Assembly: GCA_028821125.1 (NCBI GenBank)
Contig: JAPPHD010000067.1
Coordinates: forward strand, 1 to 43,427
DNA length: 43,427 nt
Direction of reading: 5' to 3'
Origin: Gammaproteobacteria bacterium
GTDB taxonomy: Bacteria > Pseudomonadota > Gammaproteobacteria > Pseudomonadales > Azotimanducaceae
How positions within the stretch are numbered: the first letter of the stretch is position 1; each line of letters begins with the position of its first letter. Below are positions 1-43,427 of this stretch, in pieces. The translations under genes were made by a program, and so were the position numbers. Under the pieces are notes generated by a model. The model saw only the letters and a program-made list of their open reading frames with translations. It was not told where the DNA came from and did no database searches.

Positions 1-118
1 GGCTCGGGCTGCGCCCGACCGGTGGCGACCCCGTACCGCATACCTGCTCTCGGTGTCGAGTCTCTGGTATTATGTCAAATAGAATATCTATTTAAATCAA
101 CGAGTTGAATATTGTTCC
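1..118. repeat. Truncated right half of dispersed stem-loop repeat (copy A)
   Basis: The first ~118 bases match 569-688 almost base for base, including the GC-rich outer arm and the AT-rich tail that ends just before a CCATG. Only the right half is present because the window begins inside the element. It directly abuts copy B, so 1-690 is a tandem block of the family. I see no credible gene in 1-695; the small open frames there are by-products of the repeat. Confidence 0.8.
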
Positions 119-345
119 ATGAAAGTTCCCAACCCGGCCCGCCGGGACGCTGACGCGCAAGGAACAGAAACTCGCTGGGAGAGAGTAGGTGTGCGGTGCG
201 GGTATCCGGCACCTTTAAAGCACCCCTGCGCCCTCGAATTCCACGACAACGCGTCCGCTTGGTGTGCCGGATACCCGTACCGCATACCTGCTCTCGGAGC
301 CGGATCGAATGAGCAGTTCAAAATCCGGCTAAAAAAAACATCCAT
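119..345. repeat. Dispersed stem-loop repeat, copy B
   Basis: This is the most complete copy. A leader module (about 119-168) contains the short palindrome CCCGGCCCGCCGGG. A 32-nt left arm follows at 181-212, then a 51-nt centre at 213-263, then a 32-nt right arm at 264-295 that is the reverse complement of the left arm with about 3 mismatches. An AT-rich tail leads into the next copy. Centre orientation here is called forward (it starts CTTTAAAGCACCCCTG). A second small inverted repeat, AGCCGGAT...ATCCGGCT, lies at 298-330. Confidence 0.85.
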
Positions 346-373
346 TTAAAACAATGAGTTAAAGATTTGTTCC

Positions 374-688
374 ATGCGAGTTCCCAACCCGGCGCGCCGG
401 GACGCTGACGTGCGAGGAACAGACGACCGCCGGGGGAGCGTAGGTGTGCGGTGAGGGTATCTGGCACGCCAAGCGGACGCGTTTTCGTGGAATTCGAGGG
501 CGCAGATTGTTCGACACCCGGCCCCGCAACCAGTTGCGGGGCGTCGCCACCTGCCGAAGCGGTGCTTCGGCTCGGGCTGCGCCCGACCGGTGGCGACCCC
601 GTACCGCACGCCTGCTCTCGGTGCCGAGTCACTGGTGTTATGTCAAATAGAATATCTTTTGAAATCAACGAGTTGAAAATTGCTCCAT
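374..688. repeat. Dispersed stem-loop repeat, copy C, centre inverted and expanded
   Basis: The leader module and the AT-rich tail have the same orientation as copy B. The centre beginning near 467 is instead the reverse complement of the copy B centre (GCCAAGCGGACGCG versus CGCGTCCGCTTGG). After it, extra sequence replaces the inner right arm and holds nested hairpins: GCCCCGCAA/TTGCGGGGC at about 521-542, GTCGCCACC (542-550) pairing with GGTGGCGAC (589-597), and CCGAAG/CTTCGG inside that. The outer right arm survives at about 597-616. Confidence 0.8.
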
Positions 689-695
689 GCGAGGA

Positions 696-2603
696 TTAGC
701 TCAACCGCAGCACCGGCGTCTTTGGTACCAGCCCGCCGAGCTGGGATTCAAGGTCGGAACCTTCGATCAGGCCCGCGGTAAACGCCTTGATGGCCTCGAA
801 GTCATAGCTGTCGCAGGCCTGTTCCAGGGTCTTGAGCGCCACCCGCAGCTCCGGCCAGGGCACGAAGCCTTCCTCCGCCCGCATGATGCGGCGGTGTTCG
901 GTACCGGTGACATCCTCGCCCACCAGCAGTTCCTCGTGCAGTTTCTCGCCGGGCCGGAGCCCGATGAACTGAACGTCGATATCGCCGTCGGGCTCGAATT
1001 CCGTCTTCAGGCGGTGCCCCTTGATGAGCGCCATGCGTGCGGCCAGGTCCATGATCTTGATGGGCTGCCCCATGTCCAGCAGGAAGACATCGCCGCCCCG
1101 GCCGAGGCTTGCCGCCTGCAGCACCAGTTGCGCTGCTTCCTGGATGGTCATGAAGTAACGGGTGACGTCCGGATGGGTCACGGTGACCGGCCCACCGTTC
1201 TCGATCTGTTCGAGGAAGAGCGGCACGACGGAGCCCGATGACCCCAGCACGTTGCCGAAGCGGACGATGGAAAAACAGGTATCCGGCGCGGTTTCCTGCA
1301 ACGCCTGCAGGATCATCTCCGCCAAGCGCTTGCTCGCGCCCATGGCGCTGGTGGTGCGCACCGCCTTGTCGGTGGAGATCAGTATGAAGTCCGTCACACC
1401 GGCGGCGAGCGCGCCTTCCGCCGTGCAAAGCGTGCCGAAGGCGTTGTTCTTGAGCCCCTGGATGACGTTGTTCTCGACGATGCCCACGTGCTTGTACGCC
1501 GCCGCGTGATAGAGCGTTCCGATCTCGTGGACCTCGATCGAGCGATGGATGAACGCCCGGTTGGTGACCGAGCCGAGCAGGCTGACGATGGGCACGTCGA
1601 GTTTCTCCTCGCCGCAGATCTGCTCGACTTCGCGCTGGATCTCGAATAGGCCGTATTCGGACTGATCGAGCAGCACCAGGCGCCCCGGCCCCTGGCGCAC
1701 GATCTGGCGGCAAAGCTCGGAGCCGATGGAGCCGCCGGCGCCGGTCACCATGACGTTGCGGCCTTCCACGGATTTCCGCAGCAGGTGAGGCAGCGGATCC
1801 ACCTCGCTGCGCCCGAGCAGGTCCCTGATTTCCACATCCGGCACCGCGGGCAAACCCTCGCCCTTGTCCAGCATCAGGTCGCCGATGTCCGGAATGAGGC
1901 GGATGCGCACGCCGAAAGGCTCCAGGAAATTCAGAATCCTGCGCCGGGCCGCCGCATTGGAAGCGCCGCCCACGGCCACGAGCACCTGCCGGGCGTTGGT
2001 TTCCCGCAGCAGCCGGGGCAGCGAGCGCGGCGAGTGGACCCGGAGGTTGTCAATCACCCGATGCTGCAGCGCCGCATCGTCGTCCACGAACGCCACCGGC
2101 CGATAGTCGCCCTGCCGCAGCAGCGACCGCACCAGCTCGACGCCCCGCTTGCCCGCCCCGTACACCACGACCGGCTCGCCCGGCTGCAGGCCCGCAGTAC
2201 GCCATTGGAACCAGCCGCGTATGACCAGGCGGCTGGCGACAATGCCGAACACGCCGATCAGCCAGAACATCATCGGCACCGAGCGCGGGAACCCGGCAAG
2301 CGGAACCATGTAGGCCACCACTGCGATCATGGCTGCCCCGATGGCCACGCCCTTGGCCACCGTCCACATGCCGCGGCCGCCCATGTAGCGCACTACCTGC
2401 CGGTAGAAACCCTGAACGGCCAGCGCCGGTATGCAGGTCAGTGCGGCAGCGAACGCCGGCCACAACCAGGCGATCTCCAGCGACCACTCGCCGAGGCGCA
2501 ACCCCAGCGCCGTCCACAGGGCCAGGGGCAGCACAACGGCATCGAAGAGCAGCGCGAGCCCCTGCTTGTGGCGCCGTGACAGTTTGCCGATGACGTTAAT
2601 CAC
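696..2603 (-). CDS. wbpM: WbpM/CapD-type UDP-sugar 4,6-dehydratase (membrane-anchored)
   Basis: Converts a UDP-N-acetylhexosamine to its 4-keto-6-deoxy form, the entry step to rare amino sugars of O-antigen or capsule, at the inner face of the cytoplasmic membrane. The 635-residue length is right for the long WbpM/CapD class. About four hydrophobic segments occupy residues 15-125. A first Rossmann-like domain (VVVYGAGKRG near 146-153) follows, then the catalytic SDR domain with GAGGSIG at 288-294. The catalytic Met-Lys motif TDKAV...MGASKR sits at about 411-426. The start overlaps the upstream wbpL-like stop in an ATGA, so the two are translationally coupled. It is the last gene of the cassette and ends next to the repeat block at the window start. 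The class is secure; the exact sugar substrate is not readable. Confidence 0.93.
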   Translation of the reverse strand: MINVIGKLSRRHKQGLALLFDAVVLPLALWTALGLRLGEWSLEIAWLWPAFAAALTCIPALAVQGFYRQVVRYMGGRGMWTVAKGVAIGAAMIAVVAYMVPLAGFPRSVPMMFWLIGVFGIVASRLVIRGWFQWRTAGLQPGEPVVVYGAGKRGVELVRSLLRQGDYRPVAFVDDDAALQHRVIDNLRVHSPRSLPRLLRETNARQVLVAVGGASNAAARRRILNFLEPFGVRIRLIPDIGDLMLDKGEGLPAVPDVEIRDLLGRSEVDPLPHLLRKSVEGRNVMVTGAGGSIGSELCRQIVRQGPGRLVLLDQSEYGLFEIQREVEQICGEEKLDVPIVSLLGSVTNRAFIHRSIEVHEIGTLYHAAAYKHVGIVENNVIQGLKNNAFGTLCTAEGALAAGVTDFILISTDKAVRTTSAMGASKRLAEMILQALQETAPDTCFSIVRFGNVLGSSGSVVPLFLEQIENGGPVTVTHPDVTRYFMTIQEAAQLVLQAASLGRGGDVFLLDMGQPIKIMDLAARMALIKGHRLKTEFEPDGDIDVQFIGLRPGEKLHEELLVGEDVTGTEHRRIMRAEEGFVPWPELRVALKTLEQACDSYDFEAIKAFTAGLIEGSDLESQLGGLVPKTPVLRLS

Positions 2604-3577
2604 TCAGGCAATCCCGCCCGAAGGCGCCGGGCGGCCACGGCCAGCGGAAGCAATGCAAGCACCTGGAATGCGACCCCGAGAATGAGCGAATCCCCAAAGG
2701 AGGCGGCCGCCACCGCAAGCGGCAGGAGCCACAGAACGCACAGTGCTGAAAAGCCGACCATCGTCCATGAAGTTCCGAACCTGGCCGCCACTTTCTGATA
2801 AAGATGGCTGCGGTGCGGTTCCGTGAATGGCTGCCGGGTCGCTATTCTGACACAGAGCGTGTAACTGGCGTCAAACCAGAACGCCGTCAGCAGAATCGTG
2901 CAGGCCAGAAGCGGCACGCCGTATTGCGCCACCAGTTGCACGACAAGAACGCCGATGAGAAGCCCGAGAAAGACACTGCCCGTATCCCCCATGAATATCC
3001 GGGCCGGCGGCCAGTTGTAGACGAGAAATCCGAGCATGGCACCCGCCGTCAGCCACAGCAGCGCACCCTCCCAGCCGGGCACACCCCCGGTGAGCAGGTG
3101 CGCGGCAAGACAGAAGAACAGCGTCTGGGTGCCCAGGATGCCGTCGATCCCGTCCATGAAATTGGAAAGATTGATGTGCCACAGCAGCAATGCCGCCGCG
3201 GGCGCGTATACCCACCAGGGCCAGCCCGGCTGGAGCGTCCAGAACACCAGCCCAACGGCCAGTAGCTGAACGGCCATGCGCACACCACGGCCGGTCTCCC
3301 GCAGGTCGTCCACCAGGCCCATGAGCGCCAGGCCCGCTCCGCCCGCCAGCAGCCCGTACAGCGCGGAAGTCGCCACGCTCTCCAGCCCCAGAAACACCAG
3401 CACCGGCAACACGAATCCCAAGCCCCCGACAGTCGGCGTCGCAACGGTGTGAAAGCTGCGGGCATTGGGCACCGCCAACAAGCCGCGCCGCCGGGCAAGC
3501 GTCACCATCAGCCCCACGAGCACCACCGTGGCGGCGAACCCGGCCCCCAGCAGAATCAACGCTTCCGACGAGTCCAT
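2600..3577 (-). CDS. wbpL: WbpL/WecA-family undecaprenyl-phosphate sugar-1-phosphate transferase
   Basis: Glycosyltransferase family 4 enzyme that transfers a sugar-1-phosphate from a UDP-sugar to undecaprenyl phosphate and so starts O-antigen unit assembly at the inner membrane. The 325-residue protein is almost entirely membrane helices. It carries the family motifs: LVDD at 88-91, NLSNFMDGIDG at about 136-146, a later FMGDTGS loop, and a cytoplasmic EPHRSHLYQK motif. I chose the start MDSSEAL at 3577 because the longer reading upstream gives a non-homologous Gly/Ala/Arg-rich leader lying inside the epimerase gene. It overlaps the epimerase end by 22 nt and wbpM by 4 nt. The order epimerase-wbpL-wbpM is that of Pseudomonas O-antigen loci, so the symbol is given by family and position; wecA-like is the cautious alternative. 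Confidence 0.9.
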   Translation of the reverse strand: MDSSEALILLGAGFAATVVLVGLMVTLARRRGLLAVPNARSFHTVATPTVGGLGFVLPVLVFLGLESVATSALYGLLAGGAGLALMGLVDDLRETGRGVRMAVQLLAVGLVFWTLQPGWPWWVYAPAAALLLWHINLSNFMDGIDGILGTQTLFFCLAAHLLTGGVPGWEGALLWLTAGAMLGFLVYNWPPARIFMGDTGSVFLGLLIGVLVVQLVAQYGVPLLACTILLTAFWFDASYTLCVRIATRQPFTEPHRSHLYQKVAARFGTSWTMVGFSALCVLWLLPLAVAAASFGDSLILGVAFQVLALLPLAVAARRLRAGLPE

Positions 3578-4485
3578 GCGACGGTCTCCTTGAGAAGCTC
3601 CTCCGACGGCCACGGCGGTTTCCAACCCACCCGGCGCGCCGACGCCTCCCCCTCCACCCGCAGCGGCTCGAACAGCCGGGTGACCAGGTCTCGCCCGCCC
3701 AGCCAACCGGCAATCGACCCGGCGAGCTTCCCGGACATGGGAAACTGCCGGCTCGAACGGCCGGAGAGCCGCTGCAACTCACCGGCCAGCTCGGTGACGC
3801 TCCATTCCTTCGCATCCCGTACATGCAGTATTTCCTTGCCATCAAGGTTTCCGGCAGGCACTCGCGCAAGGAAATCCACGAGATTGGCAAGGCCCACCAT
3901 CGACCGCAACGCCGTGGCGCCCGCCAGGGGCAGAGGCAGGCCCGTCCCGCACAACCGCATCAGGGCTGCAAAGTTGCCCCGTACCCCCGGCCCGTACACC
4001 AGCGGCGCCCGAACGATGGCAAGCGTCGTCGATTGGCGCCCCGCATCGAGCAACGCCCGTTCCGCGCTGGCCTTGCTCCGCGCATAGTCACTTGCCGGCG
4101 CTTGGGCGGCATCCGGTCGCAGCGGCGCTTCCGAAACTTCGCCAAGGACCTTGATCGTGCTCAACCACACGAACGCCCGCACGCCGGCCGCGCAGGCCGC
4201 GTTGAACAGGCGCAGCGTCAACTGCCGGTTGACGGCATCGAAATCCGCAGCGGTCGCATGCCTTGACCCCTCGTGCAACCCAGCCAGGTGGTAGACGGCA
4301 TCGGCACCGGCCAGCGCCCGCGCCAGTTCGGCCCGCGAACGCCTCGACAGATCGCCGATGCCGGTAGCCGCCGCACCCCGATTCGCCGGCAACACTTCCT
4401 GGTCGAGTTCCTTCAGGCGCCGCACAAGAGCCCCGCCGATGAACCCCGAAGCGCCCGTAACGCATACAACCGTCACGGGCAGCAC
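3556..4485 (-). CDS. NAD-dependent sugar epimerase/dehydratase (WbpV-like)
   Basis: Extended SDR protein of 309 residues, probably acting on a nucleotide sugar for surface polysaccharide. The NAD-binding motif TGASGFIG lies at 10-17, and the catalytic tyrosine and lysine are YARSK at 134-138. A conserved VYHLAG strand near 64-69 and a VYGPG motif follow in the usual order. Position directly upstream of wbpL-wbpM fits WbpV (a UDP-GlcNAc C4-epimerase-like enzyme) of Pseudomonas O6-type clusters. Substrate cannot be read from sequence, so no symbol is assigned. It is the first gene of the cassette; immediately upstream is a 369-base stretch with repeats rather than more O-antigen genes. Confidence 0.88.
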   Translation of the reverse strand: MLPVTVVCVTGASGFIGGALVRRLKELDQEVLPANRGAAATGIGDLSRRSRAELARALAGADAVYHLAGLHEGSRHATAADFDAVNRQLTLRLFNAACAAGVRAFVWLSTIKVLGEVSEAPLRPDAAQAPASDYARSKASAERALLDAGRQSTTLAIVRAPLVYGPGVRGNFAALMRLCGTGLPLPLAGATALRSMVGLANLVDFLARVPAGNLDGKEILHVRDAKEWSVTELAGELQRLSGRSSRQFPMSGKLAGSIAGWLGGRDLVTRLFEPLRVEGEASARRVGWKPPWPSEELLKETVAWTRRKR

Positions 4486-4623
4486 ACCCTTTGTTCAATG
4501 GCCGCTTCCATCGAGCGGCATCATTTCTTACCGGCACAGAAGGGGTCAAGCCTCCGCCAAGCGCACAGCCGGCGGTTTTCACCTCCGCGGCAAACGCGCT
4601 GACGCGGAGCGTAGCGGGCACTT

Positions 4624-4833
4624 CCATGAAAGTTCCCAACCCGGCGCGCCGGGACGCTGACGCGTAAGGAACAACGCCGAATTACGGGGAAGAGTTTGCA
4701 TGCGGGGCTTCCCTTTCGGCGCGTTAAGCTCATCCGAAAACCTTGCGTACTGCTGAGTGCCTGCGTACAACAGAAAAAGGGGCCGTGCGCCGAAAGGGAA
4801 GCGCCGTATGCGAACTCGCTGTTGCGAATGACG
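4624..4833. repeat. Leader module of the dispersed repeat joined to a different long inverted repeat
   Basis: Bases 4624-4671 match the leader module of copies B and C nearly exactly. What follows is not their stem-loop but another one. A 31-nt left arm at 4693-4723 pairs with 4786-4816 (4 mismatches) around a 62-nt centre. The architecture is the same (leader, ~31-nt arms, ~50-60-nt centre) but the arm sequence is unrelated (core CTTCCCTTTCGGCGC). This element fills most of the gene-free stretch 4486-4854; I see no gene in that stretch. Confidence 0.8.
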
Positions 4834-4854
4834 ATATGTAGCCCGCAATCTTTT

Positions 4855-5094
4855 CTACGCTCGCTCGTATGCCCGCAGAAACTCGGCCCGGCTTACTCCC
4901 GACTGATTGCAGATCGCGCGCAACGTCGATGACTTCAGACGCGCGTGGTTGGGCATCGTCAACGGGGTGACGCTGCCATCGTCGTTACTTCTCCGCAGGG
5001 CGATGTGGCTGCCCTCGCGCACCACCTCGAAACCAAGCTCACCCAGGGCGCGAACGACCTTGCGCCGAGGCGCGTCCCTCGGGAACCGCGCCAC
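4855..5094 (-). CDS. hicA: HicA-family mRNA interferase toxin
   Basis: A 79-residue basic protein with the double-stranded-RNA-binding-like fold expected of HicA toxins, which cleave mRNA and are neutralised by HicB. The family signature is visible: an N-terminal helix (KVVRALGELGFEVVR), then EGSHIALRR with the catalytic histidine at residue 30, then the TPLTMPNHARLKSSTLRAI strand-helix segment. Length is typical (60-85). It lies 3 nt downstream of hicB, so the order is antitoxin-toxin and the pair is one transcript. The gene ends close to a stem-loop repeat. Confidence 0.85.
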   Translation of the reverse strand: MARFPRDAPRRKVVRALGELGFEVVREGSHIALRRSNDDGSVTPLTMPNHARLKSSTLRAICNQSGVSRAEFLRAYERA

Positions 5095-5097
5095 GGC

Positions 5098-5328
5098 CTA
5101 GCCGGCCATGCTCGCCTCGGCGACGAACGCCTCGACGACGGGAGAGTCTTCGTCCAACAGCGCCTCGGCGCCGAACGTCTCTACATGGAACGCGATCGCC
5201 GAGCGCACATCGTCGAGTGCCGCCTGATACGTATCGCCCTGCCCGACCACCACGCCCTTCACGCCCAACGGATAGGCAACATAACCGTCGGGGTGCTTTT
5301 CCACGATCAACTTGATCTGAGTTTCCAT
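5098..5328 (-). CDS. hicB: HicB-like antitoxin (short form)
   Basis: A 76-residue protein with the HicB partial RNase H-like fold: KLIVEKHPDGYVAYPLGVKGVVVGQGDTYQAALDDVRSAI-type pattern (strand, strand, GD-x-x-x-A-L-x-D helix). It should bind and inhibit the HicA encoded 3 nt downstream. It ends about residue 76 with no obvious C-terminal ribbon-helix-helix or HTH domain, so it may not repress its own promoter as longer HicB proteins do. The start ATG is preceded by AAGGA with a 7-nt spacer. Confidence 0.82.
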   Translation of the reverse strand: METQIKLIVEKHPDGYVAYPLGVKGVVVGQGDTYQAALDDVRSAIAFHVETFGAEALLDEDSPVVEAFVAEASMAG

Positions 5329-5487
5329 ACGTCATTCCTTGGCCAGGTTCGCTTTCGCCTGACCTCCGTCCGACAAACCTAGCGCACGGTTTCTTCGATT
5401 TCCACCGGGATTTGCGGGTTGGCACAACCTGTTCCTGAATGAACGTAGCAGGGCCGGCAAGAGTAGTGAAAGAAACTATTGTGAGTG

Positions 5488-5573
5488 TGTCGCTGACGCG
5501 CACGAAACAGATCGCGCTGGGAGAGATTAGATGTGCGGCAAGCCCGCCCTCAAGCGCGAGCCTGCCGCACTCG
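5488..5573. repeat. Degenerate copy of the dispersed repeat leader/left arm, with a hairpin
   Basis: The stretch GCTGACGCGCACGAAACAG followed by GGGAGAGATTAGATGTGCGG parallels the leader end and arm start of copy B but is clearly diverged. A short inverted repeat, GTGCGGCA at 5533-5540 and TGCCGCAC at 5563-5570, takes the place of the long arms. It lies about 18 nt past the stop of comEA (minus strand), so it may also act as a transcript end or stabiliser, but there is no T-run. Confidence 0.5.
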
Positions 5574-5587
5574 TTTGTGCCGCTGCG

Positions 5588-5911
5588 TCAATCGACCGCG
5601 ATACGGTCGGAATTGACGGCGACCGTCCGGGCGCCGATGCCCTTGACGTCCGCCAGTTCGCCCGCATTCCGGAACGGGCCGTTGGCCTCCCGGTACTGCA
5701 CGATGGCCTGGGCGCGCTTGAGGCCGATGCCGTTGAGCCCTGCCGCGATGGCAGCCGCATCGTCGGTGTTGATGTTGACCTTCAATGCGTCCGCCGACAG
5801 GTCGCCGGAAGCCGTTTCGCTCGCTTCCGGTTCGTCCGCCGGAGCCGCGAGCGCCGCCGGTGCCGGCAGCAGCATGACCGCTACGGCCACGATGGTGAGA
5901 AATCGATGCAT
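5588..5911 (-). CDS. comEA: ComEA-family helix-hairpin-helix protein (exported)
   Basis: A 107-residue protein with a cleavable signal peptide (hydrophobic 5-22, cleavage near ALAA-P). An acidic Ala/Glu linker follows, then the C-terminal ComEA DNA-binding fold at about 43-107: VNINTDDAAAIAAGLNGIG, AQAIVQYREANGPF and ADVKGIG, i.e. two helix-hairpin-helix motifs. In competent gammaproteobacteria this periplasmic type binds incoming DNA and helps pull it across the outer membrane. In Pseudomonas a similar gene lies beside wbpM; here it is separated from wbpM by the cassette, a repeat and hicBA. No other competence gene is in view, so a role in uptake is inferred from the family. Confidence 0.88.
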   Translation of the reverse strand: MHRFLTIVAVAVMLLPAPAALAAPADEPEASETASGDLSADALKVNINTDDAAAIAAGLNGIGLKRAQAIVQYREANGPFRNAGELADVKGIGARTVAVNSDRIAVD

Positions 5912-6047
5912 GGGGGAAACCTCCTCAGTTGTTTCTGGCTGGAGTCAGGAAGGCTATCGAGGCGGCACCCCGTTGAATGCGAGCAAGCGCTGTATCTGGC
6001 GTAATCCGGAAACGCTTTGCGTTGTGCGCGTTCTCTCGCCCGCGCCG

Positions 6048-6350
6048 TCAGGGAGCAGGGTCGGCGGGCGAGTGCTCCCGCAAACGCTCTATCTCCTCGC
6101 CGGCGGCGCGCAGTTCCTTCCTGAGCCGGCGATTGCGCATCGAGCGTCTCGCGGTCACGCCCGCAGCCGACGCCAGACCCAACAGCAACCCCAGCAACAG
6201 AGCGATCAGCAGCCACCAGAAAACGCTGAGTTCCGGGGTCTGCCAGGCGAGAAACCGCAGCGAGATCCGGTCCTGGTTCACGGCCACCACGGCGACCAGA
6301 AACAGCACGAGCGCAAGGAGCAGGGCCAGTGCGCGCCGCAACCAGGTCAC
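6048..6350 (-). CDS. lapA: LapA-domain inner-membrane protein (DUF1049)
   Basis: A small (about 100 residues) protein with two membrane helices, the second rich in Leu/Gly. Between them is the typical NQDRISLRFLAWQTPELSVFW segment pattern, and after them a basic, coiled-coil-prone tail (RRSMRNRRLRKELRAAGEEIERL). This is the LapA (YciS) layout; LapA with LapB controls LpxC turnover and lipopolysaccharide assembly. I prefer the GTG start at 6350 (reading V-T-W-L-R-R-A-L), which gives the usual LapA length. A TTG start at 6368 would add six residues. No lapB is adjacent here. Confidence 0.8.
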   Translation of the reverse strand: MTWLRRALALLLALVLFLVAVVAVNQDRISLRFLAWQTPELSVFWWLLIALLLGLLLGLASAAGVTARRSMRNRRLRKELRAAGEEIERLREHSPADPAP

Positions 6351-6462
6351 GGGCGGCCCATCCCGCAAATGGCACCAACGGCCGTGACGCTGCCGCCGGG
6401 ATTCGTACTTCCGCGCGCTCTTGAGGAGCTCTCAGCCGGAGAGGGCGAGGAGATACCCCGCT

Positions 6463-7221
6463 TCATTCGCCGTGCAGCTCTTCGCGTACCGTCTCCGGCG
6501 AACGGCCGGCGGTGGGCAGGTGCACGACCTCCGCCAGGCGCTTGCCGGGCTCTTCGGTATCCCCCTCCACCCCAAGCGCCTCCGGGCCTGTCTGCCGATC
6601 GTCCGGCGCCACGCTTGCCCCGGCCTGGCTTTCCGTTCGCTCTTCGCCGTCTTCCTCCGCCACCAGCGGCTCGATCATCGACCGGATCTCGGCCAACGGC
6701 GGCAATTCGTCGAGCTTCTTCAGATTGAAATAGTCGAGAAAGGCCCGGGTGGTGCCGTACAGGTTCGGGCGGCCCGGCGTTTCCCGCTGGCCGACAACCC
6801 GCACCCAGCCACGCTCCAGCAGCGTACGCACGATGTTCTGGCTGACGGAAACCCCGCGCACCTGTTCGATGTCGCCGCGGGTCACCGGCTGTTTGTAGGC
6901 GATCAGCGCCAGCGTCTCCAGAAGCGCCCGCGAGTAACGGGGCGGCTTCTCTTCCCACAGCCTGCCGATCCATTCGCTCAGTTCGCCGCGCACCTGAAAG
7001 CGAAACCCGGAGGCCACCCGCTTGAGTTCGTACCCGCGGCCGGCGGCTTCCTCGCCGAGTTCGCGCAACGCGTCACGTATCTGTTGCCTGCCTTCCGCCG
7101 GATCCAGTTCACCCCGCTTGAACAGCTTCACCAGCCGGTCGACCGAGAGCGGCTCGTCCGCGGCCATGAGCGCGCCTTCGACAATCTGCTTGAGCTTGGC
7201 GGTGTCGACCCCGGCCAGCAT
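6463..7221 (-). CDS. scpB: Segregation and condensation protein ScpB
   Basis: Partner of ScpA in the SMC-ScpAB condensin complex that compacts and segregates the chromosome. The 252-residue protein has the two winged-helix domains expected: an N-terminal LKQIVEGALMAADEPLSVDRL helix set and a second domain with ALIAYKQPVTRGDIEQVRG, then RGWVRVVGQRETPGRPNLYGTT, the family signature. An acidic, low-complexity C-terminal extension (about residues 190-252) is longer than usual. Its ATG shares one base with the scpA stop (TGATG), so the two are translationally coupled. Confidence 0.94.
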   Translation of the reverse strand: MLAGVDTAKLKQIVEGALMAADEPLSVDRLVKLFKRGELDPAEGRQQIRDALRELGEEAAGRGYELKRVASGFRFQVRGELSEWIGRLWEEKPPRYSRALLETLALIAYKQPVTRGDIEQVRGVSVSQNIVRTLLERGWVRVVGQRETPGRPNLYGTTRAFLDYFNLKKLDELPPLAEIRSMIEPLVAEEDGEERTESQAGASVAPDDRQTGPEALGVEGDTEEPGKRLAEVVHLPTAGRSPETVREELHGE

Positions 7222-8117
7222 CAGCCCGCCGCCCGCACGTAGATGGGCGCGAACGCCTCGTTCTGAACGAAGTCGATCAGGCCTTCGCGGATCAGTTCGG
7301 TGAGCGCGAGAAAGGTCACCACGACGCCCCGGCGCCCCTCTTCGACGCGGAACAGGTCCGGGAACGCCACGAATTCCGGATTCTCGCCCAGGCGCGCCAG
7401 CACGTCCGACATCCGTTCCCGCACCGACAGCGGCTCCATCTGAACGGCATGGTGCCGATACATTTCCGCCCGGTGCAGCACGTCGGCCAGCGCAACGAGC
7501 ACCTCTTTCAGGTCCACCGTCGGGTTCGCCCGTTTCCTGACCGGTTCGGGCCGGTCCGGCCGTACCGGGAAGATGTCCCGCTCCATGCGCGGCAGTTCGG
7601 CCATGCCCTCGGCGGCGGCCTTGATCTGCTCGTACTCCTGCAGGCGCCGGATAAGTACCGTGCGCGGGTCTTCCTCGTCTTCGTCGTCGTCGCGGCGGGG
7701 CAGCAGCAGGCGGGACTTGATCGACGCCAGGGTCGCCGCCATTACCAGGTACTCGGCGGCGAGTTCCAGCTTCAGCACCTTCATCAGCTCGATGTAGCGC
7801 ATGTACTGCCCGGTGATCTCGGCAACGCTGATCTCGAGGATGTCGAGGTTCCGGCGGCGGATCAGGTACAGCAGCAGGTCGAGCGGGCCTTCGAAGGTTT
7901 CGAGGAAGACTTCCAGCGCATCCGGGGGTATGTAGAGGTCGGCGGGCAGTTCGACAACAGCCTCGCCGTCGACGACCGCCACCGGAGCGTTTTTTACCTC
8001 ACCGCGAAGACCTTCACCGCGAAAAACTTCACCCCGAAGCACCTCGCCCCGAAGCCGCACGAGCTTGCCGGGGCGATCTGCTGCCGGCGGTGTGTCCTCG
8101 CGCTCCTCGTCGATCAT
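7221..8117 (-). CDS. scpA: Segregation and condensation protein ScpA
   Basis: Kleisin subunit of the bacterial SMC complex, bridging SMC heads and binding ScpB. The core starts near residue 65 with FEGPLDLLLYLIRRRNLDI, the family signature, followed by EYLVMAATLASIKSRLLLP; the C-terminal winged helix (ALTELIREGLIDFVQNEAF) is present. I chose the start MIDEERED at 8117 because it overlaps the trpS stop as ATGA and the upstream reading lies inside trpS. The 298-residue length includes an unusual N-terminal extension of about 60 residues holding four L/F-R-G-E units (residues 21-41), encoded by a 15-nt tandem repeat. An acidic DDDEDEEDP stretch lies mid-protein. Confidence 0.93.
   Translation of the reverse strand: MIDEEREDTPPAADRPGKLVRLRGEVLRGEVFRGEGLRGEVKNAPVAVVDGEAVVELPADLYIPPDALEVFLETFEGPLDLLLYLIRRRNLDILEISVAEITGQYMRYIELMKVLKLELAAEYLVMAATLASIKSRLLLPRRDDDEDEEDPRTVLIRRLQEYEQIKAAAEGMAELPRMERDIFPVRPDRPEPVRKRANPTVDLKEVLVALADVLHRAEMYRHHAVQMEPLSVRERMSDVLARLGENPEFVAFPDLFRVEEGRRGVVVTFLALTELIREGLIDFVQNEAFAPIYVRAAG
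7996..8055. repeat. Four-copy 15-nt tandem repeat inside scpA
   Basis: Four consecutive 15-base units (starting at 7996, 8011, 8026 and 8041) read ACCTCACCGCGAAGA with small variations. On the minus strand each encodes five residues of the L-R-G-E-V type. The unit is a multiple of three, so copy-number change would keep scpA in frame. Confidence 0.85.
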
Positions 8118-9121
8118 CCGTGCACGATTCCAACGCTGGCGCGAACGTCCTCGAGGGTATCCCTGGCGACGCCGCGCGCTTTTTCCGCCCCTTCCTGGAG
8201 GATGGCGTGCACCAGGTCGGGCTGGTCCCGGAACCGTTCCGCCCGATCGATCATCACATTCTGCTCCGCATTGATCGCCTCGATCAGCGGCCGCTTGCAA
8301 TCCAGGCAGCCAATGCCGGCGCTGCGGCAGCCACGGGCGGCCCAGTCCAGGGTTTCCGGCTCGGAGTATACTTGGTGCAGGTCGAAAACAGGACAATTGG
8401 CCGGGTCGCCCGGGTCTTTCCGCCGCACCCGCGCCGGGTCCGTTTTCATGGTACGAACCTTGCGTTCAATATCCTCGGCGGGTTCCCTGAGCCGAATGGT
8501 GTTGTTGTAGGACTTCGACATCTTCTGGCCGTCGAGCCCCGGCATCCTGGCGTGCTCGGTCAACAGCGCCTGTGGCTCCGGCAGCACGATGCGGCCGAAA
8601 ACATGATTGAAACGGCGGGCGATCTCGCGCACGAGTTCCAGGTGCGCCACCTGGTCGGCGCCCACCGGCACATTGCCGGCGCGATACATCAGGATGTCCG
8701 CCGCCTGCAGCACGGGATAGCCGAGAAACCCGTAGGTGGCCAGGTCGCGGTCGCTCAGCTTCGCCTGCATGTCCTTGTAGGTCGGCGCCCGCTCGAGCCA
8801 GCTCACCGGCGAGATCATCGACAGCAACAGGTGCAGTTCCGCATGCTCCGGCACCTTCGACTGGATGAAGATGGTGGCGGCGCCCGGGTCGACGCCGGCG
8901 GCCAGCCAGTCGACCACCATGTCGAAGGTGTTCCGTTCGATCTCCTCCGTATCCTGGTAGCCGGTGGTGAGGGCATGCCAGTCGGCGGCAAAGAAATAGC
9001 ACTCGTAGGTGTGTTGCAGCCGCACCCAGTTCTTGATCACGCCGTGGTAGTGGCCGAGGTGCAGGCGCCCGGTGGGGCGCATGCCGGAAGCGACTTTCCG
9101 GCTGGAATCGCCGGCGCTCAT
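8114..9121 (-). CDS. trpS: Tryptophanyl-tRNA synthetase
   Basis: Class I aminoacyl-tRNA synthetase that charges tRNA-Trp in the cytoplasm. The 335-residue length is normal for bacterial TrpS. The HIGH-type motif is HLGH at 21-24 after SGMRPTGRL, and the KMSKS motif is intact at 200-204. The region around 130-160 (GFLGYPVLQAADILMY, then VPVGADQVAHLELVR) is diagnostic for TrpS. It is first in a trpS-scpA-scpB operon with overlapping or touching genes and has a good -10 element upstream. Confidence 0.96.
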   Translation of the reverse strand: MSAGDSSRKVASGMRPTGRLHLGHYHGVIKNWVRLQHTYECYFFAADWHALTTGYQDTEEIERNTFDMVVDWLAAGVDPGAATIFIQSKVPEHAELHLLLSMISPVSWLERAPTYKDMQAKLSDRDLATYGFLGYPVLQAADILMYRAGNVPVGADQVAHLELVREIARRFNHVFGRIVLPEPQALLTEHARMPGLDGQKMSKSYNNTIRLREPAEDIERKVRTMKTDPARVRRKDPGDPANCPVFDLHQVYSEPETLDWAARGCRSAGIGCLDCKRPLIEAINAEQNVMIDRAERFRDQPDLVHAILQEGAEKARGVARDTLEDVRASVGIVHG

Positions 9122-9212
9122 GTTTCACCGATCTTCATCGACAGCGTTCGAGACGCCGTCCGGCAGGATGGCACGGAACGGGACTCGGCGTTCTCCTGGA
9201 ACGACGCGCGGC

Positions 9213-9218
9213 ATTATA
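9213..9218 (-). promoter_or_regulatory. Candidate -10 element for the trpS-scpA-scpB operon
   Basis: On the minus strand this reads TATAAT, a perfect sigma-70 -10 hexamer, about 90 nt upstream of the trpS start in the 148-nt gap after the PII-like gene. No convincing -35 is seen at 16-18 nt, so an activator or a weak -35 would be needed. Confidence 0.4.
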
Positions 9219-9269
9219 CGGATTTCAGGGGTTTGGAGTTGTTTCAGCCCGTTGTTGCTTCCCTTCGGC

Positions 9270-9602
9270 CTATTCCCCGATTGCGGCCATCTGGGTAGTC
9301 AGCCCCACCGCATCCTCGACGTCGATGACAAAGGCGATTCCCGCGCCCGGCTCCCCGTCGAACCGCCCCGCTTCGCGAATACGTTCGAGGATGTCATCGG
9401 CCCGGGCCGCTGCCACCAGGAACAGAACGACGTCCCGTTTGGAGGCGAGTTCCAGCCCCAGGAAGGTCTTTTTCGGTGAGCGGCCCTCGCCGCGCACGCT
9501 GGTGATCACCGTGGCGCCGGTGGCGCCGGCGGCGCGCGCCGCATCGATGACGGTATCGGTCTTCTGGTCGTCCACCAGGCTGACGATGAGTTTCAGATTC
9601 AT
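9270..9602 (-). CDS. PII-like signalling protein linked to DUF1538 membrane proteins
   Basis: A 110-residue protein with the ferredoxin-like PII fold. It starts MNLKLIVSLVDDQKTDTVIDAARAAGA-like, then has a GATVITSVRGEG strand-turn, a T-loop region (SPKKTFLGLELASKRDV) and the closing DDILERIREAGRF...GIAFVIDVED part. It differs from GlnB/GlnK: the uridylylated tyrosine context of the T-loop is not present. It starts 3 nt after the second DUF1538 gene, so it is almost certainly made with those membrane proteins. By analogy with GlnK-AmtB it may bind and gate them; that is inference. Confidence 0.85.
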   Translation of the reverse strand: MNLKLIVSLVDDQKTDTVIDAARAAGATGATVITSVRGEGRSPKKTFLGLELASKRDVVLFLVAAARADDILERIREAGRFDGEPGAGIAFVIDVEDAVGLTTQMAAIGE

Positions 9603-9605
9603 GGA

Positions 9606-10430
9606 TCAACTCTCCTCCGCGGGAGTGGCGTGGGATTCGCGGCGCCGGCTCAGCCAGGTGGCGGCCATGGCGTAACCGAGCACCGACATGATGGGAAAGA
9701 CGCTGGCAAAGGCGATGAGGCCGAAGCCGTCGATCAGGGGGCTCCGCCCCGGAACGCTCGTTGCGAGGCCAAGGCCGAGGGCGGCAACCACGGGCACCGT
9801 CACCATCGAGGTGGTGACTCCGCCCGAGTCGTAGGCCAGCGGCACGATGGTGCGGCTCGACCGGAATGTCTGCACGATGACCACCACGTAGGCGGCCAGG
9901 ATATACCAGGGCAACGGCGTGCCCGTGACAATGCGGACGCAGCCGAGCGTCACGCCCACCGCGACCCCCACCGCCACCGCCAGCCTGAGGCTCCAGGCGC
10001 GCACGGCGCCGCCAGAGACTTCCTCGGCCTTCAGCGCAACGGCGATCAGCGACGGCTCCGCCACGGTCGTGGCAAAGCCGATGGCCGCGGCGAACGCATA
10101 GACGAGCAGGTAATCGTCCCAACGGACGCTGCCAAGAACTTCCGTCCCGGCTTCGACCCCCGCCCCCGCTTCGACCCCGGCGCCGGCATCGACCGCGGCA
10201 AGCTGCAGTGCCATGGTCTCGCCGATGGGAAAGAGCGCTTGCTCGAGGCCGATCAGGAACAGGGTCAGCCCGATGAGCACGTAACCGAATCCGGCAACGA
10301 TCCTGCGGGCGTTGGGCAGCCTGCGGCGCAGAACAGCGAACTGGAAGAAGACGAGAACGCCGACGATGGGAGCGACATCCAGCGCCGTGGAGAGTACGGT
10401 TCCGCCCAGGGTCTCCAGAAACCCGGCCAT
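9606..10430 (-). CDS. DUF1538 membrane protein B
   Basis: A 274-residue polytopic inner-membrane protein of the DUF1538 family, function unknown. It parallels its upstream neighbour segment by segment: a first helix pair with VLVFFQFAVLRRRLPN, then IGLTLFLIGLEQALFPIGE, a middle GFATTVAEPSLIAVA segment, and the C-terminal block [20 protein letters not shown]...[12 protein letters not shown]. Between helices, residues about 70-85 hold a short repetitive A-G-A-G-V-E insert absent from the neighbour. Its start shares one base with the upstream stop (TGATG). The strongly conserved SGGVTT and [10 protein letters not shown] motifs look like pore or substrate elements, but no substrate is known to me. 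Confidence 0.85.
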   Translation of the reverse strand: MAGFLETLGGTVLSTALDVAPIVGVLVFFQFAVLRRRLPNARRIVAGFGYVLIGLTLFLIGLEQALFPIGETMALQLAAVDAGAGVEAGAGVEAGTEVLGSVRWDDYLLVYAFAAAIGFATTVAEPSLIAVALKAEEVSGGAVRAWSLRLAVAVGVAVGVTLGCVRIVTGTPLPWYILAAYVVVIVQTFRSSRTIVPLAYDSGGVTTSMVTVPVVAALGLGLATSVPGRSPLIDGFGLIAFASVFPIMSVLGYAMAATWLSRRRESHATPAEES

Positions 10431-11164
10431 CAGACCACCATCCCGTACAGGAGCACGAAGACTATGGGCGTGAGGCTCGCAAAGGCGATGAGCCCGAAGC
10501 CGTCGATCATCGGGTTGCGCCCCCTGATGGACTTGGCAAGCCCGACCCCGAGCGCCGTGACCAGGGGAACCGTGACCGTGCCGGTGGTCACCCCGCCCGA
10601 GTCATAGGCGACGCCGATGATCTCGTCGGGCGCAAAGAGGGTCATGACGGTGACCAGCACATAGCCGCCGATGATCAGCCGATGGATCGGCCATCCCTTG
10701 AGGATGCGCACCACCCCCAGAACGATGGCCGCGCCGACCGACCCCGCCACCACCATGCGCAGGTTGAAGGCATACTCCGCCCGGGCCGCCGCGTCCGCGG
10801 CGATGGCGCCGGCCTCCGCCGCAACCTCTGCCGCCTCCCCCGCTACGGCAATCAGCGCGGGTTCCGCAACGGTAGCGCCGAATCCCAGGCAGAACGCGAA
10901 CGCCAGGAGCGCGGCCAGGCTGCCCTTGTTGGCGAATTCCTGTGCGATCTCCTCGCCGAGGGGAAACAGGCCGCTCTCCAGGCCCTGCACGAACAGGGTC
11001 AACCCGGCGATAACGCAGAGGAGCCCCACCAGCACCCCACCGAGGTTGGGGAACGGTTGCTGCAGCACGACGATCTGAAAAAAAGCAATGACCAGGATGA
11101 TCGGCGCGAGGTCGCGGATTGCGCCGATCACTCCCCGGACGAATGTCGCCAGCACTCCGGTCAT
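10430..11164 (-). CDS. DUF1538 membrane protein A
   Basis: A 244-residue polytopic membrane protein, first gene of the three-gene operon A-B-PII. It has the DUF1538 landmarks: [16 protein letters not shown] near the N-terminus, then [37 protein letters not shown] in the middle, and [20 protein letters not shown] with [12 protein letters not shown] at the C-terminus. The clear homology with protein B suggests an ancient duplication giving a heterodimer. A GAGGAGGG stretch lies about 12 nt before the ATG, a little far for an ideal ribosome site. Function is unknown; a transporter is a reasonable guess from topology and neighbours. Confidence 0.85.
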
Positions 11165-11256
11165 CGTTGTGGCATGCCCTCCTCAGTTCGGCGCGATACT
11201 ACATTCGCCGGCGGCAACAGGGCTACCGCGGCGAGGCATGAGGCGAACGCCCGGGA

Positions 11257-12639
11257 TCAACTCGTACCGAAAAACAGATAGCAGAGCGACGAGATCACCA
11301 GCGCGCCGATGAAGTTCAGCGCCAGCCCTTCCCGGATCATGCGCTTCACGGTAAACCGGCCGGTGCTGAACATGATGACGTTGGGCGCCGTCGCCACCGG
11401 CAGCATGAAGGCACAGCTCGCGCTCATCGCCGCCGGTATCATCAGCAGGCGCGGGTCGATGGCCGCCCCGACCGCGGCCGCCGCCAGGATCGGCATGAGC
11501 AGCGATGTGGTCGCCGTGTTGCTGGTGGCCTCAGTCAGAAACGTCACCGCCAGGCAGATGGCCAGGATGATGGCGAAAACCGGCCAGGCGGAGATCATGG
11601 AAACCGTATTGCCGATCGACTCCGAAAGCCCCGAAGACTTGAACGCCGCCGCAATGGCGAGCCCGGCGCCGAACAGGATCAGCATGCCCCAGGGAATTTT
11701 CGCCGCCGTTTCCCAGTCGAGCAGCCGGCCCCCCTTGCCGTTCGGAACGATGAACATGGCCACCACCGCCAGGAACGCCACCATGGCATCGTTCGTATAC
11801 GGCAGGTCGAACAGTGCCGTCCAGCCGCCCATGGGTTCCACCCGGGTGATCCAGGCCAGCGCCGTCAGGCCGAAAACCGCGAGAACCCGTTTCTCCTCCG
11901 GCCGCCAGGCGCCGGTTTCCGGCAACTCCAGCGCGCCCCTGTAGGTGACCGAGCGGGTCAGCCACAGCCCCATGAGCGGCAGGAAAATCAACACCACCGG
12001 CAGGCCCAGCGCCATCCACTCGCCGAAGCCTATCGTCGCCCCGAAGGTTTCCTCGTAGACCCCGCGGAAAATCATGTTGGGCGGCGTCCCCACCGGGGTA
12101 CCCACCCCGCCGATGTTGGCCGCGTAGGCAACACCGAGCAGCAGCGCCGGAGCCAGCTTCGGGTCGCGGGCGCGTTCAAGCACCGCCAGCGCGACCGGCA
12201 GCAGCATCAGCGTCGTCGCCGTATTCGAGATCCACATCGACAAGGCCGCCGCGGCGATCATGAAACCGAACACCACCCGGCGACTGCTGCCGCTCCCCAC
12301 GCGGTGCAGCAGGGCGAGCGCTATGCGGCGATGGGCGCCGCTCCGCTCCATGGCCGTCGACAGGATGAACCCCCCGAGCAGCAGCAGCACCACCGGATGG
12401 CCGTACGCCTGACCCACCTCCGCCCCGGTCAAAACGCCGGACATCGGCAACACCGCCAGGGGTACCAGCGACGTCGCCGGGATCGGAATGGGCTCCAGCA
12501 CCCACCAGGTCACGCACAGCACGGTTACCCCCAGCGTGACGGCGGCGCCCGGCGCGGCGCCCGCGGCCAGCATCCCGAACCAGGCGCAGAGGGCGCCGGC
12601 GGGGCCGAGCAGGAGGGCGATTGTCCTGAACTGTATCAT
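11257..12639 (-). CDS. DASS/SLC13-family sodium:carboxylate or sulfate symporter
   Basis: A 460-residue polytopic membrane protein of the divalent anion:sodium symporter family. Both hallmark SNT motifs are visible in the two hairpin regions: ISNTATTLMLLP in the first half and EATSNTATTSLLMP in the second. The N-terminal VLEPIPIPATSLVPLAVLP segment, where this family reads WxxEPIP, and the NGKGGRLLDW loop also fit. It probably imports dicarboxylates; sulfate or other anions cannot be excluded. Same strand as the DUF1538 operon and the antiporter, but with about 90-100-nt gaps. Confidence 0.88.
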   Translation of the reverse strand: MIQFRTIALLLGPAGALCAWFGMLAAGAAPGAAVTLGVTVLCVTWWVLEPIPIPATSLVPLAVLPMSGVLTGAEVGQAYGHPVVLLLLGGFILSTAMERSGAHRRIALALLHRVGSGSSRRVVFGFMIAAAALSMWISNTATTLMLLPVALAVLERARDPKLAPALLLGVAYAANIGGVGTPVGTPPNMIFRGVYEETFGATIGFGEWMALGLPVVLIFLPLMGLWLTRSVTYRGALELPETGAWRPEEKRVLAVFGLTALAWITRVEPMGGWTALFDLPYTNDAMVAFLAVVAMFIVPNGKGGRLLDWETAAKIPWGMLILFGAGLAIAAAFKSSGLSESIGNTVSMISAWPVFAIILAICLAVTFLTEATSNTATTSLLMPILAAAAVGAAIDPRLLMIPAAMSASCAFMLPVATAPNVIMFSTGRFTVKRMIREGLALNFIGALVISSLCYLFFGTS

Positions 12640-12739
12640 CCGCGCCCGCGACCGCCGTCCCGGGCAGGTGTTCCGGTCGCCTCCGCAGGGCGATGCCCGG
12701 GCCGTGCGCGGGCATGCGCAGGATGGGCAACGGCCGGCA

Positions 12740-14476
12740 TCAGGCGGTCAGGAAGGCGACGCCCGTCCAGCAGACCGCGGCCAGCCCGGCCGCGACGCTC
12801 GCCTGGGGAATCTGTGTCCTGACGTGGTCCATCAGGTCGCAGCCGGTACAGACGGAACTCAGCACCGTGGTGTCCGAGATGGGCGAACACTGGTCGCCAT
12901 AGACGCTGCCGTCCATGACGGCGGCAAAGCAGAGCGTCATGAACAGTTCCGGATGGGAAAGCCCCTGGCCCGTGGCCACCGCCCAGGCCAGCGGCATGGC
13001 CAGGGGAAAGGCCACTGCATAGGTGCCCCAGCTCGTGCCGGTGGAGAACGCGATCACCATGGTCATCAACTGCAGCAGCACCGGCAGCAGGAAATAGGGA
13101 ATGGCATTGCCGAGCTGCTCCACCAGGAAGATGCCCCCGCCGGTCTCGCGGCTGATGCCCCCGATGGTGATGGCGAGCAGCAGGATGACAGACCCGATCA
13201 GCACGCCCTTGACGCCCTCGTGAAACCCCGTCATCAGGTCCTTGAGCGACATGCCCTTGGCCAGCGCAATGCCGGCGGCGAGCAGCAGCGCACCGCCGAA
13301 TGCCCAGTGGACGTTGGGCGAGCCGAAGGCAAGGAATGTCCCCACCGCGGTAACGATAAGCAGACCGAGCGGCAGGAAGAACTCCAGCACGTTCGGCGTA
13401 TAACCCTCCGGCACATTGCTGCCCTGCAGTTCCTTCGCGGCAAGCGGTGCGGCATCCGGCGCATCGAGCGCGCCCGTCGAACGGGCCCGGGCCATCGCCT
13501 CCCCGAGTTGACGGCCCAGGAAAAGGGGTTTCTCCACGCTCAAGAGAAATGTGCCGAGCACCGCGAAGATCGCATAGAAGCAAAACGGCACGCTCTGGAA
13601 GAAAAAGGCGATGCGGTCCGCTTCGGTGGCCAGAAAGGCCACCCCCGAGACGAAGATAAACGCCTGCACGTAACCGGGCCAGGCGTTGAACGCGAGCTGC
13701 GAAGCGATGGGCGAGGCCGTGGAGTCGACGATGTAGGCCAGCTCCTCGTGGCTGACCCGCTCCTGGTCGGCGATGGGCCGCACCGTGGTGCCCACCAGCA
13801 CCGTGCTGACGGTGCCCCCCTGGAAGAACACCACGCCCAAGAGCCAGGCCACCAGCTTGGCGCTGCGCGGCCCGCGCACGAACCGCACCGTCACGAACTC
13901 CGCAAACGCCTGGGCGGCGCCGGTACGCGACCAGACCCCCATGAGCCCGCCCAGCAGCCACAGGTACAGCACCAGCACGCTCGCCGAGCCGGTGGTGGCC
14001 ACCGATGGAATCAGCACCTCGCCGGTGAGGTCGTATTTGCCCAGGATGAGCGCGCCGGAGGCTATGCCGCCGAGCAGGGCCGTAACCGGCTCCCGGGTCA
14101 GCCAGCACAGCATCACCGCGACGAGTGCCGGCAGCAGTGACAGGTAGCCGAAGTGAAACTTTGCGGCCAACTGATAGTAGACGGTACGCTCCTGCCCGTC
14201 GCGCACCTCCACCGCAGAGACGAATTCCTCCTTCACCGCGGGCGTCCCCGCCATGCCGGCCACGCGGAAAGCCTGAAGTTCCGATTCGTCAATGGGAACC
14301 GGATCGAAGGGGACGGACTCCCCCTCCAGCCGGTAGTAGGGGCTGCCGGTTTCGTCCATCCGGGCATCGAGTGCGATGCGCTCGACCGTCCAGGTCGGTT
14401 CTACGTACAGCCCCGCCAGCCAGGAACCGACCAGCGCCAGGGCGAAAAGGACGAATCTGCGCACTCCTGGAGACAT
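12740..14476 (-). CDS. NhaC-family Na+/H+ antiporter
   Basis: A 578-residue polytopic membrane protein with the NhaC signatures: GGTVSTVLVGTTVRPIAD followed by an EELAYIVDSTASPIAS segment; TSWGTYAVAFPLAMPLAWA; and GDQCSPISDTTVLSSVCTG near the C-terminus. After the first helix there is a periplasmic insert of about 100 residues before the second hydrophobic region, as in the longer NhaC-like proteins. I chose MSPGVRR at 14476 because GAGGA stands 4 nt before it; the upstream ATG at 14506 would add ten residues. It likely exchanges Na+ for H+; related proteins exchange organic anions or amines. Confidence 0.87.
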   Translation of the reverse strand: MSPGVRRFVLFALALVGSWLAGLYVEPTWTVERIALDARMDETGSPYYRLEGESVPFDPVPIDESELQAFRVAGMAGTPAVKEEFVSAVEVRDGQERTVYYQLAAKFHFGYLSLLPALVAVMLCWLTREPVTALLGGIASGALILGKYDLTGEVLIPSVATTGSASVLVLYLWLLGGLMGVWSRTGAAQAFAEFVTVRFVRGPRSAKLVAWLLGVVFFQGGTVSTVLVGTTVRPIADQERVSHEELAYIVDSTASPIASQLAFNAWPGYVQAFIFVSGVAFLATEADRIAFFFQSVPFCFYAIFAVLGTFLLSVEKPLFLGRQLGEAMARARSTGALDAPDAAPLAAKELQGSNVPEGYTPNVLEFFLPLGLLIVTAVGTFLAFGSPNVHWAFGGALLLAAGIALAKGMSLKDLMTGFHEGVKGVLIGSVILLLAITIGGISRETGGGIFLVEQLGNAIPYFLLPVLLQLMTMVIAFSTGTSWGTYAVAFPLAMPLAWAVATGQGLSHPELFMTLCFAAVMDGSVYGDQCSPISDTTVLSSVCTGCDLMDHVRTQIPQASVAAGLAAVCWTGVAFLTA

Positions 14477-14608
14477 GGCTTCCTCAAAGACGGGAAAGCG
14501 GCGCATTGTAGCGGGAACGCCGCCGGTTTGTTCGGCAGACAGCCGCTGTCGGCGCAGCTAACATCGCCCTGGTGTCGTGTGACATGACGCCGGCTTCCGG
14601 AGAACAGC

Positions 14609-15616
14609 GTGAGACGAGGCATCCTGCTGATCAACCTGGGCACACCCGACTCGCCCGGCAAACGGGACGTGGCGGCCTGGCTGCGGGAATTCCTGATGGA
14701 CGGCCATGTGCTGGACCTGCCGCCGCTCCTGCGCCGCCTGGTCGTCTCGTTTCTGATCCTCCCGTTTCGCCCGGTGCGAAGTGCACGGGCATACGCGCGA
14801 ATCTGGGACGCCGCGGGCAGCGGCACCGGGTCGCCGCTGCTCCACTACAGCCGTCTCTGCCGGGACCGGCTGGCCGATGTCGTGAACATCCCCGTGGCAC
14901 TGGCCATGCGCTACGGCAAACCCCGCATCCCGGACGCGATGGCGGAACTGGCCACTGCCGGCGCCGAAGAGATCCTGTTGCTGCCCCTGTATCCGCAGCA
15001 TGCCGACTCGACGCACACCACCAGCATCGAGGCCGCCCGGGCAGCCCTTCCCCCGGGCGCGACCCTGGAGGTGGTTCCACCCTTCTTCGACAGCTTGGTG
15101 TACCTCGAATCACAGGCGGGCGTTATCCGCGACAGCCTTCCCGAAAATTGGGACTATCTGCTGTTCAGCTATCACGGCCTGCCCGAACGCCATTTGCGCA
15201 AGGCCGACCCCACGGGCAACCACTGCCTGACCCGGCATGACTGCTGTGACGTCCAGTCCGCCGCCCACGCCACCTGCTACCGGCACCAGGCCTACCGCAC
15301 GTCCGCGCTGCTGGCGCAACGCCTGGGCGCCAGCCGCGAACGATACGGAGTCAGCTTCCAGTCCCGGCTGGGCAGGGCGCCCTGGCTTACGCCCTATACC
15401 GATGGGGAACTGCGCTCCCTGCCCGGGCGCGGCGTCAAGCACCTGGCCGTTGCCTGCCCGTCCTTCGTAGCGGACAACCTGGAAACGCTGGAGGAGATCG
15501 GCATCGCCGGACGGGAGGCATTCCTGGCAGCCGGCGGTTCCTCGTTCACCCTGGCGCCGTGCCTCAACGCGGCGCCCGAGTGGATTGCGGCGCTCAGGCA
15601 ATTCTGCACGCGCTGA
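14609..15616 (+). CDS. hemH: Ferrochelatase
   Basis: Inserts ferrous iron into protoporphyrin IX, last step of heme synthesis. A 335-residue protein starting with GTG, preceded by GGAG at 7 nt. The N-terminal GILLINLGTPDSP and ALAMRYGKP, the LPLYPQHADSTHTTS loop, and the catalytic histidine in LFSYHGLPERH (His189) are all present. A Cys-rich insert follows at 206-223 (C206, C212, C213, C223), which resembles the internal cluster-binding segment of [2Fe-2S] ferrochelatases; the cluster itself is inference. It is divergent from the NhaC gene and heads a plus-strand run. Confidence 0.95.
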   Translation: MRRGILLINLGTPDSPGKRDVAAWLREFLMDGHVLDLPPLLRRLVVSFLILPFRPVRSARAYARIWDAAGSGTGSPLLHYSRLCRDRLADVVNIPVALAMRYGKPRIPDAMAELATAGAEEILLLPLYPQHADSTHTTSIEAARAALPPGATLEVVPPFFDSLVYLESQAGVIRDSLPENWDYLLFSYHGLPERHLRKADPTGNHCLTRHDCCDVQSAAHATCYRHQAYRTSALLAQRLGASRERYGVSFQSRLGRAPWLTPYTDGELRSLPGRGVKHLAVACPSFVADNLETLEEIGIAGREAFLAAGGSSFTLAPCLNAAPEWIAALRQFCTR

Positions 15617-15665
15617 AGCGGCACGGTTTGGGTTGCCCGACGTAGCAGGCTACACTGCCCGCGCC

Positions 15666-16772
15666 ATGGCGAGCGAACTGCACTATCCCTACGCCGAACA
15701 CCCGGCCCCCGGCACTACCGTCGAGGTAGCCGACGGCGTGCGCTGGCTCACCATGCCCATGCCGGGCTCGCTCAATCACATCAACCTCTACCTGCTTGAG
15801 GACGACGGCGCCTGGTGGGTGGTCGACACCGGCCTGGGCAACCCCGAAACCGACGAGTGGTGGCGCGAACTCTACCGCGGTGAGATGGGCGGGCGGCCGG
15901 TCAGGGGCGTCATCTGCACCCACATGCATCCCGACCACGTCGGCCAGGCCGCGGCCATCACCGACGAGTTCCGCTGCCCTCTCTACATGACCCGAACCGA
16001 GTACTACCAGGCCCGCGCCATCGCGGCCAGCGACGGCAGCCACCACTCCTCCTGGCTCGGCCAGCAGTTCTACCGGCGCGCCGGCATGTCGGAAAACTAC
16101 CTGGAAGAGGTTTTCGGAATGTGGAAGGGCCGCTCCGGCTTCACGATGACCTTGCCATCCATGCCCCACGGCTACAGGCGCCTGGAACACGGCGACGTAC
16201 TCAACATCGGCCGCTACAACTGGCGCGTCATGGTCGGTTCCGGCCACTCCCCGGAGCACGCCTGCCTGTACTGCGATGCGCTGAAGATCATGATCTCCGG
16301 CGATCAGATTCTGCCCGTCATCACCTCCAACGTGAGCGTCTTTCCCAACGAACCGGAAGCCAATCCCCTCAAGGCCTGGATGGAATCCCACGACCGCTTC
16401 CTCGATACGCCCGACGACACCCTGGTGCTGCCCGCGCACAACCTGCCCTTCAAGGGTATCCGCCAGCGATTGCGCGACCTCATCGGCCATCACGAAGACC
16501 GCATGCTGGCCATCGAGGAGCATTGCGTCGACCCGGCCGTGGCCAAGGAACTGCTGCCCGTGCTGTTCGCCCGGGAACTCGATGCCCGGCAGATGATGAT
16601 GGCGCTCGGCGAAGCCATCGCACACCTGCACCTGCTCATGCACAGGAACCGCATCGAACGCACCCTCAACGAAGACGGCATCTACCGGTTCCGCTCCATA
16701 GACCCCGATCTGCCGCGCCGCGCGCACCCGGACGCGCACGATGCGCCGGACGACGGGCCCATCATGGTCTGA
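15666..16772 (+). CDS. Metallo-beta-lactamase-fold hydrolase
   Basis: A 368-residue cytoplasmic MBL-fold enzyme. The metal motif THMHPDH is at 85-91 and further ligands appear in GSGHSPEH, in SGDQILP, and in PAHNLPF. After residue about 270 there is a helical domain (RLRDLIGHHEDRMLAIEEH, then MMMALGEAIAHLHLLMHR), as in the larger glyoxalase II-like or thioesterase-like members seen with acyl-CoA genes. I chose MASELHYPY at 15666 because the upstream part lies inside hemH. It shares one base with the next gene (TGATG). Substrate unknown; nearby FATP-type synthetase suggests a CoA-ester or lipid metabolite. Confidence 0.88.
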   Translation: MASELHYPYAEHPAPGTTVEVADGVRWLTMPMPGSLNHINLYLLEDDGAWWVVDTGLGNPETDEWWRELYRGEMGGRPVRGVICTHMHPDHVGQAAAITDEFRCPLYMTRTEYYQARAIAASDGSHHSSWLGQQFYRRAGMSENYLEEVFGMWKGRSGFTMTLPSMPHGYRRLEHGDVLNIGRYNWRVMVGSGHSPEHACLYCDALKIMISGDQILPVITSNVSVFPNEPEANPLKAWMESHDRFLDTPDDTLVLPAHNLPFKGIRQRLRDLIGHHEDRMLAIEEHCVDPAVAKELLPVLFARELDARQMMMALGEAIAHLHLLMHRNRIERTLNEDGIYRFRSIDPDLPRRAHPDAHDAPDDGPIMV

Positions 16773-17092
16773 TGGCGACGTCCGCCTTTCGCCGCCGGAT
16801 TGACCGGGTCATCTACGGCACCTTGCGCTGGGGCCGGGAGCGCCTGCCGCCGGGTGTGCGCACGGTCGTCGGCATCCTGTTCATGATTGGCGGCGTTTTC
16901 GGGTTTCTGCCCATACTCGGTTTCTGGATGCTGCCGCTCGGCGCCGCTTTCATTGCGCTGGACATCCCCTTCGCCCGACGGCGGCTCGACCGGTGGATGG
17001 TGAAGATCCAGGGCAGGAGCGGCGGCGCTGTGGCGGAACAGCCTCTGTTGAACAAAGGAACCGGAGGCGGCGACCGGCATCGTCGAGGTTGA
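16772..17092 (+). CDS. Small two-helix membrane protein
   Basis: A 106-residue protein with a basic N-terminus (FRRRIDRVIYGTLRWGRERL), then a helical hairpin around residues 26-56 (VRTVVGILFMIGGVFGFLPILGFW-type, then LPLGAAFIALDIP), then a basic segment and a hydrophilic tail. The GxxxGGVFGFLPxLGFWMLP pattern recurs in small proteobacterial inner-membrane proteins of unknown role. Start codon shares a base with the MBL gene stop, so it is translated together with that gene. Confidence 0.7.
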   Translation: MATSAFRRRIDRVIYGTLRWGRERLPPGVRTVVGILFMIGGVFGFLPILGFWMLPLGAAFIALDIPFARRRLDRWMVKIQGRSGGAVAEQPLLNKGTGGGDRHRRG

Positions 17093-17159
17093 GGGTGAAG
17101 CGCATTGGCGCAGGCGCTCCGACGCCGGGCCAAACCGGAAGCACCAGGAGGATTCGGGC

Positions 17160-19007
17160 ATGGGACTTCGAGACACCCTGTCGGTGGCGGTGCAGCTACC
17201 GGGCCTGCTCGCACTGAAGAAAAAGCTCGCGCCGCGTCCCCTCGAGGAACGGGACTGTTTTGCCAGGCAGGTGGAGCGCAACGCCGAAAAGTTCGGCAAC
17301 CGCCCGGCGGTCCTGTTCGAGGGGCGCACCGTCACCTGGCGGGAATTCAACGCGCTGGCAAACCGCTATGCCCATTGCCTCAAGGCACGGGGCATCGGCC
17401 GGGGAGACACGGTGAGCCTGCTGATGGAGAACCGCATCGAGTTCCTGGCCGCCATGACGGCGCTGAACAAGCTCGGCGCCATCGCCGGCCTCATCAACAC
17501 CAACCTGCGGGAGCGGCCGCTGGCCCACTGCATCAACACCACAGACTCGAAAGCCTGCCTATTCGGCGAGGAAATGACCGAAGCGCTGGCCGGCGTCAAG
17601 GGCGAACTGCCGCTGCGCGAAGGCAGCGACTATCTCTTTGTGCCCGACCCGGGCGGCGACGTGCCCGACCCGGGCGGCACTTCGCCCGAAGAGGGCAATC
17701 CAGCGCCCAACTGGGCCGTCGACCTGGCGGCGGAAAGCGAAACCGCCGCCACCGAAAACCTGCCCGAGTCCCGGGCGGTAAAGCTCGGCGACCGGGTAGC
17801 CTACCTGTTCACCTCCGGCACTACCGGGCTCCCGAAGGCATCCATCTGGTCGAACCGCCGCTTCCTCGCCTCGGCCGGCATGTCTCACTCGGCCGGGCTG
17901 AAGTGCACCGAGAAAGACCGCCTGTACCTGTGCCTGCCCCTCTATCACGGCACCGGCCTGATCATCGGCGCCGGCGCCGTGATCGCTTCCGGCGCTTCAA
18001 TGTTCCTGCGCCGCAAGTTCTCGGCCGGCGGTTTCTTGAGCGAAGTGCGTGAATACCGCACGAACTGCCTGGTGTACGTGGGTGAGCTGTGCCGTTATCT
18101 CGCGAACACGCCGGCCCGGCCCGACGACCACAGGAACCCGCTCGATACCATCATCGGCAACGGGTTGCGCCCGGACGTCTGGATGGATTTCAAGAAGCGG
18201 TTCGGCATCCGCCGCATCGTCGAGTTCTACGGCGCCAGCGAAGGCAACGTGGCCTTCGCCAACCTGATGAACAAAAACTGCACCGTCGGCATGACCACCA
18301 GCGAGATCGCCCTGGTGGGCTACGACACCGATGCCGACGAAATCGTGCGCGACGAACAGGGCCGGTGCATCCCCGTCGCAACCGGCGAACCCGGGCTGCT
18401 GCTCGGCAGGATCACGGAAGAAGCGGTCTTTGAGGGCTACACCAACGCCGAGGCCACCGAGCAGAAGATTCTGCGCAACGCCCTCGAGACCGGCGATGCC
18501 TGGTTCAACACCGGCGACCTGATGCGCGAGGTGGACGTCGGCTACACCGCCGGTTTCCCCCACTACCAGTTCGTAGACCGGGTGGGCGACACCTTCCGCT
18601 GGAAGTCCGAAAACGTCTCCACCACCGAAGTGGGCGAAATCGTCAACGGCCATCCCCAGGTGCAGATCTGCAACATCTATGGCGTGGAGATCGCCAATAC
18701 CGACGGCCGCGCCGGCATGGCGGCCCTGGTGCTGCAACCCGGCGCGGAATCCCTTGACCTCGAGGACTTCTCGGCTTACGTCAACCGCGAGCTGCCCGCC
18801 TACGCACGGCCTGTCTTCCTCCGCCTGCAGACGGGCCTGGACGTCACCGGCACGTTCAAGATGGTCAAGGGCCAGCTCCGAAAGGAAGGCTACGACCCCG
18901 AGGCCGTGACCGACCCCCTGTACGTGATGAAACCCGGCCGCGACACCTATGAGCCCCTCGATGGGGACTTCGCCGCGCAGATCAGGGCGGGCGCTGCCGG
19001 GTACTGA
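17160..19007 (+). CDS. Long-chain acyl-CoA synthetase, FATP/VLACS type
   Basis: A 615-residue ATP-dependent enzyme that activates long-chain or very-long-chain acids as acyl-CoA. The AMP-binding motif YLFTSGTTGLPKA is at about 215-227. GNGLRPDVW and EFYGASEGNVAF are typical of the FATP branch, and FNTGDL...FVDRVGDTFRWKSENVSTTEV is the adenylate-forming C-terminal hinge. A short direct duplication, VPDPGGD/VPDPGGT, lies at 161-174 in a loop. It ends only 11 nt from the convergent lytic transglycosylase gene. Confidence 0.93.
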   Translation: MGLRDTLSVAVQLPGLLALKKKLAPRPLEERDCFARQVERNAEKFGNRPAVLFEGRTVTWREFNALANRYAHCLKARGIGRGDTVSLLMENRIEFLAAMTALNKLGAIAGLINTNLRERPLAHCINTTDSKACLFGEEMTEALAGVKGELPLREGSDYLFVPDPGGDVPDPGGTSPEEGNPAPNWAVDLAAESETAATENLPESRAVKLGDRVAYLFTSGTTGLPKASIWSNRRFLASAGMSHSAGLKCTEKDRLYLCLPLYHGTGLIIGAGAVIASGASMFLRRKFSAGGFLSEVREYRTNCLVYVGELCRYLANTPARPDDHRNPLDTIIGNGLRPDVWMDFKKRFGIRRIVEFYGASEGNVAFANLMNKNCTVGMTTSEIALVGYDTDADEIVRDEQGRCIPVATGEPGLLLGRITEEAVFEGYTNAEATEQKILRNALETGDAWFNTGDLMREVDVGYTAGFPHYQFVDRVGDTFRWKSENVSTTEVGEIVNGHPQVQICNIYGVEIANTDGRAGMAALVLQPGAESLDLEDFSAYVNRELPAYARPVFLRLQTGLDVTGTFKMVKGQLRKEGYDPEAVTDPLYVMKPGRDTYEPLDGDFAAQIRAGAAGY

Positions 19008-19018
19008 ATGGATGCCAG

Positions 19019-19771
19019 CTAGATAGTCTTGAGCTGCAGGAAGTGGTGGCCGACTTTCGAGACGAAGCGGCGGCCTGCCTGCTTGCGGCTGCTGTTCCTG
19101 CCCACGTTGTAGGCAATCAGGGCGCACTCCCCCCCGCCGCACAGTTCCTTCAGGTACGCCAGCACCTGTGCGCCGCAATGAATGTTCAGGGCCGGGTCTG
19201 TCAGGTCGTCACCGCCGCAGAACTCCGTCCAGTAACGGGGCTTTACCTGGGCGGGGCCGATGGCGCCCAGATGGGAACGGGCGTGTTTCCTGAAGCCGCT
19301 CTCCACTTGCACGAGGCTCGCGATCAGTTCCGGTTCGAGGCGCTGCCGGTCGGCGGCCTCAAGAATCCAGCCGGCGAATTCCGTTGCCCGGCCGCGCTCC
19401 AGACCGAACGCCTGGCCGAGCCTGTCGCCGAACGCCGCAACTCGGTCATCCCAGGGGATACTCGACAGCGCCGGCTTGGCAAACGCAACGGTCCGGTGCT
19501 CCTGCTGCGAGAGGGCGTTGGCAAACAGCAAGCCGAGCCCGACAACCAGGCCCGCCCCCACGCTGCGAAGCGCCCGGGAATGAAGCCGGGGATCGAAACG
19601 GCGCCAACGGCCGGCGACGCCTGCAACGGCGGTCAACCACCATTTTCGGCAGCGCGCAACAACCTCCGACTGGCGGTCTTGCCGCCACGCTTGCAACCGG
19701 GTAGCCATCCTCTCCAGTGAAAATCTCGGGGACGGCCTTCCATTATGAAGAAAGAATGGAGGCGAAGTCAC
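19019..19771 (-). CDS. Membrane-anchored lytic transglycosylase (SLT domain)
   Basis: A 250-residue cell-wall enzyme that cleaves peptidoglycan with formation of anhydro-muropeptides. One membrane helix (about 70-88) places the catalytic domain in the periplasm. The SLT motifs are ESGF with catalytic Glu157, GAIGPAQV at 169-176, NIHCGAQVLAYL and ALIAYNVG. C-terminal residues after the last motif are basic. The GTG start at 19771 is used; ATG at 19708 (MATRLQ) with GGAG just before it is an alternative giving 229 residues. Confidence 0.88.
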   Translation of the reverse strand: MTSPPFFLHNGRPSPRFSLERMATRLQAWRQDRQSEVVARCRKWWLTAVAGVAGRWRRFDPRLHSRALRSVGAGLVVGLGLLFANALSQQEHRTVAFAKPALSSIPWDDRVAAFGDRLGQAFGLERGRATEFAGWILEAADRQRLEPELIASLVQVESGFRKHARSHLGAIGPAQVKPRYWTEFCGGDDLTDPALNIHCGAQVLAYLKELCGGGECALIAYNVGRNSSRKQAGRRFVSKVGHHFLQLKTI

Positions 19772-19792
19772 CCTTTGGGAAAACGTAAATTT

Positions 19793-19807
19793 AAGAATTA
19801 ATTCTTA
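19793..19807. promoter_or_regulatory. AT-rich palindrome between two minus-strand genes
   Basis: AAGAATTAATTCTT is a perfect 14-nt palindrome in the 47-nt gap between the split-barrel gene stop and the transglycosylase start. The surrounding ~60 bases are strikingly AT-rich in a GC-rich region. It could be a regulator site, a -10 region for the transglycosylase, or a weak stem; the sequence alone does not decide. Confidence 0.35.
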
Positions 19808-19818
19808 TAAAAGAACGA

Positions 19819-20442
19819 CTATTTATTCCTTTTTGATTTCTTATGCAGCTTGAAGTGATCCCAGGAGACGATGTACTCCGGCGCCATCACCACCCATCGA
19901 CGGTTGCGTCCACGGGCCGTGGCGGCGAACGGCGGCGGCGCGTCAACCAGCGGCTGTCCGAAGCCCCCGTTGTACTTCATTCCAATCTGCGCACGAACGT
20001 CCGCGAGGTGCGGGTCGTTGTTCTCGGCCTCGGTGTCCTCGAGCACCCGGCCGTGCCCCTGCATCATGATGCCCTGCAATTCGGGAAACCTCTCGTTGCG
20101 GTCGACGATGACCGTACACACGGGATTGCGGCGCAAGTTGACGATCTTCTGACCGCGTCCGAAGAAGTAGACGGCTCCCCCGGCCCATCCGAACCACACC
20201 GGCGTGAGGTTGATGCGCGAACCGGGCCCCACGGTCGCCACGCGCATGGTCCACTGGGCCGCCATGATCTCGTCGACCTGTTCCCTGGAGAGGGGAATCT
20301 GGCGCGGCGGCACCGTGCTGAACCGGGCGGGCTGGGGCCGGTCTTTCGGTTTCGCATCCGGGGCCGTGCGTTGCTGCCTCGCAACGGGCTTCGAACGGCG
20401 CGTGAGCCTCTGCTGCAGACCCCGCAAGAGGTTTTCGAACAT
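19819..20442 (-). CDS. PNPOx-like FMN/F420 split-barrel protein
   Basis: A 207-residue protein with a pyridoxamine-phosphate-oxidase-like split barrel from about residue 48 on: PLSREQVDEIMAAQ, RVATVGPGSRINLTPVWFGW, VYFFGRGQKIVNLRRNPVCTVIVD and GIMMQGHGRVLED, the usual order for the F420/flavin/heme-binding members. Residues 1-45 are basic and low in hydrophobics, with no signal peptide. The reaction is not readable; such proteins reduce or bind varied substrates with flavin or F420. It lies 39 nt after an LLM oxidoreductase on the same strand, which favours a shared redox role. Confidence 0.82.
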   Translation of the reverse strand: MFENLLRGLQQRLTRRSKPVARQQRTAPDAKPKDRPQPARFSTVPPRQIPLSREQVDEIMAAQWTMRVATVGPGSRINLTPVWFGWAGGAVYFFGRGQKIVNLRRNPVCTVIVDRNERFPELQGIMMQGHGRVLEDTEAENNDPHLADVRAQIGMKYNGGFGQPLVDAPPPFAATARGRNRRWVVMAPEYIVSWDHFKLHKKSKRNK

Positions 20443-20481
20443 CGGGTAGACCCGGTTAGCTCGATGGATTCCCCGCCCGGC

Positions 20482-21489
20482 TCAGGCCGCCGTCAACTCC
20501 GCCACGATTTCGCGCTGAATGCTGTCCGGAATGCCTCCGTACGCCGCGCCGGTCCGGTCGACGATGTCGCCGAAGCGTTCCTTGAAGCGGGACGGAATCG
20601 TCTTCGGTTCGCCGATGACCGCGAAGTCCTTGAGCATGTCGTCGGTGATCAGACCCCCCATCTCCTCCCAGCGGCCCTGCTTCGACATGGCATTGAGTTC
20701 CGGCTGCAGTTCGCCCGCCCCGACGCTTTCGAGCACCGGCCTGTAAGCGGGCGTCGAGCCGTAGAAAGCGATCTGCCGGCGAGTCAGCGTATCCGCCCTG
20801 GCCATCTCCTCCTCCGTCTGGCCGGTGACGATGAACGCAGGATAGCTGATCTCGAAGTCCTCGCGCTTCTTCCCGGCCTTCGCCCAGCCCCGTTCCAGTG
20901 CCGGCAGCGTCACTTCGCGCAGGTATTTCTCCGTGGTGAACGCGTGCACGAAGACCCCGTCGGCCACTTCGCCCGCCACCTCGGTCATCAGCGGGCCCAC
21001 CGCCGCGAGGAATACCCGGGGCGGCCCGTATTCGGTGTTGGTCGGCGTGAAGAACGGGGTCATCAGGGTGTGCCGGTAGAACTTGCCGGTGAACTGCAGC
21101 GGTTCGCCCTCGTGCCAATTGGCCCAGATGGCGCGCATGGCCAGGATGAACTCGCGCATTCGGGGCGCCGGGTTCGACCAGGGCATGCTGAAGCGTTTGG
21201 TGATATGGGGCCGGATCTGCGAGCCGAGGCCGAGCACGAAGCGCCCCTTCGAGGCGGCGTTCAGGTCGTGGCCCACATTGGCAAGCGTCATGGGCGAGCG
21301 CGCGAACGCCACCGCGATGGAGGTCATCAGGTCGATGCGCTCGGTGGTCTGGGCCGCCATGAGCAGCGGGAAGAACGGGTCGTGCCCGGTCTCCGCGCTC
21401 AGAATGCCCGAATAGCCCATCTCTTCCAGCGAGCGGGCCTCGGCCCCCACCTTGTCCAACTGCCAGCCGACGCCACCGTCTACTTTCAT
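20482..21489 (-). CDS. LLM-class (luciferase-like) oxidoreductase, F420-type branch
   Basis: A 335-residue TIM-barrel oxidoreductase of the bacterial luciferase-like superfamily. MKVDGGVGWQLDKVGAEARSLEEMGYSGILSAETGHDPFFPL at the start, ARSPMTLANVGHDLNAASKGRFVLGLGSQ, and PPRVFLAAVGPLMTEVAGEVADGVFVHAF are typical of the branch (TIGR03617-like from memory) described mainly in F420-using actinobacteria. Cofactor could be F420 or FMN. It heads a run of redox and acyl-CoA genes. Confidence 0.87.
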   Translation of the reverse strand: MKVDGGVGWQLDKVGAEARSLEEMGYSGILSAETGHDPFFPLLMAAQTTERIDLMTSIAVAFARSPMTLANVGHDLNAASKGRFVLGLGSQIRPHITKRFSMPWSNPAPRMREFILAMRAIWANWHEGEPLQFTGKFYRHTLMTPFFTPTNTEYGPPRVFLAAVGPLMTEVAGEVADGVFVHAFTTEKYLREVTLPALERGWAKAGKKREDFEISYPAFIVTGQTEEEMARADTLTRRQIAFYGSTPAYRPVLESVGAGELQPELNAMSKQGRWEEMGGLITDDMLKDFAVIGEPKTIPSRFKERFGDIVDRTGAAYGGIPDSIQREIVAELTAA

Positions 21490-21600
21490 CGCGTTCCCCC
21501 AAAACGAAGCGGCCTCATCACGGCCGCCAAGATTCCTTCGCCCATACCCCCGGGCGAGTACCGGATTGTTTCAGCTTGGCCGCGGCGAAGCAATCGCGTT

Positions 21601-21640
21601 CTAGCCGCACCTATTCATGAATAGGTATAGGTGCGGCTAG
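21601..21640. terminator. Hairpin overlapping the stop codon of the symporter gene
   Basis: Arms CTAGCCGCACCTAT (21601-21614) and ATAGGTGCGGCTAG (21627-21640) are exact complements, and the loop contains part of a second palindrome, CTATTCATGAATAG. The TAG stop of the symporter gene is inside the second arm. No T-run follows on either side, so intrinsic termination is only weakly supported; the hairpin may stabilise the 3' end. Confidence 0.45.
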
Positions 21641-23055
21641 CGAAGCAATCCCCGCCGTTTTCCGAGCAGGAGAATCAGGAATCCACACAGGAAGGGCACC
21701 GCACGCTCCGCGAGATCTCCCGGCGTATCCGGCGAGAGATACAGCACCACCGTCAGCGCAAACCCCGTCGCCACCGCCGCGATGACCGCGCCGGGCCGCA
21801 CCGGCCACTTGAGGAGCCGCACGACCACCGTCGGCCCGAACGCCGCACCGAGCGCGTTCCAGGCGAACAGTACCCGGGTGAAGATCGCGTCGGGCATGGC
21901 GTAGGCGACCACCACCGCCAGCACGCCGACAAACAGCACCACCAGCCGGGAGACCAAGAGCGACGTGCTGTGCATCAGGTCGTGGCTCACGGCGGAAGCG
22001 GCCACGAGCAACTGGCTGTCGGCGGTGGACATGATCGCCGACAGAACGGCGGCAATGACCACGCCCGCCAGAATCGCCGGCAGCAACTGGCTGGTCAGCG
22101 CGAAAAAGATCTGCTCGGAATCGGCCACCGGCGTATCCACGAGCAGTACGTGGCCGCAGAGCCCGAGCAGGAACATGCCGCCGAGCACGATGACGAACCA
22201 GCCCAGCGCAACCTTTCGCGCCAGGCGCAACTGGCCCATGTCCCGTATCGCCATGATCCGGTTCAACAGGTGCGGTTGCCCGAGAGGACCGAGCCCGATA
22301 CTCACCATGCCGAGCAGAAACCCCGCCGCCAGAAGCCCCTGGTGCTCCCCGGTCAGCGAAAGCTGCCCAGGCGTAGCCACCGCCGCCAATCCGTCCCCCA
22401 GGCTGCCCGCGCCGCCCACCACACCCAGCGCGAACAGGGGCAGCAGCAGCGCCGCGAACAGCATCAGCACCGCCTGCAGCGCATCGGTGACACTGACCGC
22501 CCAGAATCCGCCGACCAGGGTATAGGCGAGCAGTATCCCGGCACCCAGCAGCAGGGCCTGAAACTCCCCCACGTCCATGATGTTGGCAAAGGTCGCCGCG
22601 GCGCCCTGGAATTGCGCCGCCACGTAAAAGGTAAAAGAGATGGCAACCACCAGCGCCGCGACACCCAGGAGCGCCGCCCGCTGCCGCCCGGCCACTCCAG
22701 ATGCAACCAGGTCGTTCAGCGTCACCCATCGATTGTTGTGCGCGACGGCATTCAGGCGCCGGCCGAGCCAGAACCAGGCCAGCACGTGCCCGGTAAGCGT
22801 CCCGGGCAGCAGCCACACGGCCGAGACCCCCTGGCTGAAGGCAATGCCGCTCACCCCCAGAATCGTCCAGGCCGACGACGAACCGGCCGCATAACTCAGC
22901 GACCCGACGAACGCCCCGAGCCCCCGGCCGCCGATAAAATACGTATCGCCGTCCCGCGTACGCCGCCGGGCCCAGGCGCCAATGGCGAACAGCGCAACAA
23001 AGTAGACGACCAGCGTCGTCCACACGACTCCCACGGATGGCAGCTCGATGTCCAC
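21637..23055 (-). CDS. Sodium:solute symporter (SSS family)
   Basis: A 472-residue inner-membrane symporter with about 13 helices, of the PutP/PanF family. It has the N-terminal YFIGGRGLGAFVGSLSYAAGSSSAWTILG, a GFWAVSVTDALQAVLML motif in the middle (family G-G-x-x-x-V-x-x-T-D-x-x-Q), and AAVLSAIMSTADSQLLVAASAVSHD near the C-terminal third, all classic for SSS sodium sites. Substrate is uncertain; proline-type and organic acids are possible. Confidence 0.9.
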   Translation of the reverse strand: MDIELPSVGVVWTTLVVYFVALFAIGAWARRRTRDGDTYFIGGRGLGAFVGSLSYAAGSSSAWTILGVSGIAFSQGVSAVWLLPGTLTGHVLAWFWLGRRLNAVAHNNRWVTLNDLVASGVAGRQRAALLGVAALVVAISFTFYVAAQFQGAAATFANIMDVGEFQALLLGAGILLAYTLVGGFWAVSVTDALQAVLMLFAALLLPLFALGVVGGAGSLGDGLAAVATPGQLSLTGEHQGLLAAGFLLGMVSIGLGPLGQPHLLNRIMAIRDMGQLRLARKVALGWFVIVLGGMFLLGLCGHVLLVDTPVADSEQIFFALTSQLLPAILAGVVIAAVLSAIMSTADSQLLVAASAVSHDLMHSTSLLVSRLVVLFVGVLAVVVAYAMPDAIFTRVLFAWNALGAAFGPTVVVRLLKWPVRPGAVIAAVATGFALTVVLYLSPDTPGDLAERAVPFLCGFLILLLGKRRGLLR

Positions 23056-23154
23056 GATTCAGCCCCGGTCGGCCCCTGTCTCTGCTCGCAAGCGGTTGCC
23101 GCTCCCGCGTTGCAACTATACGCCCATCAGGCGTTGTACACCCCCAACTGGAGC

Positions 23155-23991
23155 CTATCCGTCGCGCTTGCCCGCCGTCCGATAGTCCCCAAACGCCTCA
23201 TCCCGCTTCGACAGCGCCTGGGTCAGCCCCTTGCGCATCTCGGCGATATAGGCCTGGGTCGTCTTCGTGAAGGTGGCGAGCTGCTGCATCTCCGTACCGG
23301 CGCGGATGCCGGCGCGTATGCCCATGGCATCCATCTGCCGGTGCACGGCGCGCTTGTTCATCTGCTGCAGGTCGGTCGGCGTCATGGCCACCCGCTCGGC
23401 AATGCCCAGCACCCGTTCCTCCAGTTCTTCCTCGGCAAAGGCGCGGTTGGCAAAGCCGCTCTCGGCCGCTTCTGTACCGGACATGTGATCCCCGGTGAGC
23501 ATCAGTTCCATGGCCCGGCGCAACCCCACGATCCAGGGGTAGAACTGGTTGTCCGGCGGACTGATGGCGCGCACCACCGGGTAGCCGATCTTTGCCGTGT
23601 CCGCCACGTAGACCAGGTCGCAGGCCGTGGCCAGTTCCGTGCCGCCCGCGAGGCAATAACCATGCACCTGGGCGATCACCGGCTTGGCCAGGTCCCAGAT
23701 CTTGAAGAACCCCTCGACAACGTGGCGCGGCCAGTTGCCCAGCCCGCCCGCCGTGTAGAAAGGCTGCTGCTCCGCCGAATTCGACTTCAGGTCGTAGCCC
23801 GCCGAGAAACAGGACCCCGCCCCGCGAATGACCGTCACCCGAACGTCCGCATCCTGGTCGGCGGCCTCCAGGGCATGGAACATCTGCCCCCGCAGTTCGT
23901 TGGACAGCGGATTGCGCTTGTCCGGCCGGTTCAGGGTGATGCGCCGCACCATCGGCCGCGGCTCGTCAACGATGATCTTGCTGTACTCCAT
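23155..23991 (-). CDS. Enoyl-CoA hydratase/isomerase family protein (crotonase)
   Basis: A 278-residue crotonase-fold enzyme. The N-terminal ITLNRPDKRNPLS, the first oxyanion-hole strand GAGSCFSAGYDLKS at about 57-70, and AQVHGYCLAGGTELATACDLVY at about 107-128 are standard. The catalytic acid positions of true hydratases are not clearly conserved, so hydratase, isomerase or CoA-hydrolase activity is open. ATG at 23991 is chosen because AAGGA lies 7 nt upstream. It is close to two LLM oxidoreductases, as often seen in sterol or lipid degradation loci. Confidence 0.88.
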   Translation of the reverse strand: MEYSKIIVDEPRPMVRRITLNRPDKRNPLSNELRGQMFHALEAADQDADVRVTVIRGAGSCFSAGYDLKSNSAEQQPFYTAGGLGNWPRHVVEGFFKIWDLAKPVIAQVHGYCLAGGTELATACDLVYVADTAKIGYPVVRAISPPDNQFYPWIVGLRRAMELMLTGDHMSGTEAAESGFANRAFAEEELEERVLGIAERVAMTPTDLQQMNKRAVHRQMDAMGIRAGIRAGTEMQQLATFTKTTQAYIAEMRKGLTQALSKRDEAFGDYRTAGKRDG

Positions 23992-24025
23992 GATCCGTCC
24001 TTGCTGATCGGTCAATTCGGGCGCG

Positions 24026-25027
24026 TTACTCAAACCGAAAGTTCTTCGCGGTGAAGGCTGCAAAGGTGCGGTCCATGTCCGCCTGGCTCGCCCCGAGCGG
24101 CGCCACGATATGCGTGTGCACGCCCATTTCGGCGTGTTCCTGAAACCGTCGGTGAATCTCTTTCTCGGTGCCGATCACCGCGATCTCGTCGATGAGCTCG
24201 TCACTGAGCGCGCCGGTGGTCATGGCCCGGTCCTTGCGCGCCCATCCCTCGGTGATGGTGTCCGCCACATCGGGATAGCCCGCCCAGGCCAGGAACCTGT
24301 TGTACACCGGCGTCGCGTAATAGGGGGCGAAGGCGGCCCGGAACAGGTTGCGCGCCGCCGGCTTGTCGTCGGTGGCGAGCACCATGGCGCGGTGCACCAC
24401 CTCCACCTCCTCCGGATTCTTGCCGCCCCGCTCCGCGCCGAGGCGCACGTGTTCCACCATCCTCGGCAGCGCGCTCTTCGGCCACAGGTTGAAGATCACC
24501 CCGTCGCCCACCTCCGCCGCCATCTCGATCATCTTCGGGCGCAGGGCCGCAATATAGATCGGCGGCGGGTTTTCCAGCGGCGGCTGGCGGTAACCGTGGC
24601 TTTGCAGGGTGGCGCCGCTGAAGTCGGTCCTGGCGCCGGCAAGCATCGACCGAACCAGCTCGGCGGTCTCCCGCACCCGGGTCAGCGGCTTGTCCAGTGG
24701 GATGCCGTTCCAGCGCCCCATCATGGTCTGGCTGGAAGACCCGATGCCCATCACGAAGCGCCCGGGCAGCAACTGCCCGATCGTGTAGACGCTCGCCGCG
24801 ATGACCGACGGCGAGCGCGTGTAGACGGGGGTGGCCGCGATGCCGATGCGGATGGTGGTGCTGTGCTGCGCCACGGCCGCCGCCTGGGTCAGGGAATCCG
24901 GCGCACCCGAATCGCCGAACCACGCATCGGTATAGCCGTTGCTTTCCGCCCACTTGATCAGTTCGATGGTACTGCGGACTTCCGGCCACCCCGGCACGGT
25001 TACCGCAACGCGTCTGGCTGGCGCCAT
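24026..25027 (-). CDS. LLM-class oxidoreductase, second paralog
   Basis: A 333-residue luciferase-like TIM-barrel protein. Start MAPARRVAVTVPGWPEV, then IELIKWAESNGYTDAWFGDSGAPDSL, GIAATPVYTRSPSVIAASVYTIGQLLPGRFVMGIGSSS and PPIYIAALRPKMIEMAAEVGDGVIFNLWP: the typical strands of F420-dependent and flavin-dependent members. It is clearly paralogous to the next gene. The ATG at 25027 is preferred over the upstream reading, which encodes a dissimilar Arg-rich leader. Confidence 0.87.
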   Translation of the reverse strand: MAPARRVAVTVPGWPEVRSTIELIKWAESNGYTDAWFGDSGAPDSLTQAAAVAQHSTTIRIGIAATPVYTRSPSVIAASVYTIGQLLPGRFVMGIGSSSQTMMGRWNGIPLDKPLTRVRETAELVRSMLAGARTDFSGATLQSHGYRQPPLENPPPIYIAALRPKMIEMAAEVGDGVIFNLWPKSALPRMVEHVRLGAERGGKNPEEVEVVHRAMVLATDDKPAARNLFRAAFAPYYATPVYNRFLAWAGYPDVADTITEGWARKDRAMTTGALSDELIDEIAVIGTEKEIHRRFQEHAEMGVHTHIVAPLGASQADMDRTFAAFTAKNFRFE

Positions 25028-25085
25028 GGTCGTTCTCCCTATCTCGTTGGCGTCGATTCCGCAATCCGGTCGCTGTCTCAACCTC

Positions 25086-26123
25086 TCAGAGCATCTCCTC
25101 CGCCACCAGGGCAAGCGCCTCCGGCTGCTGGCAGCCGATCATCAGGCTCGAGACGTGCCCGCGCTTCTCCGCCTCCTTCCAGCGCTGCAGCCGGTCGCGG
25201 ATGCGGTCCGCCGGCCCCACGAGGTGGCAGGCATCGATGAGCTCTGCGGGCACGGCCGCCATGGCCTCGTCCCGGCGGCCTGACAGATAGAGATCCTGGA
25301 TCTTCACCGCGGCTTCCTCATACCCTAGCCGCTTGGCGAAGTCGTTGTAGAAGTTCTTGTCGCGCGCCCCCATGCCGCCCACGTAGAGCGCCATGCTGCC
25401 CCGCACCGGCATCATGCACTGTTCCACATCGTCGCCCATGACCACCGTCACGAAGGGCGCGATATCGAACTGCGAGAGGTCCTTGCCGCCGGCCTTGGCC
25501 AGCCCCCGGTTGATCGGGCCCTCGAACACGCTGAACCGGTCCGGGTCCATCCAGATCGGGAAGAAGCCGTCGGCCACTTCCGCGGCTGTTTCCACACCCT
25601 TCGGCGTGATGCTGGCCGCATAGATGGGAATGTCTTCCTCGCAGTGCAGGATGCTCTTCAGCGGCCGGCCGAGCCCGGTTGCATCCGCCCCCGCATAGGG
25701 CAACTGGTACATCTCGCCTTCGCAGGTCGCCGGCGCCTCCCGCGCGAAAATCTGCCGCATGATCCCCACGTATTCCTTCAGGCGCGTCAGCGGCTTGCCG
25801 TACGGCACACCGTGCCAGCCTTCAACCACCTGAGGGCCGGACGCTCCAAGGCCGCAGATGAAGCGCCCGCCGGACAGCTCCGCCAGGCTCATCGCCGTCA
25901 TGGCCGCCATGGCAGGCGAGCGGGCCGGCATCTGCATGATGGCGGTGCCCACCTTGATCTTCTCCGTCTGCGCCAGTATCCAGGCCGCCGGCGTAATCGC
26001 ATCGGAACCGTAGGCTTCCGAGGTCCAGATGGAATCGAACCCCAGGCTCTCCGCGTGCCGGATCGCATCGATCGGCACGCTGATCTTTCGCCCCGAGTAC
26101 CCGAACAGCATTCCCAGCTTCAT
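25086..26123 (-). CDS. LLM-class oxidoreductase, third paralog
   Basis: A 345-residue luciferase-like oxidoreductase (TIGR03559-like from memory). KLGMLFGYSGRKISVPIDAIRHAESLGFDSIWTSEAYGSDA starts the barrel. AIMQMPARSPAMAAMTAMSLAELSGGRFICGLGASG follows, then IPIYAASITPKGVETAAEVADGFFPIW. The ATG at 26123 with AGGGG 5 nt upstream is preferred over the GTG two codons earlier. Divergent from the DUF4258 gene; about 140 nt between them hold that gene's promoter. Confidence 0.87.
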   Translation of the reverse strand: MKLGMLFGYSGRKISVPIDAIRHAESLGFDSIWTSEAYGSDAITPAAWILAQTEKIKVGTAIMQMPARSPAMAAMTAMSLAELSGGRFICGLGASGPQVVEGWHGVPYGKPLTRLKEYVGIMRQIFAREAPATCEGEMYQLPYAGADATGLGRPLKSILHCEEDIPIYAASITPKGVETAAEVADGFFPIWMDPDRFSVFEGPINRGLAKAGGKDLSQFDIAPFVTVVMGDDVEQCMMPVRGSMALYVGGMGARDKNFYNDFAKRLGYEEAAVKIQDLYLSGRRDEAMAAVPAELIDACHLVGPADRIRDRLQRWKEAEKRGHVSSLMIGCQQPEALALVAEEML

Positions 26124-26218
26124 GTTCACCCCTGATCAACGTGGAAAAAACGCGCCGCAAAATAGCAATCGCGGGCACGACACACAACACGGGGCATAAC
26201 ATGCGGCGGTTTTGGAGG

Positions 26219-26262
26219 CTAGTTGGATAGGAATTGACTAGTTTCGAACTCCCGTCTATCCT
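26219..26262 (+). promoter_or_regulatory. Strong sigma-70-like promoter with overlapping inverted repeat, near-leaderless
   Basis: TTGACT at 26234-26239, a spacer of exactly 17 nt, and TATCCT at 26257-26262 make a good sigma-70 promoter. Expected transcript starts (about 26268-26270) are only a few bases before the ATG at 26272, which has no ribosome-binding sequence, so the mRNA may be leaderless. The inverted repeat CTAGT (26219-26223)/ACTAG (26237-26241) overlaps the -35 and is a candidate operator for the HTH-containing second protein. Confidence 0.6.
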
Positions 26263-26271
26263 GTGCCGTTC

Positions 26272-26511
26272 ATGGAAGTTCGGTATCGATCCCACGCTGT
26301 TGAGCGAATGATTCAGCGCGGAATTGCACCGCATGACGTTGAGGACATACTCGGGAACCCGGACGAAGTAATCAGGCAATCCATGGACAAGGTCATTGTG
26401 TACAAGCACATCGAAGGCCGAATCGACAATTCAATTGCCGTGGTGGCTGTCGAGGGAATTCAGGCATGGGAAGTGATCACCGTAATGGTCAACTTCGAGG
26501 CACGGGAATGA
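26272..26511 (+). CDS. DUF4258 protein, candidate toxin
   Basis: A 79-residue protein with the DUF4258 pattern: SHAVERMIQRGIAPHDVEDILGNPD, then a strand KVIVYKHIEG, then AVVAVEGIQAWEVITVMVNF. These short proteins resemble RelE/BrnT-like small toxins in layout and usually neighbour DUF2283 proteins. The start ATG at 26272 is chosen over the GTG at 26263 because the promoter -10 ends at 26262. It overlaps the next gene by 4 nt (ATGA), so the two are coupled. Toxin activity is inferred, not shown. Confidence 0.72.
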   Translation: MEVRYRSHAVERMIQRGIAPHDVEDILGNPDEVIRQSMDKVIVYKHIEGRIDNSIAVVAVEGIQAWEVITVMVNFEARE

Positions 26512-26831
26512 AAATCCATCACGACACCGCACGGGACTGGCTGACTATCGACTTTGCCGAGGAAATAGAAGCCCGATCCGTCTACAACGACGGCATTATC
26601 GTACGTTACGACAAGGCGGGACACGTGATCGGTATCGACATCACCGATTCCATGAAGGTGTTCGGCGGTTCCGACTTCATGACATTGCGAGAGGTTTGCA
26701 GTTTTCTCGGTGTATCCGAATCAACGGTCCGCCGAAAAATCCGGGCGAACAGGATCAAGCACTCCATGGAAGGCAATCGTTACCGCTTCAGAAAATCGGA
26801 CATCCTCAGCCTCGTGGAGGCACGACGATGA
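26508..26831 (+). CDS. DUF2283 protein fused to a helix-turn-helix (excisionase/MerR-type), candidate antitoxin
   Basis: A 107-residue two-domain protein. Residues 1-52 match DUF2283: KIHHDTARDWLTIDF, a YNDGIIVRYDKAGHVIGIDITDSMK strand set. Residues 57-107 are a DNA-binding HTH of the excisionase/MerR type: FMTLREVCSFLGVSESTVRRKIRANRI followed by the wing MEGNRYRFRKSDI. The fusion gives the antitoxin-like partner its own DNA-binding module, consistent with autoregulation at the inverted repeat over its promoter. Overlaps the DUF4258 gene by ATGA. Confidence 0.75.
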   Translation: MKIHHDTARDWLTIDFAEEIEARSVYNDGIIVRYDKAGHVIGIDITDSMKVFGGSDFMTLREVCSFLGVSESTVRRKIRANRIKHSMEGNRYRFRKSDILSLVEARR

Positions 26832-26879
26832 GTCCTCTACCTCCGAACGGGTCCCGGCCAGGCGCTTGACAGCGGCCCC

Positions 26880-28232
26880 ATGAGCGACGTGCCGAAACAC
26901 CCCGGCAACCGCATTCCCGAACGGCCTGCTCCCCGGAGGTCGCCTGGCGGGGGAACGCAAGACGGGAACCCGCCTCAGTCCACGGCGTCGAGCCAGGACG
27001 TGCGGCAGGACGAACAGTTGGAATCGAAGACGCCCGACCGGACCGGCACCCCCGGCGTACAACTGCAGCTCAGCCCGCTCTCCATCCAGGCGGCGGCCCT
27101 GGTGAAGTGCATCGACGGGCTGTCGAACATATTCTGGATATCCTTCGCGGGCACCTTCCTGTCGATCTTTTTCGCAAGCCTCAACCAGCTCGATGCGAAC
27201 GCCGCCTCCGACCACATCTTTCTCGGCGAATACCAGGTTCCCAAATCCATCCTGCCACTGGCGGCGGTCGCCTTCGCCCTATTCGTCTTCTGGCTGACCG
27301 CGAACCGGCTGAAGGTTCTCAACCACGCGCTGCACACGACGGTACTGCCCGCCGAGGCGGTGCACGAGATATTCCGGCTCAATCCACCGGTGCTGCACGT
27401 CTTTCAGATCGAGAACCTGAAACGCTGGTCGCCGGCATCGGGCGTCAACGTCTTCCTCATCAACTGGGCCGTCTTCTTCGGCAACAGCATGGCGCTCACC
27501 TGGTCTTCAGCGCTGCAGCGGGGCGCCTATTCGGGTCAGTTCAGCCCGACGCTCCTTGCTGCCTACCTGCTGCTGATCGTCGCCGTCATCGCCTACGGCA
27601 GCCGCTCGATCATCCCGGCGATGCGCACCATCCTGGGCGCCCTGCACGATGTCGACTTCCGGCTCGGCTGGCAGCGATACGTCACTGCCGTCATGCTTGC
27701 CGCCGCGGTATTCGTCATCGGTCAGTGGGACCAGGTGCAGTCGCCCGGGCCTCAGGACGGCGACCTGCTCGGCCCGGCGATCGCCAATGCCATCGACGGG
27801 GAAACGCTGTTCATGGGCGGCACCGAGGTCAAGCTCTTCGGCATCGACTCGGTCGAAGGCGACCAGGTCTGCCAGGACGCGAACGGCGCCGACTACGCCT
27901 GCGGGCGCCGCGCCACCCAGGCTCTCCAGTCTCTCGTGCAGCGGGACCTCGTGGTCTGCCTGCCGCTCTTCGCCATCGGCGATTCCAGGGTAGTGGGACA
28001 CTGCGAAGTGGTGGAGGATGGCGGGTTCGAGCCGGTCTCCCCCATCGAGTTCATGGAGGAATTCCGCCCGAACAACCTCTCGCGCCTGATGGTGGCCGAC
28101 GGGCACGCGGTTGCCATCGGCCTCGGCACCCGCTTCTTCGGCGCCGAGCAGGACGAGGCCCAGGCGCTCAGGCAAGGCATCTGGCAAGGGTCCTTTCAGC
28201 CGCCCAGCAACTGGCGGCGGCAGTCTGATTAA
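26880..28232 (+). CDS. Polytopic membrane protein with C-terminal SNase-like domain
   Basis: A 450-residue protein. Residues 1-65 are Pro/Gly/Gln-rich and disordered. About five membrane helices follow (83-103, 124-143, 188-207, 222-240, 268-283). Then a staphylococcal-nuclease-like domain covers 299-446: AIDGETLFMGGTEVKLFGIDSVEGDQVCQ, YACGRRATQALQSLV, and the closing QGIWQGSFQPPSNWRR. The usual catalytic residues look altered: the first Arg position reads K-L-F, the PE motif reads VE, and the DxYGR motif reads DSRVVG. So a binding or inactive nuclease fold is as likely as an enzyme. It lies 48 nt after the DUF2283-HTH gene on the same strand. Confidence 0.78.
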   Translation: MSDVPKHPGNRIPERPAPRRSPGGGTQDGNPPQSTASSQDVRQDEQLESKTPDRTGTPGVQLQLSPLSIQAAALVKCIDGLSNIFWISFAGTFLSIFFASLNQLDANAASDHIFLGEYQVPKSILPLAAVAFALFVFWLTANRLKVLNHALHTTVLPAEAVHEIFRLNPPVLHVFQIENLKRWSPASGVNVFLINWAVFFGNSMALTWSSALQRGAYSGQFSPTLLAAYLLLIVAVIAYGSRSIIPAMRTILGALHDVDFRLGWQRYVTAVMLAAAVFVIGQWDQVQSPGPQDGDLLGPAIANAIDGETLFMGGTEVKLFGIDSVEGDQVCQDANGADYACGRRATQALQSLVQRDLVVCLPLFAIGDSRVVGHCEVVEDGGFEPVSPIEFMEEFRPNNLSRLMVADGHAVAIGLGTRFFGAEQDEAQALRQGIWQGSFQPPSNWRRQSD

Positions 28233-28299
28233 CGCCGTTCACTACCCGGGCCCGCCTGCAAACCTGGGGAGCCGGAGGTGCCGATTCAGGAAGAGGGGG

Positions 28300-29007
28300 C
28301 TACGATTCCGCCCCGCCGCGTTCCAGCCCGATCAGGTAGTCCACGGTTTTCAGCGCCTGGCGCCGGCCCGCATCCATGGTGACGGCGTAGCGGCCGGCCA
28401 CCACCACGGTGGGCGTGACGGCGATCTGGAAGCGCCGCGACAGGGCGTTCCGCTCGGCCTGCCTGCGGCGCACCGGGGCTGAGTTGAAGGCATCCAGGAA
28501 GGCTCCGCGCTCCACCCCGCGGCCGGCCACGAAATCGGCGATGTCGTCCACCGACAGGAATTGCCGGCCGTTGTCGTGTATGGCCCGGAAAAAACGCTCG
28601 TGGTTGGCTTCCAGCCCGCCGGCCGCCTCGAGCGCGAAATAGGCCTGCGCCAGCAGCGCCCAGGCGGCATTGAACGACACCGGCGCGCGCTCGAAACGTA
28701 CATCGTCCGGCAGGCCGCGCTGCCAGGCGGCAACGAGCGGCTCGAAGTTCTTGCAGTGGATGCAGCCGTAGGAAAAGAACTCGGTAACGACGATGGGAGC
28801 TCCCGGCCGCCGGCGCAGCGGATCGTCGATCACCCGATAGTGCTCGCCTTCGACAATGTCGCCCGACTCCGTGGCGCCGCTGCTGTACAGGAGGCCGTAC
28901 CCGGCCACGACGGCCGCCAGCACGACGGCGAACCCGATGATGCCGTTGCGCAGCCGGTTGACCTTGCGCGCCTGGGCGGCGCGCTTTCGTTTCTGTGTTG
29001 TCTGCAT
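28300..29007 (-). CDS. DsbA-like thioredoxin-fold oxidoreductase, membrane-anchored
   Basis: A 235-residue protein with a basic N-terminus, one membrane helix (about 23-41) and a periplasmic thioredoxin-like domain. The active site is SYGCIHCKNFEP with Cys82-Ile-His-Cys85, and the cis-proline motif is VTPTVVV. The intervening helical insert (residues 110-175) fits DsbA rather than plain thioredoxin. It probably introduces or shuffles disulfides in exported proteins. The start ATG at 29007 is chosen over the upstream reading, which lacks similarity and adds a Gly/Arg leader. It is convergent with the SNase-like gene, separated by 67 nt. Confidence 0.86.
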   Translation of the reverse strand: MQTTQKRKRAAQARKVNRLRNGIIGFAVVLAAVVAGYGLLYSSGATESGDIVEGEHYRVIDDPLRRRPGAPIVVTEFFSYGCIHCKNFEPLVAAWQRGLPDDVRFERAPVSFNAAWALLAQAYFALEAAGGLEANHERFFRAIHDNGRQFLSVDDIADFVAGRGVERGAFLDAFNSAPVRRRQAERNALSRRFQIAVTPTVVVAGRYAVTMDAGRRQALKTVDYLIGLERGGAES

Positions 29008-29106
29008 GCCTCTGTGTCCCTTCCCGATCGACCGTGCCGGCCCAGCCCGCTCGGCACGGCCATAGGTGGTACCCGAAAACCATATCACCGACCCTAACCG
29101 GGCGCA

Positions 29107-30342
29107 TTACCGGGCGAGCAACTCCGCCCAGTGCAATACGGGCACGCGCGCGCCGGCGGCGAGGTGAGTCTGGCATCCGACGTTGGCGGTGACGATGACA
29201 TCGGGTTCTTCCGCCATCAGGTTGGCGAGCTTGTTGTCCTTGAGACGGCTCGAAAGCCGGGGTTGCAGCAGCGAATAGGTTCCCGCGGAACCGCAACAGA
29301 GATGGGCATCGCGCACATCGACGAGTTCGAATCCGGCCCGGGCGAGCAGTTTCTCGACGATGCCGGAAACGCGCTGGCCGTGGCGCAGCGTGCATGGCGG
29401 ATGCCAGGCCACCTTCCCGAACGCGCCGTCGTCGCGGCTCGCAAGCTCGGTGAACGGCGCCGCCACCTCGGCGAGATCCCGGGTCATGCCGGCGATACGC
29501 GCCGCATCCGCCGCGTATTCAGGATCTTCCGCCAGCAGGCGCCCGTAGTCCTTCACAGTGACCCCGCAGCCGCTCGCGGTGGAAACGATGACGTCCACGC
29601 CGTCGAGCAGCGGCCGCATTGCGTCGATGTTCCTGCGCATGTACTCGAGCGCCGCCCCGGTCTGGCCGAGATGCAGGTTCAGCCCGCCGCAGCAGCCCTC
29701 GTCTTCCACCCGGCGCACTTCGATGCCGTTGGCGTTCAACAGCCGCTCCGCCGCGGCATTCGCCGCCGGGGTCGCCACCCTTTGTACACAACCCCTCAAT
29801 ATGAGCGCTCGGCGGGAAGACCGGAACTTGCCAGCGGGTAACGGCGCCGGGCGCGCCCGTCCCCGCTGCCGACGGGGCAGCGCCTTTTTCAGCATCCCGG
29901 GCAGCAACCACCTGAACCATTGCCCCAGGCTGGCCCAGCGCGCGAATACCTCCGGCTTCGGCACTATCCAGCCAAGCCATTTCCGCGCCGCCGCATCCCA
30001 GGGCGCGCGTCGGGTCCTTTCCTCCATCGCCTCGCGGCCGATTTCCAGCAGTTCCCCGTACTGCACCCCGGACGGACAGGCCACCTCGCAACCACGGCAG
30101 GTAAGGCACCGGTCGAGGTGAGTCTGCACCGTACGCACGCTACCGGCATCCGCTTCCGGCGCCTCGAGGAGTCCCTTGATCAGGTAGATGCGCCCGCGCG
30201 GACCGTCCAGTTCATCGCCCAGCAACTGATAGGTCGGGCACACCGCATTGCACATGCCGCAGTGCACGCAGGAGCGCAGGATCTCGTTTGCCCGCCGCCC
30301 CTGGGCGGTGGCCAGCAGGTTCTCAGGAAGCCCCGTCTGCAT
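29107..30342 (-). CDS. glcF: Glycolate oxidase iron-sulfur subunit
   Basis: Electron-transfer subunit of membrane-associated glycolate dehydrogenase (GlcDEF), which oxidises glycolate to glyoxylate. The 411-residue protein has two 4Fe-4S ferredoxin motifs at the N-terminus: CVHCGMCNAVCP (Cys25, 28, 31, 35) and CLTCRGCEVACP (about 79-89). Two CCG-type heterodisulfide-reductase-like domains follow, with GCCGGLN and CCGSAGTYSLL. It overlaps glcE by 20 nt, so the two are co-transcribed. Confidence 0.94.
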   Translation of the reverse strand: MQTGLPENLLATAQGRRANEILRSCVHCGMCNAVCPTYQLLGDELDGPRGRIYLIKGLLEAPEADAGSVRTVQTHLDRCLTCRGCEVACPSGVQYGELLEIGREAMEERTRRAPWDAAARKWLGWIVPKPEVFARWASLGQWFRWLLPGMLKKALPRRQRGRARPAPLPAGKFRSSRRALILRGCVQRVATPAANAAAERLLNANGIEVRRVEDEGCCGGLNLHLGQTGAALEYMRRNIDAMRPLLDGVDVIVSTASGCGVTVKDYGRLLAEDPEYAADAARIAGMTRDLAEVAAPFTELASRDDGAFGKVAWHPPCTLRHGQRVSGIVEKLLARAGFELVDVRDAHLCCGSAGTYSLLQPRLSSRLKDNKLANLMAEEPDVIVTANVGCQTHLAAGARVPVLHWAELLAR

Positions 30343-31387
30343 CGACGATTCCCGGATTGAGTACGTTGTCTGGGTCGAACGCCCGCTTCAGGCGGGCCGA
30401 GACCGCGCCGTCGAGCACGGGTCCCGCGTAGGCCGGCAGCGCCCGGGCATCGATGCCGGCCGCATAGGCCTGCACCTCGCCCCCGGGCCGATGCGTCGCC
30501 CACCAGCGCCGGGCGCCGGCCCACTCGACCACGCATTCCTCGCCGTCGCCAACGTCGCCGCCTGTATCCGCCGGCGGTAGCGGCGCGGCCGGCGGGCAGG
30601 CGATTTCCCAGAGCGTCCGCCCCGGCCGCCGTTCGAAACAGGGCAGCGCCCGGTCGCGAAGTTCTTTCCAGAGCGCATCGCCGCCGCGTTCTCCCCCAAG
30701 GCTCGCGGCCGCCGTCCGCACGGGAGAATCGGCACCGGAGATGCGCACGTTCAGACGCCCGGCGAAATGGCAGGTTGCCGTCACCGGCAGGGAAGACCGC
30801 GACCAGCCACGCACGAGTTTTTGAGCCTCTTCCCCGGTACACCGCAGAACCCGCGTTTCCTCCACTTCAGGCAGCGGCAGCAGGCGCAGGCTCACCGACA
30901 GCAGCACGCCCAGGGTGCCGCAGGCGCCGGCCTGCAACCTGGAAAGGTCGTATCCGGCGACGTTTTTCATGACCTGCCCGCCGAACACCAGGCGCTCGCC
31001 CAGGCCGTTGAGCATTTCCACGCCCAGCACCGCGTCGCGCACGGAACCTCGCCACGGGCGGCCCGGCCCGGCGAGACCCGCGGCCACGGCGCCGCCGACG
31101 GTGCCGCCGCCGCCCACGCGTGGCGGCTCGAACGGCAGGTATTGGCCGTGTTCCGCGAGCAGTTCGACCAGATCCGCCAGCGGCGTGCCCGCGCGGACGG
31201 TTACCACCAGTTCCTCGGGACGATACTCGATGACTCCGGAATGCCCGGTAACCGCCAGCAACTCCCCCTCCGCGTTCGCCAGGCACCAACTCTTGCTGCG
31301 GGAACCGAAGACGGCCAGCTTGACCTGCCGCGCCCGGGCATCCCTGATCCTTTCGGTCAATTCAGCGGTTCTGTCGCTCTCAGCCAC
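30323..31387 (-). CDS. glcE: Glycolate oxidase FAD-binding subunit GlcE
   Basis: A 354-residue FAD-linked (PCMH-type) subunit of glycolate dehydrogenase. VIEYRPEELVVTVRAGTPLADLVELLAEHGQYLPFEPPR and GGTVGGAVAAGLAGPGRPWRGSVRDAVLGVEMLNG are the FAD-binding motifs, and MKNVAGYDLSRLQAGACGTLGVLLSVSLRL follows. The C-terminal tail DPDNVLNPG is typical. Separated from glcD by a dispersed repeat (328-nt gap) instead of being directly adjacent. Confidence 0.93.
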   Translation of the reverse strand: MAESDRTAELTERIRDARARQVKLAVFGSRSKSWCLANAEGELLAVTGHSGVIEYRPEELVVTVRAGTPLADLVELLAEHGQYLPFEPPRVGGGGTVGGAVAAGLAGPGRPWRGSVRDAVLGVEMLNGLGERLVFGGQVMKNVAGYDLSRLQAGACGTLGVLLSVSLRLLPLPEVEETRVLRCTGEEAQKLVRGWSRSSLPVTATCHFAGRLNVRISGADSPVRTAAASLGGERGGDALWKELRDRALPCFERRPGRTLWEIACPPAAPLPPADTGGDVGDGEECVVEWAGARRWWATHRPGGEVQAYAAGIDARALPAYAGPVLDGAVSARLKRAFDPDNVLNPGIVDADGAS

Positions 31388-31469
31388 TTGGCACTACCCT
31401 ACCGGGCGGCCGTCTTCCCCTCGCCACGCTCCCAGCCGTGCTGGCCCCGGCATCTGCCGCGCTAACGCG

Positions 31470-31697
31470 CCGGAAACACCCGCCGTTAGCAGAGAGAGAG
31501 TGGGTGTGCGGTGCGGGCATCCGGCACCTTTAAGGCACCCCTGCACCCTCGAACTCTCCAGCAGCGCGTCCGCCTGGTGTGCCGGATGCCCGTACCGCAT
31601 ACCCGCTCTCGGTGCCCGATCAAAGGAATTGTTTGGACCGTCAATTCCCAAAAAAATAAATCTTTTCAAATCAATGGCTTGATATTTTTTTCATGAA
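31470..31697. repeat. Dispersed stem-loop repeat, copy D (between glcE and glcD)
   Basis: Left arm 31496-31527, 51-nt centre 31528-31578, right arm 31579-31610, then an AT-rich tail to about 31697. Arm sequence and centre orientation match copy B. A weak leader-like sequence, GCTAACGCGCCGGAAAC, replaces the full leader module. The element fills most of the gene-free stretch between glcE and glcD (31388-31715); no gene is seen there. Confidence 0.83.
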
Positions 31698-31715
31698 ACA
31701 CCTGACTGCCACGTC

Positions 31716-33170
31716 TCAGAGCCGCTCCAGGCCGGCAAACGGCAGTTTCCCTTCGTGTACGTGCATGCCCCCGAGTTCGACACAGCGGGCGGGCCTCGGG
31801 ATGCCCTTGCCCGGATTGAGCAGCCGGGCCGGGTCGAAGGCGTCTTTTACCCGTTCGAACTGGGCCAGTTCTTCGGGGCCGAACTGAGCGCACATCTGGT
31901 CGAGTTTCTCGACGCCCACGCCATGCTCCCCGGTAACGGTACCGCCCGCGGCGACGCACAACTCGAGGATCCTGCCGCCGAGCCGCTCGGCACGCTCAAG
32001 CTCACCCTCCCGGTTGGCATCGAACAGAATGAGTGGATGCAGGTTGCCGTCGCCGGCGTGAAAGACGTTGGCCACCGCCAGCCCGTATTCCCGGGACAAA
32101 TCCGAAATGCCCGTGAGCACATCCGCCAGCGCCCGCCGCGGAATCGTGCCGTCCATGCAGTAGTAGTCGGGCGAGAGCCGCCCCATGGCCGGAAACGCCG
32201 CCTTGCGGCCAGACCACAGGCGCGCCTGCCGTTCCGGGTCCCGGGCACGCTGGATGTCGTAAGCTCCGTTGCCTTCGAGCACCGGTTCGACGGCAGCTTC
32301 GAGCGCATCGAGTTCAACCTCGGCGCCATCGAGTTCGCACAGCAGGATGGCCGCCGCGTCCCGGGGATAGCCGGCCTGCGCAAAATCCTCGGTCGCCTGA
32401 ATGGCCAGCTCGTCCATCATCTCCAGACCGGCCGGCACGATGCCCTGCCTGATGATGTCGGTGACCGCCTGCCCCGCCTCGGCAAGGCTCCTGAACGCCG
32501 CCAGCAGCACCAGTTTTCCCGGCGGGTTGGGCAGCAGCCGCACCGTGATTTCCGTGACCACCCCCAGCAATCCCTCGCTGCCGCACATCAGCGCCATCAG
32601 GTCGTAGCCCGGGTAGTCGAATCCCTTGCCGCCCAGGTTCAGCGTCTGCCCGTCCATGGTCAGCACGCGCAGGCCCACCACGTTGTTCACGGTGAGTCCG
32701 TATTTCAGGCAATGCACGCCGCCGGAGTTCTCGGCCACATTGCCGCCGATGCTGCAGGCGAGCTGGGAGGAAGGATCCGGGGCGTAGTAGAGGCCATGGG
32801 GCGCCGCCGCCTCGCTGACGGCCAGGTTGCGCACCCCCGGCTGCACCCGGGCGACGCAGTTCTCGAGATCGACCTCGAGGATGCGGTTCAGCTTGGAGAG
32901 CCCGAGCACCAGCCCGTCCCGCACCGGCCGCGCGCCGCCGGACAGCCCGGTTCCCGCACCCCGCGGCACCACGGGCACCTCGTGCTCCCTGCAGATGGCG
33001 AGCACTTCCCTTACCTGCTCTTCGGTTTCCGGCAGCGCCACCGCCCATGGAATCTCCCGGATTGCCGTCAGCGCATCCGTCTCATAGGGCTTGAGCGCCG
33101 CTCCCTCGGTGATCAGGCAACCGGACGGCAGCGTCTTGCGCAATCGCTTGAGGACTGCGGGATGATTCAT
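31716..33170 (-). CDS. glcD: Glycolate oxidase subunit GlcD (FAD-linked)
   Basis: The catalytic FAD subunit of glycolate dehydrogenase, 484 residues. The PCMH FAD-binding domain has VPVVPRGAGTGLSGGARP and GLYYAPDPSSQLACSIGGNVAENSGGVHCLKYG, the family signature. The substrate domain has VFHAGDGNLHPLILFD and VTGEHGVGVEKL. C-terminal DPARLLNPGKGIP is normal. On the same strand and upstream of glcE and glcF, though a repeat copy separates it from glcE. Confidence 0.95.
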   Translation of the reverse strand: MNHPAVLKRLRKTLPSGCLITEGAALKPYETDALTAIREIPWAVALPETEEQVREVLAICREHEVPVVPRGAGTGLSGGARPVRDGLVLGLSKLNRILEVDLENCVARVQPGVRNLAVSEAAAPHGLYYAPDPSSQLACSIGGNVAENSGGVHCLKYGLTVNNVVGLRVLTMDGQTLNLGGKGFDYPGYDLMALMCGSEGLLGVVTEITVRLLPNPPGKLVLLAAFRSLAEAGQAVTDIIRQGIVPAGLEMMDELAIQATEDFAQAGYPRDAAAILLCELDGAEVELDALEAAVEPVLEGNGAYDIQRARDPERQARLWSGRKAAFPAMGRLSPDYYCMDGTIPRRALADVLTGISDLSREYGLAVANVFHAGDGNLHPLILFDANREGELERAERLGGRILELCVAAGGTVTGEHGVGVEKLDQMCAQFGPEELAQFERVKDAFDPARLLNPGKGIPRPARCVELGGMHVHEGKLPFAGLERL

Positions 33171-33226
33171 CGCTCAAGTATGACACCGGGGGTGGGCCGG
33201 TGCCATTGGGCTGAACATTCGACTCC

Positions 33227-33341
33227 GAGAGTGGGCGTGCGGTGCGTGCATCCGGCACGCCAAGCGGACGCGTTGTCGTGGAATTCAAGGGCGCAGGGGT
33301 GCTCTAAAGGTGCCGGATGCACGCACCGCACACCCACTCTC
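33227..33341. repeat. Dispersed stem-loop repeat, copy E, centre inverted
   Basis: Left arm 33227-33258 and right arm 33310-33341 pair at 31 of 32 positions, the best of all copies. The 51-nt centre (33259-33309) is the reverse complement of the copy B centre with about 3 differences. No leader or AT-rich tail is obvious here, so this copy is just the stem-loop. It sits between glcD and the glyoxalase gene. Confidence 0.85.
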
Positions 33342-33394
33342 TCCCTGCGATAGACCAGCAATTCAAACCGGTCTGCGCCTCTGAGTTGAAGCTA

Positions 33395-33790
33395 CTAGAC
33401 GTATCGCCCCTGGCGCTCGACCACCTCGATCTTGTAGCCGTCCGGATCCTCGACGAAGAAAAACCTGGCCAGTTTCTGCCCGTCGTGCTCCATCTGCTTG
33501 ACCGGATTGGGGGCCAGCCCTTCAGCCACCATGCGACCGTGTTCCGCTTCGCAGTCGTCGACGGACAGCGCCACGTGGCCGTAGCCGCTGCCGTGGGTGT
33601 AGGGCTCCTCCTGGCCGTGGTTCCAGGTGAGTTCGATCTCGAACTCGCTCTCGTCGTTGCGCAGGTAGGCGAGGGTGAAGTCGTTGAAATCGAAGCGCTG
33701 GGCCAGGTCGAGGCCGAATGCGCGCTTGTAGAAGTCCATCGACTTGTCCAGGTCCAGCACGCGGATCATGGTGTGTATCGCTTTTGCCAC
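33395..33790 (-). CDS. gloA: Lactoylglutathione lyase (glyoxalase I)
   Basis: A 131-residue VOC-fold metalloenzyme that isomerises methylglyoxal-glutathione hemithioacetal to lactoylglutathione. The four metal ligands fit: His6 (HTMIRV), Glu53 (ELTWN), His72 (GYGHVAL) and Glu122 (YKIEV). RVLDLDKSMDFYKRAFGL and FFVEDPDGYKIEV are diagnostic. I chose the GTG start at 33790 because GGAGG stands 7 nt before it, and the upstream reading is an unrelated Arg-rich leader. Confidence 0.93.
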   Translation of the reverse strand: MAKAIHTMIRVLDLDKSMDFYKRAFGLDLAQRFDFNDFTLAYLRNDESEFEIELTWNHGQEEPYTHGSGYGHVALSVDDCEAEHGRMVAEGLAPNPVKQMEHDGQKLARFFFVEDPDGYKIEVVERQGRYV

Positions 33791-33961
33791 GGAATGTCCT
33801 CCCATTGGAATGCTCGCACGATTATCGGCCCGTCGGGGCGGCCGCGCAAACGGCACGCCGGCGTTGGGCACCCGCCGCCGCTGCAATTCACAACCCCTTG
33901 CCTCGGGAGCGATTTTCTTCGATCATTGGGGCTGACCAGTCTGGAAAGGGGAGACTAGCTA

Positions 33962-36163
33962 ATGACCTATTCAAGGTTGCTGCAATCCGTTTCAGCGCCG
34001 GCCTTCGGCGCGCTGTTGGCGGTTTCCTTCGCGTCCCTCGCAATACCCGAGGCACGCGCACAAGCCCAGGCGGACGAGGGCTACGTCGAAGAAGTGCTCG
34101 TCACCGCCCGCAAGCGGGAAGAATCCGTGCTGGAGATTCCCGAATCGCTGTCCGTGATCGCCGGCGACGACATCAACCGGCAAAACATCAAGGCTCTGAA
34201 GGACATCGGATTCAAGGTGCCCAACCTGAACCTGGCGATGCGCCTCGACGGGTTCCCTAACGTGTCCATCCGGGGGCTCGGCGCCTTCGGCAACACCCAG
34301 GGCGTGGGTTTCTACCTCGATGACGTGCAGCTCTTCTCCGATGCCTCCTCGCGCTTCGGGGACCTCGCCCGTATCGAGGTGCTGAAAGGGCCCCAGGGCG
34401 TGCTGTACGGCGGCAGCAACATCGGCGGCGCCGTGAAGTTCGTCAGCGCCCGGCCCGACCCGGAAGAAGCCTTCGGCCGCGTCAAGGTGCTCGGCGGCCA
34501 GCAGGGCATGATCGATGCGGAAGCCAGCGTGAACGCGCCGCTCGGCGACACCGGCTGGGCCATGCGCATGTTCGGCTTTGGTTCCAGCCACGACGGCTTC
34601 ATCAAGAACCGGAACGCCGTGCGGCTCAACGGCCTTCGCGACAGCAACAAGAAGAACTCGGGCGAAACCGAGGCCTACGGCGCACGCGTCATGATCGGCG
34701 GGCCCCTGGCCGAGCGGCTGTCGATGCTGGTTACCGCACGCTGGAACGAGTACGACGGCCCCAACAATACCTGGAACCGGGAATTGGGCATGGGTCCGTT
34801 CCGCTATCCGACTACCGTCAATACCGGGCCGACCAACCCACGCCATGAGCGCCGCACCTATGCGGGCATGGTGGAACTGACGTGGGAACTGGACAACTTC
34901 GACATCGTTTCGGTGTCCTCCTTCACGGACACCCACAGCACGCGCTACAGCGACGTCGACGGTAGTCCGGAGTATCTGGTCGACCTGAACAGGCCGGAAA
35001 AGATGAACGTGCTCACCCAGGAGATACGCCTCACGTCCACCAACGATTCGCCCTTTCAATGGATCGCCGGCGCCTACTACTCGCTGTACGACGAGAACAT
35101 GGATTCCGAGCTTATCCTCTGGGGCACGTTTTTTGCCGACTACGCCAACGTCGTGGTCCCGCACGAGCAAGAACTCGAGACGCTCAACATACCCTTCGAG
35201 TACCGGCGGCGCGACAAGAGCCACCTGGCCGGTTTCGCAAACGTTACCTACGAGTTCGAGGAGTGGGAGGTCGCCGTCGGTATCCGGGTCGACCGGTGGA
35301 AGAACAAGAGCCTGAACTATGCCATTCCCCTCGCGGGCGGCCTCGAGGAAACGGAAGTCCTGCCGCGCGGGTCTGTTAGCCGGTGGCTGAACGACGACCA
35401 CATGATTTACGCCACCGTTGCGTTCGGCTACGAGCCGGGCGGGCTGAACATCGGTGACTTCGGGCTGCTGCCGTTCAGTGCCGAAAAGGCCGCCAGCTAC
35501 GAAGTCGGCTGGAAGGGCCGTTTCGCCGACGGGCGGGCCAGCGCATCCATCGCCGGATTCTATATCGACTACAACAAGCGGCAGGTCGAATACCATATCG
35601 AAACGCCGGTTGGGCCGGTCGAGGGAATCGGCAACTTCGGCGATTCGCGGCAGATCGGTTTCGAGGCTGACCTCAGCGTACAGGTGAGCGAGGCTCTGAC
35701 CCTGTCGTTCGCCGCCGGCGCCATCGATGCCGAATGGACGGGGGAAACGCTTGCGTACGGCATAGATTTCGAGGGCGAGAAGCCGCCGAACGTGCCCGAG
35801 TTCAGTTGGAACGTGAACGCCGACTACCGTCAGCCCATCAATGCGGGCATGGACTTCATTTTCGGCGTGCAGGTCAGCAAGAACGGCGCATCCGACACCG
35901 TACAGGCCTTCCATCCGTTGCGTAATCCCAGCTATACGGTTGTCAACGCCCAGGTCGGCGTTGCCGGGGAGAACTGGGAGTTCACGGTGAATGCCGAGAA
36001 CCTCACCGCCAAGGACTACTACACCGATGTGCAGAGCTTCCCGAACTTCTACGGGCTTGACGCGGACGGTGTATGCGTCTATCCCGACGGCACCGACTGC
36101 CTCATCATCGGCACGCTGGGCCAGCCGCGCCTGGTCACGGCGAGCCTGAGCTACTTCTTTTAA
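33962..36163 (+). CDS. TonB-dependent outer-membrane receptor
   Basis: A 733-residue outer-membrane transporter. Signal peptide 1-34 ends in ARAQA. A TonB box-like EEVLVTARKRE follows, then a plug domain with GFKVPNLNLAM, PNVSIRGLGAFG, VGFYLDDVQLF and VEVLKGPQGVLYG-like (here IEVLKGPQGVLYG), and a 22-strand barrel ending in ASLSYFF, the usual C-terminal aromatic for outer-membrane insertion. Substrate unknown. It has GGGGAG 8 nt before the ATG and a strong terminator behind it, so it is monocistronic. Confidence 0.94.
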   Translation: MTYSRLLQSVSAPAFGALLAVSFASLAIPEARAQAQADEGYVEEVLVTARKREESVLEIPESLSVIAGDDINRQNIKALKDIGFKVPNLNLAMRLDGFPNVSIRGLGAFGNTQGVGFYLDDVQLFSDASSRFGDLARIEVLKGPQGVLYGGSNIGGAVKFVSARPDPEEAFGRVKVLGGQQGMIDAEASVNAPLGDTGWAMRMFGFGSSHDGFIKNRNAVRLNGLRDSNKKNSGETEAYGARVMIGGPLAERLSMLVTARWNEYDGPNNTWNRELGMGPFRYPTTVNTGPTNPRHERRTYAGMVELTWELDNFDIVSVSSFTDTHSTRYSDVDGSPEYLVDLNRPEKMNVLTQEIRLTSTNDSPFQWIAGAYYSLYDENMDSELILWGTFFADYANVVVPHEQELETLNIPFEYRRRDKSHLAGFANVTYEFEEWEVAVGIRVDRWKNKSLNYAIPLAGGLEETEVLPRGSVSRWLNDDHMIYATVAFGYEPGGLNIGDFGLLPFSAEKAASYEVGWKGRFADGRASASIAGFYIDYNKRQVEYHIETPVGPVEGIGNFGDSRQIGFEADLSVQVSEALTLSFAAGAIDAEWTGETLAYGIDFEGEKPPNVPEFSWNVNADYRQPINAGMDFIFGVQVSKNGASDTVQAFHPLRNPSYTVVNAQVGVAGENWEFTVNAENLTAKDYYTDVQSFPNFYGLDADGVCVYPDGTDCLIIGTLGQPRLVTASLSYFF

Positions 36164-36209
36164 TGGCCGTGTGGCCGGGCTGCGGTCGCGGCCCGGCCAA
36201 CCACAACCC

Positions 36210-36236
36210 AAAGGGCCAGCATGATGCTGGCCCTTT
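36210..36236 (+). terminator. Intrinsic terminator after the TonB receptor
   Basis: AAAGGGCCAGCAT (36210-36222) pairs fully with ATGCTGGCCCTTT (36224-36236), and the second arm runs into TTTTT (to 36238). GC-rich core plus T-run on the plus strand makes this a classic rho-independent terminator 47 nt after the stop. Confidence 0.9.
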
Positions 36237-36348
36237 TTCATACGCGGCGCAGAGGAGATAATTTCCCCTTCCATTGATCCGCCACCGATCAACTGGTGGC
36301 GAACTGCGGGCTGTGAGCGGATCAAACGAACCAGCTGACCGCGCTACC

Positions 36349-36579
36349 GCTAACCCGCAAATCTCACCAACTTCCTGCTGCGGACGCCGATGCACTCGCC
36401 CTGCGCGGCCGGACGTTCCGTATGCGAGGGGTGTCCCCTCGCGCTCCCCGGCTGAGGGCTCCCTCCAGCCGGTTTGACATACTGTCGAGTATGCCTGCAC
36501 CGGCTTCCGGTCCGAGCGGCCACGCAGCACGGCGCCTCGACGCCCTCGCGACGAAAGTTGAGTAGATTTGCGGGCTAAC
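36349..36579. repeat. Structured inverted-repeat element, possible MITE or structured RNA
   Basis: Terminal arms 36349-36373 and 36555-36579 are complementary at about 20 of 25 positions. Inside are three consecutive perfect hairpins: GCGAGGGG/CCCCTCGC (36424-36442), CCGGCTG/CAGCCGG (36448-36472) and CATACT/AGTATG (36478-36493). A further pairing of CTGCGCGGCCGGA with TCCGAGCGGCCACGCAG lies between the terminal arms and the hairpins. The rest of the gene-free stretch 36164-36777 holds only the terminator and a small hairpin at 36682-36706. No coding gene is supported. Confidence 0.6.
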
Positions 36580-36777
36580 GGATCTCAGCAACCTTTCACG
36601 GAGCACCGCTTGCCGGCAATAAGATCGGGAACGGTTGGTCTGGAAGCCTCGGAAACAGGATCAGACATGACATAACCGGCAGGCGATGCCAATTTCCGGC
36701 ATCGCCCGCTGGTCATTTGTTTCAAAACTACGCGCATTACCCGGTCGGATGCCGGATCACACGCGAAGCAAATTCAA

Positions 36778-37215
36778 TCAGGCGGCTGCCTGCCAGGCTT
36801 CGGACACCTCGCGCCAGCCGACCAGGGCAATGGTGTTGCCGTCGTCGTCGGTGAAGTTCAGCGGACCCAGGAAGGTCATGTACAGCTCGCTGTCCTCTTC
36901 GAACACCGTGTAGTCGTGCTGCGCGTTGCAGGCTTCGTAGCCGTAGCCCGGCGCCCGGGCGGTTGCCCCGCCTTCATCTGCTCCGCCGCGCACCTGCATG
37001 ACGCCCTTGGTCATGTAGTACTCGCCCGGGCCCACGTGAATGTGCCTGGCGATCGATGCACCCTTCTCAGCCCGAAAGGCCGCGGTCCAGGCGCCCGTTT
37101 CCGGCGATACATGCAGCAGTTTCCACTCCACCAGGCCTGAGCACAGGCCCTCTGGAAATACCACCCAATCGACTTCATCCATCTGGACATAGTCGTCCAT
37201 AGCAGCTTCGGCCAT
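36778..37215 (-). CDS. Cupin-fold protein, paralog 1
   Basis: A 145-residue single-domain cupin. Metal-binding motif RHIHVGPGEYY gives His58, His60, Glu65, with a further His at about 100 (NAQHD). The layout resembles acetylacetone-dioxygenase-like or ChrR-like cupins, which act on small carbonyl compounds or sense redox. The ATG at 37215 is chosen because GGAGG stands 5 nt before it; the GTG four codons earlier overlaps that site. It is a close paralog of the next gene, same strand, with 166 nt between. Confidence 0.83.
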   Translation of the reverse strand: MAEAAMDDYVQMDEVDWVVFPEGLCSGLVEWKLLHVSPETGAWTAAFRAEKGASIARHIHVGPGEYYMTKGVMQVRGGADEGGATARAPGYGYEACNAQHDYTVFEEDSELYMTFLGPLNFTDDDGNTIALVGWREVSEAWQAAA

Positions 37216-37381
37216 TTTTTCCTCCACTCATTGACCGGTAGCGGGCCAATTGCCCGCCACTCAATAATAAACCGACCCGCGGACATTGACCATTCCCGGC
37301 CTCGCCCGCCGGTTGCCAGATTCAGGTCTCCGCGCGGTTACCGGAAATTTTCCGGATCGCGCGCGGAGGATGATCAATCAG

Positions 37382-37816
37382 TCAGGCGTTCCAGGCCTCG
37401 TAGACCTGCTGCCAGCCGACCAGGGCGATGGTTTCGCCGTTTTCGTCGGTGAAGTTCAGCGGACCCAGGAAGGTCATGTAGAACTCGCTGTCCTCATCGA
37501 AATTGGTCTCGTCGTGCTGGGCATTGCAGGCCTCGTAGCCGTAGCCCGGCGCCTGGGCGGTGGCCCCGCCTTCCGCCGAGCCGCCGCGTACGTGCATCTT
37601 GCCTTTCGTCAGGTAGTACTCGCCCGGGCCCATGTGAATGTGCCTGGCGAAGGACGACCCCTTGGCGCACCGGAACACTGCCGTCCAGGCGCCCTGTTCC
37701 GGCGATACGTGCAGCAGTTTCCACTGAATCGAGCCTGCGCACAGGCCCTCGGGAAAGTCTACCCAATCAACTTCATCCATCTGGACATAGTCGTCCATGA
37801 CAGCTGCTTCGGCCAT
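37382..37816 (-). CDS. Cupin-fold protein, paralog 2
   Basis: A 144-residue cupin, clearly duplicated from its neighbour: MDDYVQMDEVDWV, WKLLHVSPE, ARHIHMGPGEYYLTKG, APGYGYEACNAQHD and MTFLGPLNFTD are shared. Metal ligands fall at His59, His61, Glu66 and His101. GGAGG lies 5 nt before the ATG at 37816. Substitutions between the two copies cluster at residues 20-55 and 100-120, hinting at different substrates. Confidence 0.83.
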   Translation of the reverse strand: MAEAAVMDDYVQMDEVDWVDFPEGLCAGSIQWKLLHVSPEQGAWTAVFRCAKGSSFARHIHMGPGEYYLTKGKMHVRGGSAEGGATAQAPGYGYEACNAQHDETNFDEDSEFYMTFLGPLNFTDENGETIALVGWQQVYEAWNA

Positions 37817-38000
37817 TGATTCCTCCACTCATTCGGCAACGGGCTCCGTGCCCGCTGCTCGACAGATAACCGGCCCTCTATCCAGATCCGCGAGAGCCGC
37901 CCCGCATGCAAGTGTCTTACTCCTGCGCTTACAGGTCAACTCCCGGTCGACGGCTGTTCAATGGGCGAATGTCTTACATCGAGCAGGGCGAATCACTGTC

Positions 38001-38030
38001 TTGACCGCCGCATCGCCCGCCGGGAATAAT
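38001..38030 (+). promoter_or_regulatory. Sigma-70-like promoter for the DUF1640 gene
   Basis: TTGACC at 38001-38006, an 18-nt spacer, and AATAAT at 38025-38030 form a plausible promoter about 25 nt upstream of the gene. GAGG stands 7 nt before the ATG at 38055. Confidence 0.5.
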
Positions 38031-38054
38031 CACTGAACCCCATGAGGCGAAACC

Positions 38055-38813
38055 ATGAGTGCCGCGTTCGACACGCTCTCCGCGTTGCGAAATCTCGAAG
38101 CCTCCGGCATTGACTCGAGGCATGCCGAAGCCATCGTGCAGGTTGTTGCCGACAATCATCTACAGCTAGCGACGAAAGCCGACCACGCGGCGTTGAAAGA
38201 CGACTTCCAGGCGTTCCGGAAAGAGATGAACATGCAGTTCACCGCCTTCAAGGATGGCATGGAGGACCGCATCACCACGTTCGCAGAACAAACGGAAAAC
38301 CGGTTCACAACGTTCGCCGAACAAATGGAAAACCGATTCACCACCTTCACGGAAGAGATGGAAAACCGGTTCACCACCTTCACGGGAGAGATGGAAAACC
38401 GGTTTACCGTCTTCACAGGAGAGATGGAAAGCCGATTCGCCGTCTTCACGGGAGAGTTGGAAAGCCGATTCGCCGTCTTCACGGGAGAGATGGAAAACCG
38501 GTTCGCCGCCTTCACGAAAGAGATGGAAAACCGGTTCGCTGCCTTCACGGAACAAATGGAAAACCGGTTCGCCGCCTTCACGGAAGAGATGGACAAGCGC
38601 TTGACCGCCGCAACGGAAGAGATGGACAAGCGCTTGACCGCCGCAACGGAAGAGACGAACGCACAGTTTGCCTCCTTGAAAAAGGAGAACGAAAGCAATC
38701 GCGCAATGCTGATCCAGCAGTTTCGAACCGAACTCTCGAGCGCCGTCAACAGGATGCTGCTGGCCCAGGTCGCGGTCGGCGGCCTGGTCGTCGCCGTGCT
38801 GAGTCTGTTATAG
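38055..38813 (+). CDS. DUF1640 (CCDC90-like) coiled-coil protein with 11-residue tandem repeats
   Basis: A 252-residue protein with the DUF1640 frame: FDTLSALRNLEASGIDSRHAEAIVQVVADNHLQLATKADHAALKDD at the N-terminus and a C-terminal membrane helix at 237-251 (MLLAQVAVGGLVVAVL). Between them, residues 51-215 are fifteen 11-residue units of the type F-x-x-F-x-E-x-M-E-N-R, an uninterrupted hendecad coiled coil. The DNA units of 33 nt (38205-38699) are nearly identical. The family is related to eukaryotic mitochondrial MCUR1/CCDC90 proteins; bacterial role unknown. It probably forms a long rod anchored by its C-terminus in the inner membrane. Confidence 0.85.
   Translation: MSAAFDTLSALRNLEASGIDSRHAEAIVQVVADNHLQLATKADHAALKDDFQAFRKEMNMQFTAFKDGMEDRITTFAEQTENRFTTFAEQMENRFTTFTEEMENRFTTFTGEMENRFTVFTGEMESRFAVFTGELESRFAVFTGEMENRFAAFTKEMENRFAAFTEQMENRFAAFTEEMDKRLTAATEEMDKRLTAATEETNAQFASLKKENESNRAMLIQQFRTELSSAVNRMLLAQVAVGGLVVAVLSLL
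38205..38699. repeat. Fifteen in-frame 33-nt tandem units in the DUF1640 gene
   Basis: Fifteen consecutive 33-base units encode the 11-residue repeats. The middle ones (about 38270-38600) are near identical, for example GAGATGGAAAACCGGTTC recurs many times. Slippage would change coil length in 11-residue steps without a frameshift. Confidence 0.88.
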
Positions 38814-38885
38814 GCCGAGTCGCACAGCACTGCGCCCGGTCCCGCACCGGTCGCCAGCCCGACAGTATTCAACAACGAGCGAACC

Positions 38886-40208
38886 ATGTCCCGACAACGA
38901 ATTGCCAACGCCCGCATCGTCAACGAAGGCGCTGTAACCGAAGGCGACCTGATCATCGAGAACGGGCGCATCGCCGCGGTCGCCGCCGTCCCCGGCAAGG
39001 AAACCGAGGTCTTCGATGCACAGGGCGCCTGGCTGCTGCCGGGGATGATCGACGACCAGGCACACTTTCGCGAGCCGGGTTTCACGCACAAGGGAACCAT
39101 CGCCACGGAATCCGCGGCCGCCGTGGCCGGCGGCATCACCAGTTACATGGAAATGCCCAACTGCAACCCACTCACCATCGACCAGGCCACCCTGAACGAC
39201 AAGCACGCACGGGCCGCCCGCGATTCTGTCGCCAACTATGCCTTCTACCTTGGCGCCACCAACGACAACCTGGAGGCGATCAAGTCTGTCGACCCCGCCA
39301 CCGCCTGCGGCGTCAAGGTGTTCATGGGCGCAAGCACCGGCAACATGCTGGTGGACGACCCGGCGGCCCTGGAAGGCATCTTCGCCGCCACGCCGCTCGT
39401 CATCGCCACCCACTGCGAGGACACGCCCACCATTCTCGCCAACGAGGCCCGCGCGCGGGCGCGATTCGGCGACGATATCCCGTTCGAAGAGCACGCAAAC
39501 ATCCGCTCGGTAGAAGCGTGCTACCTGTCGTCGTCGCTGGCGGTCGACCTGGCCACCCGGCACGGCTCCAACCTGCACGTTCTGCACCTCACTACCGAAC
39601 GCGAGCTGGACCTGTTCACGCCCGGCGACCTGGCCCGCAAACGGATCACCGCCGAGGTCTGCGTACACCACCTGTACTTCGATGCCACCTGGTACGCCGC
39701 CAAGGGCGCCGACATCAAGTGCAACCCGTCGGTCAAGCAACCGAGCGACCGCGAAGCCCTGCTAGCCGCCGTCAACGACGGCCGCATTGACATCATCGCC
39801 ACCGATCACGCCCCACACACCCGTGAGGAGAAAGCCCGTCCATACCTGGAAGCCCCCGCCGGCCTGCCGCTTGCCCAACACGCGCTGACATGCCTGTGCG
39901 AACACATCCCCACCGGCAACCTGACGTTCGAAACCATCGTCGCAAAGACCGCCCACGCACCAGCGCGACGGTTCGGGGTCAGGGAACGCGGTTTCATCCG
40001 CGAGGGCTACCACGCCGACCTCGTGCTGATCGAAGAACTCCCCACCGCCGGCGATGAAAACCTGTTCGCAAAGTGCGGCTGGAGCCCCTTCGCCGGCATC
40101 GAGTTCAGCCATCGCGTACGCGCCACCTGGGTCAACGGCCATCTCCGTTACCACGACGGCCGTCTGCTCGATGGGCCGACCGGACAGCCTCTGACCTTCG
40201 ACCGCTGA
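38886..40208 (+). CDS. Dihydroorotase
   Basis: A 440-residue amidohydrolase of the class I dihydroorotase type (pyrimidine synthesis: carbamoyl-aspartate to dihydroorotate). LPGMIDDQAHFREPGFTHKG (50s-60s) is the first metal strand; the first HxH position reads Q-A-H, as in the DDQVHFREPG branch. The carbamylated lysine is at K144 (GVKVFMGAS). Metal His in ATHCED, HLTTERE and DHAPHTREEK follow. Allantoinase is the main alternative, but the FREPG and VFMGASTG motifs favour dihydroorotase. No other pyr gene is adjacent. Confidence 0.85.
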   Translation: MSRQRIANARIVNEGAVTEGDLIIENGRIAAVAAVPGKETEVFDAQGAWLLPGMIDDQAHFREPGFTHKGTIATESAAAVAGGITSYMEMPNCNPLTIDQATLNDKHARAARDSVANYAFYLGATNDNLEAIKSVDPATACGVKVFMGASTGNMLVDDPAALEGIFAATPLVIATHCEDTPTILANEARARARFGDDIPFEEHANIRSVEACYLSSSLAVDLATRHGSNLHVLHLTTERELDLFTPGDLARKRITAEVCVHHLYFDATWYAAKGADIKCNPSVKQPSDREALLAAVNDGRIDIIATDHAPHTREEKARPYLEAPAGLPLAQHALTCLCEHIPTGNLTFETIVAKTAHAPARRFGVRERGFIREGYHADLVLIEELPTAGDENLFAKCGWSPFAGIEFSHRVRATWVNGHLRYHDGRLLDGPTGQPLTFDR

Positions 40209-40439
40209 CCACCCTCCCGGCCTTCGACACGCCGATCATTGGCCTGGCAGCCCAGGGGATACCTGTCTCGTCCGAACAGGGACACCCACCCTTCGCTTCA
40301 TTCCCGGACACCTGGCGTGACGTTCGCTTCGGGGCACCTGCCTTGAAGGTTTCATGGTCACACCCGAAATCATCGACTTGTTGTAAAGCGCCTTTCTGCG
40401 AAAATGGCGCACTTTCGCCAGCGAACCAGGGAGAACTGC

Positions 40440-41237
40440 ATGGCTCTCGTCGATTTCGAACTGGACGGCCACATTGCCGTCGTTACCCTGAACCGCCCCG
40501 AGGCGCGCAACGCCATCAACCCGGAAGTGGGCGTGCGGCTCGCCCATGCCTGGCAGGAAGTAAAGGACAACGACCAGGTGCGCGTCGCCGTGCTCACCGG
40601 CAAGGGCAGCGCCTTCTGCGCCGGGGCCGACCTCGGCCAGCTCATTCCGCTGATATCCGGCGCACGCAAGCCGGAGAACGAGTGGGATGAGCGGGTTCTT
40701 GCCGAACCGGCGATCACCTCCCGCGGCCTGCTGCGCAATTTCGACCCGGAAAAACCCGTCATCGCCGCCATCAACGGCCATGCGATCGCCGGCGGCATGG
40801 AGATCGTGCAGGGCACCGACATCCGCGTCTCGGCCCCAAGCGCCAGGTTCGGCGTGCAGGAAGTGAAGTGGGCCATCTTCCCCGCCGGCGGTTCCACCGT
40901 TCGCCTGCCCGCGCAACTCCCCTTCGCGAAGGCCATGGAACTGATGTTGACCGGCGACCTGGTCACCGCCGAAGAGGCTCTCCAACTCGGCTTCCTCAAC
41001 TACGTCACCGAAGACCCAATGGCCAAGGCCATGGAAATCGCCGGGAAAATCGCAGCCAACGGCCCGCTGGCGGTTCGCGCGATACGCCGTTCGGCCCGAG
41101 CCTGCCTCGGCCTGCCGGAACGGGACGGGCTCAAGCTCGAAAGCGAGATCTCCGGCCCCATCTTCCTGACCGAGGATGCACGGGAAGGGCCGCGCGCGTT
41201 CATGGAAAAACGCCAGCCGCACTACCACGGCCGGTAA
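40440..41237 (+). CDS. Enoyl-CoA hydratase/isomerase family protein (crotonase), second
   Basis: A 265-residue crotonase. VVTLNRPEARNAINP, GSAFCAGADLGQL (first oxyanion strand) and INGHAIAGGMEIVQGTDIRV (second) are typical. The KWAIFPAGGSTVRLP segment contributes to the active site. AGGGAG stands 7 nt before the ATG at 40440, so the shorter start is chosen over an upstream ATG at 40404. Followed by an alpha/beta hydrolase 38 nt downstream, likely co-transcribed. Confidence 0.89.
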   Translation: MALVDFELDGHIAVVTLNRPEARNAINPEVGVRLAHAWQEVKDNDQVRVAVLTGKGSAFCAGADLGQLIPLISGARKPENEWDERVLAEPAITSRGLLRNFDPEKPVIAAINGHAIAGGMEIVQGTDIRVSAPSARFGVQEVKWAIFPAGGSTVRLPAQLPFAKAMELMLTGDLVTAEEALQLGFLNYVTEDPMAKAMEIAGKIAANGPLAVRAIRRSARACLGLPERDGLKLESEISGPIFLTEDAREGPRAFMEKRQPHYHGR

Positions 41238-41275
41238 CTTGCCGAGGCGAACGGAACGATCACAGGCAACCCGCC

Positions 41276-42247
41276 ATGAAGAGCCTGCAGGGAGCGGTAA
41301 GGCGCCGCTGGTGGATCGAGGGCGCCGCCGGCACCCGGGCCGGCATGGGCATCGCCGGTCTCGACTGGGGCGGTGATGCGCCGGTCGCCCTGCTGCACCA
41401 CGCCAACGGGTTCTGCGCCGCCACCCTGGCACCGCTCGCACAACAGCTCAGGCCGCACTTTCGGGTAATCTCCATCGATGGCCGCGGCCAGGGCGATTCC
41501 GGAGCACCCTTGTTGCCTGAAGGCGTTCAATGGGAGCGATTTGCCGAGGACGTGGCGGCGGTCGCCGGGCAGATTCTCGATGAGACGGGCCATGACCGTA
41601 TCGAATACGGCATCGGCAGTTCCTTCGGCGGCACCGTTACCGCCATTGCGGAAGCGCACCGGCCGGGCACGTTCGCCCGCATAGCCATGCTCGACCCGCC
41701 GTTGCACCTGACTGATGAATGGTTGGAAGAGGCAGGGCTCGATTCGGCCGTCAAAGCCAGGGCCCGCCCGGAACTCGTTGATCTGGCCAGAAGGCGGCGC
41801 GCCGTCTGGCCCTCACGGGACGTCATCCGCCAGGCCTGGAAAGACAAGCCCATGTTTGCCGCCTGGGCCGCGGAAGCCTTCGAACTCTACGTCAACGAGG
41901 GGTTCCGGGACCTGCCCGATGGCACCGTGATGCTGAAATGCTCACCGGAAGTGGAAGCCGCCGTGTTCGAAGCGACCTCGCCGGACCTGAACCTGTTCGA
42001 GGTCGTAACCGCCGTGGCCTGCCCGGCGCTGCTCGTGCATGCGGGGCGCGGTTACTTTCCGGCAGCGCTGCACGAGAAGTTCGCCGCACAATTTCAAAAC
42101 GGTGCTTTCCTGAATGCGGACGCGGGCCACCTCATGCCCCTGGAAGATCCCAAAACCTGTGCCGACCTGCTGCTCGAGTTCGCCGGTCAGCAGCCGAGCA
42201 CCCCGTCGAGCACCACCTCCAGCGCCGCACCCACATCGATCCCGTAG
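41276..42247 (+). CDS. Alpha/beta-fold hydrolase
   Basis: A 323-residue serine hydrolase. The oxyanion motif is LHHANGF at 40-46, the nucleophile elbow is GSSFG at 114-118 (Ser116), and the catalytic His is in DAGHLMPLE near the C-terminus. Its substrate is unknown; the crotonase neighbour suggests a CoA thioester or a lipid ester. The last ~20 codons (QQPSTPSSTTSSAAPTSIP) overlap the convergent nucleoside hydrolase gene by 61 nt and are low in complexity, so the real end may be shorter in related proteins. Confidence 0.86.
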   Translation: MKSLQGAVRRRWWIEGAAGTRAGMGIAGLDWGGDAPVALLHHANGFCAATLAPLAQQLRPHFRVISIDGRGQGDSGAPLLPEGVQWERFAEDVAAVAGQILDETGHDRIEYGIGSSFGGTVTAIAEAHRPGTFARIAMLDPPLHLTDEWLEEAGLDSAVKARARPELVDLARRRRAVWPSRDVIRQAWKDKPMFAAWAAEAFELYVNEGFRDLPDGTVMLKCSPEVEAAVFEATSPDLNLFEVVTAVACPALLVHAGRGYFPAALHEKFAAQFQNGAFLNADAGHLMPLEDPKTCADLLLEFAGQQPSTPSSTTSSAAPTSIP

Positions 42248-43104
42248 GCCACCTCGGCATTCGGCGGGTCCTGCCGCCTGAGCGTCCGCTGATCCACCAC
42301 CGTCATGCCGCGCGTCCAATGGCCGGCAAGTTCCACGTCCACGGCCCTGGGTTCCATGCGAATGAGATGCGGATGGGTGAGCGCCAGCACCGCACAGGGA
42401 TCGTGCAGCGCCGCCCGCCGCTCGCCCACCAGTTCCTGCATGCGGTCGTGGATGAAGGCGAACAACCGGGCAACCAGGTCCGGCACCGGCCCCTGGCCCG
42501 CCAGCCGGGGGATCAGGCCGTCCTCGGACTGGATCTGGGTGGTCAGGTTCAGGCCGCACATTTTCAGGCGGGCGCCGGAGCCGAAAACCACCGCCGCCGC
42601 CTCCGGGTCGGCGTAGACGTTGAATTCCGCCGTGCGCGTCACATTGCCGGCCGTGGCGCTGCCGCCCATGATGGAGATGCCCGCCACGCGTTCGGCGAAT
42701 GCGGCATCTTTTTCAATCGCCAGGGCCACGTTGGTCAGCGGGCCGACCGCGACCACCCAAAGGTCGCCGATGCGTTTCGACGCATCGAGCAGGAAGCCGA
42801 CCGCATCCGTACTCGCAAGCTCCGTCTTGGGCGCCGGCAGTCCCGCTCCGCCGAGGCCGGTTTCGCCATGCACATGGGGCGCATGCACCGGCTCGCCCGC
42901 CAGCGGCCCCGCCGCTCCGCTGTGCACGGGCGTATCCCACCCGGCGAGTTCCGCGAGCGCCAGGGCATTGCGCGACGTATCCGCCAGCGGCGCGTTGCCG
43001 CACACCGTGCTGATGCCCACCACGTTGGCGAAGCGATGCGCCACCATCAATGCAATCGCATCGTCGTGCCCCGGGTCGCAATCGACAACGACGTTCAATG
43101 CCAT
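42187..43104 (-). CDS. Inosine-uridine-type nucleoside hydrolase
   Basis: A 305-residue enzyme that hydrolyses ribonucleosides to base and ribose. VVVDCDPGHDDAIALM has the DxDxxxDD calcium-binding motif (Asp8, 10, 14, 15). GISTVCGNAPLADTSRNAL, WVVAVGPLTNVALAI, GISIMGGSATAGNVTRTAEFNVYADPEAA and LHDPCAVLALTHP follow as in the family. Length is normal. The 3' end overlaps the opposite-strand hydrolase gene by 61 nt. Confidence 0.93.
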   Translation of the reverse strand: MALNVVVDCDPGHDDAIALMVAHRFANVVGISTVCGNAPLADTSRNALALAELAGWDTPVHSGAAGPLAGEPVHAPHVHGETGLGGAGLPAPKTELASTDAVGFLLDASKRIGDLWVVAVGPLTNVALAIEKDAAFAERVAGISIMGGSATAGNVTRTAEFNVYADPEAAAVVFGSGARLKMCGLNLTTQIQSEDGLIPRLAGQGPVPDLVARLFAFIHDRMQELVGERRAALHDPCAVLALTHPHLIRMEPRAVDVELAGHWTRGMTVVDQRTLRRQDPPNAEVAYGIDVGAALEVVLDGVLGC

Positions 43105-43170
43105 GGCTCAGTCACCTCTCTCATCGCCGACCATTCCACCGGATCGATGGCCCCTGTGTCCACCGTTGAG

Positions 43171-43324
43171 GACACCCACATCCTGCCCGCTGCCTGAAGC
43201 TACTTTGTGGAAACGCATGCACCCGGCAGCGAGTTCGCATACACAAGTTAAGACACCCACATGCTGCCCACTGCCTGATGCTACGTCTGCGGAACAAATG
43301 CCCCCACCCGGCAGCGAGTTCACA
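43171..43324. repeat. Two direct repeats, 81-bp period
   Basis: GACACCCACATCCTGCCC at 43171 recurs at 43252 as GACACCCACATGCTGCCC, and the following ~55 bases also match (CACTGCCTGATGCTAC, GGCAGCGAGTTC). Two copies, slightly diverged, in the gene-free end 43105-43427. Purpose unknown; more copies may lie beyond the window. Confidence 0.7.
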
Positions 43325-43325
43325 A

Positions 43326-43427
43326 AAGGGGGGGTGCGAATTGGGGGCCCGCCCCCCAAAAAAAGCGGGGGGAAAAAATTTTGGGGCGGGTTAAAACCCC
43401 CAAGGGGCACCCCCCCGCCGGGAACAA
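43326..43427. other. Homopolymer-rich tail, likely unreliable sequence
   Basis: Runs of G, C and A of five to seven bases follow each other without coding or structural order, unlike anything else in the window. This looks like degraded read or contig-end sequence. I would not interpret any open frame here. Confidence 0.7.

Follow-up and report, generated by a model that had tools for sequence, protein, structure and literature searches.

Reversed cores in a composite stem-loop repeat of a gammaproteobacterial genome: probable template switching between hairpin arms

In a 43,427-nt stretch of gammaproteobacterial DNA (contig JAPPHD010000067.1, the whole of which is called the window here), the centre of a dispersed repeat reads one way in some copies and the opposite way in others. 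This raises the question of whether the centre has turned round between constant flanks and, if so, whether an active invertible element or a passive process turned it. The flips that do occur are most likely passive copying accidents at a hairpin as opposed to the work of a genetic switch.

Architecture of the element and its copies

The repeat is a composite, non-coding stem-loop element, dispersed through the genome and built, from leader to tail, of a leader, a stem-loop core and an AT-rich tail. Its leader-to-tail strand folds into a hairpin of considerable length, which a short stem predicted between leader and tail probably closes. The leader is about 62 nt long and contains a GC-rich hairpin, while the tail frequently terminates in TTCCATG. 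With a 186-nt query, the best other copy is matched at E 1e-72, which excludes chance resemblance. The original prediction placed 32-nt arms around a 51-nt centre in copies B, D and E, and the exact coordinates were recovered: 181-212 and 264-295 in B and 31496-31527 and 31579-31610 in D (91% complementary in each), and 33227-33258 and 33310-33341 in E (97%). The centre reads in the same direction in B and D and in the opposite direction in E, as had been claimed.

The window starts with a tandem run of three copies. Copy A (1-118, plus strand), which is truncated where the contig begins, retains the end of an 89-nt module (1-26), the tail-side arm (30-51) and the AT-rich tail. Copy B, on the same strand, has a leader with the GC-rich hairpin and a GGAACA motif (119-180), a core in the usual orientation (181-295, centre 213-263), and a tail (296-376) that ends in TTGTTCCATG and is predicted, in a fold of 119-374, to pair with the leader GGAACA. 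Copy C has a plus-strand leader (377-435, probe match 379-423) of the same sense as that of B and a plus-strand tail (620-690) of the same sense as that of A, with a minus-strand core (436-619) that is inverted relative to both. This core is 184 nt long versus 115 nt and is made up of a leader-side arm (436-467), a reversed piece of the centre (469-505) that matches centre positions 14-50 in reverse complement at 97%, the 89-nt module (506-594), which replaces the remainder of the centre, and a tail-side arm (598-619).

Copies D and E are single copies between genes. D lies on the plus strand between two FAD-binding oxidase genes, with a worn leader (31434-31495; scores of 15 as leader and 5 as reversed tail) followed by a core (31496-31610) and tail (31611-31694) in the usual orientation; visual inspection of the orthologous junction of eight congeners showed no element there. 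E lies between one of these oxidase genes and a glyoxalase-family gene, and consists of a minus-strand core (33227-33341) with a leader vestige, cgcaggga (33342-33349). The window also holds a second core family on the plus strand (4626-4817), in which the leader is the same (4626-4673) but the long stem-loop behind it is another one, with arms at 4692-4722 and 4787-4817; a core of another family follows this leader at C116:18636 as well. In this second family (window 4626-4817, L113 and L114), GTTAAGCTC follows the arm and by eye resembles TTAAGGCTC, the start of the centre in congeners. Two other kinds of repeat were observed in the window: a tandem repeat of eleven overlapping copies with 33-nt spacing (38156-38683) and two 300-nt copies that are 598 nt apart and 81% alike (36788-37087 and 37386-37685).

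The source genome (G000; 5.28 Mb) is fragmented, with 193 contigs at 97.3% completeness. At least 82 copies of the element were located in fetched stretches of it through the element's right half. Cores of 114-116 nt account for 44 of these, with 12 of 184 nt, 5 of 197-208 nt and one cut at 100 nt; the remaining 20 have a left end that is truncated or could not be located. In the 184-nt form, the 89-nt module (window 506-594) substitutes for part of the left arm and centre. The module has nested hairpins and is present in cores with different centres (among loci L163-L184), and it could be a small mobile unit in its own right.

Orientation of cores against their flanks

To orient each copy, its flanks were scored by comparison with panels of leaders and tails, read both forwards and as reverse complements, at a threshold of 11, the shuffled 99% levels being 10 for tails and 9 for leaders. 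Core orientation is usual in 72 of the 82 copies, flipped in 4 and undecided in 6; where both flanks are decisive (49 copies), 46 are usual and 3 flipped. Flanks and core thus do not always covary across the genome. The two-sided flips are C41:436 (copy C of the window), C129:5632 and C190:37708, and C50:66, a copy cut by the contig end, is flipped by its leader side only.

In copy C, the tail, taken relative to the core, scores 37.5 in the reversed sense (shuffled 99% level 10). The earlier claim that its centre had flipped against constant flanks stands as to the sense of leader and tail; what turned, however, is a 184-nt core with only part of the 51-nt centre, and not a simple 51-nt centre. 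Copy C is a flip in place. E had been offered as a further example, and here the claim fails: its flank scores fall under the threshold (leader 9.0, tail 7.5), placing it among the six undecided copies, and by eye cgcaggga before the core and ggagtcgaa after it have the usual sense. E has the appearance of a complete, ordinary element lying on the opposite strand. Every two-sided flip belongs to the 184-nt form: 3 of its 12 copies are flipped, versus none of the 42 copies of 115 nt whose orientation was decided (Fisher P 0.009; with C129 and C190 counted as a single event, 0.04).

Arm matching and the origin of the flips

The arms bear directly on how the cores were turned. Across 49 copies with both 32-nt arms, the mean number of differences between the arms of one copy is 2.92, versus 4.92 with right arms permuted among copies, and 0.82 versus 2.28 at arm positions 12-32; the observed mean of 2.92 lies below all of 2000 permutations (lowest 4.31), a comparison that overstates independence, as the copies are related and kinship is uncontrolled. 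Two positions nevertheless mark which side an arm is on. In these 49 copies, position 6 is T in 37 leader-side arms and C in 38 tail-side arms, while position 11 is G in 47 leader-side and A in 44 tail-side arms. The nine unflipped 184-nt copies are similar (leader-side T6 in 7/9 and G11 in 9/9, tail-side C6 and A11 in 9/9), and the mutual match of their arms ends at about position 22. All three two-sided flips keep T6 and G11 on the leader side, as does C50, and C6 on the tail side, where A11 is kept in two of three (copy C of the window has G). Because flank-typical bases are kept and the arms match to about position 22, the exchange would lie within positions ~12-22 in C129 and C190 and ~7-22 in C. 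To judge from these bases, the exchange stretch would span some 11 nt at C129 and at C190, and some 16 nt in C, unless selection restored the bases later.

Matching of arms within a copy, together with reversal of the spacer in place, favours template switching between the hairpin arms, which we consider the most likely cause of the flips and hold to with reasonable confidence. A hairpin would form during replication, and the polymerase would jump from one arm to the other and then return. A short switch would copy one arm onto the other and preserve the pairing of the stem, while one that ran through the loop would write the loop as its reverse complement. The flips would then be rare by-products of the process that matches the arms, and a switch function would be unnecessary. 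Template switching between short inverted repeats has been described as producing both arm homogenization and spacer inversion, with spacer inversions reported, in the account given there, only where arms exceed 9 bp (PMC8604942), and loop inversions in RNA genes have been presented with bacterial examples included (PMC8794818). The footprints described in these two papers resemble the present case in their matched arms and in a spacer reversed in place, here at least twice. The difference lies in scale: the ten spacer inversions set out in PMC8604942 alter 2 to 5 bases, whereas the stretch turned round in this dispersed repeat is ~140 nt long and lies between arms of 22 nt. What speaks against template switching is that the two-sided flips are all found in the 184-nt form and in none of the decided 115-nt copies. 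The arms of the latter are longer and their loop is shorter, so that arm length alone predicts the opposite preference. As an alternative, selection for a paired stem could keep the arms matched and restore flank-typical bases after a flip.

Template switching and its four rivals do not strictly exclude each other. The best placed of these, although unlikely, is homologous recombination or gene conversion of the RecA type, which would flip the core by exchange from arm to arm in one copy or between copies of opposite orientation. Near-identical copies are present on both strands of G000, and C163:8070 resembles a hybrid, with one type of arm on the leader side (GAGAGTCGGTGTAC) and another on the tail side (GAGAGCAGGTATGC), so copies do seem to recombine. 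However, the arm homology available to the flips is ~11-16 nt. RecA in Escherichia coli works well from about 25 nt of homology, and the shorter stretches here count against it.

It is very unlikely that the core is a mobile cassette inserted into leader-tail scaffolds in either orientation. Such a cassette would suit the core matches in G002, G003 and G006 that come without matches to the G000 leader or tail, the second core family behind the same leader (window 4626 and C116:18636), and the occurrence of the 89-nt module apart from the core at a few places (L176 and L179, by eye). Insertion of a whole core, however, would not leave the flank-typical outer-arm bases with the flanks, where they are found. 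That an active invertible element is at work, with a site-specific recombinase flipping the core and thereby altering transcription or RNA function, is scarcely probable. Flips do occur at separate loci, and a multi-copy tyrosine integrase (Pfam Phage_integrase) lies beside repeat leaders; against this, orientation is biased 72 to 4, the ends of the integrase element contact the leader and not the arms, and the arm sequence varies while pairing is kept, unlike a fixed recombinase site. Of the two origins originally considered for the flips, the active one is therefore disfavoured by lopsided orientation (72 versus 4 of 82) and short exchange stretches, and the passive one gains from within-copy arm matching and from outer-arm bases that stay with their flank. 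The recombination-like exchange between arms foreseen at the outset accounts for core reversal in copy C, at the two loci inside contigs and in the contig-end copy. A use for the product is highly improbable: the loop RNA of a flipped copy, being antisense to the usual loops, would pair with them loop to loop, a few flipped copies would in this way regulate or silence the dozens of others, and the 184-nt form would flip more since it is useful.

The least probable rival is an assembly artefact in which repeats were misjoined, for despite the 193 contigs, 19 of 82 copies at or near contig ends, the position of copy C 436 nt into its contig and the truncation of C50:66 at a contig end, the flips at C129 and C190 lie inside contigs, the C129 gene neighbourhood recurs in 5/6 congeners and each flipped core has its own substitutions. 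At C129, the flipped element of G000 occupies the gap between a glyoxalase-family gene and a P450 gene. These genes are adjacent, with 35-76 nt between protein matches, in five of the six congeners with a close P450; in the sixth (L223, a 3016-nt stretch) the glyoxalase-family gene is unmatched. Since its flanking genes are neighbours in five congeners, the C129 flip is no chimaera, and that concern about the flips is allayed as far as this locus goes; at C190, one flanking gene alone is matched in relatives. In the inner part of the alignment of 184-nt cores, copy C differs from the unflipped C98 by 2 nt and from C181, likewise unflipped, by 3 nt, and C190 differs by 4 nt from each of C117 and C179, while the cores nearest to C129, among them C190, are at 6 nt. 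One base is common to C129 and C190 and absent from the other ten 184-nt copies. On a cautious reading of these sequences, the flips would represent at least two events.

Folding strand, relatives and known families

The arms also distinguish the strands. In the 49 copies, 109 arm mismatches are G-U on the leader-to-tail strand, 9 are G-U on the other strand and 25 are neither; 105 of the 109 fall at positions 6, 10, 11 and 18, and hence at few independent sites. RNAalifold predicts 40 pairs from 30 copies, 7 of which are kept through changes on both sides, and the fold of copy B, with its predicted leader-tail closing stem, has a z of -8.4 on the leader-to-tail strand and -5.4 on the other. 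This fits strand-biased folding as RNA or single-stranded DNA. With one mismatch permitted and as counts without a chance control, GGAACN is present in 51/55 leaders, and leader GGAACN together with a tail GTTCC or TTTTCC in 32/55. Of the 62 copies in which both arms were located, 52 had flanks long enough for gene strand to be scored: leader-side genes run with the element in 23, against it in 9 and are unclear in 20, and tail-side genes in 22, 19 and 11, respectively. The codon score used was validated on its own training genes alone (12/12), and no conclusion is drawn from it.

The core is matched in three of eight congeners (G002, G003 and G006), with no leader or tail match at their fetched core loci (13 stretches viewed); one G006 copy has the 89-nt module at 94.5% identity. 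Among 293 genomes of the order, a covariance model matched a single one, which was G000, but as scoring covered only 12 candidates in each genome and no other congener is among the genomes listed, this says little on spread. A pattern scan of named genomes gave two stretches, one of them in the MAG contig VYDB01000006.1 (SB0675_bin_3); the other, from Komagataeibacter, is by eye not the element. Within G000, the end of a multi-copy tyrosine-integrase element adjoins the leader hairpin in 6 of 14 loci compared, on either half of the hairpin, as if the leader were its target site (L244 in C117, L247 in C110, L251 in C13, L252 in C92, L255 in C73 and L257 in C159). By eye, an integrase end also lies beside the leader in L249, which contains a full integrase (Pfam Phage_integrase and Arm-DNA-bind_3), and none does in L250.

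Several known systems are similar in part. REPINs, as presented in PMC3116915, are inverted REP doublets that likewise form extragenic hairpins of ~100 nt in tens of copies, some in tandem; this element differs in its conserved centre, leader, tail and longer arms, and in having no RAYT match in the assembly. The hairpin is shared with REPINs, and extragenic position was seen for D, E and C129 only. No PF01797 (Y1_Tnp) match was found in G000, a fragmented assembly of 97.3% completeness, and in relatives the surroundings of the Y1_Tnp genes gave no match to an element module at E values of up to 0.1; G005 has two Y1_Tnp matches yet no core match. G002, G003 and G006 each have a single Y1_Tnp gene of 201-202 aa (L141, L142 and L143), in a similar place by eye. 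The enterobacterial RU sequences, small and MITE-like, are also short intergenic non-coding repeats of 100-170 bp, a likeness in general description (PMC2759123). Where a MITE would have one short target duplication at its two ends, CATGMRAG-like words by eye occur at both ends of copies here and are often unlike within one copy. To our knowledge, RU sequences offer no instance of this composite build or of core flips. A retron-like ncRNA was considered and rejected: G000 has six RVT_1 matches with no element module in those six loci, and of the congeners with the core, G002 and G006 gave no match to RVT_1 at E 1e-5. No known RNA family is matched at its gathering threshold within the window; mir-B6 (on both strands) and P37, the sole matches for 1-700 at E up to 1, fall far below their cut-offs. 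While the proposed mechanism is already known, the repeat family has no description in the literature searched, as judged mainly from listings.

Ultimately, the family is a natural record of hairpin upkeep and occasional inversion, in which the flanks fix the frame in dozens of copies and arm homogenization and loop inversion can both be counted within one genome. It is a test case for template switching, with a reversed stretch far longer than those of the yeast cases described in PMC8604942. One strand is moreover marked as the folding strand, which gives a lead to a function as RNA or single-stranded DNA.
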